Below, in pieces: positions 1 to 64,000 of a stretch of 64,000 nucleotides of DNA (positions within the stretch are counted from its first letter, which is position 1; each line of letters opens with the position of its first letter). The notes under the pieces were generated by a model. That model was not told the origin of the DNA, ran no database searches, and was given only the letters and a program-made list of their open reading frames with translations. The position numbers and the translations under genes were made by a program. This DNA comes from Nitrospirota bacterium (lineage in GTDB: Bacteria; Nitrospirota; Nitrospiria; 2-01-FULL-66-17): positions 248,001 to 312,000 of the forward strand of contig JBFLXB010000001.1 of the NCBI GenBank assembly GCA_040757335.1, read 5' to 3'.

Positions 1-22
1 CGAATTCCCTGGAGGGGAGCCT

Positions 23-469
23 GTGCTCGTGAAGCCGGAGGATGCGCGGGACCTGGCGTTGCCCCGGCCGACCGCCCGCGCGATCACCGTGTGGTGGGTC
101 ACCGTGACGGTGTATGCCGGAGCGATATTTGGGGCGTCTTCGACACCGCATCCGCTCGGCGTCCACACTCTTCCCCCGTTCGTGGACAAGGTGGTTCACG
201 CCCTGGTGTACGGCGGTTTGTCCTTCACGGTCTGGATGGCGCTGCGATCATCCGCACCAAGCGCATCGACCAGGCGCCTTTCGTTGTTTGCGATCGTGCT
301 GACCGCGTTATACGGGTTGACCGACGAGGTCCATCAGTCGTTCGTGCCGGGACGGAGTATGGAGATGCTCGACCTCGCGGCGGATGCGGGGGGCGCGGGC
401 CTCGTTCAGGGCGGCATGTCGTACGGCCGGCGGTCGCGCGGACCAAACCCCGGGAACCCGACGCCGTGA
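23..469 (+). CDS. VanZ-family membrane protein
   Basis: Encodes 148 residues with VanZ-family hallmarks: a DKVVHA segment at residues 55-60 inside a hydrophobic stretch, and DEVHQSFVPGR at 101-111 followed by conserved aspartates (117, 121). Several hydrophobic segments make it an inner-membrane protein. VanZ relatives are linked to teicoplanin resistance in enterococci, but most, including those next to envelope-sugar genes as here, have no known activity. The GTG start follows a GGAGGGGAG ribosome site by a few bases at the very edge of the window. The stop overlaps the GTG start of the next gene (GTGA), so the two are probably translationally coupled. Family call is good; function is unknown. 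Confidence 0.82.
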   Translation: MLVKPEDARDLALPRPTARAITVWWVTVTVYAGAIFGASSTPHPLGVHTLPPFVDKVVHALVYGGLSFTVWMALRSSAPSASTRRLSLFAIVLTALYGLTDEVHQSFVPGRSMEMLDLAADAGGAGLVQGGMSYGRRSRGPNPGNPTP

Positions 470-1908
470 CGTCTCCTCACCTGCACGCGGTGATCTTGGC
501 CGGGGGAAGTGGCACGCGGTTCTGGCCGCTGTCCCGGCGGCTGGCTCCCAAACAGCTCCTGTCGTTGACGGGCGACCGCACCATGCTCCAAGACACCGTA
601 CTCCGAATCGCTCCCGTCGTGGCGGCTGACCGCACGTGGGTGGTGACGGGCTGCGACGTGGCCGACGAAGCGCGTCGCCAGTTGCGCCTCATCGGCGCGG
701 GGGCGACGGTGGTGGCGGAGCCCGTGGGCCGGAACACGGCCCCGGCCATCGCGGTCGCAGCACACCGATTGATCGCCGCGGATCCCGACGCGATCATGAT
801 CGTCCTGCCTGCGGACCACGCGATCGCCAAACCCGAAGCGTTCCGCGAATGCCTGGACCACGCGTCCGCGGTAGCGGGCAACGGCTATCTGGTGAGCATC
901 GGCATCGTACCCCGGCGCGCCGAAACTGGGTACGGGTACATCAAACAGGGCGACGCGCTGCCTGAGAGTGGGCGCCGCGAAGGTGGTCGCGGCGCGTTCC
1001 GGGTCGCTCGGTTCGTGGAAAAGCCGGATCGCGTCACGGCCGAGCGGTACGTGGGCGAAGGGGGCTACTTGTGGAATTCGGGCATGTTCGTCTGGCGCGC
1101 CTCCGTCATCCTGGATGAATTGGCGCGTCACGCCCCGGGAGTATCCGCAGCCGCCTCCCGCATCGCCGAGGCCATGAGCTCCGGCGCGGACGACACGCGA
1201 CTCCGGGCGCTTTATGAAGCGGCGGAGGCCGTGTCCATCGATTACGCGGTGCTGGAGCGATCCACCCGTGTGGCGGTGGTGCCGGCGGAATTCGGGTGGA
1301 GCGACGTGGGGAGTTGGGCGGCGCTCGACGACGTGGCGGTCAAGGACGAGCGCGGCAACGTGCTCAGCGGACGGGTGGTCGACGTGGACAGCCAACGCTC
1401 GATCGTGTACGCGCAGGATCGAGTGGTCGCCACGATCGGATTGAACGATCTGATCGTCGTGGACACTCCGGACGCCACGTTGGTCTGCGCCAAGGACCGC
1501 GCGCAGGACGTGCGCAAGGTCGTGGATGCGCTCGAAGCGCAACGCGCCCAGGAGCACATCGTCCATAAAACCGTGCAGCGCCCGTGGGGAGCGTACACCG
1601 TGCTGGGTGAGGGACCGGGCTACAAGATCAAATGGATCGTCGTGAACCCCGCCTCTCGCCTGAGCCTGCAAATGCACCGCCGCCGCAGCGAGCATTGGGT
1701 GGTGGTGGCCGGTACCGCGCGGGTGACGTGCGGGGAGCGCACCTACGACGTCAGGACCAACGAGAGCACCTACATCCCGCCGGAGACCAAACACCGCCTC
1801 GAGAACGTGGATCCTCAAGTTCCACTTGAAATCATCGAGGTCCAGAACGGTCCGTACCTGGGGGAAGACGACATCCAGAGGTTCGATGATGACTTTGGAA
1901 GGAAATAG
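466..1908 (+). CDS. manC: Mannose-1-phosphate guanylyltransferase / mannose-6-phosphate isomerase (type II, bifunctional)
   Basis: Bifunctional enzyme of GDP-mannose synthesis (480 aa, typical for the family). The N-terminal nucleotidyltransferase domain begins with GGSGTRFWPLSR (residues 13-24) and has the FVEKP motif near 183-187. The C-terminal cupin-type isomerase domain holds the QMHRRRSEHW metal-site motif starting near 402. I use the GTG at 466, which overlaps the VanZ stop and places the nucleotide-binding motif at the normal distance from the N terminus; the longer upstream frame is not coding. With manB just downstream it supplies mannose-1-phosphate and GDP-mannose for surface polysaccharide. 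The symbol could equally be algA. Confidence 0.93.
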   Translation: MTSPHLHAVILAGGSGTRFWPLSRRLAPKQLLSLTGDRTMLQDTVLRIAPVVAADRTWVVTGCDVADEARRQLRLIGAGATVVAEPVGRNTAPAIAVAAHRLIAADPDAIMIVLPADHAIAKPEAFRECLDHASAVAGNGYLVSIGIVPRRAETGYGYIKQGDALPESGRREGGRGAFRVARFVEKPDRVTAERYVGEGGYLWNSGMFVWRASVILDELARHAPGVSAAASRIAEAMSSGADDTRLRALYEAAEAVSIDYAVLERSTRVAVVPAEFGWSDVGSWAALDDVAVKDERGNVLSGRVVDVDSQRSIVYAQDRVVATIGLNDLIVVDTPDATLVCAKDRAQDVRKVVDALEAQRAQEHIVHKTVQRPWGAYTVLGEGPGYKIKWIVVNPASRLSLQMHRRRSEHWVVVAGTARVTCGERTYDVRTNESTYIPPETKHRLENVDPQVPLEIIEVQNGPYLGEDDIQRFDDDFGRK

Positions 1909-1923
1909 GCCGACGATCGAACC

Positions 1924-3321
1924 ATGAGCATCTATCGCGAATACGACATTCGGGGCGTGGTCGGGACGGACCTGACGTTTGACGTAGCGGAACAGGTCGG
2001 CGCGGCCTACGGGACAACCATCCGCCGGACCGGGGGTTCCAAGGTCACACTCGCGCGCGATGTGCGGGACCACTCGGCGCCGTTGCGGGATCGACTGGCC
2101 AAGGGCATTCTCTCCACCGGGGTCGATGTGATTGACTTGGGCGTCTGCCCCACGCCGCTTTTGTACTACTCGCTGTTTCACTTAACGGTGGACGGCGGGG
2201 TGATGATCACCGGGAGCCACAACCCGCCCGAGTTTAACGGCCTCAAACTGTGCGTGGGCAAAGAAGCGATTTATGGCGACGCGATCCAAGCGCTGCGCAA
2301 GCTGGTCGAGACGGACACACGCGAGAGCGGCAACGGTCACGCGTCGGCGTACGCGATTATTCCCCCCTATTTGAAAGAGATCACCCAACAGTTCGCGCCC
2401 GCGGTCTCGGCTGCGAAGCCTCGGCCCCTGCGCGTGGCGGTCGACTCGGGCAATGGCGTGGCGGGTTTGGTGGCGCCGGCCCTGCTCCGCGCCGTCGGAT
2501 GCGAGGTCATCGAACTGTACAGCGAGCCGGACGCGCGGTTCCCGCACCACCACCCGGATCCCACCGTGCTCGACAACCTACGGGACCTCATGGCCGCGGT
2601 GGTGCGGGAACGGGCGGACCTCGGGATCGCGTACGACGGAGACGCGGACCGCATCGGGGTGGTGGATGAGCGGGGTGAGGTCCTTTGGGGAGATCGCCTC
2701 CTGGCCCTGCTGGCCGGGCCGGTGTTGGCCGACCACCCGGGCGCGCCGGTGATCGCGGAGGCCAAGTGCTCGCAGGTGCTCTACGATGAAATCGCCAAAC
2801 GCGGCGGCCAGGGCGTGATGTGGAGAACCGGCCACTCGGTCATCAAAGCGCGGATGAAGGAATTGTCCGCCCCGCTGGGCGGGGAAATGAGCGGGCATCT
2901 GTTTTTCGCCGACCGCTACTACGGCTACGACGACGCCATGTACGCCTCGTGCCGCGTGATCGAATTGTTGGTGCGCGAAGGCCGACCGATGTCCGAACTC
3001 GCATCGCGTTTGCCCAGCACCATCGTCACACCCGAGATCCGCGTGGATTGTCCCGACGCGCAGAAGTTCGAGGTGGTGGGTCGGCTGCAGGCGTTTTTTC
3101 GCGACGCGGTGAAGCGGCCGTCCGCGTTTCCGCTGCCGATTCTCGAGGTCATTGACGTGGACGGCGTGCGGGTCCGTACGCCGCACGGATGGGGCCTGGT
3201 GCGCGCTTCCAACACCCAGCCGGTTCTGGTGTCGCGGTTCGAAGCCGACACGGAGCAACACCTCTCCGCGATCAAATCGGCGATGGAGTCGCGGGTCAAG
3301 GAGTGCTGGTCCGCCTCCTGA
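1924..3321 (+). CDS. manB: Phosphomannomutase / phosphoglucomutase
   Basis: 465-residue alpha-D-phosphohexomutase. The phosphoserine loop is TGSHNPPEFNG with the catalytic Ser at about 98, the Mg-binding loop is DGDADR at 238-243, and the C-terminal domain carries the phosphate-binding R-x-SNTQP segment. It interconverts the 6- and 1-phosphates of mannose (and probably glucose), feeding ManC, whose gene ends 15 bp upstream. AlgC-type enzymes of this length usually accept both sugars, so substrate preference cannot be read from sequence. The 3' end overlaps the start of the downstream lipoprotein gene by 19 bp. Confidence 0.92.
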   Translation: MSIYREYDIRGVVGTDLTFDVAEQVGAAYGTTIRRTGGSKVTLARDVRDHSAPLRDRLAKGILSTGVDVIDLGVCPTPLLYYSLFHLTVDGGVMITGSHNPPEFNGLKLCVGKEAIYGDAIQALRKLVETDTRESGNGHASAYAIIPPYLKEITQQFAPAVSAAKPRPLRVAVDSGNGVAGLVAPALLRAVGCEVIELYSEPDARFPHHHPDPTVLDNLRDLMAAVVRERADLGIAYDGDADRIGVVDERGEVLWGDRLLALLAGPVLADHPGAPVIAEAKCSQVLYDEIAKRGGQGVMWRTGHSVIKARMKELSAPLGGEMSGHLFFADRYYGYDDAMYASCRVIELLVREGRPMSELASRLPSTIVTPEIRVDCPDAQKFEVVGRLQAFFRDAVKRPSAFPLPILEVIDVDGVRVRTPHGWGLVRASNTQPVLVSRFEADTEQHLSAIKSAMESRVKECWSAS

Positions 3322-4862
3322 TCGTTGCGGCGTTGCTGCTCGGGGCGTGCCGCGGCCCAATCACCTCCGACGCCAACACCTTTCGCCTCGTTCTTTCCAA
3401 CGAACCCCCCACGCTCGACTGGTCGCTGGCCACTGACAGCGTTTCGATCACCGTGATCGAGAATCTCATGGACGGGTTGACGCGATTCGATCACGACCTG
3501 CGTCCGGTACCGGCGGTGGCGTCGTCGTGGGACGTGTCGGACGATGGCCGGCGATACCTCTTTCACCTCCGCCCGGACGTCACGTGGTCCGACGGCGCGC
3601 CCGTCACCGCAGACCAGTTCGAATACGCCTGGAAGCGCCTGCTCGATCCAAAAACCGCGGCGCAATACGCGTATTTCTTGTATCCGGTGGCCAATGCCAG
3701 GGCGTACAACACGGGCAAGAACGCCGACCCGTCGAGTGTCGGGGTCAAGGCTCGTTCCGCAACGGAACTTGAAGTGATACTTGAACAGCCGCTGGTGTAT
3801 TTCCCGAGCCTCACGACCTTTATGGTGACGTTTCCGCAGCGCCGAGAACTCATCGAACGGTACGGCGACCAGTGGACCGAGCCGGGGCATTTGGTGACCA
3901 ACGGCCCGTTTCGCCTGGACGAGTGGTGGCACGAATACCGTCTCGTGCTCTCGGCCAATCCCCGGTACTACGGGGGCAAACCCCGAATCGATCGCGTCAA
4001 GATGTACGTGGTCAACGAGCGGACCACCGAGCTCACGCTGTATGAGACCGGGGATCTGGACTATGCGCAGCTTCCGCCGGAATCCATCCCGACCTTTGAA
4101 GGCACGCCGGAGCACCGGCGCGTGCCCATCCTGCGCGGCTACTACGTGGGGTTCAACGTGACCAAGCCGCCGTTCACCGACCCGCGCGTGCGACAGGCGT
4201 TCGCCCTGGCCATAGACCGCGACGAGCTTCCTAAGATCTTGCGGGGCGGAGAACGCGCCGCCAACAGTTGGGTGCCGCCCGGCATGCCGGGATACGAGCC
4301 AGACGTGGGACTGCGGTACGACCCCCAACGCGCGCGGCGCCTGTTGGCTGAAGCCGGTTTTCCCAAGGGCAAGGGCCTGCCGGTCATCGAGTACGTCTAC
4401 AACACGGGTCCCATCAACACCTTGATCGCCGAGAACCTGCAGGCACAGTGGAAACGTACGCTCGACATCGACGTCAGGTTGGACAACTTGGAGTGGAAGG
4501 TCTACTTGAAACGGTTGGACCAGGATGCGCCGGCCATGTTCCGGTTGGGGTGGGGGGCTGATTATCCGGATCCGGACAACTTCCTCGCCCTGTTCACCGC
4601 GGACTCGGGCAACAACCACTCACGATGGGCCAATGCCAAGTACGATGCGCTGGTCGCCCAGGCTGCGAGCGAACCGGACCCCGGCCGTCGGTTGGCCATG
4701 TATCGGGAGGCCCAGCGGATTCTGACGGAACAGGACGTGCCGATCATCCCCTTGTTCACTCACGTCAACAACGTCCTGGTGAAGCCGTGGGTCCGCGGGT
4801 TCGACCTGAACGCGATGGAGATTCTCTCGCTGCAAGGCGTCTCTATGGGAGCCCGTCCATGA
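3303..4862 (+). CDS. Peptide-type ABC transporter substrate-binding lipoprotein (OppA/DppA family)
   Basis: Periplasmic solute-binding protein of the family-5 (SBP_bac_5) type, 519 aa. The GTG at 3303 gives a short lipoprotein signal peptide with lipobox LLGAC within the first 16 residues. Downstream are typical family features: a PTLDWSLATDS N-lobe entry, the Y-x-F-HLRPDVTWSDG region and the late WGADYPDPDNF segment. The start lies inside manB (19 bp overlap). The two genes that follow encode the matching permeases, so this is an oligopeptide/dipeptide-like importer. No ATPase gene is in the cluster, so ATPase subunits must be encoded elsewhere. Ligand cannot be predicted. Confidence 0.9.
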   Translation: MLVRLLIVAALLLGACRGPITSDANTFRLVLSNEPPTLDWSLATDSVSITVIENLMDGLTRFDHDLRPVPAVASSWDVSDDGRRYLFHLRPDVTWSDGAPVTADQFEYAWKRLLDPKTAAQYAYFLYPVANARAYNTGKNADPSSVGVKARSATELEVILEQPLVYFPSLTTFMVTFPQRRELIERYGDQWTEPGHLVTNGPFRLDEWWHEYRLVLSANPRYYGGKPRIDRVKMYVVNERTTELTLYETGDLDYAQLPPESIPTFEGTPEHRRVPILRGYYVGFNVTKPPFTDPRVRQAFALAIDRDELPKILRGGERAANSWVPPGMPGYEPDVGLRYDPQRARRLLAEAGFPKGKGLPVIEYVYNTGPINTLIAENLQAQWKRTLDIDVRLDNLEWKVYLKRLDQDAPAMFRLGWGADYPDPDNFLALFTADSGNNHSRWANAKYDALVAQAASEPDPGRRLAMYREAQRILTEQDVPIIPLFTHVNNVLVKPWVRGFDLNAMEILSLQGVSMGARP

Positions 4863-4911
4863 ACGGGCTCCGAGTCCGGGAGTACTCGGACCACCTGGAA
4901 GGCAGACGCAT

Positions 4912-5829
4912 ATGATCCGGCTCGTCCTTCGCCGCGCAGGATGGGGGATCGGCGTCCTGTGGCTGGTGGCCACGCTCACCTTCGCGCTCCTGCGCGTGGC
5001 GCCCGGCGGTCCGTTCGATTCCGAAAAACAATTGCCGCCCGAGATTCTGGCGAACGTCGAAGCCAAATATCACCTGGATGAGCCCCTTTGGTTGCAGTAC
5101 GCGCGCTACCTCGGGGGCCTTGCGCGCGCGGACTTGGGCCCCTCATTCAAATACCTGGGCCGCGACGTGTCGATGATTTTGGCCGAAACGTTTCCGGTCT
5201 CGTTCGCGCTCGGCGTGATTGCACTGGCCGTGGCCGTCGTCCTGGGCCTGGGGTTCGGGGTCGCGGCCGGGAGCCGGCCCGATACGTGGATCGACCGCGG
5301 AGGCATGTTGCTCGCAACTGCCGGCGTGGCATTCCCCAACTTCGTGCTCGGCGTGGTGCTGGTCCTGCTGGTATCGCACCGGCTCCACTGGCTTCCTCCG
5401 GCGTTGTGGGAGGGGCCTCGATATCTGATCCTGCCCGCGGTGACGCTCGGGGTCGCTCCCGCCGCGTACATTGCACGGCTGACCCGCGCCAGCCTGCTCG
5501 ACGCGTCGCGACAGGACTACCTCAAGACCGCGCATGCCAAAGGCCTGAGCAGTCGCGCTGTGTTGCTGGTGCACCAACTGCCCAATGCCTTGATGCCGGT
5601 GATCACGATCCTCGGGCCGCTGACCGCGGCGTTGATTACTGGCTCGTTCGTGGTGGAGTACTTGTTCGCGATTCCCGGCATGGGTCGTTTCTTCATTACC
5701 GCGGTGACCAACCGCGACTACCCGTTGATCATGGGCGTGACGCTGCTCTATGCCGCGTTGCTGGTGTTCGCGAATCTCATCGTCGATCTCGCGACCGCGT
5801 GGCTCGATCCCAGAGTCCGGATCCACTGA
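4912..5829 (+). CDS. ABC transporter permease (OppB/DppB family)
   Basis: 305-residue inner-membrane permease of the oligopeptide/dipeptide importer family. It has the N-terminal helix followed by the periplasmic RVAPGGPFDSEKQLPPE segment characteristic of DppB, five further hydrophobic segments, and the cytoplasmic EAA-type coupling loop (DYLKTAHAKGLS followed by HQLPNALMPV). It starts 49 bp after the binding-protein gene and 10 bp before the second permease, so all three form one transcription unit. Confidence 0.92.
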   Translation: MIRLVLRRAGWGIGVLWLVATLTFALLRVAPGGPFDSEKQLPPEILANVEAKYHLDEPLWLQYARYLGGLARADLGPSFKYLGRDVSMILAETFPVSFALGVIALAVAVVLGLGFGVAAGSRPDTWIDRGGMLLATAGVAFPNFVLGVVLVLLVSHRLHWLPPALWEGPRYLILPAVTLGVAPAAYIARLTRASLLDASRQDYLKTAHAKGLSSRAVLLVHQLPNALMPVITILGPLTAALITGSFVVEYLFAIPGMGRFFITAVTNRDYPLIMGVTLLYAALLVFANLIVDLATAWLDPRVRIH

Positions 5830-5839
5830 GCGAACGCGT

Positions 5840-6646
5840 ATGACCGGATTCAACGTCGTGGTGATCGTGCTGGTGGTGTTCGCGGCCGCCTTCGCGCCGG
5901 TGCTCGCCCCGTATCCCTACGATGCGCAGGACACCGCGGCGCTCTACGCCCCGCCCTCGACCAGCCACTGGATGGGCACCGACCGTCTGGGCCGCGACCT
6001 GTTCTCGCGCGTGATCTACGGCACGCGCACGTCATTGCTGATCGGATTGTGCTCGGCCCTGGTTGCCCTGGCGCTGGGCACGGCGTACGGCGCAATCTCG
6101 GGCTACATCGGAGGACGGACGGATCAGGTGATGATGCGCGGGTTGGAGGTGCTGTACGCGTTGCCCGACCTGCTCGTGATCATCTTGTTGGGCGTGTTGT
6201 TGGGCCGGGGCACAGTCAGCATGGTCGCGGCGATCAGCCTGGTAGGGTGGATGACGGTCGCGCGGCTCGTGCGGGGAGAGATGCTGCGCTGGCGCGAGCA
6301 ACCGTTCGTGGAAGCGGCCCGAGCCACGGGCGCGAGCCACGGCCGCATCCTGCTGCGCCATCTCTTGCCCCAGACGATCGGACCATTGATCGTCACCCTG
6401 ACGTTCCGTATCCCCGCGGGCATCCTGGCCGAGTCCACGGTGAGTTTCGTAGGCCTGGGCATCGCCCCGCCGCAGACCAGTTGGGGCAGCCTGGCCGGGG
6501 AGGGATGGTCGGCCATCAAGTTCTACCCGCACGTGATCTTGTTCCCAAGCCTGGTGATCTTCATCACCATGCTCGCATTCAACCTACTGGGCGATCGTTT
6601 GCAAGACGTGTTGGACCCGGCCAGAAGTCGACGGCCGATATCGTAA
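5840..6646 (+). CDS. ABC transporter permease (OppC/DppC family)
   Basis: 268-residue second permease of the peptide-type importer. It shows the family signature HWMGTDRLGRDLFSRVIYGTR after the first helix and an EAA loop FVEAARATGASHGRILLRHLLP. I chose the ATG at 5840 rather than a longer upstream frame because it places the first hydrophobic segment at the N terminus and follows the upstream stop by 10 bp. No ATP-binding subunit follows; a TIR-flanked repeat begins 38 bp downstream. Confidence 0.92.
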   Translation: MTGFNVVVIVLVVFAAAFAPVLAPYPYDAQDTAALYAPPSTSHWMGTDRLGRDLFSRVIYGTRTSLLIGLCSALVALALGTAYGAISGYIGGRTDQVMMRGLEVLYALPDLLVIILLGVLLGRGTVSMVAAISLVGWMTVARLVRGEMLRWREQPFVEAARATGASHGRILLRHLLPQTIGPLIVTLTFRIPAGILAESTVSFVGLGIAPPQTSWGSLAGEGWSAIKFYPHVILFPSLVIFITMLAFNLLGDRLQDVLDPARSRRPIS

Positions 6647-6683
6647 GACCTCGTCACGAGAGTGGTCTCACGCGGTTCCTTAA

Positions 6684-6942
6684 AGGCTGCTCAAAAAGCT
6701 CCCGCTGCAAGGCCGCAAGGGAGGAGGAAACCGGAGCGTACTGGGTCGTACGTGAGGATTTGCCGAGGACGGCGAACCGAGCGGTCGCGTCTTCGACGCG
6801 CATTCCATTCCGTGTCCCTGATGGGTCACGGTGCGGTTTCCGACGACCGAGAATCTGCACTGCGCCGCAGGCGCAGCATGGAATCGTCCGTCTCCCTGCA
6901 GATGGCGAAGCAGCGCAGCAGAGGGACTTTTTCAGCAGCCTG
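6684..6942. repeat. Inverted-repeat element, type A, long copy
   Basis: Element bounded by imperfect terminal inverted repeats: AGGCTGCTCAAAAAGC at the left and its complement (read back as CAGGCTGCTGAAAAAG) at the right. It shares the internal core GCGTACTGGGTCGTACGTGA with all other copies in the window. This copy is longer (about 259 bp) because the centre holds an extra stretch of about 130 bp absent from the copy at 17.5 kb. Its right end directly abuts the stop codon of the PQQ dehydrogenase gene. No protein of its own is apparent. Confidence 0.8.
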
Positions 6943-8130
6943 CTACGGGACGATTTTGAGGATCTCTCCCGCGTAGTCCACCACGTACAGTTCGCGCTGC
7001 TCGTCCTCACCGAACGCGGAAATGCTTCGGTCGCTTTCCAGTAGTTTTTGCTGTTCGATCACCGCGCCCCCGTCGTACCGGAGCCCCCAAATTCGTCCGT
7101 TGCCGAAGTCTCCGTAGACGTACACACCGCATAGCGAGGGGATGGCGCTCCCGCGGTAGACGCGGCCGCCGATCACGGTCGTGCCTTCCGAGCGGGGGTA
7201 ATCGATGATCGGAGGTTCGAACCCAGCCGGTTTGCACTTGGGGTTCACGCCCGGGGTGCAGATCGTTCCCTCCATCACGTTCCACCCGTAGTTGCCGCCT
7301 TTGGTGATGAGGTCGATCTCTTCGCGGTCCCTTTGGCCCACGTCGCCGGCGAAGAGGCGCCCAGTAACGGGATCGAACGCGAAGCGCCATGGGTTGCGAA
7401 GTCCAAACGCCCAGATCTCCCCCGCGGCCCCCTTGCGCTTTACGAACGGATTATCGGGTGGAACCCCGTAGGATTTTTTCCCTTGTGAGCGGTCCACATC
7501 GATGCGTAGGATCTTTCCCAGCATCGTTGACAGGTCTTGCCCATTGCCGTCCGGGTCATTGCCCGATCCTCCGTCGCCAAGGGCGATGTACAGCATGCCG
7601 TCGGAGCCGAACGCGATGTCCCCGCCGTTGTGGTTCGAATAGGGTTGCGGAACAGTCAACAGGATTCGCTCGATCCTCCCGTCGGCCTGATCCAGGTGGT
7701 CACTCACACGAAATTCCGAAATCGCGGTGTGCAATCCCCCTGTGCGCGTCGTGTAATTCACGAAAAAGCGGCCGTTTTCGGCGAAGTTGGGATGAAACGC
7801 CAACCCCAGCAGTCCAAGTTCGCCGCCAGACGCCACCCGGTCGCTGATGTCGAGAAAGGGCTTGGACCCGCTCTGTCCGGGTTTCCGGACCTGGATCGTT
7901 CCGCGCTGCTCGACGACGAAGAGCCGCCCTGATCCGTCACCCGTGGAATAGAGACCGACCGGGTTCTTGAAGCCGGAAAGGGCCGTGACCAGCCGGATCG
8001 TGGGCATGGGCGGAAAAGGATCGGGAGTGGCGCACGGGGCGGGCGCGGCGCCGGCTTGACCGGTGGCGAGCAGACCTAGGCCCGAGGCGGCGAGGCTCAG
8101 GGACAGACGGTGACGAAGCGAGCGGAGCAT
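6943..8130 (-). CDS. PQQ-dependent sugar (aldose) dehydrogenase, periplasmic
   Basis: 395-residue soluble PQQ-type glucose/sorbosone dehydrogenase-family beta-propeller. It begins with a signal peptide ending near AGAAPA, then shows family blocks such as DGSGRLFVVEQRG, GGELGLLGLAFHPNF, NHNGGDIAFGSDGMLYIALGDGG and WAFGLRNPWRFAFDP. It likely oxidises an aldose sugar in the periplasm using PQQ and Ca; the physiological substrate is unknown. The ATG at 8130 is preferred because a GAGGAAAGGA ribosome site precedes it. The stop codon abuts a repeat element. Confidence 0.88.
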   Translation of the reverse strand: MLRSLRHRLSLSLAASGLGLLATGQAGAAPAPCATPDPFPPMPTIRLVTALSGFKNPVGLYSTGDGSGRLFVVEQRGTIQVRKPGQSGSKPFLDISDRVASGGELGLLGLAFHPNFAENGRFFVNYTTRTGGLHTAISEFRVSDHLDQADGRIERILLTVPQPYSNHNGGDIAFGSDGMLYIALGDGGSGNDPDGNGQDLSTMLGKILRIDVDRSQGKKSYGVPPDNPFVKRKGAAGEIWAFGLRNPWRFAFDPVTGRLFAGDVGQRDREEIDLITKGGNYGWNVMEGTICTPGVNPKCKPAGFEPPIIDYPRSEGTTVIGGRVYRGSAIPSLCGVYVYGDFGNGRIWGLRYDGGAVIEQQKLLESDRSISAFGEDEQRELYVVDYAGEILKIVP

Positions 8131-8270
8131 GGCGTAATCCTTTCCTCTGGCGGATGGACGATGTTTGAGGCCCGATGATGGCAGAGTTTTTCGCCGAGGT
8201 CTAGTCCCCATCCCCCGCGGATGGCGGAAAAACGGGCTTTGCAGGGAGGCCGAGGTTACGGGGGGGGTGG

Positions 8271-9338
8271 TTACCGTGGGAGCGACGGGGGGATGACGAC
8301 CACCGGGTCGCTGCTGAGCGAACGGATGAACGCGAGGAGATCGGCCTTGTCTTGCTCGCTCAACAGATCGAGCGGGGTGATGAGGGGATGGCGATGGGCC
8401 GGGCGGCCTTCGGCTTTGACGTAGAAATCCAGCACCTCTTCCAACGTCGCGAACATGCCGTTGTGCATGTAGGGCGGGCTATCGGCAACCTGCCGAAGCG
8501 ACGGAGTCCGGAACGTCTCCATATCCTCGTCGTTCAGAGTCACGGCGAACCGGCCTGAGTCCTCGGGCATGTTGTCGCGCTTCGGGAGCCCCAAGGCGTG
8601 AAACTGGTTGTCCGTGAAATTGGGTCCGTGGTGGCACGTCACGCACTTGGCCCGCTCGTTGAAGATGCGCACCCCGCGTTTGGCCGAATCCGACAGAGCC
8701 GACTCGTCGCCTGCCATGAACCGGTCCCACGGCGAATGGTTCGAGATGATCGTGCGTTCAAAGGCTGCGATCGCTTGTGCGATGCCGTCCACGCCGACGC
8801 CGGTTCCGAACACCGCCCGAAAAGCGGCGACGTAGCCGGGCACGGCGTTGAGTTCGGCGACGAGCTGCCGGAGGTCCTCGCCCATCTCGATCGGATTTTG
8901 GATCGGTTCCAAGACCTGCTGTTCCAGTGACGAGGCTCGTCCGTCCCAAAATAAGTGCGTGCGATAGGCGACGTTATAGAGCGATGGGACGTTGCGCGTT
9001 CCGAACTGCCCTCGGATGCCTTTCGCAACCCGTTGGCCGTTGGAGAATCCCAATGCGGGCACGTGGCAGGACGCACACGCGATCGTATTGTCCTTGGACA
9101 ACCGCGGGTCGAAAAATAGGGTCTTGCCCAGCTCGATTTTCGCCGGGGTCTGGAGGTTGAGCGCCGGTGTCGGCGGCGCGAGCAGGGGATAGAGATGAAA
9201 CGGCGGATTGGGCAGCGTGTCGTACAGGGTCTGCGGCGGGTAGGCGTCGGATTTCTTGGGCCGGGCCGCTTCGAGTGGCGATGCCGCGAGCATTGTAGTG
9301 TGAAGCACGAAAACTATGGCGACAAGCCGAGTGATCAT
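8271..9338 (-). CDS. Di-haem cytochrome c peroxidase / MauG-family protein
   Basis: 355-residue exported protein with two c-type haem motifs, CASCH (88-92) and CVTCH (232-236), in the arrangement of bacterial di-haem peroxidases. Other family blocks are LGKTLFFDPRLS, GTRNVPSLYN and TPSLRQVADSPPYMHNG. A signal peptide (residues 1 to about 24) follows the ATG at 9338. Upstream codons in the same frame come from the adjacent repeat element and are not part of the gene. It reduces hydrogen peroxide or oxidises a protein partner in the periplasm. Only 15 bp separate the start from the repeat, so any promoter must lie within or beyond that element. Confidence 0.9.
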   Translation of the reverse strand: MITRLVAIVFVLHTTMLAASPLEAARPKKSDAYPPQTLYDTLPNPPFHLYPLLAPPTPALNLQTPAKIELGKTLFFDPRLSKDNTIACASCHVPALGFSNGQRVAKGIRGQFGTRNVPSLYNVAYRTHLFWDGRASSLEQQVLEPIQNPIEMGEDLRQLVAELNAVPGYVAAFRAVFGTGVGVDGIAQAIAAFERTIISNHSPWDRFMAGDESALSDSAKRGVRIFNERAKCVTCHHGPNFTDNQFHALGLPKRDNMPEDSGRFAVTLNDEDMETFRTPSLRQVADSPPYMHNGMFATLEEVLDFYVKAEGRPAHRHPLITPLDLLSEQDKADLLAFIRSLSSDPVVVIPPSLPR

Positions 9339-9353
9339 CGAGTGATCGTCATA

Positions 9354-9476
9354 AGCCCGGTCAGGAATGCGCCAGATGCAAGGCGGAGCGAGCACCGCAC
9401 CGCAGCGTACTGGGTGCGTACGTGAGGAGCGGATGCGCAGCGACAACGCCGCAGATGGCCATTCATGGACGGGCTC
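9354..9476. repeat. Inverted-repeat element, type B
   Basis: About 123 bp. Left end AGCCCGGTCAGGAATGCG and right end complement GAGCCCGTCCATGAATGG form terminal inverted repeats. The core GCGTACTGGGTGCGTACG and the GATGCAAGGCGGAGCGAG block are shared with the other copies. The right end lies immediately against the cnoX stop codon, with no intervening base. Confidence 0.82.
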
Positions 9477-10340
9477 TTAGTAAATGAGGCGAGCGAGCTT
9501 TTCGCGGTACTCCTCGGCGAGCGGACTTCGCGCGCCGACCACTTCAAAGATCTGGAGCATCATCTTGCGCGGCGCATCGTCCTTGTAGTGGCGGTCCTTC
9601 TTGAGGATGGCCAGATACGCGTCGAGCGCGTCGCGGTAGCGTTGGGCGGCGGCGTACCGAGCCGCGAGTTGAAATCGCGATTCCAGGTCCGCGGGATCGC
9701 GGTTGACCGCGACTTCCAATTCCGCGAGGGATGGACCGGCGCCTCCGACGCTCGCCAGATCGATCCGTGCTTTAAGCGCTACCACGTCGTCGCGAAGCTG
9801 GAGCGGACCCGGCATGCGGTCGTAGGCAGCCGTCGCGTCGGCCCACCGCGCCAAGTGCACCAGCACGCGCAGTTCGCCGACGGCTGCGGCCGCGTGGTGC
9901 GGATCCACGGCCAGGGCTTCACGGTAGGCGTTGAGCGCCTCCTCCCATTGCTTCTCGACCTCCAGCGCCGCTCCTGCGTCGGCCAGACCATCCGCCTTGG
10001 TGGGGACCAACCGTTGGATGAATTGCCGGATGGCCGATTCCGGCAGCGCGCCCACGAATTCATTGACGACCTTTCCCTTCCAGAACGCTTTCACGTTGGG
10101 GATGGTCTGGATGCGGTAGCGCTGGGCCAGGTTCAGATTGCGATCCGTGTCGACCTTGGCGAGCAGCGCCTTGCCCTCGAAGTCCTCGACGACCTCCTCG
10201 AGGATCGGCCCCAGATACCGGCACGGTCCGCACCACTCGGCCCAGAAGTCCACCAACACCGGCACCTGGCGCGAACGCGCAATCACGCGCTCCTCGAACG
10301 TCGCCTCATCCGCGTCAAAGATCCAATCAGTGTCCGTCAT
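9477..10340 (-). CDS. cnoX: Thioredoxin-like chaperedoxin with TPR tail (CnoX/YbbN family)
   Basis: 287-residue cytoplasmic protein with an N-terminal thioredoxin fold (residues 1 to about 115), active-site motif WCGPC with Cys37 and Cys40, followed by helical tetratricopeptide-like repeats typical of YbbN. E. coli CnoX protects substrates from over-oxidation and hands them to GroEL or DnaK. That enzyme has an SxxC motif, whereas this one keeps both cysteines and may also act as a reductase, as in several other bacterial CnoX proteins. A repeat element begins directly after the stop. Confidence 0.87.
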   Translation of the reverse strand: MTDTDWIFDADEATFEERVIARSRQVPVLVDFWAEWCGPCRYLGPILEEVVEDFEGKALLAKVDTDRNLNLAQRYRIQTIPNVKAFWKGKVVNEFVGALPESAIRQFIQRLVPTKADGLADAGAALEVEKQWEEALNAYREALAVDPHHAAAAVGELRVLVHLARWADATAAYDRMPGPLQLRDDVVALKARIDLASVGGAGPSLAELEVAVNRDPADLESRFQLAARYAAAQRYRDALDAYLAILKKDRHYKDDAPRKMMLQIFEVVGARSPLAEEYREKLARLIY

Positions 10341-10416
10341 AAGGGCAGCAGTCTAAATCAACTTAGTGATGAGCGGCAAGGAGGAAATCCGAAGTAACGC
10401 AGTTCCCGCGAAAGCG

Positions 10417-10647
10417 GAGGCTGGTGAGGAACGCGTCAGACGCCCCCTCGGGGACTTCCGGCATTTCGATTGCTGAAGGTGGGTCGCAAGGCGGAGCGAG
10501 CGCCCGCACCGCAGCGTACTGGGTCGTACGTGAGGCGAGTGGCGCCACGAAGAAGTGGCGCCAAGCCACGAGCGCCGCCGAGACGGTGAGGCGGCCGTGA
10601 TACCTTGAGAGCGACAACGCCGCGGATGACCGTTCATCGCCAGCCTC
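10417..10647. repeat. Inverted-repeat element, type B, long composite copy
   Basis: About 231 bp with ends GAGGCTGGTGAGGAACG and, in complement, GAGGCTGGCGATGAACG. Inside is the family core plus an extra palindromic block around GTGGCGCCACGAAGAAGTGG that recurs only in the copy at 46.3 kb. The right end overlaps the copA stop codon by one base. Confidence 0.8.
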
Positions 10648-13013
10648 TACAAAGGGGAACGGCGCAGGCGTAAGGAGTTGGCAATCACCGACACCGAACT
10701 AAAACTCATCGCCGCACTCGCCCAAATCGGGCTGATCAGCACGCCGACAAAGGGGTAGAGCAATCCCGCCGCCACGGGGACGCCCACCGTGTTGTACACG
10801 AACGCAAAGAACAGGTTCTGTCGGATCGTACGCATGGTGGCGCGGCTCAGATGGCGCGCTCGCGCGATGGCCCGCAGATCGCCTTTGACCAGCGTGACGC
10901 CGGCACTCTGCATCGCCACGTCGGTTCCAGCGCCCATCGCGATCCCCACGTGCGCCTGCGCCAGGGCCGGGGCGTCGTTGACGCCGTCTCCGGCCATGGC
11001 CACGATCCGGCCCTCGGCCTGAAGCGCTTTGACGATGTCCAACTTGTGCTCCGGAAGGACCTCCCACCGGACGTCGTCGAGGCCCAAGCGAGCGGCAACC
11101 GCCTGCGCCGTGACCCGCGAATCACCCGTGACCATCACGAGACGCAACCCTTCGCGCCGCAACTGCTGGATGGCTTCGGGCGTGGTGGATTTGATCGGGT
11201 CGGCGACCGCGAACAGGCCCGCGGGCTTGCCGTCCACGCCGAGCCAGACCACGGTGTCCCCGTCACGGCGCCGAGCCTCGGCCCGCGGCAAGAGTTCACT
11301 CAACGCGATGCCTTGCGAGTCCATGTACGCCTGGGTTCCGAGCACGACGCGTTTCCCGTCCACCGTTCCCATCACCCCGCGGCCGGTCGCGGACGCGAAT
11401 CCGTCCACTTTGGAGAGCCGAAGTCCTTTCGCTGCCGCGCCCGCCACGATCGCCGCGGCCAGCGGGTGTTCGCTCGCCTGTTCCAAGCTGGCCGCGATTC
11501 GCAGGATGTCGTCGGCGCCGAAGCCCGGCCCCGCGTCAACGTCCGTCAGTTTGGCTTTTCCTTCGGTCAACGTCCCGGTCTTGTCCACGAGGAGCGTGTC
11601 CACGCGTTCGAGCGTTTCCAAGGCTTCGGCGTTTTTGATCAGGATCCCGGCCTCCGCTCCGCGACCGACCCCCACCATCACGGCCATGGGCGTGGCGAGC
11701 CCTAAGGCACAGGGACACGCGATGATCAACACGGCCACGGCATTGACAAGGGCCAGCGCGAGCCGCGGCTCAGGGCCCCACACCGCCCACGCGAGGAAGG
11801 CCAAGACGGCGACCACCACCACCGCGGGGACGAAGTACGCGGCGACCGTGTCGGCGAGGCGTTGAATCGGCGCGCGGCTGCGCTGTGCCTCGCTGACCAT
11901 GCGGACAATCTGGGCGAGCAGTGTCTCCGTGCCGACTCGTTCCGCCCGCATGATCAGGGTTCCGGTCCCGTTGATGGTGCCGCCGATCACGCGGTCGTCT
12001 GCGTGTTTCTCCACCGGGATGGGCTCGCCCGAGATCATGGACTCGTCGACGGACGTGTATCCCTCGATCACGACGCCGTCCACCGGAATCTTTTCGCCGG
12101 GACGGACGCGCAGAAGGTCGTCGCGCTGCACGTGTTCGATCGGGATGCCTTGTTCGCGCCCGTCGCGTACGAGGCGCGCGGTCTTGGGCGCGAGGCCCAG
12201 CAGCGCCCGGATCGCCGCGCCGGTGCGGCCGCGCGCGCGAAGCTCCAGCACCTGCCCGAGCAGCACCAGGGCCGTGATCACCACCGCGGTGTCGAAGTAA
12301 GGCTCGACCGCGTCGTGTATTCGAAATCCCTGGGGGAAGAATCCAGGCGCGATGGTGGCGGCCACACTGTACGCATAGGCGGCGCCCACGCCCACCGCGA
12401 TCAGCGTGAACATATTGAGGTTGAGGGTGATGATCGATCTCCAGCCTCGCTCGAAAAACGGCCACCCCGCCCAGAGCACCACGGGTGTGGCCAGGACCAG
12501 TTGAATCCAGTTCGACGCGGTCATCGGGAACAGGTCGCGCACGGCAGGACCCATCACCAGGTCGGCCATGGCCAAGACGAACACCGGGAAGCCAACGACC
12601 ACACCGACCGAGAACCGGCGCGTCATGTCCACGAGTTCGGGATTTGGGCCTTCCTCGACCTGCGCGATCCGCGGCTCGAGCGCCATCCCGCACTTGGGAC
12701 ACGGCCCGGGCCGGTCGCTGATAACCTCCGGGTCCATCGGGCAGATGTATTCGACCTTCGCGCCGGGGGGCGCGACCGGCGGTGGGGCAGGTGCAGGGTG
12801 ATGACGCGCGGGCGGCGGGCCGATGGTTACCAGCTGCGGTTGCTCCTGCGGCGCGAGATACCGAGCCGGGTCAGCCTTGAACCGCTCGCGGCAGCCGGGG
12901 TTGCAGAAATAGTACGTCGTGCCCGCGTGGACGTGCGTCCCGCCGCGCGGGTTGGCCGTGTCCACAGTCATGCCACAGACCGGGTCGATGGCGGTTGTCG
13001 GAGATGCGGTCAT
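10647..13013 (-). CDS. copA: Copper-translocating P-type ATPase with YHS and heavy-metal-binding N-terminal domains
   Basis: 788-residue P1B-type ATPase. Residues about 9-55 form a YHS domain (DPVCGM then FCNPGC). Residues about 88-114 are a short heavy-metal-binding domain (YICPMDPEV then [10 protein letters not shown]). No classic GMTCxxC HMA domain is present. The pump core has the A-domain SGEPIPVEK motif, intramembrane CPC at 433-435, the phosphorylated Asp477 in DKTGTLTEG, and [13 protein letters not shown]. The CPC site and architecture match Cu(+) export ATPases. The ATG at 13013 lacks a strong ribosome site. Copper export fits the multicopper oxidase encoded at 36 kb, although the two are not linked. 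Confidence 0.93.
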
Positions 13014-13088
13014 TTCATTTCAATTCAATCAAAAATGGATTCGGTCGCAGCCTATCGCATCGACCCTCCCTAATCAAGCCGATGGGGT

Positions 13089-13118
13089 TTGCCTGGCACG
13101 CGGACCCGGTCTTGTAAT
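13089..13118 (+). promoter_or_regulatory. Candidate sigma70 promoter for the DUF3386-like gene
   Basis: TTGCCT at 13089-13094 and TGTAAT at 13113-13118 are separated by 18 bp, about 50 bp before the start at 13171, within the divergent gap after copA. This is only a motif match. Confidence 0.35.
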
Positions 13119-13170
13119 TTTTCGCGCAACTCGCTAGGCTCCCCCTGATCACTCACACCGAGGGGACGCC

Positions 13171-13845
13171 ATGAAGGCCTACCAACACACCTCCGAACCC
13201 GTCACCATAGCCGATGACCCCAAGGCGCGCGAGCTGCTGCGGGGAGCGTTTGAATCCACCTACCGATGGAAGCCCGACTTCAAAGGATTTCGCGCGCGCC
13301 TCTTGGTTCGTGAGGCGGGGAAACAGACCGAGGGTGACGTCCTGGTGGAGCTGCCGGAAACGGTCAAGGTCTCGTTGTCGGATGCCGACGCGCAGAAATG
13401 GGCCGAGGGACAGATCGGGATGATGGCCGTGCACCGCGGGCATCGGACGTTCGAGCAGTCGGACGGGCGACACACGCTCGGCGTCGGCGAGGATGACGGG
13501 CACCCGCTGGGCCGGCTGCTCCTGATCCACGGCGACGGGATGAACTCCCGCTACCGAATCCTCGGCAAACACATTCGCCAGATCAATCGCAGCATGGGGC
13601 CGGTGCGGTTCACCATCAACGTGGAAGACGCCATGACCACGACGGACGGCCGGCACCTCACCACGCGCTACACCGTGTATTACTTCAATCCGCAGGACAG
13701 CTCGATCAAACAGGTGGACAGCATCTCCGACGATCACGCCGTGGTGAACGGCGTGTATTTGCCGGGCACGCGCCGCGTGATCAGCACGGAGAACGGCGAG
13801 GTCCGCGTGCGGGTCATGGAATTTCGGGAACATCAACTGCTGTAA
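13171..13845 (+). CDS. DUF3386-like conserved protein
   Basis: 224-residue protein resembling the DUF3386 family known mainly from cyanobacteria: the N-terminal pattern ARELLRGAFESTYRW, a following GF-x-A beta strand, and alternating beta strands through the rest. There is no signal peptide or membrane segment. The ATG follows GAGGGGACGCC. Function is unknown in the family. It is transcribed away from copA, and a CCCCCC/GGGGGG hairpin follows about 20 bp after the stop. Confidence 0.68.
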   Translation: MKAYQHTSEPVTIADDPKARELLRGAFESTYRWKPDFKGFRARLLVREAGKQTEGDVLVELPETVKVSLSDADAQKWAEGQIGMMAVHRGHRTFEQSDGRHTLGVGEDDGHPLGRLLLIHGDGMNSRYRILGKHIRQINRSMGPVRFTINVEDAMTTTDGRHLTTRYTVYYFNPQDSSIKQVDSISDDHAVVNGVYLPGTRRVISTENGEVRVRVMEFREHQLL

Positions 13846-13856
13846 GAATAACCCAA

Positions 13857-13893
13857 TCCCCCCTTGCCCCCCTTTTTCAAAGGGGGGTAAGGA
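13857..13893. repeat. C6/G6 palindromic repeat, copy 1 (possible terminator)
   Basis: A hairpin with a 9-bp perfect stem: CCCCCCTTT at 13867-13875, a 3-base loop, and AAAGGGGGG at 13879-13887, flanked by AATCCCCCC on the left. A second copy lies at 18811. The downstream arm is followed by TAAGG rather than a T-run. Confidence 0.7.
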
Positions 13894-13922
13894 CTTCCTG
13901 CGATGAAAGGAGGCAAGCAAGC

Positions 13923-14195
13923 ATGCGTTGTCCGAAGTGTGATTGGACCACGGTGTCATTCGAACTCGAATCTCGGCAATGGCGGTGTAAACGCTGCCAC
14001 GCGACCTTTACCGACGACGGAGGCCGCTCATGGTTGGGCGCGGTTGAACCGCCGTCGCGTCCACCGCGCACGCCGCACCCGAAAAGTCCGATGAAATCAG
14101 CTCGTGGTGGACGCGCCAAAGGCGGCGCCAGGGGAACCGCCAAGAGGAAGTCGCCGTCTGGGGCGAAGAAGGCGGCCGCACGAAAACGTCGATGA
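13923..14195 (+). CDS. Small zinc-ribbon protein with lysine/arginine-rich tail
   Basis: 90 residues. Two CxxC pairs (CPKC at 3-6, CKRC at 22-25) form a probable zinc ribbon. The C-terminal half is rich in Lys, Arg, Ala and Pro, resembling histone-H1-like tails, so nucleic-acid binding is plausible. The start is supported by AAAGGAGG upstream. The stop overlaps the next start (ATGA), which indicates a real, co-translated gene. Specific function is unknown. Confidence 0.72.
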   Translation: MRCPKCDWTTVSFELESRQWRCKRCHATFTDDGGRSWLGAVEPPSRPPRTPHPKSPMKSARGGRAKGGARGTAKRKSPSGAKKAAARKRR

Positions 14196-14542
14196 ACGCC
14201 GTCACCATCTACCACAACCCCCGGTGCAGCACCTCTCGTAAGACGCTGGAATTGATCCGCGCCAAAGGCATCGAGCCGACGATTGTGGAATACCTCAAGA
14301 CCCCGCCATCTTCCACAGAGATCGACCGCATCCTCTCGCTGCTCAAGATGGAGCCTCGCGATCTGATGCGAAAGAAGGAGGACGAATACAGGACCTTGAA
14401 GTTGGACCGTCAGGACCTGACGCGTAAGGACTTGATCAAAGCGATGGTCGACCACCCGATCCTGATCGAGCGGCCGATCGTTCTGTCCAAAGGCAAGGCC
14501 GCGTTGGGTCGCCCGCCGGAGAACGTCTCCGCCATCCTCTGA
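14192..14542 (+). CDS. arsC: Arsenate reductase-family protein (glutaredoxin-coupled ArsC/YfgD type)
   Basis: 116-residue ArsC-fold protein with the motif YHNPRCSTSRKTL; the catalytic Cys is residue 12. The length and the late RPIVLSKGKAALGRPPENV block match the glutaredoxin-dependent arsenate reductase family. No ars regulator or efflux gene is nearby, so a role in arsenate resistance is inferred from the family only, and a general redox function is possible. Starts by ATGA overlap with the zinc-ribbon gene. Confidence 0.85.
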   Translation: MNAVTIYHNPRCSTSRKTLELIRAKGIEPTIVEYLKTPPSSTEIDRILSLLKMEPRDLMRKKEDEYRTLKLDRQDLTRKDLIKAMVDHPILIERPIVLSKGKAALGRPPENVSAIL

Positions 14543-14548
14543 AACACC

Positions 14549-14573
14549 AGGGGCGTCCAATCTGGACGCCCCT
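14549..14573. terminator. Hairpin between convergent genes (bidirectional terminator candidate)
   Basis: Perfect 11-bp stem, AGGGGCGTCCA at 14549-14559 and its complement at 14563-14573, with a 3-base loop, 6 bp after the arsC stop. It lacks a T-run on the + strand but sits between convergent genes. Confidence 0.6.
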
Positions 14574-14602
14574 GCGCCATGTCTGAGATCGGTCTCTTGG
14601 TT

Positions 14603-15088
14603 TTACTGAAACAGGCCTGGTCCGTGTGTCGACGAGGCCATGAAGAATAGCATCGGAATCGAGAGCATCACGTTCACACGCGACGCGAGGAAGGCTTTCC
14701 TCGCCGCCGCGGTTTTTTCTTCGGGCTTGGCCGGAACCATCCCCAGGACGATTTTCTGATTTCGCCAGATGATGGCCCAGACATTGATCAACATGATTGT
14801 GCCCAGCCAGGCGCCCATACCAATAATCGCGTTCGACTCCTGCAACATGAACGCACTTCCGAAGCGAGGACCGAGCAACCCCGCGCCGAAAATCCACGTG
14901 GCGAGGGCAGCCCAGCGAAACCACAGCAGTGCGTTGGGCACGAGGTGTTTGAACGCTTCGGCTTTGGCTTCCGCGGACACGGCCTTCAGATACGGACCCT
15001 GAATCGCATTGAAGTAGTACAACAACCCGATCCAGGTGATACCGGCCAGAAAGTGGCCCCAACGGAACATGATCGAGATCCCTTGCAT
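14603..15088 (-). CDS. Membrane protein of the urate oxidase N-terminal (PuuD-like) family
   Basis: 161-residue protein with about four transmembrane segments: FRWGHFLAGITWIGLLYYFN near the N terminus, an ALLWFRWAALATWIFGAGLL helix, a central helix ending at IWRNQK, and a C-terminal SIPMLFFMASS helix. This matches the membrane domain found at the N terminus of PuuD-type urate hydroxylases, here without the cytochrome c domain. Conserved His and aromatic residues suggest a haem or redox role, but this is unproven. The ATG at 15088 follows GAGAGGGGGG. A 30-codon gene lies 17 bp upstream. Confidence 0.7.
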   Translation of the reverse strand: MQGISIMFRWGHFLAGITWIGLLYYFNAIQGPYLKAVSAEAKAEAFKHLVPNALLWFRWAALATWIFGAGLLGPRFGSAFMLQESNAIIGMGAWLGTIMLINVWAIIWRNQKIVLGMVPAKPEEKTAAARKAFLASRVNVMLSIPMLFFMASSTHGPGLFQ

Positions 15089-15105
15089 GTCGGCGCCCCC
15101 CTCTC

Positions 15106-15198
15106 TTAGACCAACGCTTTGACGACGAAATACAACACCAACGTCAAGACAAACCCGAGGCCGATCGTCGCCGGCAGCGAATCTAACGGATTCGACAT
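15106..15198 (-). CDS. 30-residue single-span membrane peptide
   Basis: ATG at 15198 preceded by AGGAGGG at optimal distance, 30 codons, TAA stop. After MSNPLDSLPATIG comes a hydrophobic stretch of about 14 residues ending in VVKALV, i.e. one membrane helix with a short tail. The next gene, the PuuD-like membrane protein, starts 17 bp later, so they are probably co-transcribed. Size and layout resemble small accessory subunits of membrane redox complexes (compare CydX or CcoQ); this is an analogy, not homology. Confidence 0.66.
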   Translation of the reverse strand: MSNPLDSLPATIGLGFVLTLVLYFVVKALV

Positions 15199-15365
15199 GG
15201 CATCCCTCCTGTGAATATCGTGTATGACGCGAAGATTCTACTCGCGTCCATCGTGGATCAATCGCCGGTATCATAGTCAGCCGGATGGCGGGTGTCAACG
15301 GCGCCGTCCATCGGCCGCGTCGTTCGCTGCGATGCGTCCGATGCTGTGCGGCAACGGGATATGAT

Positions 15366-16400
15366 ATGCTCTTCGCGCTACAGACCTTTTTTCGACGGCG
15401 TACGCAACGCATCGTGACCTCAGGCACCAGTGACCAGGCGCCGACCGCCGGCCCTTCCGTCAAACACGACGAAGCTGACGTGCGTCCCGAGGGGCTGGCG
15501 ACGCGTGCGGCGTGGGCCATCCTGCGAGCCGTCCAAGCCGTGGTCGCGGCGGTGCCGCTGCGCGCCGCACTGTGGATGGGGCGCCGGCTGGGGGATGCGG
15601 CGTATTTTGTGGTGTACCCGCGCACGAAGGTCGCCCTCGAACAACTGGCGTGGGCCATGCCGGAGTTGTCTACCTCGCGGCGACGTGCGGCCATCCGTGA
15701 AATGTACCGGCAGTTCGGTCAAGGTGCGGTGGAGTTCTTTCGGCTCCCGCGGATGGTGGCGCGTGGCGAGTTGGATCGGATCGTCACCGTGGAGGGCGAG
15801 CACATCGTCCGAGACGCCTTCGCGCAAGGCAAAGGCCTGCTGATTCTCACCGCGCATTACGGCAATTTCGAGTTGCTCGCGACCTTCTTCGCCGCGCGGG
15901 GGTATCAGGTCAATCTGGTGACCAGAAAACTCCGTAACGGCGTCCTCGACCGATTCTGGGCTGAGCAGCGTCGGCGGCTCAAGATTCGCGCGATTTTCAA
16001 GGACCAGTCGCTCAAAGAAGTGATTGCCCGGTTGCGGCGAAACGAAGCCATGGGGTATGTGTTGGATCAGAACATGGGCCCTGGGCAAGGCGTCTTTGTT
16101 GAGTTCTTCGGACGCCCGGCCTGCACGCTCGGGGTCGTCGCGGTCTTGGCTAAACGGTTCGGGAGTCCGGTGGTGCCGGTGTTCATCTCGCGGGATCCCG
16201 GCGACCCCACGCACCATCACATCGTGTTCGAGCCCCCGCTGGCCTTCGAGAGCCGTAGCGGCGGCGAGACGGAGGGAACCGCTGACGCGGATTTCTTGGA
16301 AAACACGCAACGGTATACCGCGGTGATCGAGCGTCGCGTCCGCGAGCGGCCCGACCATTGGATCTGGATTCACAAGCGCTGGAAGACGCGGCCGCGGTAA
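15366..16400 (+). CDS. Lysophospholipid/lipid A acyltransferase-family protein (LpxL/HtrB type)
   Basis: About 344 residues of the LPLAT superfamily. The catalytic H-x4-E/D motif appears as HYGNFE in LILTAHYGNFELL. The downstream MGYVLDQNMGPGQGVFVEFFGRPA block is typical of LpxL-like acyltransferases, and the end WIWIHKRWKTRP is the classical C-terminal motif. It should transfer an acyl chain to a lipid A or related membrane precursor at the inner membrane. The start is uncertain: ATG 15366 is used, and ATG 15285 or a GTG near 15414 are alternatives. The stop is directly followed by the next ATG. Confidence 0.88.
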   Translation: MLFALQTFFRRRTQRIVTSGTSDQAPTAGPSVKHDEADVRPEGLATRAAWAILRAVQAVVAAVPLRAALWMGRRLGDAAYFVVYPRTKVALEQLAWAMPELSTSRRRAAIREMYRQFGQGAVEFFRLPRMVARGELDRIVTVEGEHIVRDAFAQGKGLLILTAHYGNFELLATFFAARGYQVNLVTRKLRNGVLDRFWAEQRRRLKIRAIFKDQSLKEVIARLRRNEAMGYVLDQNMGPGQGVFVEFFGRPACTLGVVAVLAKRFGSPVVPVFISRDPGDPTHHHIVFEPPLAFESRSGGETEGTADADFLENTQRYTAVIERRVRERPDHWIWIHKRWKTRPR

Positions 16401-17459
16401 ATGAGTCGGTCACTCATCCCTAAGCACGGCGGATATCGCAAGCTTAAGAGCTTTCAAGTGGCGCAACTCACTTACGACGTGACGGTGCGGTTTTGTGGCC
16501 GCTATATCGACCCCCGTAGTCGGACGCGTGATCAGATGGTGCAGGCGGCGCGGTCAGGGGTGCAAAATATCGCCGAAGGGAGCCAAGCCAGCGGCACTTC
16601 GAAAAAGATGGAACTCAAACTGACCAACGTGGCGCGGGCCAGCCTCGAGGAACTGCGGTTGGACTACGAGGATTTTCTGCGTCAGCGCAGACTGGCGATC
16701 TGGGAACGGAAGGACCCGCGCCGGAAGGCTTTGATTGACCGGCGGCCGGACACGGCCGACGCTGTGGCGCAGTGGGCCAAGGAGATTCACGAGAAAGGTG
16801 GACGACGTGGACAGCGTGGACTGAGTGGACACGATCCCCTGTCCATGTCGTCCATCACGTCCACCTATTCTGAAATCGCAGCCAATGCGGCGTTGACGCT
16901 CATTGCCGTGGCCACGGCGCTCTTGGATCGCCAGATCGCGGCGCAAGCCCGGACCTTCGAAGCCGAAGGCGGATTCACGGAGCGCCTCTACCGGACTCGC
17001 TCTGCTAGAAGGAACGGCCCGTCACGTTCGGCCCGTTCCTCCTTGCATTGCCCGGCGGTCTTATGGCACCATTCCGAGCGTCAGTCGTGGCCTTGCCGCA
17101 CGCAGAAGGAGCCCGTCGTGATTCAGGTGGCGCGTCGCTTTGTCGGAACGGTCCATTTCTTCCAGGGACCGAACAAGAGTAATCCCATCGCATTGTACGC
17201 CCGCAAACAGGGGGCGGATGTCGTGATCGGGGCCGTGGTTGAGCCGTGGAACGCGATTTCCGGGAGCGGTCCGACGATCAACAAAGCGGCGGGCAATTTC
17301 GAAGTCAACTGGAAGGCGCAGCCGATTCCCGCGGAGCAGTACTCAGGGCCGCACTGGGAAGAGGGGATCAAAGCCGAGAAGCCCGCGCCGCCTCCCAAGC
17401 CCGCAGCACCGGCTCCCGCACCGACTACGGTTCCGGTTACGGAGCCGCCGACGCCTTAG
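16401..17459 (+). CDS. Four-helix-bundle (IVP-like) protein with in-frame read-through into a second protein
   Basis: Residues 1 to about 200 match the four-helix-bundle family related to 23S rRNA intervening-sequence proteins: YRKLKSFQVAQLTYDVTVRF, QMVQAARSGVQNIAEGSQASGTSKKMELKLTNVARASLEEL, and the suffix domain ending EGGFTERLYRTR. Such proteins normally stop shortly after this point. Here the frame stays open through a hairpin at 17010-17040 and about 40 low-complexity residues into an unrelated-looking segment that has its own ribosome site. The long frame may be a lost-stop fusion, or translation may end differently. Function of the family is unknown. Confidence 0.7.
   Translation: MSRSLIPKHGGYRKLKSFQVAQLTYDVTVRFCGRYIDPRSRTRDQMVQAARSGVQNIAEGSQASGTSKKMELKLTNVARASLEELRLDYEDFLRQRRLAIWERKDPRRKALIDRRPDTADAVAQWAKEIHEKGGRRGQRGLSGHDPLSMSSITSTYSEIAANAALTLIAVATALLDRQIAAQARTFEAEGGFTERLYRTRSARRNGPSRSARSSLHCPAVLWHHSERQSWPCRTQKEPVVIQVARRFVGTVHFFQGPNKSNPIALYARKQGADVVIGAVVEPWNAISGSGPTINKAAGNFEVNWKAQPIPAEQYSGPHWEEGIKAEKPAPPPKPAAPAPAPTTVPVTEPPTP
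17010..17040. terminator. Hairpin inside the open frame between the two protein segments
   Basis: AGGAACGG (17010-17017) pairs with CCGTTCCT (17033-17040), with three further base pairs after one mismatch. It lies just where the four-helix-bundle homology ends, which suggests an old terminator between two genes now joined in frame. No T-run follows. Confidence 0.4.
17118..17459 (+). CDS. Hypothetical protein with proline/alanine-rich C terminus (alternative internal start)
   Basis: GTG at 17118 is preceded by AGAAGGAG at good spacing and would give a 113-residue protein: about 80 ordinary residues (VARRFVGTVHFF, IALYARKQGADVVIGAVVEPW) and a tail alternating Pro, Ala and Lys. It is in frame with the upstream four-helix-bundle gene. 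I read it as an independent gene that has been fused by loss of the upstream stop; no family recognised. Confidence 0.55.
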   Translation: MIQVARRFVGTVHFFQGPNKSNPIALYARKQGADVVIGAVVEPWNAISGSGPTINKAAGNFEVNWKAQPIPAEQYSGPHWEEGIKAEKPAPPPKPAAPAPAPTTVPVTEPPTP

Positions 17460-17494
17460 CATCTCAGACTGTCGAGGAGCTCGATAGCACTTGC

Positions 17495-17614
17495 AGGCTG
17501 CTCAAAACGTTCCAGCTGCCAGGCCGCAGCAAGGAGGAACCCGCAGCGTACTGGTTCGTACGTGAGGAGTTCCGACGAGCGAGAACGCAGCAGCTGGACG
17601 TTTTCAGCAGCCTG
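17495..17614. repeat. Inverted-repeat element, type A, short copy
   Basis: 120 bp with the best-preserved ends in the window: CAGGCTGCTCAAAACGTTCC on the left and, in complement, CAGGCTGCTGAAAACGTCC on the right, extending to CAGCTG on both sides (about 24 bp). The centre has the shared GCGTACTGGTTCGTACGTGAG core. The right end lies 6 bp from the bolA stop codon. Confidence 0.85.
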
Positions 17615-17620
17615 GGGTGT

Positions 17621-17908
17621 TCAGGTCGGCCATTCGCTGGGCGAGTACGCGCGTACGCTCAGGGCATGAATCGCGCTCTGCATTTCTTCCCGCAGGATCT
17701 GAAACACGAGGCGTCGGCGATCCAGGGCGTTGAGCCCCTCAAACTTGGACGAGACCACGTCGACCGCGAAGTGTCCGCCGCCCATCCGCGCTCCCGTGTG
17801 TCCGGCGTGCTTCCAGGATTCGTCTTCAACCGCCACGTGCACCGCATCCAGGTCTTTCAGGAGTTTTTGCTCGATCGTCGTTTTCGTCGTGTGTGATCGC
17901 GTCGTCAT
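17621..17908 (-). CDS. bolA: BolA family protein
   Basis: 95 residues covering a complete BolA domain: the KLLKDLDAVHVAVEDESWKH strand-helix entry, a GGGHFAVDVVSSKFEGLNALDRRRLVFQIL core with the conserved FxGxxxxxRxRxV-type segment, and the closing IHALSVRAYSPSEW motif. BolA proteins work with monothiol glutaredoxins in Fe-S cluster trafficking. The conserved His in the GGGHF segment is a typical cluster ligand position. The ATG at 17908 is used because upstream codons lie outside the domain; no strong ribosome site is seen. Confidence 0.9.
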   Translation of the reverse strand: MTTRSHTTKTTIEQKLLKDLDAVHVAVEDESWKHAGHTGARMGGGHFAVDVVSSKFEGLNALDRRRLVFQILREEMQSAIHALSVRAYSPSEWPT

Positions 17909-17999
17909 GTCTGTGCTAGATGGGTGATGATCAGGGAGATCGTTGGCCGCAGCGTACCGCGAACGTGGGGCGCGCTGCAAGACCGAGAAGGAGGCGATG

Positions 18000-18158
18000 A
18001 TGCCGGCAGGTGAATCCGAATACAAGGGTAATCCCATGCTCGTGTTGACCCAGGGACCGGACGATCGGTTTCCGTTTCAGTTCGGCCTCAAGAAAGCCAA
18101 GCTGATTTTGGAGCACCTGGAGGACATCAAGGCCTTCGTGGCCAAACACTCCAAATAG
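18000..18158 (+). CDS. Small conserved hypothetical protein (52 aa)
   Basis: Preceded by AAGGAGG with 5-base spacing. Two ATGs in tandem (17997 and 18000) make the exact start ambiguous by one codon. The peptide contains KGNPMLVL, RFPFQFGLKKAKLILEHL and a C-terminal helix ending in KHSK; I have an impression of similar short proteins in other bacteria but no function. It sits 7 bp before the YciO-type gene and is probably co-transcribed with it. Confidence 0.72.
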   Translation: MPAGESEYKGNPMLVLTQGPDDRFPFQFGLKKAKLILEHLEDIKAFVAKHSK

Positions 18159-18164
18159 CCCAGC

Positions 18165-18800
18165 ATGAAACCGCATCGCGCGCCGCGGCTCACGGTCCAC
18201 CCGAAGACTCCGCAAGGCCGCCACATCGCCCGCGCCGTCGAGGCGCTCAAACAGGGTGGGATCATCGTATATCCGACCGACACGGTCTACGGACTGGGTT
18301 GCGACATCACCCAGCGGGCGGCGGTCGACCGTGTGGTCCGTATTAAGGGGCGCGACCCCAAGAAGCCCATGTCGTTCGTGTGCGCCGACCTGACGCATAT
18401 CAGCCAGTACGCGAACGTGTCGGACTTCGCGTACAAGATCCTTCGGCGTTACTTGCCGGGACCATACACGTTTGTGCTGCCTGCCAGCCGCGATACCCCA
18501 AAAATTCTCCAGTCCAAACAACGAACCGTGGGGATCCGGATACCAGCTCACCCCGTGCCTCTGGCACTGGTCGCGGAACTTGGCGAGCCGCTCCTGTCCA
18601 CCAGCGCCAATCGTTCCAGCGAAGAAACGGTCTCGGACCCTGACGACCTCGAGGAGCGGTTTGCGCACGACGTGGACCTGATCTTGGAGTGCGGCCCGCT
18701 GCCGGTATTGCCGTCGAGCGTGATTTCGTTGGTGGATGATCGGGTGGAGGTTTTGCGCGAGGGCGCGGGCGACCTGGAACCATTTCGGTCCCTGGCGTAG
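18165..18800 (+). CDS. L-threonylcarbamoyladenylate synthase family protein (Sua5/YciO/YrdC)
   Basis: 211 residues with the YrdC fold: ALKQGGIIVYPTDTVYGLGCD (substrate pocket), KGRDPKKPMSFVCADL, YLPGPYTFVLPAS and the SANRSSEE region. These enzymes make threonylcarbamoyl-AMP from threonine, bicarbonate and ATP for the universal tRNA t6A37 modification. The length fits the YciO subgroup, whose members are weaker or specialised enzymes, so whether it is the main TsaC here is uncertain. Confidence 0.85.
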   Translation: MKPHRAPRLTVHPKTPQGRHIARAVEALKQGGIIVYPTDTVYGLGCDITQRAAVDRVVRIKGRDPKKPMSFVCADLTHISQYANVSDFAYKILRRYLPGPYTFVLPASRDTPKILQSKQRTVGIRIPAHPVPLALVAELGEPLLSTSANRSSEETVSDPDDLEERFAHDVDLILECGPLPVLPSSVISLVDDRVEVLREGAGDLEPFRSLA

Positions 18801-18810
18801 GAGTCTGTCT

Positions 18811-18845
18811 CCCCCCCCTTTAACAAAGGGGGGAAGGGGGGATTT
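18811..18845. repeat. C6/G6 palindromic repeat, copy 2 (between convergent genes)
   Basis: CCCCCCTTT (18813-18821), a 3-base loop and AAAGGGGGG (18825-18833), followed by AAGGGGGGATTT. It is the same element as at 13.87 kb and sits in the 48-bp gap between two converging stop codons, where it can act as a two-way terminator. Confidence 0.72.
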
Positions 18846-18848
18846 GAT

Positions 18849-20453
18849 TTAGGGTTGGTTCACCCGCCCGTGTTTTTCCAATAAACTCCTCACCATCTTC
18901 CCTTTCGCCTTGTACGGGGGCTGGGACAGCTCGTCGATCGTGCAGGGGATTCGGTAGGTCCAATTGTGCGGGCCGACGGTGGCGGGGATGTTGATTTGCT
19001 CCTCGCGACCGAACACGTCCTGAAAGGGGAGGATGACGAGCCCGGATCCTGAGCCGAACAGACGGTCCAGAATCAACCGGTGCCATGCGTCGGAGAACGT
19101 GCCGGGCTCCAATGCGCCGGACCGACGCACGTCTTCGGCATCGAAGAGCTCGGCGAAGGCTTCTCGTTCCGCCTTCGGAGCGGTCTTCCACCAGGCCGCC
19201 AGAGTCGGCGTGTCGTGCGTGCCCGTGGTCGCCATCGACACGTACGGATACTTCTCCGGCAACCGATAAACGCTGTCGTCGCGTTCCCACCGGAACACCT
19301 TGTGTCCGGCGATTCCCAGCTTCTCCAGGGTGGCCGGCACGAAGGGCGGGATCGTGCCGAGGTCTTCCGCGATCGGGATACACTCGCCGAGCCGTTCGCC
19401 GATCATGGTGAGGAACACCTCGCCTCGCCGGATCTGTTCGGGCTCGTCCGGCGGATCGAAGTGGGAGACCTCGCCCTTCGCCATCACCCATACGCGAAAC
19501 AGCCCCACCACGTGGTCGATCCGCAGCAGGTCGAACCACTCGCGGGCGAGCGTGAGGCGCTGGCGCCACCAGGGAAAACCCGCTGTTTCGACCACGGTCC
19601 ACCGGAACAAGGGGAGGCCCCAGTCCTGCTCGGGATTGATCGGATCTTTGGGTGCGCCGACCGTGTGTGTCAGATCGAACTCGTCACGGCGGCTCCAGAT
19701 GTCGGCACTGTCCCAACTCACCAGAAACGGGAGGTCACCCGCGAGCCGAATCCCCATCCGCTGGGCCTCGTGTCGGACGTTCCGCCACTGCTCCCACACC
19801 GCCCATTGCTGGTAGTGAACGTAGAGCAACTCCTCGGCCTGTTCGACGTCCAAGCGCGACAATGCCCGGGCATCGGCGCGCCGGAACGGCTCGGGCCACT
19901 CGGCCCAGTTCCGGTATTGGTGCACCTTCTTCAACACCCGGAACCGGGCGAAGGGGACCAGCCAGGCGGCGTTTGCGTCGCGGAATTCCCGGAAAGCCCG
20001 CGCCCGACGGCTGTCGGTGATCCAGTGGCACTGAAGAAATTCGGCGAACGCCAGGCGCAGCACTCGATCCTTGAACGCGCGAACGTGGCGGAACTGGACG
20101 CGTTCGTCGCGCCGCCACGCGGCGAGATCGCGCGCCATCGCTTCTTCAGCGATCAGTCGTTGGACGGTCGACGACTCCGCGACATCCTCCCACGCGTCGA
20201 GCGCAAGGTAGATCGGATCCGACGCCATCCCGCTGAGCGCCTGGTAGGGACAGGTTTCACCGGGTCCCATCTCATTGAGCGGCAGGAGCTGCAAGACCTC
20301 GAACCCACACGAGGTCATCCACCGCATCAACGCGGGAAGGTCGCCGCAATCACCGATGCCCCAATTGCGGGCGGAGCGCAACGCGGACAGCGGCACCATG
20401 ACGCCCGCCATCTTGCGCGGCAAGAAAGGAAAGGGAGCGTGGATGCGGGTCAC
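18849..20453 (-). CDS. malQ: 4-alpha-glucanotransferase (amylomaltase)
   Basis: About 534 residues, GH77 family. Recognisable blocks are SARNWGIGDCGDL near the N terminus, the nucleophile region LLRIDHVVGLFRVW, the acid/base segment PIAEDLGTIPP, and MATTGTHDTPTLAAWW holding the third catalytic Asp. It moves alpha-1,4-glucan segments in the cytoplasm in glycogen or maltodextrin turnover. The start is uncertain: GTG 20453 is used, and the ATG at 20411 would also keep the whole domain. It is divergent from the proteasome operon and shares its upstream region. Confidence 0.92.
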   Translation of the reverse strand: MTRIHAPFPFLPRKMAGVMVPLSALRSARNWGIGDCGDLPALMRWMTSCGFEVLQLLPLNEMGPGETCPYQALSGMASDPIYLALDAWEDVAESSTVQRLIAEEAMARDLAAWRRDERVQFRHVRAFKDRVLRLAFAEFLQCHWITDSRRARAFREFRDANAAWLVPFARFRVLKKVHQYRNWAEWPEPFRRADARALSRLDVEQAEELLYVHYQQWAVWEQWRNVRHEAQRMGIRLAGDLPFLVSWDSADIWSRRDEFDLTHTVGAPKDPINPEQDWGLPLFRWTVVETAGFPWWRQRLTLAREWFDLLRIDHVVGLFRVWVMAKGEVSHFDPPDEPEQIRRGEVFLTMIGERLGECIPIAEDLGTIPPFVPATLEKLGIAGHKVFRWERDDSVYRLPEKYPYVSMATTGTHDTPTLAAWWKTAPKAEREAFAELFDAEDVRRSGALEPGTFSDAWHRLILDRLFGSGSGLVILPFQDVFGREEQINIPATVGPHNWTYRIPCTIDELSQPPYKAKGKMVRSLLEKHGRVNQP

Positions 20454-20515
20454 CGGCGTGGCTCCGAAGGCACGGCGTGTTGTAACAGGAGACCCATGGG
20501 TGCCGCAAGTGCCGA

Positions 20516-20545
20516 TTGAATTGACGCCTGCCGCGTTGGTATGAT
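20516..20545 (+). promoter_or_regulatory. Sigma70-like promoter of the proteasome operon
   Basis: TTGAAT at 20516-20521 and TATGAT at 20540-20545 with an 18-bp spacer, about 50 bp before mpa in the gap between the divergent malQ and mpa genes. Confidence 0.58.
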
Positions 20546-20593
20546 GCCTTCGAGCAGCGGTCAGCCGACGCTGTACGAACCGAGTGATCGCAC

Positions 20594-22291
20594 ATGAGCG
20601 ACCGCCGACCCGTCCCGACAGAGCCTGATCCCCAGCGTCCACCCTCGCCTGCGACGTCCGAGGACTCCCTGTTGGGCCTGATCGATCGGTGTCTCGCGTC
20701 GTTGTCCGAGGGCGATCCCAAACAGAAATGGCTCTATCGCATTCGGCACCTGGTTTTGCAGGAGGAACGCACGCGCCGAGAGAGCGACGCGGATCTCCAG
20801 AAGCTCAGGGGCGTGGTCGACAAGCTGACCGCGCCCGCCAACCGCGTGGGAGTCGTCGTGGCGGTGCCGGGACGTGACGTGGTTCGGCTCGTGGTGGGTG
20901 GGGCCGAGTACTGGGCCGGCGTGGACCCGCGGCTTGACCCCGGTGAGCTCAAGGTCGGGGTGCAGGTTCTCGTGAACGAAGCGTTCGCCGTGATCAAGGT
21001 GCTCGGCTACGAAACCGGCGGCCCGGTGTTGAGGGTCGTCGACAGTTTGCCGGACGGGAGGATCCGCATCGGGCAGGAACCGGGCGGGCAGGCGGCGTTC
21101 ATTATCCGAAGTGCGGACCTGGTCGGGACCGAGATCCAGCCGGGTGACGAGGTGCGGGTGGATTCGAGCCACCGCGTGGCCATCGAGCGACTGGAGTCCA
21201 AGGGAAGTCGTGACCGACTCTTGGACGAGGTTCCCGACGTCACGTGGGAGGATATCGGAGGCCAGAAGGACGCGATCGCCGCGATCCGCAAGTCGATCGA
21301 AGCGCCGCTCCTCCACGCGAAAACGTTTGCACGTTTCCGGTTCAAACCGCCGAAGGGCCTCCTGCTGTACGGACCGCCGGGCTGCGGCAAGACGCTGATC
21401 GGGAAAGCCACCGCGGCCAGCCTTGCGGCGTCCCTGGCCGGTGACGGACCGCCGGTCCGCGGCGCGTTTCTGCACGTCAAAGGCCCCGAGATCCTGAACA
21501 TGTGGCTGGGCGAATCGGAACGGCTCGTGCGCGACCTGTTTGCCCAGGCGCGAAGTCGGCGCACCGCAGGGTTTTTGCCCGTGATCTTCATCGATGAAGC
21601 CGAGTCGATCCTGGGGACTCGCCGCTCCATGCGCGCGCTCAACATCGCGAACACCCTGGTCCCGATGTTTTGCGCGGAGATGGACGGCGTGACGTCGCTG
21701 CGAGACGTCGTGATCATCCTGGCGTCGAACCGTCCCGACCTCATCGATCCCGCGATCCTGCGGCCGGGACGCATTGACCGGAAAATCAAAGTGGGGCGGC
21801 CCAGCCGCGAGGACGCGACCGAGATCATCCGGATCCATCTCGGCGACGTGCCGCTCGACCCCTCGCTCCTCGGAGACCACGGCGGGGACGAGGCGGCGGC
21901 ACGCGCGGCGCTCGTCACGGCCGCGATCGACCGGCTGTTCGCGCGGGACGACGGCAACCGCGTGTTGGCGGTGCGCCTGCGCAGCGGCCTCCGGGAGACG
22001 ATGTACCGGGGCGACGTGATCAGCGGGGCGATCCTGGCGGCGGTGGCGCAACGCGCCAAGGAGCGCGCGATCGAACGCGCACTGCAGCAAGGCGGCGAGC
22101 AAGGAATCGGCATCGAAGACCTCCGCGATGCGATCGACGCGGAGTTTTCTCAAGGAGAAATTCTCCCGCCCGACGACGCGGCGGAAGAATGGCTCAAGGT
22201 GCTGGACCACCATCCTCAGCAGGTGGTGGGCGTGGCGTCCTTCCGAGGCGGGCGGGAGTCAGGCGAGCGCCCGGTCCACGTCGTCATCTAG
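20594..22291 (+). CDS. mpa: Proteasome-associated AAA+ ATPase (Mpa/ARC)
   Basis: 565-residue hexameric ring ATPase that recognises UBact-tagged proteins and threads them into the 20S core. It has an N-terminal helical segment (about 30-80), then OB-type beta segments (about 80-200), and one AAA domain with GPPGCGKT at 260-267, IFIDEAES with Asp334 and Glu335, and the SRH-type PAILRPGRIDRKIKVGRP. The C terminus reads RPVHVVI and lacks the penultimate Tyr of the usual HbYX or QYL proteasome-docking tails. It is first in a + strand cluster with dop, UBact, prcB, prcA and pafA; a repeat element begins 3 bp after the stop. Confidence 0.93.
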   Translation: MSDRRPVPTEPDPQRPPSPATSEDSLLGLIDRCLASLSEGDPKQKWLYRIRHLVLQEERTRRESDADLQKLRGVVDKLTAPANRVGVVVAVPGRDVVRLVVGGAEYWAGVDPRLDPGELKVGVQVLVNEAFAVIKVLGYETGGPVLRVVDSLPDGRIRIGQEPGGQAAFIIRSADLVGTEIQPGDEVRVDSSHRVAIERLESKGSRDRLLDEVPDVTWEDIGGQKDAIAAIRKSIEAPLLHAKTFARFRFKPPKGLLLYGPPGCGKTLIGKATAASLAASLAGDGPPVRGAFLHVKGPEILNMWLGESERLVRDLFAQARSRRTAGFLPVIFIDEAESILGTRRSMRALNIANTLVPMFCAEMDGVTSLRDVVIILASNRPDLIDPAILRPGRIDRKIKVGRPSREDATEIIRIHLGDVPLDPSLLGDHGGDEAAARAALVTAAIDRLFARDDGNRVLAVRLRSGLRETMYRGDVISGAILAAVAQRAKERAIERALQQGGEQGIGIEDLRDAIDAEFSQGEILPPDDAAEEWLKVLDHHPQQVVGVASFRGGRESGERPVHVVI

Positions 22292-22294
22292 GGC

Positions 22295-22418
22295 GAGCCT
22301 GTCCATGAAGGGTCATCTGCTGCGTTGCCGCTGCGCGTCCGGTGCTCACGTACACACTGAGTACGCTCCGCTCCGGTGCTCGCGGCGCCTTGCATCTGAC
22401 GCCTTCCTGAACAGGCTC
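22295..22418. repeat. Inverted-repeat element, type B, within the proteasome operon
   Basis: 124 bp, with left end GAGCCTGTCCATGAAGGG and right end complement GAGCCTGTTCAGGAAGG. The core TCACGTACACACTGAGTACG and the GGCGCCTTGCATCTGACG block are conserved. It begins 3 bp after the mpa stop and ends 38 bp before dop. Confidence 0.85.
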
Positions 22419-22456
22419 GATTAGGACCAGGCCGCAGTGGAGACGAATAGCCTCGC

Positions 22457-24028
22457 GTGAGCGCTCTCAACTCACAGAAGATTCCCTACCCGACAGTCGG
22501 TCTGATCGGGTTGGAAACCGAGTACGGGATCACTCGCGATCACGCGTCCTCCATCGACCACGTGAGCGAGTCGATGGCGTTGGTGCGCGCGTACCTGGAC
22601 GGGCCGTTCCAACGGCGGTGGAGTTATCGGGAAGAGGATCCCCACCGCGACGCGCGGGGGTTCCGCGTCGAGCGACTGGAGCAAGACGAGGAGGAGGACG
22701 AGTTTGCCGCGCGCGACGCCGCTCGCGCCTTGTCCTTTACCGACGTGAAGAGCGATTTGGTCCTGACGAACGGAGCCAGGTTCTACAACGACCACACCCA
22801 CCCGGAATACTCCACGCCGGAGTGCCGATCACTCGCGGACCTGGTGGCTCACGATCGGGCCGGCGAGTTGATCGTGTGGGAAGCAGCCTGCCGCAGAAAC
22901 CGGCGCCTCGCCGCCGCCGGCCAGCCCGGTGACGTCTCCGTGTTCAAGAACAATACGGACTTTCACGGCCACAGCTACGGATGCCACGACAACTATTTGC
23001 TGCCGCGAAGCGTATCGTTCGAGCGCCTCGCAAAGGGCCTGATCCCGTTTCTCATCTCCCGCCAGATCGTGGCCGGGTCCGGCAAGATGGGGATCGAAGT
23101 ACCGACCGGCCCCGTTCGCGGCCGGTACCAGATTTCTCAACGCGCCGACTTCATCGAGACCGATCTCAGCGTCAACACCATGCACAACCGCCCCGTGGTC
23201 AACACCCGCGACGAACCGCACGCCGATCCCGCCCGCTTCCGCCGGCTCCACTTGATCCTGGGGGACGCCAACCTGTCAGAGTTCGCCACCGCGCTCAAGG
23301 TCGGCACCACCCGGGCTGTGCTCGAACTGATCACGCGCGGCGGTGCACCCGACGTCGCGGTCGAGCAACCCGCGCTGGCCCTGAAGACGATATCGCAGGA
23401 CCCGGACCTGAAGGCGAGCGTTCGGCTCCGGGACGGCCGACGGTTGACCGCGCTGGATCTCCAGTCGATCTACCTCGATGCGGCGCGCGCCGGTTTGGAG
23501 GGGGCGGATCCCGAGATGGACTGGGTGTTGCGCGAATGGTCGGCGACGCTGGCGGCGCTGGCCGGTGATCAGGCTTCGCTCCGCGGGCGCGTGGACTGGA
23601 TCACCAAGCGGTGGCTGTTGGAGACGTTCACCGAGGACGCCAGGATCGCGTGGGATGATCCGTGGTTGGAGAGTCTCGACCTGGCGTATCATCATCTCGA
23701 CCCCGCGCGGGGTTTGTTTCGGGGCTTGGAGGCCGACGGAGCCGCGGGTCGGGTCTCGACCCCCGAGGCCGTGGAGCACGCGGTTCGGCACGCTCCGGCC
23801 GATACTCGCGCGAGCATCAGGGAATTGTGTATGACCCGGTTCGGGGAGGAGGTCGATTCGATGCAATGGGCCATGATCGGGGCCAAAGACGGCACCGCGC
23901 TGGATTTGGGGTCACTGGTCGAGCCGGAGGGGGTTGCCCGCCTCGCGCGGATCCTCCGGGATGCCCCGAGTCTGTCAGCCGGGATCAGAGCCTGGCGAGA
24001 AGGAATCACACCACGAGGTCACGCATGA
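22457..24028 (+). CDS. dop: Deamidase/depupylase-type enzyme acting on UBact
   Basis: 523-residue carboxylate-amine ligase-fold enzyme. The ATP/Mg motif is GLETEYG (Glu20, Glu22). The insertion after residue about 55, rich in Glu and Asp, corresponds to the Dop-specific loop and separates it from PafA. The nucleophilic Asp lies in FYNDHTHPEYSTPEC (Asp112). Dop converts the C-terminal Gln of Pup to Glu and removes Pup from substrates; here the partner is the UBact gene whose ATG overlaps the dop stop. GTG start, weak ribosome site. Confidence 0.92.
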   Translation: MSALNSQKIPYPTVGLIGLETEYGITRDHASSIDHVSESMALVRAYLDGPFQRRWSYREEDPHRDARGFRVERLEQDEEEDEFAARDAARALSFTDVKSDLVLTNGARFYNDHTHPEYSTPECRSLADLVAHDRAGELIVWEAACRRNRRLAAAGQPGDVSVFKNNTDFHGHSYGCHDNYLLPRSVSFERLAKGLIPFLISRQIVAGSGKMGIEVPTGPVRGRYQISQRADFIETDLSVNTMHNRPVVNTRDEPHADPARFRRLHLILGDANLSEFATALKVGTTRAVLELITRGGAPDVAVEQPALALKTISQDPDLKASVRLRDGRRLTALDLQSIYLDAARAGLEGADPEMDWVLREWSATLAALAGDQASLRGRVDWITKRWLLETFTEDARIAWDDPWLESLDLAYHHLDPARGLFRGLEADGAAGRVSTPEAVEHAVRHAPADTRASIRELCMTRFGEEVDSMQWAMIGAKDGTALDLGSLVEPEGVARLARILRDAPSLSAGIRAWREGITPRGHA

Positions 24029-24207
24029 TGACTATCGATTTGGAACGCCGCGAACGCCCGATCGATCCGGCGCCCGCTCCGCGAAAAGAGGATCCTGGCC
24101 CCCGGCGACCGGATGTCGGGTCGCCGGAGCGGGAGAACCTGCTCAAGCGGATGCGGCAGGTGGATCCGAAGCAGGCGGAGCGGTATCGCCAACGCACGGG
24201 CCAGTAG
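24025..24207 (+). CDS. UBact: ubiquitin-like protein modifier of Gram-negative proteasomes
   Basis: 60 residues, highly charged and proline-rich, without Cys or hydrophobic core, as expected for an intrinsically disordered Pup-like tag. The end RYRQRTGQ matches the UBact C-terminal pattern (Arg-rich, then Gly and Gln/Glu). The terminal Gln means Dop must deamidate it before PafA can join its gamma-carboxylate to a lysine. A run NLLKRMRQVDPKQAERY near the C terminus is a likely helix for binding Mpa. It starts with ATGATG overlapping the dop stop and sits before prcB, the same place as pup in Actinobacteria. Confidence 0.92.
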   Translation: MMTIDLERRERPIDPAPAPRKEDPGPRRPDVGSPERENLLKRMRQVDPKQAERYRQRTGQ

Positions 24208-24210
24208 TCC

Positions 24211-24331
24211 CGGCCGCCGATAAGCGGTCATCTGCGGCGTTGCCGCTGCGCTTCCGGTCCTCACGTACGCATACAGTACGCTGCGGTCCGGTTCTCGCGG
24301 CGCCTTGCATCTGACCACTTCTTGGCGGCCG
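24211..24331. repeat. Inverted-repeat element, type B, variant ends
   Basis: 121 bp. The central part (GGTCATCTGCGGCGTTGCCG, CTCACGTACGCATACAGTACG, GGCGCCTTGCATCTGACC) matches the family, but the tips are CGGCCGCCGATAAGCGG and, in complement, CGGCCGCCAAGAAGTGG, so both ends changed together. It starts 3 bp after the UBact stop and ends 30 bp before prcB. Confidence 0.82.
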
Positions 24332-24361
24332 CTTGCTTCGCAAGAGGAGGCGAAAAAAGAA

Positions 24362-25138
24362 ATGACGGGGGATTTTGTCGAGCTGTTGAAGGCGAGCGGG
24401 TATACGTGGATGCCTCAAGTGGGGGCCGAGCACGTGGATCGGGAGACAATCGCGCACGGCACCACCGTGCTTGCGATGAAGTATCGGGACGGGGTGTTGG
24501 TGGCCGGGGATCGGCGGGCTACGGCGGGTAATGTCGTGATGCACGACCGGACCGACAAGGTCTTGGATCTGGATCGGTACAGCGTGCTCGCCATCGCGGG
24601 GGTGCCGGCCACCGCGTTCGAGATGGCTCGGGTGCTGGATCATTCGTTCAAGTATTACCGCCGCAGCCAGCTCCAGGATCTGAGCCTGGAGGGCAAACTG
24701 CGCGCGCTCTCCAAACTGCTCCGGGACAACATTCCGATGGCGGTCCAGGGCATCGGTGCCGTGGCTCCCATCTTCGCGGGCTACGACGTGCAGAGCCGGA
24801 CGGCGAAGATCTTTTTTTACGACATCCTCGGCGCGGAGTTCGAAGGCGTGGAATACGCCGCGTCCGGTTCCGGCTCGCCCACGATCCGCGGCATCCTGCA
24901 CTACGTCCATCGTTGGGGCCCCCAACGCCTTGCCGCGATGGCGGAGGACGACGCCATCGTGCTCGCGCTGCGCTTGCTCAACAGCGCCGCCGAGTTTGAT
25001 TCGGCGACCGGGGGCGTCGACATCGCCGACGGGTTGTACCCGGTGGTCAAACTGATCACCGCGGAGGGGACCACCGTCGTGGCCTCGGAACGATTGGGCC
25101 GCCTGTACGAGGCCCATGTGGGGGGGCGGGGTGTTTGA
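24362..25138 (+). CDS. prcB: 20S proteasome beta subunit (catalytic)
   Basis: 258 residues. The propeptide (1-33) should be cut before Thr34 in AHGTTVLAMKYRDG, exposing the N-terminal nucleophile. GDRRAT and the lysine in HDRTDKV correspond to the catalytic Asp and Lys of beta subunits. The ATG at 24362 is chosen because GAGGAGG lies 12-18 bp upstream and because earlier in-frame codons come from the preceding repeat element. Two rings of seven PrcB form the proteolytic chamber. The stop overlaps prcA. Confidence 0.93.
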   Translation: MTGDFVELLKASGYTWMPQVGAEHVDRETIAHGTTVLAMKYRDGVLVAGDRRATAGNVVMHDRTDKVLDLDRYSVLAIAGVPATAFEMARVLDHSFKYYRRSQLQDLSLEGKLRALSKLLRDNIPMAVQGIGAVAPIFAGYDVQSRTAKIFFYDILGAEFEGVEYAASGSGSPTIRGILHYVHRWGPQRLAAMAEDDAIVLALRLLNSAAEFDSATGGVDIADGLYPVVKLITAEGTTVVASERLGRLYEAHVGGRGV

Positions 25139-25907
25139 AGAGCCGTATCGGTGGACCGAGGCCGTCGGCAACCGACGAGCCTACGTCGACGCCCAGCTCG
25201 CGCAGGGGAGTCCGGTGGTCGCGCTCTCCTATCGCGACGGGGTCGTACTCGCCACCTTTCAACGAGGCATCCCCAAGTTGTATGAGGTGTACGATCGCAT
25301 CGCCTTGGGCGGCGTGGGGCATCCCGCGGATCTGGAGGCGTTGCGCGCCGCCGCGCTCGATATGGCGCACGTGGAGGGGTTCAACCGCTCACCCGCCGAC
25401 GTGACCGCGATGCGTCTGATCAAGTACGGGCTTGCGCCGCTCGCCAAACGCGCGTACGAGGAACTGTTTCGCGCCCCGTTGATCGCAAGAGTGCTGCTCG
25501 CCCAAGTGGGGGCCCGATGGGGCCAGGACGTGCTGATGACGTTGGACTACGACGGAACCTTCGAAGAGACGGTTGGTCGCGCCGTGCTCGCGGCTTCGGA
25601 CCCTTCCCGCCGCGCGATGCTCGCGCATCTCGACGGGGCCGGACCGTGGCAGGAGGCCCCGCTTGCGGCGGCGCTCCCCGCGGCACTCCGCGCCTGGGCG
25701 GTCGGGGAGCTCGTTCACGCGGCTCCGGAGGCGCCTGCGCCGGATGATGCACGGTTGACCCAACACCTCCAGGCGTGCGGCGTCGATCGTCGAATCGAGG
25801 TGGCGGTGCTGGACAGGGGAGCCGCCGGGACGTCGAAGTACCGCTCTCTTACGGCCAACGAGGTCTCCGAGTTCCTGGTGCCATGGCTCGGCGCCGCCGT
25901 ACGCTGA
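25131..25907 (+). CDS. prcA: 20S proteasome alpha subunit
   Basis: About 258 residues with the alpha-type fold: an N-terminal helix (EEPYRWTEAVGNRRAYVDAQLAQG), SPVVALSYRDGVVLATF, YDRIALGGVGHPADLEALRAAALDMA, and a C-terminal IEVAVLDR strand as in mycobacterial PrcA. No N-terminal Thr nucleophile, as expected for the structural outer ring that gates the chamber and docks Mpa. The GTG at 25131 overlaps the prcB stop by 8 bp and follows a G-rich ribosome site; ATG 25116 is an alternative. Confidence 0.9.
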   Translation: MFEEPYRWTEAVGNRRAYVDAQLAQGSPVVALSYRDGVVLATFQRGIPKLYEVYDRIALGGVGHPADLEALRAAALDMAHVEGFNRSPADVTAMRLIKYGLAPLAKRAYEELFRAPLIARVLLAQVGARWGQDVLMTLDYDGTFEETVGRAVLAASDPSRRAMLAHLDGAGPWQEAPLAAALPAALRAWAVGELVHAAPEAPAPDDARLTQHLQACGVDRRIEVAVLDRGAAGTSKYRSLTANEVSEFLVPWLGAAVR

Positions 25908-25909
25908 GA

Positions 25910-25928
25910 GAGCCTGTCCATGAATGGG
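25910..25928. repeat. Solo end of a type B element
   Basis: GAGCCTGTCCATGAATGGG, identical in pattern to the left end of the full type B copies, with no core or right end following. It begins 2 bp after the prcA stop, the same position relative to a stop codon as the complete copies, so it is either a deletion remnant or a bare target-like site. Confidence 0.7.
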
Positions 25929-25957
25929 ATACCAGGACACACTTCTAAGGCGCCACT

Positions 25958-27373
25958 GTGCTGGACCGGATCGTCGGCATCGAAACCGAGTACGGGCTGC
26001 TGAGCCACGCCGATCAGCGCTTGCGAGCGCCCGAACGGATCGCCCACCGGCTGAGGGACTTCATCTTTCACGAAAAGCGCCTCGGCCTCATCGACCTTCA
26101 CCATCGCGATTACGACGAACCCGTGGGCAACGGAGGGTTCCTGCTCAACGCCGGCCGCTTGTACGTGGACATGGGGCACCTGGAATACGCCGGTCCCGAG
26201 TGCGCCACGCTGGCCGACGCCGTGGCGTACGAGCGGGCCGGCGACGTGATCGTGCAGCGGGCGTTGGAAGAGGTGGGGCTCGCCGAGCGCGCGTCGATCA
26301 TCAAGAACAACATCGACCACGAGACCGACGCGACGTTCGGGTCGCACGAGAACTACCTCGTGCGTCGCTCCTTTCCGTTTACGCGTGAGGGCCTGGATCA
26401 ACTCGTGCCGTTTTTGGTCACGCGCCAACTCTTCGCCGGCGCGGGTCGGGTCGGGGCCGCGCGCGTGCCCTCCGGGTTGGTGCGGATCAGCGATGAAGTG
26501 GAGCGGCCCGACGCGACCTTTCAGATTTCGCAGCGGTCCGACCATATCGTCAACGAATTTTTCCAGTGGGTGCAGGGCAACCGGGCCATCATCAACACGC
26601 GCGACGAGCCCCTCGCCGACCCGGAACGGTTCCGCCGCCTGCACCTCCTGCTGGGAGACTCCAATCTGTGCGAGGTCGCCATCGCGCTGAAAATCGGCAC
26701 CACGTGTCTGGTCCTCCAGTTGATCGAGGACGGCGTGAGCTTCGCGGATTTGACGTTGCCCGACCCGGTCGGCTCGTTGCACGCGATTTCTCGCGACGCG
26801 TCGCGCCGGTGGCTCGTGGAGTTGAACGACGGGCGGGTGATCTCGGCCATCGACATTCAAGAGCGGTACGCCGAGGCGGCGCGTCGCTATTACGGGCGCG
26901 ATGAGGAGATGGACTGGGTCATCGACGAATGGCAACGCGTGCTTACCGATCTCCGGGGTGACTACGAAAAGCTCGTCGGACGGCTCGACTGGGCGTCCAA
27001 GTTGTGGATGCTGGAATCGTTTCGAGAGGCCGAGGGCCTCGACTGGGACGCTCCCTGGCTCAAGAGTCTCGATCTGGAGTATCACAACCTGCAGACGGCG
27101 CAGGGGTTGTACTTCGCGTTGTCGGAGGAAGGACGGGTTCACCGCTACATCACCGACGACGCCGCGGAGTTGGCGGTGGCCCACCCGCCGCGTAACACCC
27201 GTGCGTTCGGACGGGGTGAGGCCATCAAACACCTGATGGCCGGCGACGGACGATACGTGATCACGTGGTCGGGGCTCATGGTGGAAGGGCGGCCGCCGCT
27301 GCGGATGCCGGACCCGTTTCTGACCTACAGTGGCGCCGTCCTGGATCATTTCACGCAGCATAATCCCCGTTGA
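25958..27373 (+). CDS. pafA: UBact/Pup--protein ligase
   Basis: 471-residue PafA-type ligase. Motifs: VGIETEYGL (Glu9, Glu11), nucleophile region LYVDMGHLEYAGPEC with Asp71, FGSHENYLVRRSFPF, TRDEPLADPERFRRLHLLLGDSNLCE, and EYHNLQ near the C-terminal domain. It lacks the acidic loop that marks Dop. It activates the C-terminal Glu of UBact with ATP and forms an isopeptide bond to target lysines. GTG start. The stop overlaps the next start (TGATG). Confidence 0.93.
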   Translation: MLDRIVGIETEYGLLSHADQRLRAPERIAHRLRDFIFHEKRLGLIDLHHRDYDEPVGNGGFLLNAGRLYVDMGHLEYAGPECATLADAVAYERAGDVIVQRALEEVGLAERASIIKNNIDHETDATFGSHENYLVRRSFPFTREGLDQLVPFLVTRQLFAGAGRVGAARVPSGLVRISDEVERPDATFQISQRSDHIVNEFFQWVQGNRAIINTRDEPLADPERFRRLHLLLGDSNLCEVAIALKIGTTCLVLQLIEDGVSFADLTLPDPVGSLHAISRDASRRWLVELNDGRVISAIDIQERYAEAARRYYGRDEEMDWVIDEWQRVLTDLRGDYEKLVGRLDWASKLWMLESFREAEGLDWDAPWLKSLDLEYHNLQTAQGLYFALSEEGRVHRYITDDAAELAVAHPPRNTRAFGRGEAIKHLMAGDGRYVITWSGLMVEGRPPLRMPDPFLTYSGAVLDHFTQHNPR

Positions 27374-29229
27374 TGGCACCAACGCAGTTGGTATCCCGCC
27401 GGCCCGCCCCGCTTGCCGCGTGGCTCAGCCTGATCGTTTTCGGTGTCGCGCTTTATCTGCCCAGCCTGCGTTTTGCGAGCTTCCACTACGACGACGCGAA
27501 CGTGATCGTCGAGAATCCTGCCGTTCACTCGTTGCGGACGCCCAGCCGGTTCTTCACGGACGGCGGTACCGCGATGGCCACCGCCCAACGACACGAAAAG
27601 GGAGATGTCGTCTACCGGCCGCTGTTGACGCTCTCGTTCGCGTTGGACTACGCGCTCTGGGGACTGGATGGTCGCGGGTATCGCGCCACCAATCTTGTCG
27701 TCCATCTGGCAACGGCTCTGATCGCGTTTGGATTGGCGCAACGTTTGGGGGTCGGTCTTCTGACGGCGTGGCTTGTTGCGACCGCGATGCTGATTCATCC
27801 CGTGCACGTCCAGATCGTGGACTACGTTTCGGCCCGTTCATCCGGGCTGTCCGGAGCCTTGACGCTGGGCACCGCGTGGGCGTATGCCGCATTTCGTCGG
27901 GGCGGCTCCCCGTGGTCGTATCCGCTCGCACTAGGACTGGGATGCGCAGCCCTGCTGACGAAAGAGCCCGCCGCTGCGCTGCCCGCTCTACTGCTGTTGA
28001 CCGAGGCGGTGGGACACAATCGTGGCTGGCGGGACATTCGCTGGCGACCCTTGGTGCCGTTTATTCTCCTTGTGATCGCGTTTGTGTGGATCCGTTCCGT
28101 CGTCCTGCACCCCTTCAGCGAACCGGACCCTCGTCCGGATCGATCCGGTCTGCTCGGTTTGGTGTGGACCGCATGGCGCCTCGCAGCCGGCTATGTCCAG
28201 CTCTGGGTCTTCCCTTGGCCATTGTCGCTTGACCATCCGTTCGCCGTGACGGAGCCGGGCTGGGACTTGAGGACGTTCGCAGCGATGGTGGTCCTGCTTG
28301 CCGCGATCACGATGATCGCGTGGGGCGTTGTTTCCGGCCACCGGGTTTGGGCCTTCGGTCCGCTCTGGTTTGTGATGGCAGTGGCGCCTTCCTGCGTGCT
28401 GCCCTGGATCACGACGCGCGCGCTGTTGTTCGAGCAGAGGGCGTACGCGGCTGATTTCGGACTCGCGTTGCTCACTGCGCTGACGGCGGTCTGGTTGCTC
28501 GAACGGCTCCAAGGCGTCCGGCGCGTCGCGGTCGTTGCTGTGACGGTGGCGGTCTACGGTATCTGGGCCGTGGCGACGGTGGTGTACGCCGAGACCTGGA
28601 AAACGCCGCTGACCGCCTGGGAACATGCGGCGCACGCTTTCCCTGACAGCGTGACCGCGCAATACAATTTCGGGGTTCAACTGCGCGCGGTTGATCGGAA
28701 CGACGAGGCGCTGGAGGCGTTTGAGCAGGCGCGGGCGCTCAACCCCCTCTTAAAAGACATTCATCGTCAAATCGAGGCCATTCGCCAGGGACGAGGCGGA
28801 TGGGTGAACGTCATTACCGAGCACGAAGCCCTGGTGCGCGAGGATCCCTCCAGAGAATTTGCCTGGTTCAATCTCGGTGTGGCCTACCAAAAGGTCGGTG
28901 AGCGCGAACAAGCACTCAAGGCTTACCGCAAGGCGCTCGCCTTACGTCCGTCGCGCGTCGCCTCCCATATCAACCTGGGGGCCATCCTCGTCGACCTCGG
29001 ACGAACGAACGAAGCGATCGAAGCGTTTCAAGGAGCGCTGGTCGTCGAACCCTCCTCGATCATGGCGCGCTATAACTTGGCGGCCGCCTATCGAGGGGCC
29101 GGCCGCAGGGAGGACGCCAAACGAGAGTACGAGACCCTTCTGAAACTCCTGCCGGATACGGAATCCGGGGAAGGATTCCGGGCGAGCGTTGAAATCGCCA
29201 TCCGCGAACTGAACGCGGAGCGTTCCTGA
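27373..29229 (+). CDS. Multi-spanning membrane protein with C-terminal TPR repeats (PMT/TMTC-like)
   Basis: 618 residues. The N-terminal two thirds contain about ten hydrophobic segments with an early FHYDDANVIVENPAVHSLRTP luminal-loop motif and VYRPLLTLSFALDYALWGLDGRGYRATNLVVHL, as in TMTC-type proteins and GT-C glycosyltransferases. From about residue 430 there are at least three TPR units (TAQYNFGVQL, FAWFNLGVAYQKVGEREQALKAYRKAL, ASHINLGAILVDLGRTNEAIEAF). Probably a membrane O-glycosyltransferase or assembly protein; the substrate is unknown. Translationally coupled to pafA. Confidence 0.75.
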   Translation: MAPTQLVSRRPAPLAAWLSLIVFGVALYLPSLRFASFHYDDANVIVENPAVHSLRTPSRFFTDGGTAMATAQRHEKGDVVYRPLLTLSFALDYALWGLDGRGYRATNLVVHLATALIAFGLAQRLGVGLLTAWLVATAMLIHPVHVQIVDYVSARSSGLSGALTLGTAWAYAAFRRGGSPWSYPLALGLGCAALLTKEPAAALPALLLLTEAVGHNRGWRDIRWRPLVPFILLVIAFVWIRSVVLHPFSEPDPRPDRSGLLGLVWTAWRLAAGYVQLWVFPWPLSLDHPFAVTEPGWDLRTFAAMVVLLAAITMIAWGVVSGHRVWAFGPLWFVMAVAPSCVLPWITTRALLFEQRAYAADFGLALLTALTAVWLLERLQGVRRVAVVAVTVAVYGIWAVATVVYAETWKTPLTAWEHAAHAFPDSVTAQYNFGVQLRAVDRNDEALEAFEQARALNPLLKDIHRQIEAIRQGRGGWVNVITEHEALVREDPSREFAWFNLGVAYQKVGEREQALKAYRKALALRPSRVASHINLGAILVDLGRTNEAIEAFQGALVVEPSSIMARYNLAAAYRGAGRREDAKREYETLLKLLPDTESGEGFRASVEIAIRELNAERS

Positions 29230-29274
29230 GAAGCCACGCGATCGAGCCATCGCGTCGGCCGTACCGTTTCGTGT

Positions 29275-29934
29275 CTAGAACCGGTAGCCGACCGACAGTC
29301 CGATGCCTGGAAACGCCCCGCGCATCCGCGAGTAGAGGATCTCCCACTGCAGGATCTTCGGCCCGTCCAGGTGGGTGTTCAGACCGATCCCCAGCGCGTA
29401 GTACATCCTGGATGCCAGGGTATCGTCACCCTCCTGTCCGAACGTGTCGAAGCCGAATCGGCCGGAGAGAAAGGCCTTCGGATACCGGTCAACCGGGTGA
29501 TACTCGAGCACCCAGTACACGGGAAGGTAACTGAAGACGTTGCCGCTGTCCTGCCCCTGCCAGAAATCCAGCTCGAAGCCAGGGCCGCCCTCGAGCTCCC
29601 AGGGGAGGGGCGAACGCATTTCGCCCGAGAGCCCGATTCCGACGCGCGGATCGTCGGGACCCCGCGTGGTGACGATCCCGCGCAGCACGATATCTTGATC
29701 GTCCGGCTGAGCAGGGGTCGCCTGGGGCTTTGGTTTGGGAGCGGAGGGGGCTTCGGGGACGGTTGACGGAGGCGGCGTACTGGGCGGGCCTTCCTCCGCC
29801 CACGCCGAAATGGCGAGGCCCCATCCGGCGATCAGGAGCAGTACGGCGAGGACCTGGCTCACGCGCGAGCCGGGGATTCGTAACCGTCCGGCTCTGCAGG
29901 GTCGGGAATCGTCGTCGTTTCGAACAGGTCTCAC
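29275..29934 (-). CDS. Exported beta-barrel-like outer-membrane protein
   Basis: About 219 residues. A hydrophobic signal segment (VLAVLLLIAGWGLAISAWA) is followed by a proline-rich linker and alternating amphipathic strands (VGIGLSGEMRSPL, YLPVYWVLEYHP, AFLSGRFGFDTFG, MYYALGIGLNTH). It ends GLSVGYRF, with the terminal aromatic residue expected for recognition by the barrel assembly machine. The architecture resembles small 8-strand barrels. The start is uncertain; GTG 29934 is used, giving a rather long N-region, and GTG 29862 is the alternative. Confidence 0.6.
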   Translation of the reverse strand: MRPVRNDDDSRPCRAGRLRIPGSRVSQVLAVLLLIAGWGLAISAWAEEGPPSTPPPSTVPEAPSAPKPKPQATPAQPDDQDIVLRGIVTTRGPDDPRVGIGLSGEMRSPLPWELEGGPGFELDFWQGQDSGNVFSYLPVYWVLEYHPVDRYPKAFLSGRFGFDTFGQEGDDTLASRMYYALGIGLNTHLDGPKILQWEILYSRMRGAFPGIGLSVGYRF

Positions 29935-30030
29935 AATCGGGAGTACGCGGCCGGTCACGCGCACCGTCCCGGCCCATCGAACGATCGCAAGCGTAGCATA
30001 GTTCTCCCGGCAATGATAGCGGTTTGCGCC

Positions 30031-30059
30031 TTGAGGCTTGTCGCAGGCGATGTTATAAT
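30031..30059 (+). promoter_or_regulatory. Strong sigma70-like promoter
   Basis: TTGAGG at 30031-30036 and a perfect TATAAT at 30054-30059 with a 17-bp spacer, about 50 bp before the BtuF-like gene. The best promoter match in the window. Confidence 0.72.
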
Positions 30060-30107
30060 CGCCCACTTTCGCGAAGCGAGACCGCGCCGTCGCCGTTCGA
30101 TCACTCG

Positions 30108-30950
30108 ATGCCCACAACCGCCGCTGCCGCTGCGTTTCACACGAGCCGAGGTCCGCAACGGATCGTGTGTCTCACCACCGAAAGCACCGAGATTCTGTAC
30201 GCGCTGGGTGCCGGCGACCGGGTGGTGGGGGTGAGCGGATACACGGTCACGCCGCCGGAAGCGCGAAATAAGCCCAAAGTTGGCGCGTATACCACGGTGG
30301 ATATCGAACGGGTGATGGCTCTTAAACCGGATTTGGTGGTCGCATATTCCGACCTGCAGGCCGAAATTACCGCGTCGCTGGTCCGGCGGGGAGCGACCGT
30401 GTTGCACCTCAACCAGCGAAGCGTCGACGGGGTGTGTGCGGCGGTCGATCTGCTGGGCCAGGTGGTGGGGGCGCAGCCCGCGGCCACGGCGTTGGTGGAC
30501 GGCATCCGCGGGGAGTGCGCCGCCGTGGTTCAAGCGGCGGCGGTCCTGCCCCGCCGGCCGCGCGTGTACTTCGAGGAATGGGCCGAACCGCTGATCGCGG
30601 GGATCGGTTGGGTCAGTGAAGCGATGACCCTGGCCGGGGGCGACGACGTATTCGCTGATATCAGCCGGTGCGGAGCCGCCAAGGACCGCGTGGTGGCGCC
30701 GGACGAGGTGCGGCGCCGGAACCCCGACATGATCTTCGCTTCATGGTGCGGGAAAAAAGTTCGCAGGGATCGGATCGCGACCCGTCCCGGATGGGGCGAG
30801 ATCGAAGCCGTGCGCACCGGCCACGTCCACGAGATCAAGTCGGCCCACATCCTACAACCGGGTCCCGGGGTAGTGAAGGGCATGAAACGGATGGCCGACC
30901 TGATCGCCGCTTGGTCGATGGAGCGAGTCGGGGAGGCGCGTCCGGCGTGA
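30108..30950 (+). CDS. BtuF/FhuD-like substrate-binding protein without signal peptide
   Basis: 280 residues with the class III periplasmic-binding fold: RIVCLTTESTEILYALGAGDRVVGVSGY, ALKPDLVVAYSD, and RPGWGEIEAVRTGHVHEI near the end, as in cobalamin- and siderophore-binding proteins. No signal peptide or lipobox follows the ATG at 30108, and no suitable one appears upstream after the promoter, so it is probably cytoplasmic. Cytosolic relatives are often annotated as cobalamin-binding proteins. The stop overlaps the next gene (GTGA), coupling it to an ABC-2 exporter. Confidence 0.8.
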   Translation: MPTTAAAAAFHTSRGPQRIVCLTTESTEILYALGAGDRVVGVSGYTVTPPEARNKPKVGAYTTVDIERVMALKPDLVVAYSDLQAEITASLVRRGATVLHLNQRSVDGVCAAVDLLGQVVGAQPAATALVDGIRGECAAVVQAAAVLPRRPRVYFEEWAEPLIAGIGWVSEAMTLAGGDDVFADISRCGAAKDRVVAPDEVRRRNPDMIFASWCGKKVRRDRIATRPGWGEIEAVRTGHVHEIKSAHILQPGPGVVKGMKRMADLIAAWSMERVGEARPA

Positions 30951-31909
30951 CCAACCCCCCGATCGTGAGCGCCGTCGGACTGGTGAAGCGCTTCGGCAAA
31001 ACCACGGCGGTTGACGGCTTGTCCCTCGAGGTCTACGAGGGCGAGGTATTCGGCCTGCTGGGCCCCAACGGCGCGGGCAAGACCACCACCATGCGGATGC
31101 TCATCACGCTGTTGCAACCCGATGCGGGGGAGATCGTGGTGGGCGGGGCCCGCGTCAAGGACGACGCCGAACGCGTGCGGAGCCTCATCGGCTACATCCC
31201 GCAGGAACGGGCGATCGACCGCGCGCTCACGGGACGGGAGCACGTGGCGTTGTTCGCGGACCTGTACCATTTGCCCAAGGCCGCGGGGATCGAGCGTGCC
31301 CGGTGGGCGTTGCACATGGTGGGGCTGACGGACCGGGCCGACGAGGTGGTGATGAACTACTCCGGCGGGATGAAGAAACGCCTGGAGATCGCGTGCGGCT
31401 TGATTCATCGGCCGAAGATCCTCTTCTTGGACGAACCGACCCTGGGCCTCGACGTGGAGAGCCGCACGTTGATCTGGCGCCACATCCGGGAGCTCAAAGC
31501 CCAAGGCATGACCATGGTCATGAGCACGAACTACCTCGACGAGGCGGATCAGCTCTGCGATCGTCTCGCGATCATCGACCACGGAAAGCTCGCGGCGCTC
31601 GGCACGCCGCGGCAGCTCAAAGAGAGCCTGCAGGGAGACGTCTTGTCGCTCACCCCTGACGGCGCGGACAACGCGCTGCTGGAGCGGCTGACCATCGCGC
31701 TCAAGGGGCTCGACGGCGTGATCCAGGTCGCGCGCCGCAACGGCTCGCTGGAGTTACGCGTGACGCCGTCGAAGACGATCCTCACTCGCGTGCTCGACGC
31801 GGTCAACAACCAGAGTGCGCGACTGGAAGCGATCCAGTACACCCGGCCGAGTTTGGAAAAGGTTTTTATTCATTACACGGGGCATCAGATCAAGGATGAA
31901 TGGGAATGA
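30947..31909 (+). CDS. ABC-2 type exporter ATP-binding protein (DrrA/NodI family)
   Basis: 320 residues with one ABC domain: Walker A GPNGAGKTT, Q-loop IPQE, signature YSGGMKKRLEIACGL, Walker B ILFLDEPTLGLD, switch region STNYLDEADQLCDRLAIIDHGKLAALGTP. The C-terminal 80 residues match the DrrA-type extension. It powers the membrane protein encoded 94 bp downstream. GTG 30947 is supported by GGGAGGCG upstream and by coupling to the previous gene. Confidence 0.92.
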   Translation: MTNPPIVSAVGLVKRFGKTTAVDGLSLEVYEGEVFGLLGPNGAGKTTTMRMLITLLQPDAGEIVVGGARVKDDAERVRSLIGYIPQERAIDRALTGREHVALFADLYHLPKAAGIERARWALHMVGLTDRADEVVMNYSGGMKKRLEIACGLIHRPKILFLDEPTLGLDVESRTLIWRHIRELKAQGMTMVMSTNYLDEADQLCDRLAIIDHGKLAALGTPRQLKESLQGDVLSLTPDGADNALLERLTIALKGLDGVIQVARRNGSLELRVTPSKTILTRVLDAVNNQSARLEAIQYTRPSLEKVFIHYTGHQIKDEWE

Positions 31910-31928
31910 GACGGTGCTTGGGCGGTGC

Positions 31929-31990
31929 TCGTTGTCGGTTGCTGGTTGGTAAAGCCCTGCAAATAACACACAACAAACAACGAACAACGA
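31929..31990. repeat. AAC-rich spacer with small inverted repeat
   Basis: TCGTTGT (31929-31935) and ACAACGA (31984-31990) are complementary and frame a stretch of repeated ACAA/AACA units. The composition differs sharply from the GC-rich genes on both sides. It separates the ATPase and permease genes of one exporter. Meaning unknown. Confidence 0.4.
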
Positions 31991-32003
31991 TTTCCAGGTG
32001 ACC

Positions 32004-32771
32004 ATGTCCCCCTACCTCCAAGAAGTGACCGCCATGACGCGGCGTTGGTTCCAGCGCTTCCGGCGCGAGCCCCTGAGCATTGTCTTCGGGCTGACCCAGC
32101 CGGTGTTGTGGCTCGTGTTGTTCGGAAACCTGTTCAAGAACGCCACGGCCATCACGGGGGTACAAGCGCCGAGCTACATTGCGTTCATGACGGGCGGCGT
32201 GGTCGTGATGACCGTGCTCAACAGCGGGCTGGCCGGCGGAATCGAGATGCTGTTCGACAAGGAAAACGGTTTTCTGGAGCGGTTAATGGCCGCGCCGATC
32301 AAGCGCAGCGCGCTGATCATCAGCCGGTTCCTGTTCGTGACCATTATCACCGGCCTGCAGGCGTTGATGATTCTCGCCATGGCGTTTCTCTTCGGCGTGC
32401 ACCCCGCCACCGGGTGGCTCGGCGTCGCATTGATCCTGGTGATCGGCATGATGCTCGGCATCGGATTCACCGCGATCTCGTTGGGTCTGGCCTTCTCGAT
32501 GAAGGGGCACGGCGGGTTTTTTTCGGTGATGGGGTTCATCACGCTGCCGCTGATTTTCATGAGCAGCGCCCTTGCGCCGCTGGAAATCATGCCGGCGTGG
32601 CTCGCGTGGATCGCTAGGCTCAACCCCATGACGTACGCGATCGACGCGGTGCGCGGGTTGATCCTGACCGGCTGGCACATCCACATCGTCAAAGTGCTGG
32701 TCATCCTGGCGGTGTTCGACGCGGTGTGTCTTGCCTGGAGTAACCGCATCCTCCTTCGGGGCATGAGATAG
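32004..32771 (+). CDS. ABC-2 type exporter permease
   Basis: 255 residues with about six membrane segments and the ABC-2 pattern: N-terminal FRREPLSIVFGLTQPVLWLVLFGNLF, a cytoplasmic KENGFLERLMAAPIKRSALIISRF loop, and the late PLIFMSSALAPLEIMPAWLAWIARLNPMTYAIDAVRGLI signature. It pairs with the ATPase upstream to export a drug-like or lipid substrate that cannot be predicted. ATG 32004 has AGGTGA upstream; GTG 31998 is possible. The stop codon TAG overlaps the beginning of a repeat element. Confidence 0.9.
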   Translation: MSPYLQEVTAMTRRWFQRFRREPLSIVFGLTQPVLWLVLFGNLFKNATAITGVQAPSYIAFMTGGVVVMTVLNSGLAGGIEMLFDKENGFLERLMAAPIKRSALIISRFLFVTIITGLQALMILAMAFLFGVHPATGWLGVALILVIGMMLGIGFTAISLGLAFSMKGHGGFFSVMGFITLPLIFMSSALAPLEIMPAWLAWIARLNPMTYAIDAVRGLILTGWHIHIVKVLVILAVFDAVCLAWSNRILLRGMR

Positions 32772-32893
32772 CCTGTCCATGAGCGGTCATCTGCTGCGTT
32801 CTCGGGCGCGCGGCAATCCTCACGTACGACACAGTACGCTCCGGTTGCCGCGCGCCCTGCGGCCTTGCATCTGACGCGCTCCTGAACAGGCTC
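32769..32893. repeat. Inverted-repeat element, type B
   Basis: 125 bp, with ends TAGCCTGTCCATGAGCGG and, in complement, GAGCCTGTTCAGGAGCG. The core CTCACGTACGACACAGTACG is conserved, while the flanking arms carry a different, mutually complementary pair (CGGGCGCGCGGCAA with TTGCCGCGCGCCC), i.e. compensatory change. The permease stop codon lies inside the first bases of the element. Confidence 0.85.
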
Positions 32894-32947
32894 CGTGTCC
32901 GATGTTTCCGCGACACGGTCGAGACAAAGACACAAGAACATCTCATC

Positions 32948-33820
32948 ATGTCCTGGATCTCCGTTTCGCTTCGAGTCAAGTCTGAGTTTGCCGACATTCT
33001 GGGGGAGGCTTTGATTGCGCGGGGCAGTGCCGGCGTTTGGGAGGCGGAACCGGGGTGGATCACGGCGTATTTCCCGGCCACTGCAGACCCGAGGGCTGTT
33101 AAAGCGTTACTTGAGGAAATGTCCGTATCGTTCGGACAAGGCGATTGCGTGATCTCGCCGGTCGACGATCAGGACTGGATCGCGACATGGAATGCGAGCG
33201 TGACTCCGCTGCGCGTCACGCCGCGGCTGACGATCGTGCCCAGTTGGAGCCGTTATGCCGCGGAGCCGGGGGAGCGGGTCGTGATCCTGGATCCGGGGAT
33301 GGCGTTCGGCACCGGGCACCATGAGACGACCGGGATGTGCCTGGAGCTGCTCGACGAGCGGCTGCAACAGGACGATCATCCCACTGTGTTGGATCTCGGT
33401 ACCGGGTCGGGCATTCTGGCCATTGCTGCGGCGCGGGTGGGCGCGGGGAGGGTCGTGGCGTCGGAGATCGACCCTGAGGCGCGCGAGACCGCGGCGAGCA
33501 ATGTCGAAGCCAATGCGGTGTCCGCCACCGTGTCCGTGGTCGATGCCGAGTCAGGTTGGAAACGCGGCCCGTACGACCTGATTGTCGCCAACCTGACGGC
33601 TGATGATCTGCGTGAGCTGATGCCGCAAATCAGCGCCGCACTCGCCCCAACGGGGGAGGCGATCCTCTCAGGGATCCTGGTCGAGCGCGAAGCTGTAGTT
33701 GCTGATGCGCTGGCCACGGCTGATCTGCGCGTGATCGCGCGCAAGGAGGCCGGGGAGTGGGTGGCGCTGCACGTCAAGCGAGCGAGTGCCGCTGACGTTG
33801 CTGCGCCACGTGAGCGGTAG
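32948..33820 (+). CDS. prmA: Ribosomal protein L11 methyltransferase
   Basis: 290 residues. The PrmA-specific N-terminal domain is followed by the SAM-dependent methyltransferase domain with DPGMAFGTGHHETT, VLDLGTGSGILAIAAARVGA (SAM site) and YDLIVANLTADDLRELMP, where the NLxxxx motif is characteristic of PrmA. It trimethylates lysines and the N terminus of L11. It starts 54 bp after a repeat element. Confidence 0.92.
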   Translation: MSWISVSLRVKSEFADILGEALIARGSAGVWEAEPGWITAYFPATADPRAVKALLEEMSVSFGQGDCVISPVDDQDWIATWNASVTPLRVTPRLTIVPSWSRYAAEPGERVVILDPGMAFGTGHHETTGMCLELLDERLQQDDHPTVLDLGTGSGILAIAAARVGAGRVVASEIDPEARETAASNVEANAVSATVSVVDAESGWKRGPYDLIVANLTADDLRELMPQISAALAPTGEAILSGILVEREAVVADALATADLRVIARKEAGEWVALHVKRASAADVAAPRER

Positions 33821-33850
33821 CCTGCGGCCTATGGGATGGCGCGCGGCACG

Positions 33851-33879
33851 TTGACTTCACCCGCCCGGCGTGATACAAA
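33851..33879 (+). promoter_or_regulatory. Sigma70-like promoter for tRNA-Gly
   Basis: TTGACT at 33851-33856 and TACAAA at 33874-33879, spacer 17 bp, about 52 bp before the mature tRNA 5' end. Confidence 0.6.
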
Positions 33880-33931
33880 ACCCGGCGTGTTTTCGGCCGC
33901 GCATTGGCCGGAAATTCTGACGATCAGACAA

Positions 33932-34006
33932 GCGGGAATAGCTCAGCGGTAGAGCATCGCCTTGCCAAGGCGAGGGTCGCGGGTTCAAATCCCGTTTCCC
34001 GCTCCA
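33932..34006 (+). tRNA. tRNA-Gly (GCC anticodon)
   Basis: Full cloverleaf: acceptor GCGGGAA pairing with TTCCCGC, D arm GCTC-AGCGGTA-GAGC, anticodon stem TCGCC/GGCGA with loop TTGCCAA giving anticodon GCC, T arm CGGG-TTCAAAT-CCCG, discriminator T and an encoded CCA (34004-34006). Anticodon GCC reads GGC and GGT glycine codons. Confidence 0.96.
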
Positions 34007-34362
34007 AATCTCCATCTTCATGACGCCCGCGGTGTCCCGCCACGGACCGCCAAGTCCTGGGGTCCCCCCGTCCTCGCTTGAACACCGAATGGTTCTTTCG
34101 GTCATCGTTCGAGATGGCAGGGCGATGAGCCGATCTTGTCCGGCGGATCAACGCCTGTTGAGTGGCGTGCTGGTCCTCCTCTGCGCAGGGGTCGGTTGTG
34201 ACCGCTCCAATCCCAATGATCTTGAGCAGCCTCCCTCGCGGCGGAGCCGCGAGGGTCGAACATAACGGCTATTATCTTAGCGCGCACTGGAGTCACTTCC
34301 TTCGCTGATGCCTCCTTTGGTACTATGGGGCACGCATCTTAACCGAGAAGGAGTCCGCTTCG
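34007..34362. other. 356-bp intergenic stretch between tRNA-Gly and ilvD
   Basis: No convincing gene. It holds a perfect 10-bp hairpin (listed separately) and an AT-rich ATTATCTTAG patch near 34271 that may belong to an ilvD promoter, but no good -35 box stands at the right distance. The final 20 bp carry the ilvD ribosome site GAGAAGGAG. No leucine/isoleucine-rich leader peptide was seen. Confidence 0.5.
34233..34255. terminator. Perfect 10-bp hairpin
   Basis: CCCTCGCGGC (34233-34242), loop GGA, then its exact complement (34246-34255). Very stable and GC-rich, with no T-run. It could end the tRNA transcript or be a small palindromic repeat. Confidence 0.45.
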
Positions 34363-36045
34363 ATGTCGTCTGATCCCAAATCCAGAAGTCGTGTCATCAC
34401 CGACGGCCGCGATCGCGCGCCGGCTCGCGCCATGCTCAAGGGCATCGGGTTTACCGACGCTGATTTGGCGCGGCCCATTGTGGGCATTGCGAATACGTGG
34501 ACCGAGACCATGCCGTGCAACTACGGGCTGCGCGACTTGGCGGTCCACGTCAAGGCCGGGATTCGGGCGGGCGGCGGCACGCCTATGGAGTTCAATACGA
34601 TTTCGGTTTCCGACGGCGTGACCATGGGCACCGAGGGCATGAAAGCATCGCTCGTCAGCCGCGAAGTCATCGCCGACTCGATCGAGCTGATGGGCCGCGG
34701 GTATCTGTTCGATGCGATGATCGTGTTGGTGGGGTGTGACAAGACCATTCCGGCCGGCGCCATGGCGCTGATCCGCCTCGACGTCCCTGGCGTCGTGTTG
34801 TACGGCGGGTCGATCCAGCCGGGTCACTTCCACGGCAAGGACGTGACGATCCAAGACGTGTTCGAGGGCGTGGGCGCGAACGCGGCGGGCCGGATGAGCG
34901 ACGCGGATCTCAAGCTGCTCGAAGACTCGGCGTGTCCGGGCGCAGGCGCGTGCGGGGGGCAGTTCACGGCCAACACCATGGCCACGGTGATGGAGTTCAT
35001 CGGCTTGTCGGTGATGAACACCGCGAGCGTGCCCGCGATCGATCCCCGCAAGGAGAAGGTTGGCATCCGCGTGGGCCAGGTCGTGATGGACATGCTGCGG
35101 CGCGATCTGCGACCGAGCAAGATCCTCACGCGAAAGGCGTTGGAGAACGCCATCGCGTCGGTGGCTGCGACCGGAGGGTCCACCAACGCGGTGCTCCACT
35201 TGTTGGCGATGGCGCGCGAAGCGGGCATTCCGCTCACGATCGACGATTTCGACGTGGTCAGCGCACGCACGCCGTTGATCGCGGACCTCAAACCAGGCGG
35301 CCGGTTCGTGGCCGCTGATCTGGATCGCGCGGGCGGGATTCCTCTTGTCGCGCAGCGCCTGGTCAAGGCCGGACTGCTCGACGGCTCGCAGTTGACGCCA
35401 ACCGGCAAAACCGTTGCCGAAGAGGCTGCGGGCGCGGTGGAGACGCCGGGGCAGGAAGTCCTCAGGCCTATCGACAAACCGCTCAAAGCCACGGGTGGCC
35501 TCGTCATCCTGAAAGGCAACCTCGCGCCGGAAGGCTGCGTGGTGAAAGTCGCGGGGCACGAACGCCTGGTGCACCGCGGACCCGCGCGTGTGTTCGATCG
35601 GGAAGAAGATGCCATGGCCGCCGTGACCAAGCGCCAGATCCGCGAGAACGACGTGGTAGTGATCCGCTACGAAGGCCCCAAGGGCGGGCCCGGCATGCGC
35701 GAAATGCTGGGCGTGACCGCGGCCTTGTTCGGGGAAGGGCTCGGCAACAGCGTGGCCCTCCTCACCGACGGTCGCTTCTCCGGCGCCACCAAAGGGTTGA
35801 TGGCTGGCCACGTGGCCCCCGAAGCCGCGGTGGGTGGGCCCATCGCGGCGGTGCGCGAGGGCGACATGATCACGTTCGACATTACCAAACGTCGCCTCGA
35901 TATCGACGTTTCCGGCGATGAGTTAAAGAATCGCTTGAAGTCCTGGAAAGCCCCCGAACCGCGGTACAAGACCGGCGTGTTTGCGAAATACACCGCCTCG
36001 GTCAGCTCCGCGTCGGAAGGCGCGGTGACGCGGGTCAAGGGGTAG
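34363..36045 (+). CDS. ilvD: Dihydroxy-acid dehydratase
   Basis: 560 residues, the normal IlvD length. Conserved Fe-S and Mg sites: a Cys in [23 protein letters not shown], and [22 protein letters not shown]; near the end [13 protein letters not shown] and [23 protein letters not shown]. It catalyses the dehydration step in valine, leucine and isoleucine synthesis. The ATG follows GAGAAGGAG. A terminator-like hairpin follows about 25 bp after the stop. Confidence 0.95.
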
Positions 36046-36069
36046 CTTTTCGATCGTCTTCGTTGCCGA

Positions 36070-36092
36070 GCCGACGGCATCCAGCCGTCGGC
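36070..36092 (+). terminator. Probable ilvD terminator hairpin
   Basis: GCCGACGGC (36070-36078), loop ATCCA, and the exact complement GCCGTCGGC (36084-36092), 25 bp after the ilvD stop. Only a short T-poor tail follows. Confidence 0.5.
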
Positions 36093-36214
36093 GTTCGTCC
36101 GGAGTCAGGCATCAGGCCGATCTACTATCCGGACGCTGATATGAACGACCATGCGAAACGTGTTGCCCGTTTTTCACGCCCGCGGTCCGCTGCCTGCCAA
36201 CGAAGGAGGAACCG

Positions 36215-39200
36215 ATGACGCGTGACCTCAAACGTGGCAGCAGCGGTAGCTTCCTGATCTTCTGGCTAGTGCTGGCAGGATTCTTTGTTACTCAATCGCC
36301 GTCACGGGCCGAAACCGGGGCTGCCGACGGCAACGGGCAGCACCGCTCTAACCAATCGTGGGAACAGCGACTCGCGGACCAGGTCTCAGACGAATACGCG
36401 GCGGAGGGCCGCGCAGGGCATCGTGAGCAAGTCGAGGCCGCGATGCAGCGGTTGATGGAAGAGATTGCTCAAGGAGGCGGAGGTCATGGACATCACGCAC
36501 CCCAAGGCGCGTTCAGTCGGACCGGTGCGATGCAGCAGATGGACCGGAGCTTCTTTCTTGGCCCGTCCAGCAAGGGGGAAACCGTCACGGCAGGCGGGCA
36601 TTGCCCCAAATCAGCGCCGAAGAAAGAGTTCGATATCTCGGCGATCAATGTGGAGAATCCGCTTAATCGGTGGATGGACTTCCACCCAGGCTACATGTAC
36701 GTCCTGACTGAGAATGTCGACAAGGTCCGCCGGGAAGAGAGACTCAATCGGAGCGCACGCGCAAAGGGCGGACGGTTTGATCCGGGATCAGCCACCACAG
36801 GCCTGCAGACCGATATGATCCAGCCATTGGCGATCCGGGCCAACCAAGGTGACTGCGTTGAGATCCTGCTTCGAAACGCCCTCGATGATGAGGACGTCGG
36901 TCTCCACATTCACGGCACGAGCCTGATCGTCAAGGTGACGGGCCAGCCGGCGACCGCGGTCAATCCTGATTCCACGGTGAAGCCTGGGAGGAGTCAGACT
37001 TTCGAGTGGTTTGTCCGTCCCGCAGAGCAAGAGGGAAGTCACATGTTTCATAGCCATGTGGGAGTCGATCAGACCCTACTTGGGATGTTTGGGGCACTCA
37101 TCGTGGAGCCGACCGGTTCCACATATCTCGATCCGCTTACCGGACTCGAGACGACGAGCGGGTGGCAGGCCATGATTGCAAATCCGCAGACCCCAGATTT
37201 CAGAGAGTTCGTCATCTTCTACCACGAAATCGGAGATAAGAGCTTTCGGGTGCTCAATAGGCACGGGGAGACAATTCCGGGGCGTGACCCCAACACAGAC
37301 GCATACAATCCATCGGGCAGGGCGCTGAACTATCGGAGCGAACCGTTCGGTGTCAATAATCTTGCGCTGCAGGAAGAGTATTTTCACTTTGAGGACGAAT
37401 CGCTTTCGTACAGCGCCTACACGTTTGGGGACACTCCGGCGCCCATACCTCGTTCCTATGTTGGCGACCCAGCGAAATTCCGTGTGATCCATGGCGGAGG
37501 ACAGGTCTTTCACTCACACCACCCGCACGGCGGGGCGATCCGTTGGCTACGCCAGCCCAAAGCCGATACCAAGGCGGCTGAGATCATGACCGCGGCCCAA
37601 GACGGCCCCGTGAAATATCCGGTCATTCGGACCACGTCCGACCGAGTGGACGCGCAGGTCATTGGGCCGTCCGAAGCGTTAGACCTGGAAACCGAGTGCG
37701 GATCGGGACTATGCCAGGGATTGGCGGGCGATTTTCTCTTTCATTGCCATGTGGCGCACCACTATGTGGCGGGCATGTGGTCCTACTGGCGCGTGTACAA
37801 CACACTTCAGACGGGAAACTACCCCTTCGCGAGCACCGATACCATGCCGCCGCTGCAGGAGCTTCCGGATCGCAAGAGCCGAATGAAGCCTGCAGTCACT
37901 TCGGACAAACTGATCGGCCAGACCATGGACTGGTACGACAAGAAGTGGAGCATCAGGGACACAGGGTCCGATTGGTCGAAACCCATCCCAGACGTGTCGC
38001 TGCGCGATTGGGTCGCGATGATGCTCCCGCCTGCGGGACAGCCGGGACATACGGCCGATGAGGAAGGCCAGGTCCGTGCCCATGACGCCACAGTGTGGGA
38101 CTGGACCTGGGACGGCGCCAAAGCGCTGGGAGAACCCGAAGTGACCGGCCGGTTCCCGTGGCCGAAGTACAGATCCCCGATGCCGGGAAGACGTCCGCCG
38201 ATCTTGTTCGATCAGGAGACCGGAAAGCTCGCGTGGCCGCACTTCAAACCGCATTTCGGAAAACGCCCGCCGTTTGCGCGTCATCACGGCCCTGCGCCGT
38301 GGTTGGAACCGATTCACATGGACAAGGACAATGGCTCATTGCCGACCGAGCCCGGGAGCAAAGGCGGACCAGGGCAAGAGACCAACCAACCGGCGAAACC
38401 AGGGGAGCACGGGCGGTGGAGCCTGTGTCCGGAAAACGCCGGCCGTAAACAGTACACGGTTCACTTTCTTGAGACTCCAATCCAGTTGTCCCAGGCTCTT
38501 GGCGCCGCGAAGCCGGTGGTTGATCCCACAGGTCTTTTGTATGTCTTGAAGGAGGACGAGGCCGAGGTTCGGGCGAATCCAGCGAGTGACAAGACGATTC
38601 CCCTGGTGTACCGGGCCAATGTGTACGACTGTGTGGACGTGATCCTCAAGAGCGAGTGGGAGGACAACGACACCACCAATTTTCAGATGTCCAAGGTCAA
38701 TATTCACCCCCATTTTATTCAGTTCGATAATCAGGGATCAGACGGGGTGATCACCGGTTTTTCGTACGAACAGTCGGTTCGTCCGTTTATCCAGATGAAC
38801 AAAACGAAGCAGAAGGGCTTGCCGACGCCGATGAACGCGGTCTTGGTCGACGATGTGAAGGCAGGCGCGAACACCATCAGAGTCAAAATGGCCGACGGCG
38901 CCAACCCCTTTCATGTTGGGACAGACTTGATGATCGGCATGGACGAGGTCGAGACGTCCGAGGTGTTGTGGATAAAGGACATTCAAGGCGATGCGATCAC
39001 GTTTGCGGAGCCGCTTCGGTTTGATCATAAAAAGGGCCAGATCGCGTCCGTAGAGTTCGTCCGGTACCGCTACTGGGTCGATGCGGATGTCGGGACCGTG
39101 TTTTGGCACGACCACGCCATGGGTATGACGACGTGGCCGCATGGTGCTGTCGGCGCCATGATTGTCGAGCCGGTGGGCGCCACGTATCACGATCCGAAAA

Positions 39201-41035
39201 GCGGGGCTCCGATTCGAAGTGGCCCTGTTGCCGACATCCATTCGACCGAGCCCATCGGTTTCGGTGTGAACGGGAGCTTCCGCGAGTTGGTAGTGATGCT
39301 GCAGGACACAGTGCCGACCACGGCTCAGATCGTCACCGATGGGAACCCACCTGGACAAACGCTCCAGGTCGCGATTGACGCCGGACAATCTCTGTCATTC
39401 CAAATGCCCTATGATTTGGATCGGGTCGCGGTCAGGCATCTCAACGGTGGGACGCACACGAGCGGCAGCGGTCTGAACATGCGCGCCGAGTCCGTGGCCC
39501 GACGACTCAAAATCAATTCCGAACCTTCATTGGTGTTTTCAAGTGTTGTTCATCGGGATCCGAGTACGCCGATCCTTCGGGCATACCTTGGAGACACCAT
39601 CGTGTTCCGCCTGCTGCATTCAATGATGAATGAATCGCACACGTGGCATGTGGCTGGCCACGGATTTCGGCCTGAACGTTATGCCGAAAAATCGGCTCCC
39701 CGCAACGCCCAGCACGTGGGGATTGCGGAACGGTACGATCTTGTGACCACTGCCGGAGGGCCACAGCAGATGGCTGGCGACTACCTTCACTACAACGGTC
39801 GCTCGTCGCATCTATCGGAGGGCAGTTGGGGTATCGTTCGCGTGCTCGACAGAGTGGCGCAGGATCTCAAACCGCTTCCCGGGCTGGAGGAGGTTGCGCC
39901 TTCAGCGACCTCTGTGTGTCCTGTCGATGCGCCAGTGAAGACCTTTAACGTTCTCGCAGTAGATCGGGAACTCAACTACAATTCCAAGGCTCCAAGGTTC
40001 ATCGACGGCGAGTTTGACCGCCAGCTTCAAATCGCCAATCCGGCGGGGAAGCTGTACATGCTCGAGGGTGAGGCGAGCAGGGCGTCGACCGGTATTCAAC
40101 CGATGCCCCTGACCTTGCACGTAAATGTCGGCGACTGCGTCAACGTGACCCTCAAGAACAACATGAAGTCGAGCAGGGCCTCCTTCAGCGCTGATATGTT
40201 GGCGTTTGATCCCAAAGACTCTCAGGGCGTCAATGTGGGGATGAACCCGGGCGATCAGACCATTGGTCCGGGCCAACGCAGGACCTACACCTTCTACGCT
40301 CACCCCAGCTACGGCGAGACTGCGGCATTGATTCGGGACTGGGGAAGTTTTCTCAACAACGTGCGGGATGGTTTGTTCGGCGCGATTATCGTTGGTCCGC
40401 GTGGATCCACTTACCGGGATCCGACGACCGGATCGGATGTCACGCTCAAGAACGCCTGGCAAGTGGACGTCATCGTTGACCGCTCAATACCCGAGAATCG
40501 CGAACGGTCCAACTATCGCGATGCGTCGCTCTTTTTCCAAGACGAGGACAACTTGCGCACGTCGTTCATGCCCTATGTTTCTCAAGTAGCCGGCCTCACC
40601 GGTGTCAACTACCGCGTCGAGCCATGGGCATGGCGTGAAGAGAACGGATGTCTGGCTGCCAATATGTTTTCTGCGTGCGTTGTGGGTCAGCGTGAGCTTG
40701 CGACACCGACAATCGTGGCGCACGCCGGCGACCCGGTCCGAATTCATGTTTTCGGCGCGTTCAACGAGCAAAATCATGTTTTTAGTCTGGATGGGCATGA
40801 GTGGCCATTGGAGCCCAAGATGCCGGGAGCCGACATGATGAGTAGTCTGCAGTTCGGGGGAAATGAGACGCTAGATGTGTACTTGATGGACGGCGCCGGC
40901 GGGCCATTCCATCTCCCTGGGACATATCTCTGGCAGAACCATGTCCCGCCCTACACGATGGCCGGCCAGTGGGGATGGTTGCGGGTGCTGCCGGTTGGCT
41001 CGCGCGAAATCTTGCCGCTGGCTTTGGGGCAATGA
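36215..41035 (+). CDS. Giant three-module multicopper oxidase, exported
   Basis: 1606 residues, about three times a normal multicopper oxidase. A signal peptide (to about 33) precedes three homologous modules, each opening with a Y(V/M)L(T/K/E) strand and a R/H-N-x-x-D-CV (N/D/E)V segment: about 170-530, 750-1230 and 1240-1606. Module 1 has every copper motif: HIHG (231-234), HSH (279-281), HSHHPH (433-438) and HCHVAHHYVAGM (510-521), so it should hold one T1 Cu and one T2/T3 cluster. Module 2 keeps HPH (831-833), HDH (965-967) and HTWHVAGH (1142-1149) but has lost the HCH Cys; module 3 has lost most ligands. Likely a periplasmic or surface metal oxidase, in the size range of manganese-oxidising MnxG/McoA types; substrate unknown. 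Ribosome site GAAGGAGGAACC. Confidence 0.88.
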   Translation: MTRDLKRGSSGSFLIFWLVLAGFFVTQSPSRAETGAADGNGQHRSNQSWEQRLADQVSDEYAAEGRAGHREQVEAAMQRLMEEIAQGGGGHGHHAPQGAFSRTGAMQQMDRSFFLGPSSKGETVTAGGHCPKSAPKKEFDISAINVENPLNRWMDFHPGYMYVLTENVDKVRREERLNRSARAKGGRFDPGSATTGLQTDMIQPLAIRANQGDCVEILLRNALDDEDVGLHIHGTSLIVKVTGQPATAVNPDSTVKPGRSQTFEWFVRPAEQEGSHMFHSHVGVDQTLLGMFGALIVEPTGSTYLDPLTGLETTSGWQAMIANPQTPDFREFVIFYHEIGDKSFRVLNRHGETIPGRDPNTDAYNPSGRALNYRSEPFGVNNLALQEEYFHFEDESLSYSAYTFGDTPAPIPRSYVGDPAKFRVIHGGGQVFHSHHPHGGAIRWLRQPKADTKAAEIMTAAQDGPVKYPVIRTTSDRVDAQVIGPSEALDLETECGSGLCQGLAGDFLFHCHVAHHYVAGMWSYWRVYNTLQTGNYPFASTDTMPPLQELPDRKSRMKPAVTSDKLIGQTMDWYDKKWSIRDTGSDWSKPIPDVSLRDWVAMMLPPAGQPGHTADEEGQVRAHDATVWDWTWDGAKALGEPEVTGRFPWPKYRSPMPGRRPPILFDQETGKLAWPHFKPHFGKRPPFARHHGPAPWLEPIHMDKDNGSLPTEPGSKGGPGQETNQPAKPGEHGRWSLCPENAGRKQYTVHFLETPIQLSQALGAAKPVVDPTGLLYVLKEDEAEVRANPASDKTIPLVYRANVYDCVDVILKSEWEDNDTTNFQMSKVNIHPHFIQFDNQGSDGVITGFSYEQSVRPFIQMNKTKQKGLPTPMNAVLVDDVKAGANTIRVKMADGANPFHVGTDLMIGMDEVETSEVLWIKDIQGDAITFAEPLRFDHKKGQIASVEFVRYRYWVDADVGTVFWHDHAMGMTTWPHGAVGAMIVEPVGATYHDPKSGAPIRSGPVADIHSTEPIGFGVNGSFRELVVMLQDTVPTTAQIVTDGNPPGQTLQVAIDAGQSLSFQMPYDLDRVAVRHLNGGTHTSGSGLNMRAESVARRLKINSEPSLVFSSVVHRDPSTPILRAYLGDTIVFRLLHSMMNESHTWHVAGHGFRPERYAEKSAPRNAQHVGIAERYDLVTTAGGPQQMAGDYLHYNGRSSHLSEGSWGIVRVLDRVAQDLKPLPGLEEVAPSATSVCPVDAPVKTFNVLAVDRELNYNSKAPRFIDGEFDRQLQIANPAGKLYMLEGEASRASTGIQPMPLTLHVNVGDCVNVTLKNNMKSSRASFSADMLAFDPKDSQGVNVGMNPGDQTIGPGQRRTYTFYAHPSYGETAALIRDWGSFLNNVRDGLFGAIIVGPRGSTYRDPTTGSDVTLKNAWQVDVIVDRSIPENRERSNYRDASLFFQDEDNLRTSFMPYVSQVAGLTGVNYRVEPWAWREENGCLAANMFSACVVGQRELATPTIVAHAGDPVRIHVFGAFNEQNHVFSLDGHEWPLEPKMPGADMMSSLQFGGNETLDVYLMDGAGGPFHLPGTYLWQNHVPPYTMAGQWGWLRVLPVGSREILPLALGQ

Positions 41036-41036
41036 T

Positions 41037-42962
41037 ATGCCGTTGATCCGCCTCGATAACGTCTCGCTCGCCTACGGCCCTCGTCCGCTCTTGGAGCGGG
41101 CTTCGCTGGAGGTTCGCCGTGGGGAGCGGGTGTGTTTGGTGGGGCGCAATGGCGAGGGGAAGTCATCGCTGCTGCGTATTTTGGGCGGGGAGGTGGCGCC
41201 GGAGTCGGGCACGGTGTGGGTGAGGCCCAGCACGCGCATCGCGCACCTGGCGCGGGATGTGGCGCAAGACAGCCATGAGAGTGTGTTCGACGTGGTGGCG
41301 GGCGGTTTGGCGGAGGTGGGGCGGTTGCTTTCGGACTACCACCACGTAGCCGCGGAGCTCGCGCACTCGCAGAGCGACGCTGCGGTGCGACGCCTGTCCG
41401 GGCTGCAACACCAATTGGAAGCGCTCAATGGGTGGGAGTTGGAGCAGCGCGTGCAGGACGTGCTCGTCCGCATGGACCTGGACGGGGAGGCTGCGATGCA
41501 CACCTTGTCGGGCGGTCGTCGCCGACGCGCCATGCTGGCGCGGGCGCTGGTGTGTGAACCGGACGTGCTCTTGCTGGACGAGCCCACCAATCACCCCGAC
41601 ATCGAGTCCATCACCTGGCTGGAAGACTTCCTTGCGGGCTACGCGGGTGCGGTGCTGTTCGTGAGCCACGACCGGGCGTTTCTCAAGCGCCTGGCCACGC
41701 GCATCGTGGAGTTGGATCGCGGGCAACTGAGTTCGTGGCCGGGAAACTACGACGACTATCTGACGCGCAAGGCCGAAGCCATCGAAGTCGAGGAGCACCA
41801 CAACGCGCTCTTCGACAAGAAGCTGGCGCAGGAGGAAGCGTGGATCCGCCAAGGCGTGAAGGCGCGCCGCACACGCAACCAAGGCCGGGTGCGCGCGCTC
41901 GAAGCCCTGCGGGAACAACGACGACAACGCCGCGATCGCGTGGGCACGGCCAAGGTGAAGTTGGAGGACGCGGAGCGATCCGGGCAATTGGTGTTCGAGG
42001 CCGAAGATGTGACCTTCAGCTACAGCGACACCGTGGTGATCCGGGATCTGACCACGCGCATCATGCGCGGGGACCGGATCGGGCTCATTGGGCCCAATGG
42101 CGCCGGCAAGTCCACACTCATCAAGCTCCTGGTGGGCGAACTGGAACCCACGAGCGGCCGTTTGTATCGCGGCACCAATCTGGAGGTGGCCTACTTCGAT
42201 CAGCAGCGCGCCCAGCTCGATCCCACGGCCCTGGTCATGGATAGCGTGGGCGCGGAGAACCAGATGGTCACGGTCAACGGCCGGCTGCGCCACGTCACCG
42301 GTTATTTGCAGGACTTCCTGTTTCCCCAGGACCGTCTGCGCTCGCCGGTGAGTACGCTCTCGGGGGGCGAGCGCAACCGCCTGCTTCTCGCAAAGCTCTT
42401 TACCCAGCCCGCGAACCTTCTGGTTATGGACGAACCGACCAATGATCTCGACGTGGAGACGTTGGAGCTGCTGGAGGAAGTGTTGCTCGAGTGCCAGGGT
42501 ACCCTGTTGCTGGTCAGCCATGACCGCGCGTTCCTGGATCACATAGTCACGAGCACATTGGTCTTTCAAGGCGGGGGCACGATCGGGGAGTACGTGGGCG
42601 GGTACTCCGACTGGGTGCGCTCGCGGCAGGCCAGGCTCACGCCATTGTCGGTGTCTCAACCGAAAGTCGTCAGCCGGGCCCAGGGCATGCCGCGATCCCC
42701 TGAAAAACGCGACGGCAAATTGAATAGGCTTTCGTTCAAAGAACAGCGCGAACTGACTGGTTTACCGGCGAAGATCGAATCGCTTGAATCCGAGCAAGCC
42801 ACGCTCTACGCCGCGATCAGCGAGGCGGCCTTCTATCAGCAACCCGCAGAAACCATCTCCACGACGCTCGCGCGACTCGACACCGTGGCCCAGGAGCTTG
42901 AGGCCTGCTACGCGCGGTGGGAGGCGCTGGAAACCCAGGCCACGGCGGCCGATTGCACATGA
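41037..42962 (+). CDS. uup: ABC-F family ATPase (Uup type)
   Basis: 641 residues with two ABC domains and no membrane segments. Walker A motifs GRNGEGKSS and GPNGAGKST; signatures LSGGRRRRAMLARAL and LSGGERNRLLLAKL; Walker B LLLDEPTNHPDIES and LVMDEPTNDLD. The first EPTNHxD motif has Pro in place of the usual Leu. The C-terminal region after about 560 is a helical coiled coil as in Uup, which binds DNA or ribosomes. The start follows the oxidase stop by one base, so the two are probably co-transcribed by chance of packing rather than function. Confidence 0.9.
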   Translation: MPLIRLDNVSLAYGPRPLLERASLEVRRGERVCLVGRNGEGKSSLLRILGGEVAPESGTVWVRPSTRIAHLARDVAQDSHESVFDVVAGGLAEVGRLLSDYHHVAAELAHSQSDAAVRRLSGLQHQLEALNGWELEQRVQDVLVRMDLDGEAAMHTLSGGRRRRAMLARALVCEPDVLLLDEPTNHPDIESITWLEDFLAGYAGAVLFVSHDRAFLKRLATRIVELDRGQLSSWPGNYDDYLTRKAEAIEVEEHHNALFDKKLAQEEAWIRQGVKARRTRNQGRVRALEALREQRRQRRDRVGTAKVKLEDAERSGQLVFEAEDVTFSYSDTVVIRDLTTRIMRGDRIGLIGPNGAGKSTLIKLLVGELEPTSGRLYRGTNLEVAYFDQQRAQLDPTALVMDSVGAENQMVTVNGRLRHVTGYLQDFLFPQDRLRSPVSTLSGGERNRLLLAKLFTQPANLLVMDEPTNDLDVETLELLEEVLLECQGTLLLVSHDRAFLDHIVTSTLVFQGGGTIGEYVGGYSDWVRSRQARLTPLSVSQPKVVSRAQGMPRSPEKRDGKLNRLSFKEQRELTGLPAKIESLESEQATLYAAISEAAFYQQPAETISTTLARLDTVAQELEACYARWEALETQATAADCT

Positions 42963-42999
42963 ACACGCGGTGCATCGTGAGTCCGCAGCGTACGTCGCG

Positions 43000-43785
43000 G
43001 TGACCACGGGACGTGGGGCGGGGGTTGGGCCATTGACGGCCAACCTCCTCAAACGGTATAAAGCGCTCGCCACCGCGAAGGGCCGTCGCGAGTCCGGCCT
43101 GTTCCTGGTCGAGGGGCACCGGGCCATCAAGCAGATCATCGCGAGTCGCCCGGACGCGATCGTCGAGATCCTGGCAACCGAGGAACTCGCTCCGCGATAC
43201 CGCGGACAAGCCGTCCGGATCGTCAGCCAGCGTCAATGCGAGTCGATCTGTTCGACCAAGACACCGCAGGGAGCCGTCGCGGTGGTTCACCAGCCGGCCA
43301 ATGTCGACGCGGATCGTCTGCCCGAACCGGTGGGCACGCACGTGTTGCTGTTGGAGGACGTGCAGGATCCCGGGAACGTCGGCACCTTGGTGCGTACCGC
43401 GGCGGCGTTCAACTACTCGGGCGTGGTGCTGAGCGACGGGTGTGCGGATCCGTTTTCGCCGAAGAGCGTTCAGGCCGCCAGTGGGACCGTGCTGTCGGTC
43501 TGGATTCGGCGGACCCGGACGTATCTGGGTCTCGTGAAGGCGTTGAAGGACTGCGGGTATCTCGTGGCCACGGCCGACGTCCACGGGGAGGACGAGCCAT
43601 CCGTCTTGCGTGACCGAGATCGGTTGTTGTTTGCGATCGGCAACGAGGCCTCGGGCCCGTCGCCCGCGTTGATCGCGCTGTCCGACCATCGTTTCAGAAT
43701 TCCGGTGCGCGGGGAGCGGGCGGAGTCATTGAACGTAGCCGCGTGCGGCGCAATCGGCATGTACCTGAGTTCACGGCTCGCGTGA
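43000..43785 (+). CDS. TrmH/SpoU-family RNA 2'-O-methyltransferase
   Basis: About 261 residues. An N-terminal substrate-binding domain (KRYKALATAKGRRESGLFLVEGHRAIKQII) is followed by the SPOUT knot domain with all three motifs: EDVQDPGNVGTLVRTAAAF, FAIGNEASGPSP and IPVRGERAESLNVAACGAIGMYLS. The catalytic Arg is in motif 1. It methylates a ribose in rRNA (RlmB/TsnR-like) or tRNA; the target cannot be told. Start uncertain (GTG 43000, or GTG 42970). Confidence 0.9.
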   Translation: MTTGRGAGVGPLTANLLKRYKALATAKGRRESGLFLVEGHRAIKQIIASRPDAIVEILATEELAPRYRGQAVRIVSQRQCESICSTKTPQGAVAVVHQPANVDADRLPEPVGTHVLLLEDVQDPGNVGTLVRTAAAFNYSGVVLSDGCADPFSPKSVQAASGTVLSVWIRRTRTYLGLVKALKDCGYLVATADVHGEDEPSVLRDRDRLLFAIGNEASGPSPALIALSDHRFRIPVRGERAESLNVAACGAIGMYLSSRLA

Positions 43786-43857
43786 GCCACGATGGCATTT
43801 CAACCATTGGACCGCGTCCGGCGGGACCATCCGTCCCCGCCTGAAGACAGGAGCGTG

Positions 43858-44670
43858 ATGAGCACCAAACCCAAAACTCAGAACATGGCGTTGTTTTGCG
43901 ATTTCGAGAACGTGGCGCTCGGCGTGCGTGACGCCAAGTACGCCGAATTCGACATTCAGAAAGTCTTGGAACGCCTGCTCCTCAAGGGCAACATCGTGGT
44001 GAAGAAAGCCTACTGCGACTGGGAACGGTACAAAGAGTTCAAGAAGGTCATGCACGAGGCGGCGTTCGAATTGATCGAGATCCCCCACGTTCGCCAATCC
44101 GGGAAGAACTCGGCCGATATCCGGATGGTGGTGGACGCCCTCGACCTCTGCTACACCAAGGCGCACGTCGACACGTTCGTGATCCTCAGCGGCGATTCGG
44201 ACTTCTCGGCGCTGGTCAGCAAGCTGCGAGAGAACAACAAGGTGGTGATCGGGGTGGGGGTGAAGAAATCCACGTCAGACCTGCTGATCTCCAACTGCGA
44301 CGAGTTCATCTTCTACGACGATTTGGTGCGCGAAGCCGAAAAGCAGCGCCGCGCCGCGCGTCGGACGGTCACCGCGAAAGCGACGCGCAAGGCCGCTCCT
44401 CTAGAAGAGGAAGACAAGAAGCGGGCGGCGCTCGATCTCGTCCTCGATACCGCGGCCGACCTGTTCGAAGAGCGGGGCGAAGAAGAGAAGGTCTGGGGCT
44501 CCATGGTCAAGCAGGCCCTGAAACGACGCAGTCCGGGCTTCAACGAGGCGTACCACGGATACCGTACGTTCGGTGAGCTGCTCGAGGACGCGCAGGCACG
44601 CGGGTTGCTCTCCCTCGAATACGACGAGAAGTCGGGCGGGTACATTATCAAGAGTCTTGCAAAGGAGTAG
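43858..44670 (+). CDS. NYN-domain protein with C-terminal OST-HTH (LabA-like)
   Basis: 270 residues. The N-terminal NYN/PIN-like nuclease domain has ALFCDFENVALG (Asp15, Asn18), GKNSADIRMVVDALDL, and TFVILSGDSDFSALVSKLRENNK, giving the acidic metal-binding set. After a basic linker (RAARRTVTAKATRKAA) a C-terminal helical domain (about 195-268) fits OST-HTH/LOTUS: KVWGSMVKQALKRRSPGFNEAYHGYRTFGELLEDA. A putative RNase or RNA-binding regulator. AGGAG precedes the ATG. Confidence 0.86.
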   Translation: MSTKPKTQNMALFCDFENVALGVRDAKYAEFDIQKVLERLLLKGNIVVKKAYCDWERYKEFKKVMHEAAFELIEIPHVRQSGKNSADIRMVVDALDLCYTKAHVDTFVILSGDSDFSALVSKLRENNKVVIGVGVKKSTSDLLISNCDEFIFYDDLVREAEKQRRAARRTVTAKATRKAAPLEEEDKKRAALDLVLDTAADLFEERGEEEKVWGSMVKQALKRRSPGFNEAYHGYRTFGELLEDAQARGLLSLEYDEKSGGYIIKSLAKE

Positions 44671-44739
44671 GCCGTCGGAGCGGGGCGGATTGTCGGACGG
44701 TTTCGTCGAACTCGTCGCGCGCGTCCATGCGGACCTCGC

Positions 44740-44769
44740 TTGACCCACCACCCACTCGCGGTCTATTCT
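44740..44769 (+). promoter_or_regulatory. Sigma70-like promoter for the carboxylase genes
   Basis: TTGACC (44740-44745), 18-bp spacer, TATTCT (44764-44769), ending 28 bp before the biotin carboxylase start. Confidence 0.5.
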
Positions 44770-44797
44770 GCGTAGTCGTCTAACAACGCCCGACACG

Positions 44798-46252
44798 ATG
44801 CCGAACCGTCAGAAACGACCGATCAACAAGTTGTTCATTGCCAACCGCGGCGAGATTGCGTGCCGGACCATCCGCACGTGTATGGAAATGGGCATCACGT
44901 CGGTGGTCGGGTACTCCGACTGCGACGCGCTCTCGTACCACGTCCGAATGGCCGATCAAGCCGTGCACCTCGGCCCCTCGCCGGCCAAACTGAGTTACCT
45001 CGACATCGGCAAGATCATCGACGCGGCGCGGGCGACCGGGTGCGACGCGGTCTTCCCCGGCTACGGGTTCCTGTCCGAGAACCCGGACCTTGCGCGCGCG
45101 TGCCGCGCCGCGGGGCTGATCTTTGTGGGGCCCAGCGCGGACGTTATCGCGTCGATGGGCGACAAAATCGCGACCAAGGACACTCTGGCCGCGGCCAAGG
45201 TGCCCGTGATCCCGGGCCTCAAGCGGGTGACGTCCGCGCAACAGATCGTGGACTTCGGCCACAAAGTCGGCTGGCCGATCATGATCAAAGCCATTGCCGG
45301 CGGCGGCGGGCGGGGGATGGTACGGGTGGATACGCCGCAGCAGGCGCCCAAAGCGCTCGAGCACGCCGTCTCCATCGCGGGGAAGCTGTTTGCGACGGAG
45401 GGGGTTTACGCGGAGAAATACATCCGCAACGCGCGCCACATCGAGTTCCAGTTCATGGCGGACCAACACGGCTCGGTGATCCACCTCGGCGAGCGCGAGT
45501 GTTCGATCCAGCGCCGGCATCAGAAGTTGGTGGAGGAGGCTCCGTCCACGTTCCTGAACGACGAGCTGCGCCGGGAGATGGGCGGGGTCGTGGTCAAGGC
45601 CATGAAGGAGATCGGGTACGTGACCGCGGGAACGCTCGAATTTCTGGTGGATCCCGAAATGCGGTACTACGCGATCGAGGTCAATCCCCGCATCCAGGTC
45701 GAGCACACGGTGACGGAAATGGTCGCGGGGCTGGACCTCATCCGACTGATGATCCGGACCGCGGCCGGCCAGCCGCTGACCGTGCGCCAGGAGGACATCG
45801 TCCTGCGCAGCCACGCGATCCAGTGCCGGGTCAACGCCGAAGACCCCAAGAACCACTTCGCGCCCTCGTTCGGTACAGTGACCTATCTGCGCCAGGTCAG
45901 CGGCCCGTTCGTGCGCGCGGACACGGGGATTTACCAGGGCTGGGAGATCCCGCCGTATTACGACTCGCTCATCACCAAGATCTGCTCTCTGGCGAAGGAT
46001 CGGACCACGGCCATCGAGCGGATGTGGCGCGCGCTCTGCGAGTACGAGATCTGGGGGGTCAAGACCACCATCCCGCTCCTCAAGAAGATCATGGTGCACC
46101 CGGACTTCGTGGCCGGCCGGTTCGACACCGACTTTATCGACAAACACCTCGACGAACTGTTGGATTACGTGGAGGAGGAGGACGAGCTGCTCAGGCTGGC
46201 GCGGTTTGTCGCGGAAATCACGGCAATAGGGAGGAATCCCTATTGCCGCTGA
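44798..46252 (+). CDS. pycA: Biotin carboxylase subunit of a two-part carboxylase
   Basis: 484 residues of the AccC/PycA ATP-grasp family: KLFIANRGEIACRTIRTC, VFPGYGFLSENP, the glycine-rich ATP loop KAIAGGGGRGMVRV, HIEFQFMAD, GERECSIQRRHQKLVEEAPS, and EVNPRIQVEHTVTE. It carboxylates biotin with bicarbonate and ATP. The carboxyltransferase with its biotin domain is encoded 286 bp downstream, so the pair forms a pyruvate-carboxylase-like (or 2-oxoglutarate-carboxylase-like) enzyme. The stop directly abuts a repeat element. Confidence 0.92.
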   Translation: MPNRQKRPINKLFIANRGEIACRTIRTCMEMGITSVVGYSDCDALSYHVRMADQAVHLGPSPAKLSYLDIGKIIDAARATGCDAVFPGYGFLSENPDLARACRAAGLIFVGPSADVIASMGDKIATKDTLAAAKVPVIPGLKRVTSAQQIVDFGHKVGWPIMIKAIAGGGGRGMVRVDTPQQAPKALEHAVSIAGKLFATEGVYAEKYIRNARHIEFQFMADQHGSVIHLGERECSIQRRHQKLVEEAPSTFLNDELRREMGGVVVKAMKEIGYVTAGTLEFLVDPEMRYYAIEVNPRIQVEHTVTEMVAGLDLIRLMIRTAAGQPLTVRQEDIVLRSHAIQCRVNAEDPKNHFAPSFGTVTYLRQVSGPFVRADTGIYQGWEIPPYYDSLITKICSLAKDRTTAIERMWRALCEYEIWGVKTTIPLLKKIMVHPDFVAGRFDTDFIDKHLDELLDYVEEEDELLRLARFVAEITAIGRNPYCR

Positions 46253-46502
46253 GAGCCTGTCCATGAACCTGAACGCGCCGAGGGCGCGAACTCTAATCGA
46301 CCCGAAGGGACACTACAGGTGGCGAAGCAACGGTCATCTGCTGCGTTGCCGCTCTCAAGATGCCACGGCCGCCGCACCGTCTCGGCGGCGCTCCTGGCTT
46401 GGCGCCACTTCTTCGTGGCGCCACTCGCCTCACGTACGCAACCAGTACGCTCCGCTCCGGTGCTCGCGGCGCCTTGCATCTGACGCGTTCCCGAACAGGC
46501 TC
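46253..46502. repeat. Inverted-repeat element, type B, long composite copy inside the carboxylase operon
   Basis: 250 bp, with ends GAGCCTGTCCATGAAC and, in complement, GAGCCTGTTCGGGAACG. It contains the family core (CTCACGTACGCAACCAGTAC) plus the palindromic block GGCGCCACTTCTTCGTGGCG shared with the copy at 10.5 kb, and a unique insert of about 60 bp near the left end. The left end touches the pycA stop codon. Confidence 0.83.
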
Positions 46503-46537
46503 CGCTTCGCGGTTAGCTGGGCAGGATTCTAGCTCAA

Positions 46538-48646
46538 ATGACTCGGACACGTTCAAAGACCGCGTCGGCACAGACGGTCCATCCCAGCTTGAGCCCCAAA
46601 GAGAACGTCGCCATCCTCCGGCGCGATCCGCGGATCCATTTCACCAACACCGGCCCCCGCGACACAGGCCAGAGTGATTTCAAGAACCGGCACACGCTCT
46701 ACGATCTGATCCGACTCGCGCCGATGTACAACCGTTCGGGTTACTTTTCGGTCGAGAATCACGGCGGCGCGCGCTTTCACCAGAACCTGCTGCAGAACAA
46801 GATCGACCCGTTCGAAGAAGCCGCGTTGTGGAAAGAGCGGATGCCCGACGTGATGACGCAGACCTTGGTGCGTTCGACCAATCTCTGGGGCTACCGCATG
46901 TACCCGCGCAACGTGGTCACGTTGTCGGTCAAGGCCTTCCTGCCGTACGTGGACGTGTGGCGGTGTTTCGATTTTCTCAACTACGTGCCCAACATGATTC
47001 CCATTGCGGAGGAGGTCATGAAGGGCGGAAAACTGTTCGAACCCGCCATCTCGTTCTCGGTGTCGGACGACTGCACCAACGCCTACTACCTCAAAGTCAC
47101 CAGGGAGATCCTGGCCGTCACCGGCGGGGCCAAAGAGATCATTCTGTGCATCAAGGACATGGCCGGGGTCGGCTCGCCCAAGCGCATCGCGTCGCTCGTG
47201 GACGCGCTGCTGAACAAGTACCCGTCGCTGGTCATCCATTACCACCGCCACACCACCGACGGCTTGGCCGTACCCGCGCTGGTGGCCGCGGCCAAGGCCG
47301 GGGCCAAGATCCTGGACGTGACCGACGACCCCTTCACGCGCTACTACGGCCATGCGCCGGTGCGGTCGGTGAACGCGCTGCTGCAGGAGCAAGGGCTCCA
47401 AACGAAGCTGGATCTGACCTGGGTCGACGAGGCCGGACGCACGATCACCGACTTCATCGGCTACTACCAGGAATTCGAGTCGCAATTCCGGGGCTTCTCG
47501 CACAAGGTGACCGAACACCGCATGCCGGGCGGGGCGTTTCCCAGTTCATTCGAGCAGGCGGTCAAAGGCGACTTTCTGCACCTCATGCCGCACATCCTTA
47601 GGGGGATGAGCTACGGTAACCGGTTCATCAAGTACTTCGACGTGACCCCGGGCTCCCAGATCACCTGGACCACGTGGGCGGGCATCGTGCAGTTCCACTT
47701 CAAAGAAGGCGGGTACAAACAGGTCGAGCACCTATTGGAAGTCTGTGAGCGGTTCATCGCGGCCGGACAGCGCCTCAACAAACTCACGCCCCCGGAACGC
47801 GAGGTGCTGCTGGGTCTCTACGCGCGCGCCACCGACGATCTCAAGAGTCTGCTCCTGGGCCGCTACGGACCGCTGCCGTTCGGGTGGCCCGACGACTGGG
47901 TGTACCAATCCGTGTTCGGCGATGGGTGGCGCGAGCGGGTCAAGAGGGAACGGATCGAGGCCTCGCCCCTGGCGAAGAAGAAAAAAGAAGACATTGCCGC
48001 GCTCGAGCGGGAATTGGAAGCCAAGATCAACCGCCGCGCCACGCCGCAGGAATTGGTGCTGTACCTGCAGCACCCGGGAGCGACCGTGGATTTCATTGCG
48101 TTTCGCCGCAAATACGGCAACACCACGGTCCTGCCCACGCCGGTCTGGTTCGACGGGTTGAAGGAGGTGGGCACCGAGGTCCGCATCGATCACCTCGGAA
48201 AACCCACCACGTTCAAGCTGGTGTCGATCGGGGGAGAGGCCGCGGGCGTGCGGCACGTGGTGTTGGCCGTCAACAACACCATGCACGTGTTCCCTGTCGA
48301 TATGCCGGACCATGCGGGTCGTCCCAAAGTTGCGGTGCGCCTGGCCGATCCAGCGGTCAAAGGCCAGGTCGCGTCGCCCATGATGGGCAACGTCTGGCGG
48401 ATCGGGGACAAGAATCGCAGCCTCAAGGTGGGCGACATCGTCAAAGAGGGCGAAGAGATCATGAACCTCGAGGCCATGAAGATCGAGACCGCGATCCTGG
48501 CTCCGATGCACGGGGTGATCCGGGAGATTCCGGTCACCCTGAACCAGGCTGTGGTGGAGAAACAGTTGCTGATGGTCCTTGGAGAGATCCCGTGGGCGGA
48601 GCGCAAAGGCAACCCCCCCTCGTCGCGCGGCGCTAAAAAGGCCTGA
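46538..48646 (+). CDS. pycB: Carboxyltransferase/biotinyl subunit (PycB-like, divergent)
   Basis: 702 residues: carboxyltransferase TIM barrel, PYC/OadA conserved domain, and a C-terminal biotinyl domain with NLEAMKIE, biotin on Lys648. The barrel entry reads FTNTGPRDTGQS (Asp42, Gln45) where classical enzymes have a TTLRDAHQS-type motif, and the metal motif is HYHRHTTDG (His234, His236) instead of HTHDTSG. The overall fold and metal histidines are kept, but the substrate pocket may differ: pyruvate and 2-oxoglutarate are both candidates. The lysine-rich KKKKED segment links the domains. Confidence 0.87.
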   Translation: MTRTRSKTASAQTVHPSLSPKENVAILRRDPRIHFTNTGPRDTGQSDFKNRHTLYDLIRLAPMYNRSGYFSVENHGGARFHQNLLQNKIDPFEEAALWKERMPDVMTQTLVRSTNLWGYRMYPRNVVTLSVKAFLPYVDVWRCFDFLNYVPNMIPIAEEVMKGGKLFEPAISFSVSDDCTNAYYLKVTREILAVTGGAKEIILCIKDMAGVGSPKRIASLVDALLNKYPSLVIHYHRHTTDGLAVPALVAAAKAGAKILDVTDDPFTRYYGHAPVRSVNALLQEQGLQTKLDLTWVDEAGRTITDFIGYYQEFESQFRGFSHKVTEHRMPGGAFPSSFEQAVKGDFLHLMPHILRGMSYGNRFIKYFDVTPGSQITWTTWAGIVQFHFKEGGYKQVEHLLEVCERFIAAGQRLNKLTPPEREVLLGLYARATDDLKSLLLGRYGPLPFGWPDDWVYQSVFGDGWRERVKRERIEASPLAKKKKEDIAALERELEAKINRRATPQELVLYLQHPGATVDFIAFRRKYGNTTVLPTPVWFDGLKEVGTEVRIDHLGKPTTFKLVSIGGEAAGVRHVVLAVNNTMHVFPVDMPDHAGRPKVAVRLADPAVKGQVASPMMGNVWRIGDKNRSLKVGDIVKEGEEIMNLEAMKIETAILAPMHGVIREIPVTLNQAVVEKQLLMVLGEIPWAERKGNPPSSRGAKKA

Positions 48647-48711
48647 CGCTCACGACCCCGTCTCTCAGGGAAACGCGATACCTCGCTGTCTCTTACCAGG
48701 AGGGAGAGAGT

Positions 48712-49866
48712 ATGACACGCCGGGCCGCTCTTCTGATGTTCGCCGTGCTCACGGTCGGTTGGCTCGCGGGGTCGCGCGCGGTGGGTGCCGAGACCGCGTA
48801 CGAACTCTGGGTGCTTGATCAGGGCACGAACTCGCTGCTTATCTACGACGGGACCAAACTGGCCGCCCAGGCTCAACCCGAACGCATAGACCTAGCGCCG
48901 TTCGGCGGCGCGAAGCCGCACATGGTCGTGTTTTCTCCGAAACAGGATTATGCGTTTATTGCGAATGTCGCGTCGGGCCACGTGTACGTCATGCGCGGGT
49001 CGGACCGCAAAGTCGTGTTCAATGAGGACCTCGGCCAGCAGGCGCACGCCGCCGTGCCGTCTCCCGACGGGAAGCGCGCGTTGGTCGCGAATCAAAACGA
49101 CAAGAAGCTGACCGAGATCTTGACCGACTACGGCAAGGGCGCGTTCCGGGTCGGACGGGTGTTCGATCTGGAGCAGGCGCCCGAGTTGGCCGATGCTGCG
49201 GAATTTCCGGATCGGGCGCCGATCTGTCTGATGTTTACGGCCGACGGATCCAAAGCCTACGTGACCCTCCGCGGCGGCGGAATCGCGGTGGTGTCCTTCC
49301 CCGCGGACCAGGCTGCGCCGGCCAAGGTGACCAAGGCCTTCGGTAAGGTGAAAGACGGCATCGAGGCCAATGGGTGCGGCACGTTGCGAAGCGCGGACGG
49401 GAAACGCATGTATGCGAACTCGGGATCGGCATCGGGTGGGAAGTTTTACGTGTTCGACGCCGCCAAGGATTCGCTGATGAGCTCGTCCGCGCTGACGGAC
49501 ACCGGGCGCGACGCACACGGCGTCGCGTTGGCCGGCGGCCACGTGTGGGTCGCGAATCGGTCGGACGACAACGTTGCGGTGCTCACCGGCGACGGAAAAG
49601 TGGTCGCAAAGATCGACGGCGTGGGCGACGCCCCGGATCTCTTGGACGTCTCGCCCGGCGGGGATCGCGTGTTCGCCACGCTGCGGGGGCCCAAACCCGC
49701 CACCGGCACGCACGATGTGGCCGGCAAGTCGCCCGGGGTCAGCGTGCTTTTGGTTCAGGGCGGGGGCAAGGCCGCCAAACGCGAATTCATCATTCCGATC
49801 GGCGATCAGAGCGCCGAGTCTTCCAGCGACCCGCACGGCATCGCGGTCCGCAAGAAGAGCGGTTAA
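48712..49866 (+). CDS. Exported beta-propeller (YVTN-type) protein
   Basis: 384 residues, signal peptide to about 28 (VGWLAGSRAVGAET), then repeated four-strand blades with patterns such as MVVFSPKQDYAFIANVASGHVYVM, PSPDGKRALVANQNDKKLTEI, MFTADGSKAYVTLRGGGIAVVSF and VALAGGHVWVANRSDDNVAVL. About seven blades are expected. No enzyme residues or haem motif seen; such propellers often bind cofactors or scaffold periplasmic enzymes. The ribosome site CAGGAGGGAGAG is strong. Confidence 0.78.
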   Translation: MTRRAALLMFAVLTVGWLAGSRAVGAETAYELWVLDQGTNSLLIYDGTKLAAQAQPERIDLAPFGGAKPHMVVFSPKQDYAFIANVASGHVYVMRGSDRKVVFNEDLGQQAHAAVPSPDGKRALVANQNDKKLTEILTDYGKGAFRVGRVFDLEQAPELADAAEFPDRAPICLMFTADGSKAYVTLRGGGIAVVSFPADQAAPAKVTKAFGKVKDGIEANGCGTLRSADGKRMYANSGSASGGKFYVFDAAKDSLMSSSALTDTGRDAHGVALAGGHVWVANRSDDNVAVLTGDGKVVAKIDGVGDAPDLLDVSPGGDRVFATLRGPKPATGTHDVAGKSPGVSVLLVQGGGKAAKREFIIPIGDQSAESSSDPHGIAVRKKSG

Positions 49867-50081
49867 AACGATCGCCGCGCGCGGCCGTCAGCTCCCGATC
49901 ACCGTTGAACCCGTGGTAGTGGTTTTGACCACGGCCACCACGCTGGGTTTGGGATACGGCGCGCCGTACAGGGGCACTTGCACCCACTGGGCCAGCGCCG
50001 AGCGCGCCACCGGCGTCTGGGGTTCTCACCCGCACGCGGAGACGCGGGTCGCACCATCCTGAAGGCGCTGAAGACGAGGGG
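49867..50081. other. Gap with a possible minus-strand coding remnant
   Basis: Between convergent genes. Minus-strand bases from about 50010 down to a TGA at 49888 read as a 40-codon protein-like segment (ARSALAQWVQVPLYGAPYP and a later VVAVVKTTTTGSTVIGS), with an in-frame stop just upstream and no ribosome site. It may be the tail of a decayed gene. A GTGGT/ACCAC hairpin lies inside it. Confidence 0.35.
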
Positions 50082-50426
50082 CTATCCCGGCGGGACTTCT
50101 TCTGCGGGCTCGGGAGCCGGCTCCGCCGGTTGTGAGTCCGAGGGCGAAACGGGTGTGTCCGCTGCCGGTGGCGCCGTCTCAGTAGAGGGGAGTGGGGTCC
50201 TCACTGGGGGGGCGCCGGAATCCATCGCAGGCAGCGGTGTGTCGAGCGACGGAGGGCCGGTTTCCAGCGACGGCAGAGGCGTATTCGTGGACGGTGGTCC
50301 GATGTCCAGCGAGGGCAGCGAAGCAGGGGCCTGGATCTCTTCCAGCGTGGCCGCGCCGACCTCCGCCATCACACCGGCTCCCAGCATGACCGTGGTGAGA
50401 ACGAGCGTCATGACGATCCATCTCAT
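50082..50426 (-). CDS. Exported proline-rich repeat protein
   Basis: 114 residues with a signal peptide (VMTLVLTTVMLGAGVMAEVGA), then a low-complexity region of about six degenerate units of 12-14 residues built on P-S-L-(D/E)-(I/T)-G-P-P-S-x-(N/D)-T-P-L, ending in a PAEPAPEPAEEVPPG tail. The start at 50426 is backed by AAGGAGGG at ideal spacing, unlike the longer upstream frame. Acidic, extended and secreted, so probably a periplasmic spacer or surface-bound protein. No family recognised. Confidence 0.72.
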   Translation of the reverse strand: MRWIVMTLVLTTVMLGAGVMAEVGAATLEEIQAPASLPSLDIGPPSTNTPLPSLETGPPSLDTPLPAMDSGAPPVRTPLPSTETAPPAADTPVSPSDSQPAEPAPEPAEEVPPG

Positions 50427-50608
50427 GGTGAAGCCCTCCTTCACAGTCTGGACAGCCGGCCCGTCGCGACTCATCCATTGTGCCTCATTGTCGGCTCGGA
50501 TCGCAACCCATGACTCGTTCGGGCCGGACAGTTGACTATTCTGGCAGTCTGCTAGAATTGCCGAGGTAGTTGGGTTCTTGAAGCGCTGGTCGAGGGGGAG
50601 CAAAGACT

Positions 50609-51538
50609 GTGGTCGACCAACCCTTTCCATCCGGGTCTCGCTCGCAGGTCGCGCAAGAGTCGGAACCTTCCAGACCTCGCGTTTGCGTGGGTTGGGTGGC
50701 CGTGGTGTTCCTCGTGATGTCTGTCTTGGCCGCCGGCGACGTTGTGGAGGTGGTGCCCGGCTTCGAGCGGTTCGTTTCCAGTCCGATCTTCCCGTATCTT
50801 CACGAAAGTCACGATGTCGCCGCGCTGATTCTGGGGCTCTACGTGGCTCACCGCCTGACGCCTGGCATCGGCCTCGGCGCCATTGCCTGGTTTCTGTTCC
50901 TGCACATCCCCTACGCGATCTTCACCTTTCCGCACGAACTGCCCGAGTTTCTGCGGCTCATCCTAATGAGCGGCGCGGCCTTCCTGGGGATCCGTATCAT
51001 CGCGGTGCGAAAACGCCTGGAGAAGCAGTTTGCCAAACAGGCGACGCTGGATCCGCTCACCGGGTTGATGAATCACAAGCACTTTCACAAGGAACTGGAA
51101 CGTCAACTGGCACTGGCCCGACGATACGGGGAGCAGGGGACCATCTTGTTCCTAGACCTCGACGGGTTCAAGGCGGTCAATGATCGCTTGGGCCATCAGA
51201 CCGGGGATGAGCTGTTGAAACGAGTCGCGGAGGTCATCCCCCAGTGTTTGCGCGTGACGGACATCGTGGCCCGGCTTGGCGGCGATGAATTCGCGGTGTA
51301 CCTACCGCGCACTGATACGCGCCACGCCAACGCGGCCGCTGAAAACATCCGACAAGCGATCAGCGGGTTGACCGTCGGCGGCTCACTGCAGGTCTCGGCG
51401 AGCATCGGGCTCGTGGCGTTTCCCGACCACGGCGACAACGCCGAACGGCTCTTGATCTTCGCGGATCGGGCGATGTATCGTGCCAAAGCCGAAGGTCGCA
51501 ACCGACTCGTGGTCTTCAGCTTGGCGACGCCCCAATGA
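50609..51538 (+). CDS. Membrane-bound diguanylate cyclase
   Basis: 309 residues: several N-terminal membrane segments (about 20-125), a short helix, then a GGDEF domain with LTGLMNHKHFHKEL, FLDLDGFKAVNDRLGH and the active site RLGGDEF. The inhibitory I-site RVTD stands five residues before GGDEF, so product feedback is expected. It makes c-di-GMP from two GTP. GTG start with an upstream GGGGGAG ribosome site. Confidence 0.9.
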   Translation: MVDQPFPSGSRSQVAQESEPSRPRVCVGWVAVVFLVMSVLAAGDVVEVVPGFERFVSSPIFPYLHESHDVAALILGLYVAHRLTPGIGLGAIAWFLFLHIPYAIFTFPHELPEFLRLILMSGAAFLGIRIIAVRKRLEKQFAKQATLDPLTGLMNHKHFHKELERQLALARRYGEQGTILFLDLDGFKAVNDRLGHQTGDELLKRVAEVIPQCLRVTDIVARLGGDEFAVYLPRTDTRHANAAAENIRQAISGLTVGGSLQVSASIGLVAFPDHGDNAERLLIFADRAMYRAKAEGRNRLVVFSLATPQ

Positions 51539-51637
51539 ACCAACGCATCATCGACCTCCACGACGAATACCAAACAGGCCGCCGACCAAGCGTGGGCCAG
51601 GACCATCACATACCTCAAGGAACACTTGAAGGCGTGA
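51535..51637 (+). pseudogene. Dienelactone hydrolase relic with internal deletion
   Basis: Begins with ATG overlapping the diguanylate cyclase stop and reads MNQRIIDLHDEYQT, resembling the N terminus of dienelactone hydrolase-family proteins. A few codons later another frame reads AADQAWARTITYLKEHLKA and then stops, resembling the C terminus of the same family. Only about 103 bp remain of a gene normally 750-900 bp long. The right end overlaps the 3' end of the minus-strand CruF-like gene by 23 bp. Confidence 0.62.
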
Positions 51638-52556
51638 CGGGCGCACTCCCAGCCACCCGCGGTTCGGGCGGGTGCTGAAAGAGTCGCAAGACCGCTAAGC
51701 CGCCGGCGAACCCCATGGTGTAGATGCTGATGATCGCGGCGGTTTCGTAGATGTCCCTGCTGCGCCAGACGTACCCCAAGGCATCGGCGTGTTCGGTGTT
51801 CGGCGAAATCGCGTACGTCGCGATATAGCCGGCAGCGACCAGGAGGTACAGCACCACCGGAGGGAGCCAGTACCCCTTGCCCTGCGTGTTCGTTCGAATC
51901 GGAGTGTGCCTGGCGCGAACTGTCAGGTAGAACGCGAACCCCTGGAAAAACAGGTAGGCCACCACGTACCAGCCAACGAAGTTCGTCAGCGGAACCCCGA
52001 AGTAGCCGCCGCTGTTGTGCCAGATCCAGACGTTGTGGATTGTAGAAGATGTGGGATCCAGCACCACGTCCCACATCGCCAACACGAACGCCGCGACCAC
52101 CGGCAGGGCGATTCGGTTGAGCCGCTGGTTCAGACGGGCGTCGGCCTTGTCGAGCAGGATATTGCCGATCACCCACGCGGTATAACCCATCCCAAAGTAC
52201 AGCACGCCGACGTCGAGCGGCACCCGGCCGATCATCGGGGCATGAAAGAAATTCGTGTAGTGATAACGATCAAAAGGGGACCCAATGGCAATGCTCGCGT
52301 TTTCCATCAACAAGCCGACCCCTGAAGACAGCAGGAGGAACACGAGCATGCCCCTCGCGCCGTACCGCATGGAGCCGTGGATCAGGGCGAGGCAGACCGC
52401 GGTGACCATCAGTACCAACACTTGGTGCGTGGGCACCATAAAGAACATCACGGCACTGACCACGGTGTACGCCGGCAGCAGAAGCCACAACGCGGTCGTG
52501 AGTCGCGACGCGCCACCTGGAAACAAACTGTCGGCACGAGGGTTCGACATCCCCAT
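51615..52556 (-). CDS. CruF-like carotenoid biosynthesis membrane protein (DUF422)
   Basis: 313 residues with about eight membrane helices and DUF422/CruF features: MENASIAIGSPFDRYHYTN, PLDVGVLYFGMGYTAWVIGNIL, AMWDVVLDP and GGYFGVPLTNFVGWYVVAYLFF. CruF-type proteins hydrate the psi end of acyclic carotenoids (C-1',2'-hydratase or related). No crt genes are adjacent, so the pathway must be elsewhere. AAAGGAGGTG precedes the start. The 3' end overlaps the hydrolase relic. Confidence 0.82.
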   Translation of the reverse strand: MGMSNPRADSLFPGGASRLTTALWLLLPAYTVVSAVMFFMVPTHQVLVLMVTAVCLALIHGSMRYGARGMLVFLLLSSGVGLLMENASIAIGSPFDRYHYTNFFHAPMIGRVPLDVGVLYFGMGYTAWVIGNILLDKADARLNQRLNRIALPVVAAFVLAMWDVVLDPTSSTIHNVWIWHNSGGYFGVPLTNFVGWYVVAYLFFQGFAFYLTVRARHTPIRTNTQGKGYWLPPVVLYLLVAAGYIATYAISPNTEHADALGYVWRSRDIYETAAIISIYTMGFAGGLAVLRLFQHPPEPRVAGSAPVTPSSVP

Positions 52557-52715
52557 GCGTCACACCTCCTTTGCGCGATCAAGCTGTCGCGAGCGGTCAG
52601 GCAGTCGTTCCGCGTAGCGACCGGTCCCGACGGGGCCCGATGTCGCTCCATCTCCCGGTAAGGGCCGGGCTCGATTATAGACCAGATTGAGGTACTCGAT
52701 GGCGTTTGAAGCGAA

Positions 52716-54449
52716 CTACGCCGCCGCGGAGGTCGTTTGTCCCGAGTTCAAGCCCCAGGGTGACTCGTTCAACCATGATTCGAGCTCGTCGGCGGCGAGG
52801 GGGCGTCCCATGTAGTACCCCTGCGCGGCGTCACAACCGAGAGCGGCCAGCTGTTCCCAGGCGGCTTGGTCCTCGACCCCTTCCGCCGTCACGTCCAGCC
52901 CGAGATGATGCCCCAGCGAAATGATCGAACCCACGATCGTGATCGCGTGGGCATCCTTGGCCACGCCGTGGACGAACGATTTATCGATCTTGATCTCGTG
53001 CACGGGGAGGTCCTTCAAGTACCCCAGGGAAGAATAGCCCGTCCCGAAGTCATCGACCGCCAGCCGCGTCCCCACCTCACGTAACCTGGCGAGGACACTT
53101 TTGGCGCGTTGCAGATCCGTCATCACCGCGCTCTCGGTAATTTCGAGATGCAAGGCGGAAGGCGGCATCCCGTAGGTGGACAAGACGTCGGCGACCTGAT
53201 CGGGCAGGTTCGGGTCGTGGAGGTTTCGCGCCGAGAGATTCACGGCCACCCCGAGCCGGACGCCCGCCCGTTGCCAGGTCTCCCATTGGCGACAGGCCGC
53301 CACCAGCACCCATCGCGTGAGGGACTTAATCAACCCGGTCTGCTCGGCCGTGGGGATGAATTCGTCGGGCGGGATGGAGTGATAGTCCGGGTGATGCCAG
53401 CGGGCGAGCGCTTCCACCCCTACGATGCGACGGGTCGCGAACGCGATCTTGGGCTGATAGTGGAGGCGAAATTGGTCCGTACCGATCGCCTGCTGCAGCG
53501 CACCCGAGAGCGCCAGGCGGAGCGGGCTATGCTGGTCGTGCGAGGCGTCATAGATCACGTATTCCCCGGTTTTTTTGGCGGCGTACATGGCCACGTCGGC
53601 TCTGCGCAGGAGGGTGTCGGGGTTATCACCGTGTTCGGGGTAGAGCGCCACCCCGAGACTCGCCCGCACGGCGAGGGGCAAGCCTTGGATCACCACGGGC
53701 GCCTGCAGCGCGTTGAGGATCTTCTGGATGACGACGTGGACGTCGGCCGCAGTCGCCAAACGCGGCAGGAGGACGGCGAATTCATCTCCTCCCAGGCGTG
53801 CTACCAGATCCGGTTCCCACAACACCGCGCGCAAGCGCGCTCCCACCTGTTGTAAGACGTGGTCGCCCCGATAGTGGCCCAGGGTGTCGTTGATCTCCTT
53901 AAATCCGTTCAAGTCCATGAGCAAGAGCGCCATGATCTTGTCATGACGGGTATCGCCCTGAATGCCCTCCTGCAGGCGGTCGTACAGTCTGTTCCGATTC
54001 GGCAGATGCGTCAGCGGGTCACAATACGCCATGCGATGCACCATGGCGTCGGCCAGTCGGCGGGCCCGACGGCTGGCCGCTTCTCGCAACTCCCGCTGCA
54101 CCGCCGGGAGCAGTCGTTTGAGGTTGTCTTTCATGACATAGTCGTTCGCGCCGGCCTTCATCGCCTCGACCGCGGTGTCCTCCCCGATCGTGCCGGACAC
54201 GAAAATAAAGGGAAGATCGAGTCCTTTGCCCCTCACGAGGCGCAACGCGGTCATGCCGTCGAACTGAGGCATCGAATAGTCCGCTAAGACGAGATCCCAG
54301 GGCTGGCGATCCAGCGCGACATTCAGCGCGTCGGCGGTGTCCACGCGGTCATGTGTGATCTGATACGTGCCTCGCTGCAGCTCCCGCAAAAGCAGCGCGG
54401 CATCATCGGGAGAATCCTCGATGAGGAGGACACGAAGGACCTGAGTCAT
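52716..54449 (-). CDS. Response regulator with GGDEF and EAL domains
   Basis: 577 residues. REC domain (about 5-120) with LLIEDSPDDA and the phospho-acceptor in LVLADYSMPQFDG; GGDEF domain with ARLGGDEFAVLLP (intact active site); EAL domain with VGVEALARWHHP, LEITESAVM and DDFGTGYSSLGYLKDLPVHEIKIDKSF. Both catalytic motifs look intact, so it could make and break c-di-GMP, with the REC domain setting the balance. No histidine kinase is adjacent. Start at 54449 preceded by GGGGGA. Confidence 0.92.
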   Translation of the reverse strand: MTQVLRVLLIEDSPDDAALLLRELQRGTYQITHDRVDTADALNVALDRQPWDLVLADYSMPQFDGMTALRLVRGKGLDLPFIFVSGTIGEDTAVEAMKAGANDYVMKDNLKRLLPAVQRELREAASRRARRLADAMVHRMAYCDPLTHLPNRNRLYDRLQEGIQGDTRHDKIMALLLMDLNGFKEINDTLGHYRGDHVLQQVGARLRAVLWEPDLVARLGGDEFAVLLPRLATAADVHVVIQKILNALQAPVVIQGLPLAVRASLGVALYPEHGDNPDTLLRRADVAMYAAKKTGEYVIYDASHDQHSPLRLALSGALQQAIGTDQFRLHYQPKIAFATRRIVGVEALARWHHPDYHSIPPDEFIPTAEQTGLIKSLTRWVLVAACRQWETWQRAGVRLGVAVNLSARNLHDPNLPDQVADVLSTYGMPPSALHLEITESAVMTDLQRAKSVLARLREVGTRLAVDDFGTGYSSLGYLKDLPVHEIKIDKSFVHGVAKDAHAITIVGSIISLGHHLGLDVTAEGVEDQAAWEQLAALGCDAAQGYYMGRPLAADELESWLNESPWGLNSGQTTSAAA

Positions 54450-54487
54450 GACATCACATCCCCCTTTTCTTTTTCGAGACGTAGCGT

Positions 54488-54515
54488 ACTGTATCATCGC
54501 TCCGATGGCCGTCAA
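54488..54515 (-). promoter_or_regulatory. Sigma70-like promoter for the REC-GGDEF-EAL gene
   Basis: On the minus strand TTGACG (54515-54510), 16-bp spacer, TACAGT (54493-54488), about 38 bp before the start at 54449. Confidence 0.55.
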
Positions 54516-54539
54516 GGATCGGCACCTGTGCGCAAGTCC

Positions 54540-54567
54540 TTGTCAAACCGTGTCTTCCTGATATAGT
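54540..54567 (+). promoter_or_regulatory. Sigma70-like promoter for the GAF-GGDEF gene
   Basis: TTGTCA (54540-54545), 16-bp spacer, TATAGT (54562-54567). The transcript would start around 54574, only a couple of bases before GTG 54576, which implies a leaderless mRNA or a later start codon. Confidence 0.45.
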
Positions 54568-54575
54568 TGCTCCCC

Positions 54576-55688
54576 GTGAACCAGCGGGTTCCGTCCACGC
54601 AAGACCATCTGAGAGCCGCGTCATCGCCGACTAGTAGCAGCGAGTTCGGAGAGTCTCGTGCGCTCGGGGGATTGCTGGACATCGCGACCGCGCTGACCTC
54701 GACTAAAACCCACGAGGATGTCCTCGGGGTGTTGGTGCGGGTGATCGCCAAGGTCGTGGACGTGGTGCGTTGCTCGGTGATCCTGGTCGCTAAGGATCAA
54801 CCCACCGGTCAAGTGGTAGCGACCTATGAGAATCCCACCGCCACCGCGTTCCCGATTGATTTGGTGAAATATCCGGAGATCGCCCAGGCCGTGGCGTCCG
54901 GGGAGTCCGTCTTGATCGAGGACGTCAACACCGATCCACGGATGAAAGGCGTGATCTCGTTGTTCAATCATCTCGATATTCGGTCCATCCTGGTGATCCC
55001 GATCAGCTATCGGGAAGAGATCCTCGGCACCTTGTTTTTGCGAACCTCGCGGCCCCGTCGGGTGTTCACCCCAGACGAGTGGCTGTTCTGCCAAACCGCT
55101 GCGAAGATGGCGGCGAACGCTCTGTTGGGCCTTGCCGAACAGCAACGTCTGGAGGAACAGAACGCCCTGCTCGCGAACCAGGCCGTGCACGATCCCCTCA
55201 CCGGATTGTTGAACCACCGAAGTCTGGCGATCCGCATGGAGCAGGCGTTCGCCACCGCCGAGCGGTACAACCGTCCGCTGTCGTATCTGATGCTGGATCT
55301 TGATCGGTTCAAACAAGTCAACGACACGTTCGGCCACGAAGGGGGCGATCAGGCCCTGCAACGCGTGGCGCAAGCGATCCTCCAGGCCATGCGCAAGTCG
55401 GATGTCGCCGCCAGGTACGGAGGCGATGAATTCGCGATCCTGCTTCCGGACACCGATGCCTTCGGCGCCTTCATCGAGGCGGAACGGATCAGACGGGCCG
55501 TGGAGCAGATCCGCCTCAACCAGCCGCACGTACTGTCGGCCAGCGTCGGAACCGCCACGTTTCCCGGTCCTTCCACCCGTAACAAAGAGGAGCTGATGCG
55601 GCAGGCGGATCAAGCGCTCTACACCGCCAAGACCACCGGGAAGAACCGCACGGTGAGTTTCGCGATCAACGGCCAGCAGGCGGCTTAA
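54576..55688 (+). CDS. GAF-GGDEF diguanylate cyclase
   Basis: 370 residues. GAF sensor domain (about 35-185: LLDIATALTSTKTHEDVLGVLV, SVLIEDVNTDPRMKGVISLF, RSILVIPISYREEILGTLFL), a helical linker, and a GGDEF domain with LTGLLNHRSLAIRMEQAF, LDLDRFKQVNDTFGH and ARYGGDEFAILLP. The I-site RKSD lies five residues before the active motif. It is soluble, so it should sense a cytoplasmic small molecule. The start is chosen at GTG 54576 but is uncertain because it almost coincides with the predicted transcript start. Confidence 0.9.
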   Translation: MNQRVPSTQDHLRAASSPTSSSEFGESRALGGLLDIATALTSTKTHEDVLGVLVRVIAKVVDVVRCSVILVAKDQPTGQVVATYENPTATAFPIDLVKYPEIAQAVASGESVLIEDVNTDPRMKGVISLFNHLDIRSILVIPISYREEILGTLFLRTSRPRRVFTPDEWLFCQTAAKMAANALLGLAEQQRLEEQNALLANQAVHDPLTGLLNHRSLAIRMEQAFATAERYNRPLSYLMLDLDRFKQVNDTFGHEGGDQALQRVAQAILQAMRKSDVAARYGGDEFAILLPDTDAFGAFIEAERIRRAVEQIRLNQPHVLSASVGTATFPGPSTRNKEELMRQADQALYTAKTTGKNRTVSFAINGQQAA

Positions 55689-55885
55689 CCCCACCCTCGA
55701 TCGTTCCGGATTCTACTGACCATCGTCTGGATCATCACCGCGGCATCGCTGGGTGACCGGGACAGATCGGCGTCGCCGCGCGTACCGCTCCGCCTGTTTG
55801 ACATTGCCGGCCCGCATCAGGCAGATTGACCATAATGGCACCGCGGAATCCTTCACCGCGTGTTCACCTCCCGCGCGGCTCGCCC

Positions 55886-56236
55886 ATGATCAGAAGGAGA
55901 ACCGTCCGCGGCTCCGCGCCGGACCTCGCAGAGACGTGGACGCTGTATCTATTGCGATGCCGCGACGGCTCGTTGTATGCCGGCATCACGGTCGACCCGG
56001 AGCGGCGTCTGGCTCAACACCAAAACGGACGGGCGTCTCGCTACACCCGTGGACGCAGACCAGTGCGGATGGTATATCGCGAGTCATGTGCGAGTCGCTC
56101 CGCGGCCCTGAAGCGCGAATACGCGGTCAAAGCCTTGTCGCGCCGGGCAAAAGAACGGTTGATCGTCGGCGGGGCGGATGGGGTGATTGCTGCCGAAGGG
56201 CTTGAATCTCATAACGGTGCACGCCTTGACGGGTGA
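55886..56236 (+). CDS. GIY-YIG nuclease-family protein
   Basis: 116 residues. TLYLLRCRDGSLYAGITVDPERRLAQHQNGRASRYTRGRRPVRMVY matches the UPF0213/YhbQ-type GIY-YIG domain, with conserved Tyr, Arg and Glu residues of the nuclease fold (LKREYAVK). Small single-domain members are structure-selective nucleases or have no known substrate. The ATG at 55886 gives the usual domain-only length; 55835 would add 17 residues. No clear ribosome site. Confidence 0.85.
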   Translation: MIRRRTVRGSAPDLAETWTLYLLRCRDGSLYAGITVDPERRLAQHQNGRASRYTRGRRPVRMVYRESCASRSAALKREYAVKALSRRAKERLIVGGADGVIAAEGLESHNGARLDG

Positions 56237-56360
56237 TCCTGGAATTCACTAATATTGAACTCGCGCACAATCGCACGCACGCTGGTGAACATCCTCCGCC
56301 CATTTCCGCCTCCATCGGCCTAGGGTACTGCTCCCCCGGGCTCGGTTCATTGCGCCTGAC

Positions 56361-57971
56361 ATGACCTCCGCCGTCACCGTCCAGAACACCACCGACCTGC
56401 GCGCCGCCACGGAACGACGGCGGACCTTCGCCATCATCAGTCATCCCGACGCGGGCAAGACCACGGTCACGGAAAAACTGCTCCTGTACTCCGGCATGAT
56501 TCGCACCGCCGGGATGGTGGGCCGTCGAAAAGGCGGAGCGCTCGCCACGTCGGACTGGATGGGCATGGAACAAGAGCGCGGGATCTCCATCACTGCGTCG
56601 GCCATGCAGTTCGAGTATAAACACACCGTGATCAATGTCCTGGACACCCCGGGACACCAAGACTTCTGCGAGGACACCTACCGCACCCTCACCGCAGCCG
56701 ACAGCGCCATCATGGTCATCGACGCGGCCAAAGGCGTGGAGACTCAGACTCGCAAGTTGTTCGAAGTCTGCCGACTCCGCCGGATTCCGGTGCTCACGCT
56801 GATCAACAAGATGGATCTCCCGGGCCGCGCGCCGTTGGAACTGATGGCCGAGGTCGAACAGGTCCTGGGCGTCGAGGCCAGCGCCCTGAACTGGCCGGTG
56901 GGATCAGGCCGGGACTTCGTGGGGGTGGTGGACCGAGCGAGCAGGACCTTGCTGCATTTCACCAGAAAGGCGGCCGGGGGCGCGGCTAAAGCCGAGATGA
57001 CCCGGGTGCCGCTCGACTCACCGGAGATCACGTCGTCGGTATCGCCGGAGCTGCTCGACCAAGCGCGCCACGACTTGGAACTCTTGGACGCGGCCGGCAA
57101 CCCGTTCTCGCGCGAGCGGTTTCTGCAAGGGGCCGTCACTCCGGTTTTTTTCGCCTCGGCGCTCACCAACTTCGGCATCGAGAGCTTCTTCGACGCGTTC
57201 GTCGAGCTCGCGCCGTGCCCCGGCCCGCGACCCGTGACCGGAGCCGACGGCAACGAAGCGACCGTGGATCCCATCGACACGCCGTTCAGCGCCTACGTGT
57301 TCAAGCTCCAGGCCAATATGAACCCGCGGCACCGCGACAGCACCGCATTTCTCCGCGTCTGTTCCGGGAGGTTCACGCGAGGCATGGTGGTCGCCCACCA
57401 TCGCCTCGGCACCCAGGTGCGGCTGTCGCGGCCGCATAGCCTGGTGGCGCAGGAGCGGACCACGCTCGACGAGGCGTATCCCGGCGACATCGTGGGCGTG
57501 GTGAACTCCGGGCAGTTCGCCATCGGAGACACGATCTCGGTGACGAACGGCTTCAGCTTCAAACCCTTGCCCCAATTCCAGCCCGAGGTCTTCGGACGAA
57601 TCTTTCCGAAGGACGTGGGGAAGCGCAAGGCGTTCGACAAGGGCATGAACCAGATGGCTGAAGAGGGCACGGTGCAGATCCTTCGCAATCTCAACGAGAC
57701 CGACTGGTACATCGGAGCGGTGGGGCGTCTGCAGTTCGACGTCCTGCAGTATCGCCTCAAACACGAATACGGCGTGGAGACGGTGCTCGAATCGCTCCCG
57801 TTCACGTGCAGCGCGTGGCTGGAGGGCGACCCCGAGACGTTCAAACTCCCGTTCACCTCGATCGTGGTCAAGGACCGTCTCGCCCGGGCCATGGTCCTGT
57901 TCCCGAACCTCGTTGCCAAGACCTACGCCCGTGAGTTGAACCCGCACCACACGCTCCGCGATATCGGGTAG
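56361..57971 (+). CDS. prfC: Peptide chain release factor 3
   Basis: 536 residues, full-length RF3 GTPase. G1 ISHPDAGKTTVTEKLL, RF3-type RKGGALATSDWMGMEQERGISITASAMQF, G3 DTPGHQDFCEDTYRTL, G4 NKMD, and the C-terminal ERYGVETVLES-like segment (KHEYGVETVLESLPF). It recycles RF1 and RF2 from the ribosome after termination. A strong hairpin follows directly after the stop. Confidence 0.94.
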   Translation: MTSAVTVQNTTDLRAATERRRTFAIISHPDAGKTTVTEKLLLYSGMIRTAGMVGRRKGGALATSDWMGMEQERGISITASAMQFEYKHTVINVLDTPGHQDFCEDTYRTLTAADSAIMVIDAAKGVETQTRKLFEVCRLRRIPVLTLINKMDLPGRAPLELMAEVEQVLGVEASALNWPVGSGRDFVGVVDRASRTLLHFTRKAAGGAAKAEMTRVPLDSPEITSSVSPELLDQARHDLELLDAAGNPFSRERFLQGAVTPVFFASALTNFGIESFFDAFVELAPCPGPRPVTGADGNEATVDPIDTPFSAYVFKLQANMNPRHRDSTAFLRVCSGRFTRGMVVAHHRLGTQVRLSRPHSLVAQERTTLDEAYPGDIVGVVNSGQFAIGDTISVTNGFSFKPLPQFQPEVFGRIFPKDVGKRKAFDKGMNQMAEEGTVQILRNLNETDWYIGAVGRLQFDVLQYRLKHEYGVETVLESLPFTCSAWLEGDPETFKLPFTSIVVKDRLARAMVLFPNLVAKTYARELNPHHTLRDIG

Positions 57972-58003
57972 AGTCCGGTTCGGACGCTCGGCCGAACCGG
58001 ACT
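57972..58003 (+). terminator. prfC terminator hairpin
   Basis: A perfect 12-bp stem, AGTCCGGTTCGG (57972-57983) and its complement (57992-58003), with an 8-base loop, starting at the base after the prfC stop. Followed by CTTGAAG rather than a clean T-run. Confidence 0.62.
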
Positions 58004-58069
58004 CTTGAAGTGTGGGGCCAGCCGTGGTTTTATGCAGGATCGTATTGTGCGGCTTACCCGGAGGACGCG

Positions 58070-58690
58070 ATGATGAACCGACGGCTCTCGTTGCTGTGGC
58101 TGTTCGTGGTCCTGGTCACTGCTCTCGCCGGCTGCGGATACAACACGCTGCAGACCACCGACGAGCAGATCACCGCGAGTTGGGCGGAAGTGCTCAACCA
58201 ATACCAGCGTCGAGCGGACCTGGTGCCGAATCTGGTCAACGTGGTCAAAGGATACGCGGCGCACGAGGTGGAGGTGTTGACCCGCGTGACCGACGCGCGC
58301 GCCAAGGTGGGCGCGATCCAGGCGACGCCGGAGTTGATCAACGATCCTCAGGCGTTCGCCAAGTTCCAGGCCGCGCAGGGCGAGATGACGTCGGCCTTGT
58401 CTCGCCTGCTGGTGGTGGCGGAGAACTACCCGCAGCTCAAAGCGGACGGGGTCTTTCGTGACCTGCAGGCGCAACTCGAGGGCACGGAGAACCGCATCAC
58501 GGTCGCGAGAAACCGTTACATCAAGGCGGTGCAGGACTACAACGTCACCGTGCGGCGCTTCCCGAGCAACCTGACCGCGATGGTCTTCGGGTACAAGACC
58601 AAGCCCTCTTTCACGGTCGAGAACGAACAGGACCTCGCCAAACCACCCACGGTGGATTTTGGCTCGACGCCGCCCGCCGCGGCGAACTGA
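58070..58690 (+). CDS. lemA: LemA family lipoprotein
   Basis: 206 residues. The N-terminal signal has a lipobox LAGC with the acylated Cys at 22. The core NQYQRRADLVPNLVNVVKGYAAHEVEVLTRVTDARAKV and the later NRYIKAVQDYN(V)TVRRFPSNLTAMVFGYKTKPSF are diagnostic of LemA. Forms a long helical bundle at the membrane; function unknown, but genes for LemA and TPM proteins recur together as here. GGAGG precedes the ATG pair. Confidence 0.92.
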   Translation: MMNRRLSLLWLFVVLVTALAGCGYNTLQTTDEQITASWAEVLNQYQRRADLVPNLVNVVKGYAAHEVEVLTRVTDARAKVGAIQATPELINDPQAFAKFQAAQGEMTSALSRLLVVAENYPQLKADGVFRDLQAQLEGTENRITVARNRYIKAVQDYNVTVRRFPSNLTAMVFGYKTKPSFTVENEQDLAKPPTVDFGSTPPAAAN

Positions 58691-58721
58691 CGCGGCCCGT
58701 GCTCCGCGCAGGAACCGCGCC

Positions 58722-59594
58722 GTGACGCGCGCCGCGCGCACGCTCGGGTGGGGAGTTGCGATCCTGTTTGCCGCTCTGGGCGCGGTGGCCTTTGCCCAGT
58801 TGCCGGTCCCGCCGTTCTCCGCGTTCGTCACCGATCTGACCGATACGCTCACCCCTGATCAGCGAGACGCGTTGGAGCGCGCGTTGCGCGCGTTCGAGCA
58901 ACGCAAGGGCAGCCAGATCGCGGTGTTGCTGGTCGCCAGCACCGAACCCGAAGCCATCGAGGAATACGCCCTGCGCGTGGCGGAGGCGTGGAAGCTCGGG
59001 CGCAAGGGCGTGGACGACGGCGTGCTCCTGTTGGTGGCCAAAGGCGACCGCGCCCTGCGGATCGAGGTCGGCTACGGCCTTGAAGGCGTGATCCCCGATG
59101 CCGTCGCCAAACGCATCATCAGCGAAATTATGGTGCCGTATTTCCGACAGGGCGATTTCTACGGCGGCGTGGACGCGGGGGTCGGCCGACTGATTCGCCT
59201 CATCGACGGCGAGCCGTTGCCGCCGCCTCAAGCGCGCGACCGCCAGTGGTCCGGGATCGACGATCTGTTGCCGGTGCTGGTGGTAGGGACCATCGTCCTG
59301 GGCGTGGTATTGCGCGGGCTCTTCGGCCGCCTGATGGGTGCCTCCATTACCGGAGGTCTCGGAGGATTGTTCGTCTGGATCGTAGTGGGATCACTGGTTG
59401 CCGGTTTGCTCGTGGCGTTTCTCGCGTTCCTGTTTACGCTGGCGATGGCCGCGCCGCTTGGACGCGGGGGCTATGGCGGGCGTTTCGGCGGTCTGGGCGG
59501 GGCGCTCATGGGTCGTGGTGGTGGATTCGGCGGCGGGTTCGGCGGGGGAGGCGGAGGGAGTTTCGGCGGCGGGGGCGCATCGGGACGATGGTAA
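58722..59594 (+). CDS. TPM-domain membrane protein with Gly-rich tail (YgcG family)
   Basis: 290 residues. Signal segment (GWGVAILFAALGAVAFA), TPM domain (about 30-175) with VTDLTDTLTPDQRDALERALRAFE, QIAVLLVASTEPE, DDGVLLLVAKGDRALRIEVGYGLEGVIPDAVAKRII, then two membrane helices and a C-terminal Gly/Ser-rich run (GGGFGGGFGGGGGGSFGGGG). Known YgcG proteins have this same layout beside LemA. Role unclear: envelope repair or phosphatase-like. Confidence 0.9.
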   Translation: MTRAARTLGWGVAILFAALGAVAFAQLPVPPFSAFVTDLTDTLTPDQRDALERALRAFEQRKGSQIAVLLVASTEPEAIEEYALRVAEAWKLGRKGVDDGVLLLVAKGDRALRIEVGYGLEGVIPDAVAKRIISEIMVPYFRQGDFYGGVDAGVGRLIRLIDGEPLPPPQARDRQWSGIDDLLPVLVVGTIVLGVVLRGLFGRLMGASITGGLGGLFVWIVVGSLVAGLLVAFLAFLFTLAMAAPLGRGGYGGRFGGLGGALMGRGGGFGGGFGGGGGGSFGGGGASGRW

Positions 59595-60091
59595 CCAGCT
59601 TCGCGCGGCTGATCCGGCATCTGCTGAGCCCTCCGTGGCGCGTGCGAGTGGCGTTTCCCGCTCGCACCATGCGGGCGATCGAGCAGTCCATTCGCGCGAG
59701 CGAAGCCACCCACCGCGGCCAGATTCGGTTCGCGGTCGAAGCCGCGCTCGATCTCGTGCCGTTGCTGCAAAATCAAACGGCGCGCGGCCGGGCCATCGAC
59801 GTGTTTTCGTTCTTGCGAGTCTGGGACACCGAGCACAACAACGGCGTGTTGATTTACCTGTTGCTCGCGGATCGGGACGTGGAGATCGTTGCCGACCGCG
59901 GCGTGTCCCGGCTGGTGGCTCCCGAGGAGTGGGAACGCATCTGCCGCGAAATGGAGCGGGCGTTCCGCGATGGCCGGTTCGAGGAGGGCGTGCTCGCCGG
60001 CATCCGGGCGGTCAGCGGCCACCTTGTCCGCCACTATCCCGGAGAGGGCAAGCGACGCAACGAGCTGCCGGACGCCCCGGTGGTGTTGTAA
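59588..60091 (+). CDS. Second TPM-domain protein
   Basis: 167 residues with a TPM domain but no signal peptide: ARTMRAIEQSIRASEATHRGQIRFAVEAALDLVPLLQNQTARGRAIDVFSFLRVWDTEHNNGVLIYLLLADRDVEIVADRG, ending in a VSGHLVRHYPGEGKRRNELPD tail typical of this subgroup. The ATG overlaps the previous stop by 7 bp, so the lemA-TPM-TPM genes form one operon. Confidence 0.88.
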   Translation: MVTSFARLIRHLLSPPWRVRVAFPARTMRAIEQSIRASEATHRGQIRFAVEAALDLVPLLQNQTARGRAIDVFSFLRVWDTEHNNGVLIYLLLADRDVEIVADRGVSRLVAPEEWERICREMERAFRDGRFEEGVLAGIRAVSGHLVRHYPGEGKRRNELPDAPVVL

Positions 60092-60142
60092 CCGACCACT
60101 GAAACTTCAAGAATCACTTCAAACCATGCCCGGCGCAGTTTC

Positions 60143-61327
60143 GTGAAGTCCTTCGATGTGGTGATCCTTGGCGGCGGTGCTGCGGGGTTGCTGTGCGCCA
60201 TCACGGCCGGTCGACGCGGCCGTCGGGTGTTGCTGTTGGAGCGCGCGAACAAGGTCGGCAAAAAGATCCTCATGTCCGGCGGTGGACGCTGCAATTTCAC
60301 CAACCTATACGTTGAACCGGATCGGTTCCTCTCGGCCAATCCGGATTTCTGCAAATCGGCTCTGAGCCGGTACACCCAGTGGGATTTTATTGACCTGGTG
60401 AAACGACACCGCATTCCCTTTCACGAAAAAACCCAGGGCCAGCTGTTCTGCGACGAGTCGTCCAAGGCCATCCTTGCGATGCTCCTGGAGGAGTGCGTGC
60501 AGGCCGGGGTGCAGATCGAGATCGGGTGCGGGGTGCGGACGATCGAGGCTGGATCCGGTTTTGGTCTGGCCACCACTCACGGCGTATATCAGGGCGACGC
60601 GTTGGTGGTGGCGACGGGTGGGCTGTCGGTGCCCAGTCTGGGAGGTTCGGGGTTCGGGTACGAGGTCGCCCGGCAATTCGGATTACGGGTTCTGCCGTGC
60701 CGGCCTGGTCTGGTGCCGTTCACGTTCACGGACGCGTTCCGGGACCTCTCGTCGCGGCTTTCCGGGCTGTCGGTCCCGGCCCGGATCTCGACCGGCCCGC
60801 ACTCGTTTATGGACGCCGTGTTGTTCACGCATCGCGGCCTCAGCGGTCCGGCGGTGTTGCAGTTGTCGAGTCATTGGCAGCCGGGCGACCCCGTGGTGGT
60901 GAATCTGCTTCCCCAACACAATGCCGTCGACCTCTTGAACACCCTCAAACACACGCAGCCTCGGACCGTGTTGCACACGGGCCTGGGTCAGTATTTACCC
61001 AGGAATCTGATCGCGGAACTGGAGGCGCTGTGGTGGCGGGAATGGGCCGAGAAACCCATCGCCGAATTACCGGGGCGCGTGATCAGCGAAATCGCGGACC
61101 GGGTGCAGCGCTGGGAGCTGAAGCCAGCCGCCACCGAAGGCTATCGTACGGCGGAAGTCACGGTGGGCGGCGTGGACACGCGCGATCTGTCCTCAAAAAC
61201 CATGGCCAGCCGCGCGCACCCCGGTCTGTATTTCATCGGCGAGGTGGTGGACGTGACCGGTCATCTCGGCGGCTTCAATTTCCAGTGGGCGTGGTCGTCG
61301 GGCTTCGCTGCCGGCCAATCTGTCTGA
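60143..61327 (+). CDS. FAD-dependent oxidoreductase of the YhiN/HI0933 (BaiN-like) family
   Basis: 394 residues. The dinucleotide motif VVILGGGAAGLLCAI is at the N terminus, followed by VGKKILMSGGGRCNFTN, a central ATGGLSVPSLGGSGFGYEVA and the C-terminal GEVVDVTGHLGGFNFQWAWSSGFAAGQ, all diagnostic. Members are flavoproteins of poorly known function; a few reduce bile acids. GTG start. Confidence 0.92.
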   Translation: MKSFDVVILGGGAAGLLCAITAGRRGRRVLLLERANKVGKKILMSGGGRCNFTNLYVEPDRFLSANPDFCKSALSRYTQWDFIDLVKRHRIPFHEKTQGQLFCDESSKAILAMLLEECVQAGVQIEIGCGVRTIEAGSGFGLATTHGVYQGDALVVATGGLSVPSLGGSGFGYEVARQFGLRVLPCRPGLVPFTFTDAFRDLSSRLSGLSVPARISTGPHSFMDAVLFTHRGLSGPAVLQLSSHWQPGDPVVVNLLPQHNAVDLLNTLKHTQPRTVLHTGLGQYLPRNLIAELEALWWREWAEKPIAELPGRVISEIADRVQRWELKPAATEGYRTAEVTVGGVDTRDLSSKTMASRAHPGLYFIGEVVDVTGHLGGFNFQWAWSSGFAAGQSV

Positions 61328-61432
61328 CCGGACAACGCACCGGCCGCTCGACAACTTCGTACCTTGCAATGCGTCATACCCGGGAGTTACCATGGCGTTG
61401 CTTGATCAGTCGGTCCCAATGGAAAGGCCGTC

Positions 61433-62065
61433 ATGCCTCCCAGCGTGTTCGCGCTCGTCGTGTTCCTGGTCTTCTCCCTCCCGTTGATGTCAGCGTCCGC
61501 GTCGGCCACCACCCTGTACACCTGGCGCAATACCGACGGGAGCGTCATGTTTACAGACGACCCCAAAGGCGCTCCACCGAACGTCCAGGTTCATCGGTAT
61601 GGTGATCGTCATAAGCGACATTTTCTCAAACATAAGTCCCATCATAAGTCGCATCGGGACGGCCACACCTCGATGACCACGGATCGCATCGGACATCATG
61701 TCCCGAGGCACGTAACGCCGAGCCACCCCGCGTTCAAGTCGCCCCCGCGACCACATCGAAACCCTGGGGCCCCAGAATCGTATGGGGCGAGGGGACCGCA
61801 GAAGAGACCGTCGGTTGCTTCCGCGTCCTCCACCGTGAGCCTGAACCGGATTTTTCGCACGTCGGCACCGTCCGAGGGTCGCGACCGCGTTTCGAGAGTG
61901 GACCAACCGCGTGCGAGCCCCCCCGGTGTCCGTACCGTCAACACCCGCGCGTTCGCTTCGGATCGAGCGGTAGTTTCGACGGATGACTCGTCCAATCAGG
62001 GCGAGCGTCGCATTGCTGTGGGCCGCAGGCAACACCACGGCCGGGGGTTTTCCCTGGGTAGATGA
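61433..62065 (+). CDS. Exported DUF4124-domain protein with His-rich middle region
   Basis: 210 residues. Signal peptide to about 25, then a short DUF4124 domain (TTLYTWRNTDGSVMFTDDPKGAP), followed by a His/Lys-rich stretch (HKRHFLKHKSHHKSHRDGH) and a long low-complexity Pro/Ser/Arg tail. The His-rich part could bind metal ions. Function unknown. Confidence 0.78.
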   Translation: MPPSVFALVVFLVFSLPLMSASASATTLYTWRNTDGSVMFTDDPKGAPPNVQVHRYGDRHKRHFLKHKSHHKSHRDGHTSMTTDRIGHHVPRHVTPSHPAFKSPPRPHRNPGAPESYGARGPQKRPSVASASSTVSLNRIFRTSAPSEGRDRVSRVDQPRASPPGVRTVNTRAFASDRAVVSTDDSSNQGERRIAVGRRQHHGRGFSLGR

Positions 62066-62102
62066 CCCGTCCCGCGGATTAGGTCATTCTCGCGAAAAAC
62101 TA

Positions 62103-62711
62103 ATGGATCGCGTTGTAAGGATCATCCCGGTCGCAGGCCTCGCGGCCCTTCTGGTGCTGGGTGCGCAGACCCTTGCAATGGAGTCCCCTCCGTCGCAGCC
62201 GGCCAGCAAGGCCTACAAGGTCTCGGTATTCGACAAGCCGCGTCAGGACCCGAGCCGCAAGCAGGTGGCCGAGGGTTTGTTCGTTTTCGCAGAACGGCGG
62301 GTCGCGTTCGAGGAAGTCCCAGAAACGCTCCGGGAAGAGTTCATGTCTCGATACCGCGAGATCTTTTTTTCGACCGAGGTCGACCCGAACGGGTGTTTCG
62401 CGCTCCGCCACCTCGGCAGCGAGCACGGCTCCGTTGCGGTATTGGCGCCGTACGGATTGGTCGGCTGGCAACACAGCGCGCCGGACGTGATGACGGGGCG
62501 CCTGTTTCAGTCGCCGGACAGCCTGTATGATCTGACGCTGACGATGAAGGACGATCGGTTCGAAGGCACCGGCAACGGCAATCTCGGGTTCCGGAGCGGA
62601 GCCACCTTGGTCGAGCATTTTTACGGCGAGCGCGTGCCCATGGGGCGCTTGGCCGACTGTTTTCAGGAAGCGTCGGAGATACGACAGGCGGGGAAAGAGT
62701 CGCCCAAGTAA
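62103..62711 (+). CDS. Exported protein of unknown function
   Basis: 202 residues with an N-terminal signal peptide (VVRIIPVAGLAALLVLGAQTLA). The mature part contains KAYKVSVFDKPRQDPSRKQVAEGLFVFAERR and a beta-rich C-terminal half (LYDLTLTMKDDRFEGTGNGNLGFRSGATLVEHF). Two Cys may form a disulfide. No family recognised. ATG 62103 is chosen because it puts the hydrophobic segment at the N terminus. Confidence 0.65.
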   Translation: MDRVVRIIPVAGLAALLVLGAQTLAMESPPSQPASKAYKVSVFDKPRQDPSRKQVAEGLFVFAERRVAFEEVPETLREEFMSRYREIFFSTEVDPNGCFALRHLGSEHGSVAVLAPYGLVGWQHSAPDVMTGRLFQSPDSLYDLTLTMKDDRFEGTGNGNLGFRSGATLVEHFYGERVPMGRLADCFQEASEIRQAGKESPK

Positions 62712-62720
62712 CCGATCGCC

Positions 62721-63663
62721 GTGCGCGCGCAGTTTCCCAAAGAACAGACCGAGGAAGGCGAGTTCAAGCGGCAACCCGACGCGTTTCGCGGCTGGGTCAC
62801 GGCCGACGGGTCGTCCGGTTACCCCGCGGCCAGCGGTCGGTATCACCTGTACGTGTCGTGGGCGTGTCCCTGGGCGCATCGGACGATCATCGTACGCAAG
62901 CTCAAACGGCTCGACGGGGTCATCGGCATCACGGCCGTGGACCCGATCCGCGACGAACGCGGTTGGGCCTTCGGCACCGGCCCGGGAGGATCGGTTGATC
63001 CCGTCAACGGGTTCCGGTTCCTCAGCGAAGCCTATACCGCCACGGATCCGAGTTACAGCGGGCGCGTCACGGTGCCGGTCTTGTGGGACACGGTGACGAA
63101 TAGGATCGTCAGCAACTCCGACGACGACCTCATGCGCATGTTCAACTCCGCCTTCAATCGCTTCACCGACAGCACGCTCGACCTGTACCCCGAAGACCTT
63201 CGCGAAGAGATCGACCGGCTCAACGCGTTCGTCTACGAACACGTGAACGACGGGGTGTACCAAGCCGGGTTCGCCACCTCGCAGCGCGCGTACGAGCGGG
63301 CGGTGGCCCGGTTGTTCGACGCCCTCGACGGCCTGGAGGCCCGCCTGTCCACCCGGCGCTATCTGTTCGGCTCGCGCATCGTGGAGTCCGACTGGCGGCT
63401 CTTCGTGACCCTCATCCGCTTCGACGTCGTGTACCACGGTCACTTCAAGTGCAACATTCGGCGCATCGTGGATTATCTGAATCTCTTCGGCTACCTCAGG
63501 GATCTCTACCAACACGAGGGGATCGCGGACACGGTCAACTTCGATCACATCAAGCGTCATTACTACGTGACACACGACGACATCAACCCCACCCGAATCG
63601 TGCCGGTCGGCCCGGTCCCAGGACCTGGCGTCGCCACACGGGCGCGAGCACCTAGCCAGCTAG
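62721..63663 (+). pseudogene. Glutathionyl-hydroquinone reductase (YqjG/ECM4 type), frameshifted near the 3' end
   Basis: Xi-class glutathione transferase: YVSWACPWAHRTIIVRKLK with catalytic Cys49, VTVPVLWDTVTNRIVSNSDDDLMRMFN, STRRYLFGSRIVESDWRLFVTLIRFDVVYHGHFKCN, and INPTRIVPVGPV close to the expected C terminus. After Pro-Val (about 63617) the frame runs on for roughly 100 non-conserved residues to 63920. In the +1 frame from 63616 the sequence reads SQDLASPHGREHLAS and stops at 63661-63663, as expected for the family (PH[DG]R end). One base has been gained or two lost near 63612-63617, or the assembly has an error there. Catalytic residues are intact. Confidence 0.82.
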
Positions 63664-64000
63664 CTCCTCGATCCCATCGTCATCGGTCTGTTCTTGCGTA
63701 TTTTGGGTTCTCGGGAATACTTGTCCCGATGTCGCTCGCGGTGACGTCCCGAACACTTGAGGACCCACCGACCCGCGATCACGGTTCCCGTAGAATCAAG
63801 CTGCCCCGTGAAGGTGAATACCGGATTGAGCGATCGACTGTTCACGGTGAACGCGCTGAAAGCAGGGACGTTGCTGTGATGGCCTGGAACACCGGGCGGT
63901 GCCCGGGGTCACCGTCGTGACGTTACTCTGTTGACCAGTTCAGTCGTAGGGTTTTGAGGAATTGGTCGTCGAACGGGCTCGCCGAAGCGGAGAGCGGCGG
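63664..64000. other. Right-edge region without a convincing gene
   Basis: 337 bp. Two minus-strand open stretches look weakly protein-like: 63845 down to 63660 (FTFTGQLDSTGTVIAGRWVL) and an open frame from the window edge to a TAA at 63923-63925 (ending FLKTLRLNWSTE), which could be the 3' end of a gene beyond the window. Neither has a ribosome site or recognisable domain. Confidence 0.3.

Follow-up and report, generated by a model that had tools for sequence, protein, structure and literature searches.

Copies of the repeat in the window

The window, by which we mean the whole 64,000-nucleotide stretch analysed (positions 248,001 to 312,000 of contig JBFLXB010000001.1 of a Nitrospirota bacterium), contains eight full copies and one solo left end of a palindromic repeat. 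A reading of the letters alone (the sequence-only reading) had placed all nine correctly, and we refined their ends through the complementarity of the two arms:

6684–6942, minus strand: long copy, 259 nt, with B-type ends CAGGCTGCTGAAAA..TTTTTGAGCAGCCT; left foot immediately after the stop of the GSDH/PQQ dehydrogenase gene (6943–8007, minus)
9354–9475, minus strand: A-type copy, 122 nt; left foot 1 nt past the TAA of a cnoX-like gene (9477–10340, minus)
10418–10646, minus strand: copy of 229 nt containing inserted hairpin modules; left foot immediately after the TAG of copA (10647–12971, minus)
17494–17614, minus strand: B-type copy, 121 nt; 6 nt past the stop of bolA (17621–17908, minus)
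22296–22417, plus strand: A-type copy, 122 nt; 4 nt past the stop of mpa (20672–22291, plus)
24211–24331, plus strand: copy with diverged, covarying ends CGGCCGCC..GGCGGCCG; 3 nt past the TAG of UBact (24205–24207)
25911–25927, plus strand: solo left end AGCCTGTCCATGAATGG; 3 nt past the TGA of a proteasome subunit gene (25116–25907, plus)
32770–32892, plus strand: A-type copy, 123 nt; its own first bases AG complete the TAG stop of an ABC-2 permease gene (31998–32771, plus)
46254–46501, plus strand: A-type copy, 248 nt, containing two inserted modules; left foot 1 nt past the TGA that ends the biotin carboxylase gene pycA (44798–46252, plus)

At all nine sites the end that bears AGCC.. or CAGG.. 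is −2 to +6 nt away from the named gene's stop, as had been noticed from the sequence. In the orientation of CTCACGTAC this is always the left end, which the sequence-only reading had not pointed out. Pfam matches agree with the gene identities originally proposed (GSDH, thioredoxin plus TPR (cnoX-like), E1-E2 ATPase, BolA, AAA/Mpa, UBact, proteasome, ABC-2 permease and biotin carboxylase). The UBact–proteasome locus (window 20672–27373; mpa, UBact and two proteasome subunits) holds two elements and the solo end inside 4 kb. With 8 copies in 40 kb, the region is denser than the genome as a whole, which averages approximately 1 exact-core copy per 30 kb.

Size, fold and spread of the family

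A search of the 3.56-Mb genome containing the window with the core pattern CTCACGTACN{3,6}AGTACGC finds 119 exact-core copies, and the reversed-pattern control finds 0. At least 39 additional copies with an altered core (core-less copies) were recovered through an inner motif, giving a family of more than 150 members in this genome. The copy statistics refer to 100 of the 119 exact-core copies, analysed with their flanks, and leave aside the remaining 19. Genes were called by a home-made hexamer model trained on the same genome, which misses small genes such as UBact, and element ends were placed by the complementarity of both arms, with 23 set by hand. None of the 100 copies spans a called gene, and the family is extragenic. 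In a brief look for a longer form in which two ends enclose a gene, we read the 39 core-less copies over about 400 nt starting at the left end; in 12 of them that range held no right-end motif.

Basic copies fold as one long imperfect hairpin of about 121 nt (−59 to −73 kcal/mol; z −3.9 to −7.5). Seventy of the 100 copies measure 118–126 nt and the others range up to 356 nt; roughly one copy in three contains inserted hairpin modules. The outer arms are paired in 992 of 1,200 cells, and exchanging arms between copies lowers this number to 576 ± 29. All four Watson–Crick types occur at several arm positions, and positions 8 and 11 are mostly mismatched. The best-conserved parts are internal (the core and inner motifs), whereas the outermost 20 bp vary yet stay paired. 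In old orthologous copies (pairs picked by joint fold) 22 both-side and 7 one-side changes preserve pairing. This retention of pairing by compensatory change across genera supports a constraint on the folded form, and part of the covariation could come from palindrome repair.

The right end does not resemble an intrinsic terminator in having a T run, as T makes up only 11–12% of the first four positions beyond it. At 21 of 99 right ends the element is directly followed by another, locus-specific hairpin, and most of these copies are stop-adjacent (p = 0.04). The right flanks of 11 copies (for example, window 46502–46512) share the tail CCGCTTTCGCGG, in some cases with a second GGACAGGCTCC behind it, which suggests that the present element may derive from a longer ancestral unit. 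Separately, about a third of the core-less copies have their core interrupted at the apex by the palindrome GTAGGGGCGTATTGCAATACGCCCCTAC, itself a GTAG-tagged hairpin (L329, L330, L333, L335, L340, L348, L351, L353, L355, L356 and L361).

The core is patchily distributed across the class. One genome of genus g25 has 59 copies, genomes of genus g32 in family f12 have up to 23 each, others have a few, and the core is absent from nearly all sampled genomes of family f2. Genomes of f12 (L192–L202 and L205–L207) have a related subtype whose ends read GGGGCTGTTGAAAAAAGCCGCCAGCGGCGTT and whose core reads CTCACGTACTGGAAGTACGC. Rfam covariance models match no copy, even with E up to 1, and plasmid records searched with the repeat give no match. 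The family was likewise not found in the open-access full-text literature, in which sequence fragments matched only unrelated papers among the matches listed.

The left end and its relation to stop codons

The left neighbour is transcribed toward the element, on the same strand, in 71 of the 100 copies. In 65 of these 71 the left end lies −3 to +10 nt from the same-strand stop, with a mode of 0/+1 (stops inside the element at −13 are counted apart), and one of the remainder is the UBact copy, whose small gene was missed by the caller. About a third of the genome's copies are not at a stop. The generalization that all copies sit at stop codons is thus too broad, and nine of nine in the window is a favourable sample relative to the whole genome. 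That the placement is non-random does hold genome-wide: 58 of 66 copies are stop-adjacent when 16.5 of 66 are expected from uniform placement in the same intergenic regions, and none of 20,000 such simulations exceeds 31. Copies are therefore closer to stops than random intergenic positions are.

Core-less copies, which were chosen without reference to the core, have 24 of 31 left ends within −3 to +10 nt of a same-strand stop and a further 5 that stop inside the element at −13 (29 of 31 between −13 and +7 overall). Pooling 196 copies, the reading frame runs into the element and ends at the element's own TGA in 11. Stop adjacency is also seen in our comparison relatives, which are draft genomes of another genus. 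In G001 (88% complete; 74 copies) 37 of 40 copies lie between −1 and +9 of a stop, 19 of them at exactly +1, and copies in G002 behave like those in G001 and in the window's genome.

The two ends of the element are not equivalent in this respect. Between convergent genes, left ends coincide with a stop in 16 of 19 cases and right ends in 4 of 19, and among antisense copies only 1 of 23 right ends is within 10 nt of the facing stop. Between co-directional genes, sense copies outnumber antisense copies 51 to 23 (p = 0.0015). The link to stops is strong but not universal genome-wide, and it involves the left end only.

The left junction has the consensus CTAGG–AGCC, in which the dash marks the boundary. 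TAG occupies positions −4 to −2 at 53 of 149 A-type ends, preceded by C in 32, G in 12, T in 6 and A in 3, and it is found there in 14 of 33 A-type copies that have no stop present. CTAGG or TAG thus occurs at junctions lacking a stop as well, so that a TAG-like sequence is part either of the element, as a tag, or of its target. TAG stops are over-used next to elements (42 of 62, against 121 of 372), with TAA and TGA stops together making up the other 20 of 62. We find no target duplication at 3–9 nt in any of 100 copies, and at 2 nt the 3 cases compare with 4.4 expected by chance.

The CTAGG junction in copies without a stop, the excess of TAG stops, the lack of target duplication and the involvement of the left end only would fit a target-site preference, under which the mobilizing enzyme inserts 3′ of a TAG/TRRG sequence, much as IS200/IS605-like enzymes do beside a short target that they leave unduplicated, and stops are simply TAGs where insertion is harmless. 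The numbers speak against such a preference acting alone. Gene stops make up only 8–11% of intergenic TAG, CTAG or TAGG sites (8% for TAGG), whereas 33 of 48 TAGG copies (69%) are at stops. A model that places copies by motif predicts 20.4 of 66 at stops, compared with the 58 observed, and the stop bias persists in promoter-free convergent regions. We consider this explanation rather unlikely. A TAG-type motif had been entertained as a full account and was set aside as quantitatively short (20.4 against 58 of 66; approximately 8–10% stop coincidence), as was a TAG plus hairpin foot, which coincides with stops at 4 of 54 sites, is no better a predictor and leaves the preference unaccounted for. 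Motif preference accounts for only part of the stop link, and something stop- or orientation-specific remains.

Where relatives lack the element, the proteins concerned in most cases terminate at the same position as in the window's genome. For most copies we therefore reject the possibility that the element creates the stop by truncating a gene; it has usually been added behind a pre-existing stop. This shared end point, the use of TAA and TGA stops as well as TAG, and a stop preference greater than that of every DNA target tested (TAG, TAGG, TRRG and TAG plus hairpin) would also fit insertion or copying that senses the reading frame, tied to the mRNA or to the end of translation, perhaps by way of an RNA intermediate, such that the 5′ foot is set exactly behind the stop. 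Against a mechanism of this type count the third of copies that are off stops and the 23 of 100 that lie between genes transcribed in the opposite direction. It is further disfavoured in that we know of no bacterial element whose insertion is coupled to the reading frame, and we judge it highly improbable.

Because targeting by the tested DNA motifs falls short, our preferred reading is that copies at stops would be retained there as 3′-end hairpins. Precision at the stop shows no significant trend with age, for which divergence of the ends served as proxy, and this does not favour retention. The sequence-only reading had offered a choice between stop targeting and a 3′-end module. The placement on which it was founded is real, but the two options do not separate cleanly, and the CTAGG/TAG motif at the junction enters as a third component.

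History, mobility and relation to known palindromic repeats

The element is present or absent at the same gene end among related genomes. Where the window has its UBact copy, G001 (L105) shows a clean empty site, and most of the genes tested in G001 and G002 have no element at the corresponding stop. At about a dozen sites an element lies between the same two genes in the window's genome and in G001 or G002, where by our own estimate roughly one to three shared sites would be expected. The A-type copies at shared sites (mpa, L068 and L088) differ in subtype between genomes; the mpa stop in a relative (L105/L257), for instance, carries an element of another subtype. These differences suggest independent arrival or replacement, whereas the diverged-end copies L054, L072, L073, L077 and L094, and in part L059, look vertically inherited, and it is on these that the 22 both-side and 7 one-side changes were counted. 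Comparison of the genomes shows gain or loss over evolutionary time with no target duplication, and we infer that this reflects transposition by a hairpin-acting enzyme.

Gain or loss between relatives, together with the absence of any transposase inside the element, agrees with the original proposal that the repeat would be moved by an enzyme encoded elsewhere. No matching RAYT was found among the Y1_Tnp genes examined. The window's genome has eight Y1_Tnp matches, four of them on contig C34, and two of the C34 genes have 20–26-bp inverted repeats that overlap their own TAG stop. RAYT-type enzymes with such repeats have been published (PMC3733652). The genome's own Y1 (RAYT/TIRYT) enzymes on C34 might on these grounds be what moves the element. 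However, the C34 repeats GGGGACAGGCTACTTTT and AAAAGTAGCCTGTCCCC have only the 10 nt TAGCCTGTCC in common with it, and none of the Y1_Tnp loci examined in the window's genome, G001, G002 and other drafts is flanked by element ends. Moreover, the only Y1 gene found in G001, a genome with many copies, has GGGGTCAG repeats, and the Y1 repeats of G158, which has no element in our sample, are of GGGGACAG type. We regard C34 as an improbable source, the link through TAGCCTGTCC being too weak to be kept as anything other than a rival. The C34 locus itself (L185; 10000–29999) is a cluster of Y1 transposase genes with GGGGACAGGCTACTTTT repeats, one copy of which has an early stop.

The element shares several features with GTAG-tagged REPs, whose ends often supply TAG stops (Di Nocera et al. 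2013, PMC3733652). Both are extragenic palindromes near gene 3′ ends (PMC3733652; Nunvar et al. 2010, PMC2817692), and part of the element's copies have, as those REPs do, a TAG-containing foot at one end that often provides or overlaps the stop. Some published REPs begin GTAGGAGC, much like NTAGGAGCC of the element. The element is longer (about 121–356 nt compared with 20–40), the base before its TAG is more commonly C than the G of the GTAG foot (32:12 of 53), and, whereas GTAG-tagged REPs flank a RAYT gene with the same repeat, we found no such arrangement at the Y1 loci examined. Its stop adjacency is also much tighter than that of Escherichia coli REPs, about 11% of which are within 15 nt of a stop (PMC12306157). 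A hairpin in that position can act on ribosomes and mRNA, according to Liang et al. 2015 as cited in PMC12306157.

Like REPINs (Bertels and Rainey 2011, PMC3116915), the element is extragenic, has no transposase of its own and consists of inverted halves that form one long hairpin with compensatory changes. In REPINs both ends are conserved, which is the reverse of the pattern of conserved internal parts and variable ends seen here. The modular build, with inserted hairpin segments and in some copies a nested GTAGGGGCG palindrome, resembles that of BIMEs (mosaic REP clusters), although BIMEs alternate short REPs and the element is a single unit with a fixed core. MITEs of DDE transposons are likewise short, non-coding and present in many copies with inverted ends. 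The element differs from them in lacking target duplication at 2–9 nt and in having ends that covary and are not conserved. The absent target duplication and the CTAGG junction of part of the copies agree with, and do not prove, mobilization of the IS200/IS605 (Y1) type. REPIN/BIME-like palindromic repeats are known as a class, within which this looks like a new family.

Together, these observations suggest a non-coding, non-autonomous palindromic repeat of REPIN/BIME type that folds into a long imperfect hairpin. Its left foot lies beside a TAG-like sequence, mostly the stop of a gene already ending there, and the element was probably inserted at such sites without duplication. A transposase that works on single-stranded hairpins would mobilize it in trans, and copies at stops would then be kept as 3′-end hairpins. 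We hold this composite explanation with moderate confidence; the copies off stops and the conservation pattern opposite to that of REPINs count against it.

Why bacterial palindromic repeats adjoin gene ends, whether through targeting, tolerance or function, is an old open question. The family described here, from relatives of the nitrite-oxidizing Nitrospira, is an unusually sharp case of it: the distance between one oriented end and the stop has its mode at 0 to +1 nt, adjacency is several times as frequent as the motif predicts, and the pattern recurs in two genera. With comparable stops in element-free relatives and old orthologous copies that keep their pairing, this family would be one in which targeting and retention are separable.

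Follow-up and report, generated by a model that had tools for sequence, protein, structure and literature searches.

The 64,000-nucleotide stretch of Nitrospirota DNA analyzed here (the window) carries on its forward strand, between positions 20594 and 27373, the six genes of a UBact tagging and proteasome system in the order mpa-dop-UBact-prcB-prcA-pafA, complete and intact as stated in the original prediction. The lead gene, mpa (20594..22291), encodes a UBact-type proteasomal AAA ATPase of 565 amino acids that ends in -VHVVI and has no GQYL or GHYL tail, and it is followed by dop (22457..24028), coding for a UBact-type deamidase and de-conjugase with the Dop-loop WSYREEDPHRDARGF. The UBact tag, of 60 amino acids with a Gly-Gln end (24025..24207), is encoded between dop and prcB, as in UBact-type loci. 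The 20S beta subunit gene prcB (24362..25138) precedes prcA (25131..25907), which specifies a strongly divergent 20S alpha subunit and starts at a GTG codon, placed there because relatives begin with MYEEPYRW, and the set closes with a pafA-like gene (25958..27373) for a presumed UBact ligase of 471 amino acids with an alpha-loop motif of its own.

Both of the translational overlaps previously noted are present, at the ATGA shared by dop and UBact (24025-24028) and between prcB and prcA (25131-25138), and a third one joins pafA to the next gene through TGATG (27371-27375). The locus is nevertheless not very compact: copies of a ~130-bp interspersed repeat forming a long hairpin occupy the gaps between mpa and dop (22292..22424, z -4.7) and between UBact and prcB (24208..24340, z -5.5), and at least 40 copies occur in the genome among the matches listed. 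The gene downstream of pafA on the same strand (27373..29229) encodes a TPR membrane protein, and was considered and rejected as a conserved seventh member, similar ORFs being found in three relative loci at a distance of ~3 kb and on the opposite strand; because relatives do not conserve it immediately downstream of pafA, it probably lies outside the system. Of 80 named relative loci, 67 show the six-gene order, and most of the remaining ones are partial; among the UBact loci of Nitrospirota, the one in the window is ordinary and of a known type.

The tag scores 71.7 bits with the Pfam model PF20513 (cut-off 27.8) and 78.4 bits with the NCBIfam equivalog NF033388 (cut-off 35); with both UBact cut-offs passed, chance is therefore excluded. 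Its C-terminus (YRQRTGQ) follows the UBact pattern RTG[EQ], and the Pup model PF05639 yields no match to it, the sole Pup match in the genome lying on contig C4. The modifier is hence correctly described as a 60-residue UBact ending in Gln, and not a Pup. As a hallmark of UBact, the Gln end was discarded: most UBacts end in Glu (61/75, 22/30 and 17/20 ORFs in three overlapping locus sets), and a tree of 93 loci implies 15 or more switches between Q and E. For Pup, the locus sets give a GGE end in 26/31 and 18/20 cases, and Pup proteins had already been given as G[EQ]-ending (PMC2588565). The claim that this tag, unlike Pup types ending in Glu, strictly needs Dop can thus be kept in part: by analogy, deamidation would be expected to precede ligation, but Gln versus Glu does not divide UBact from Pup.

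The NCBIfam cut-offs are reached by none of the other five products: Mpa scores 432.8 bits with TIGR03689 (cut-off 504.75), Dop 441.6 with TIGR03688 (equivalog cut-off 492.3), PrcB 189.7 with TIGR03690 (just below 191.9), the far diverged PrcA 59.6 with its model (139.05) and the pafA product 344.5 with TIGR03686 (equivalog cut-off 551.3), the window gene rather than the Pup-type PafA of the genome being the one scored. Dop carries the Dop-loop motif WxYxxExPxxDARGF and the active-site residues. The Mg-binding residues of A. cellulolyticus Dop are given in a passage of PMC8599861 as Glu8, Glu10, Tyr92, Glu99, His155 and His241; these residues and the catalytic Asp have counterparts in both Dop and the PafA-like enzyme, and PrcB has Thr1, Asp17 and Lys33, so that the claim of intact catalytic residues holds throughout. 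In the pafA product the active-site residues (E9, E11, Y69, D71, E76, H130 and H229) occupy columns invariant among 29 sequences and the Dop-loop is absent, as in PafA. The extra residue and G-S/C-H beside the catalytic Asp that Table 1 of PMC7947786 lists as PafA features are absent from the window enzyme, which reads D-M-G-H with no insertion.

Homology alone does not settle 25958-27373 as PafA. The NCBIfam models for PafA and for Dop give the product practically the same score (344.5 vs 342.4 bits), and among PDB sequences Dop (about 275-277 bits) outscores PafA (240-242 bits). Its predicted structure (mean pLDDT 67.7) resembles PafA structures about as closely as Dop structures, with TM-scores by query of 0.62-0.69, and its alpha-loop, a region with pLDDT below 50, is modelled as a short helix like the one reported in PafA. 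In unrooted trees containing no planctomycete homologue, the UBact "PafA" joins UBact Dop and not Pup PafA; its branch is long (1.2-1.4 changes per column) and the group was flagged in a tree warning, so long-branch attraction is possible, and AU tests of a single PafA clade gave mixed results (p of 0.0146, 0.0565 and 0.0924).

The same genome contains a second complete locus, mpa-dop-pup-prcB-prcA-pafA, on another contig (L066, on C4), with a Pup ending in GGE. The window locus is therefore not the only tag-proteasome system of the cell, and its use as a clean single-tag model would require a deletion. That this second locus might be a contaminant, leaving the cell with UBact alone, could be suspected from its position on a separate contig of a 61-contig draft, but we reject this explanation as extremely improbable. 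The contamination figure is 0.49%, the same interspersed repeat family occurs on both contigs (C1, and C4:78833-78957 with 90% identity to the query copy), and a relative (G295) also has both loci. In a phylum sample of 295 genomes, UBact is present in 103, of which 96 also have Pup, and 12 of these 96 are single-contig assemblies; a single-contig genome of family f20 (G019) has the UBact set only. In principle the dual state has a precedent, because a 2012 legend in PMC3511204 reports the whole system in two copies for one species, Leptospirillum ferrooxidans. Beyond that legend, full-text searches with most subscription papers outside their scope returned no paper on combined Pup and UBact, so we do not claim the state to be unreported; among the papers listed by the literature searches there was likewise no study centred on Nitrospira proteasomes.

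The two lines differ in the tails of their ATPases. UBact-type Mpa ends in -II, -IV or -VI in all 68 closed ORFs (that of the window and loci L123-L202), and in 18 further UBact loci the ends are -II (7), -VI (4), -VV (1), -IE (5) and -KN (1); a penultimate Tyr occurs in 0/86 UBact-type Mpa, whereas Pup-type Mpa ends in GHYL or GHYF in 25/25. According to passages of PMC12288473 and PMC8142254, gate opening in mycobacteria requires the GQYL tail, which the window Mpa lacks, together with a conserved alpha-subunit lysine. This pocket lysine is retained in the window PrcA (K49, invariant in 35 sequences) and in both PrcA types, and the best matches of the predicted PrcA structure (mean pLDDT 71) are M. 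tuberculosis proteasome alpha-subunit chains, with TM-scores by target of about 0.7, in agreement with a 20S alpha fold. The -II/-VI tail may have a role in docking. In vitro, mycobacterial Mpa and 20S are inefficient at degrading pupylated proteins (PMC12288473), and docking rules may therefore be more complex. The difference in Mpa tails and the grouping of the UBact "PafA" with UBact Dop point to separate machines, although the AU tests bearing on the latter are mixed.

The genes, catalytic residues, tails and co-occurrence are seen in the sequences, and from them we infer the enzymatic steps and the insulation. The locus is likely to encode a UBact tagging line that runs through a 20S proteasome of its own, next to a second such line in the cell. 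UBact would be synthesized with a terminal Gln, which the Dop of the locus would deamidate to Glu; the PafA-like enzyme would then phosphorylate this Glu with ATP and link it to lysines of target proteins. UBact-type Mpa would bind the tag, unfold the target and pass it on to the chamber formed by the locus's own PrcBA, and Dop could take the tag off again. The Pup-type locus would provide an equivalent route with Pup, whose Glu end should require no deamidation. Because the two Mpa types carry different conserved C-terminal tails, the lines are probably separated at the docking step, and these bacteria may operate two separate protein-disposal lines in parallel.

Such insulation has to be weighed against an exchange of Dop, PafA, Mpa and 20S parts, in which UBact and Pup would both deliver targets to a single mixed pool of proteasomes. 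The enzymes are all homologous, both tags have a G-E or G-Q end and the alpha-subunit lysine is common to both PrcA types, but the divergence of PrcA, the consistent difference in Mpa tails and the near inseparability of UBact from its own beta subunit, which is found in 102 of 103 UBact genomes and in none without UBact, make a shared pool unlikely. The exceptional genome (G129, a single draft) is the only one of the draw to have lost the UBact-type core particle, its prcB and prcA being one fused remnant, and is also the one whose Mpa has no hydrophobic tail, which favours two lines; its retention of UBact, dop, pafA and mpa alongside Pup-type core genes favours exchange. In another genome (G299, family f4, 82% complete), dop and UBact persist but no UBact-type Mpa or core genes were found in the assembly, and UBact may therefore act there without a proteasome of its own or use the Pup one. 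The survival of tag and dop without core genes in the former, and apparently in the latter, speaks for a UBact conjugation that is mainly non-degradative, regulating activity or assembly, with the adjoining proteasome genes kept for another function. Corynebacteria, which are not known to have a proteasome, also pupylate. Against this reading, which we regard as more improbable still than a shared pool, core genes are retained in 102/103 UBact genomes and Thr1/Asp17/Lys33 are intact in 95/98 UBact-type beta ORFs (the motif is unmatched in L125, L135 and L156).

Within the preferred reading of two lines, a more specific version can be advanced only tentatively: the lines would be insulated and their ligases separately invented, the UBact ligase and PafA having evolved independently, the former out of a Dop-like ancestor, and for docking to the alpha ring of its own line the UBact ATPase would use a new, conserved hydrophobic tail (-QII/-VI; -IE in f20) instead of GQYL/HbYX. 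If the ligase did arise twice, it would be a natural counterpart to the change of Dop into a ligase by 20 mutations (PMC7947786). Two complete, diverged Pup-like systems in one cell also amount to a natural test of mutual recognition among tag, ligase, unfoldase and proteasome. This question cannot be put in Mycobacterium, because it has one system. The organisms with such systems include Nitrospira, nitrite-oxidizing bacteria important in the nitrogen cycle. A UBact locus was observed for both N. moscoviensis and N. defluvii, and of these two a Pup locus only for the probable N. defluvii genome (G055).

UBact systems were reportedly described from Nitrospirae and other Gram-negative phyla by Lehmann, Udasin, Livneh and Ciechanover (2017, BBRC), and the window locus shares their tag family, gene set and gene order; it shows no difference in kind, its particulars being the Gln end and the co-resident Pup locus. 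The L1 and L2 systems of Leptospirillum ferrooxidans, in the legend of Barandun, Delley and Weber-Ban (2012, PMC3511204), include an L2 tag without GGE, like UBact, but concern one species and predate the UBact name, whereas here the dual state extends to most sampled UBact genomes. With the actinobacterial Pup-proteasome system of Mycobacterium tuberculosis the window locus has in common the enzyme folds, gene order and presumed chemistry, and it differs in tag sequence, Mpa tail, PrcA divergence and pafA-like motifs. The Pup-type locus of its own genome has the same six-gene layout and differs in its Pup ending in GGE, its Mpa ending in GHYL and a beta subunit 39% identical to the UBact-type one.

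This genome is of interest mainly because it carries two complete, diverged tag-proteasome systems whose ATPase tails differ and whose ligases perhaps evolved separately. At 20594-27373 of the window, the six genes named in the original prediction were all found intact on the plus strand: mpa (20594-22291; 432.8 bits on the Pup-type TIGR/NCBIfam Mpa model, cut-off 504.75), dop (22457-24028; NCBIfam Dop model, 441.6 bits, cut-off 492.3), UBact (24025-24207; above the cut-offs of both the Pfam and NCBIfam UBact models), prcB (24362-25138; NCBIfam PrcB model, 189.7 bits, cut-off 191.9), prcA (25131-25907; NCBIfam PrcA model, 59.6 bits, cut-off 139.05) and pafA (25958-27373; NCBIfam PafA model, 344.5 bits, cut-off 551.3). 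Mpa, Dop, PrcB, PrcA and PafA all match the Pup-type models below their equivalog cut-offs, and their sequences mark them as UBact-type forms, not near copies of the actinobacterial ones. Sequence comparison bore out the predicted full set of active-site residues, and both predicted translational overlaps are real (dop/UBact, ATGA; prcB/prcA, GTGTTTGA); the gene 3′ of pafA likewise overlaps it. A roughly 130-bp interspersed repeat, of which the genome has 40 copies or more, lies at 22292-22424, 24208-24340, 9354-9487, 46329-46501 and elsewhere in the window. It folds as a long hairpin, and the two copies inside the UBact locus (z -4.7 and -5.5) might shape its transcript.

The assembly (3.56 Mb in 61 contigs, 99% complete, 0.49% contamination) contains four genes of the Pup-ligase family: one pair lies in the window and the other on contig C4, which also bears a canonical Pup plus 20S beta and alpha genes. 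This stretch of C4 is a complete mpa-dop-pup-prcB-prcA-pafA locus, with Pup ending in GGE and Mpa in GHYL, and the interspersed repeat is common to both contigs. The window locus is one more representative of an already known UBact kind, and the Gln end and simplicity as a model that had been put forward as grounds for interest are weak ones, since most UBacts end in Glu and the genome has a second system.

The combination is widespread. In one draw of 295 genomes of the Nitrospirota phylum, UBact occurs in 103, Pup in 137 and both in 96; Pup accompanies UBact in 85 of 86 UBact genomes of the window's class and in 11 of 17 in the more distant family f20. Both tags were found in twelve single-contig assemblies. 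Among the seven UBact genomes of the draw in which no Pup match was found, Pup-ligase matches still number four in G179 and three plus a short fragment in G089, against two each in G019, G066, G074, G078 and G098. In family f2 (contig C3 of G009 and others), pup lies at least about 45 kb from the Pup-type dop-prcB-prcA-pafA genes, not between dop and prcB. The Nitrospira draft YR-XLJ-1 has two tandem dop-UBact-prcB-prcA-pafA sets (L200, 3715-8271), which may be a genuine arrangement or the result of mixed strains. A dual state is not new in principle, two copies of the whole system having been recorded for Leptospirillum ferrooxidans in 2012, according to the Figure 2 legend of PMC3511204. The name UBact was reportedly given later, in 2017.

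The window pafA product scores equally on the PafA and Dop NCBIfam models, matches Dop better than PafA among PDB sequences, and in alignment has no counterpart of the additional residue found next to the catalytic Asp in Pup-type PafA; its alpha-loop (H-I-V-N-E-F-F-Q-W-V-Q-G-N-R) is unlike both the Dop and PafA patterns of Table 1 in PMC7947786. That paper describes Dop and PafA, Nitrospirae included, as a pair of clusters that arose by an ancient duplication. Trees were built from 110 rows, 64 rows, 53 rows that include Dop and PafA of actinobacteria, and 44 rows (limited to columns filled to 95% or more, with C. glutamicum and the f20 rows left out). UBact Dop, UBact PafA and Pup Dop form tight groups in the first three, and Pup PafA is a single group in the 110- and 64-row trees and, with actinobacterial PafA inside it, in the 53-row tree. 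A deep split separates the UBact pair from the Pup pair (SH-aLRT 99 with 110 rows; bootstrap/SH-aLRT 97/97 with 53 rows and 99/98 with 44), and the best tree in the AU run on 64 rows divides PafA. A single PafA clade received AU p values of 0.0146 (64 rows), 0.0565 (a further run) and 0.0924 (44 rows). The tree is unrooted, with a long UBact pafA branch. Given the deep split and the mixed AU values, two separate ligase inventions are favoured by these sequences, short of being established.

Related genes turned up elsewhere. MT835496.1 ('Bacteriophage sp.', human faeces; 41853-43409), an unannotated record of the phage collection, encodes a Dop-like protein at two sites and could be a mislabelled bacterial contig; NZ_LT559118.1 of Nonomuraea gerenzanensis, listed as an 11.85 Mb plasmid, has a second pafA (2230447-2231760) at a great distance from its Pup locus.

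Gene content, active-site residues, tails and co-occurrence are direct observations; by analogy with Pup biochemistry, the UBact line would work as Pup-like tagging, with the window locus providing deamidation, ligation, recognition and degradation. On the same analogy, UBact-Q would need deamidation in this genome and Pup-E would not. The UBact C-terminus is Glu in 61/75, 22/30 and 17/20 of the tags in three overlapping locus sets, and parsimony on a 93-locus FastTree tree (L200 left out) requires at least 15 E/Q switches; the Gln end is a labile local state, though the asymmetry is worth testing.

UBact is closely coupled to its own core particle. With the window PrcB as protein query, E <1e-70 sets UBact-type beta subunits apart from Pup-type ones; such a subunit was found in 102 of the 103 UBact genomes and in no UBact-negative genome of the draw. 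The sole exception, G129 of family f4, keeps mpa, dop, UBact and pafA, and has the start of prcB fused in frame to the end of prcA, without most of both proteins. Erosion in this family also includes G299, where dop and UBact stand alone and UBact-type mpa and prcB were not found in an 82% complete assembly. Mpa tails were compared in two UBact sets that overlap in species, with shared species counted in each: among 68 closed ORFs (own locus and L123-L202) they end in -II (61), -IV (6) or -VI (1, our locus), and among 18 (L223-L242) in -II (7), -VI (4), -VV (1), -IE (5, family f20) or -KN (1, G129). None of these 68 and 18 C-termini has a penultimate Tyr; Pup-type tails (n=25) are GHYL (22) or GHYF (3). 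Joint loss of the core particle and the hydrophobic tail in G129, one draft genome, would be consistent with the tail serving in docking, and tails and co-occurrence together suggest that the two lines would be insulated from each other. In mycobacteria, according to PMC12288473 and PMC8142254, gate opening requires the GQYL tail, which is believed to reach a conserved lysine of the alpha subunit. In the alignment UBact-type PrcA retains this lysine; it is otherwise far diverged, with an N-terminal E-P-Y-R-W invariant at each residue in 35 sequences.
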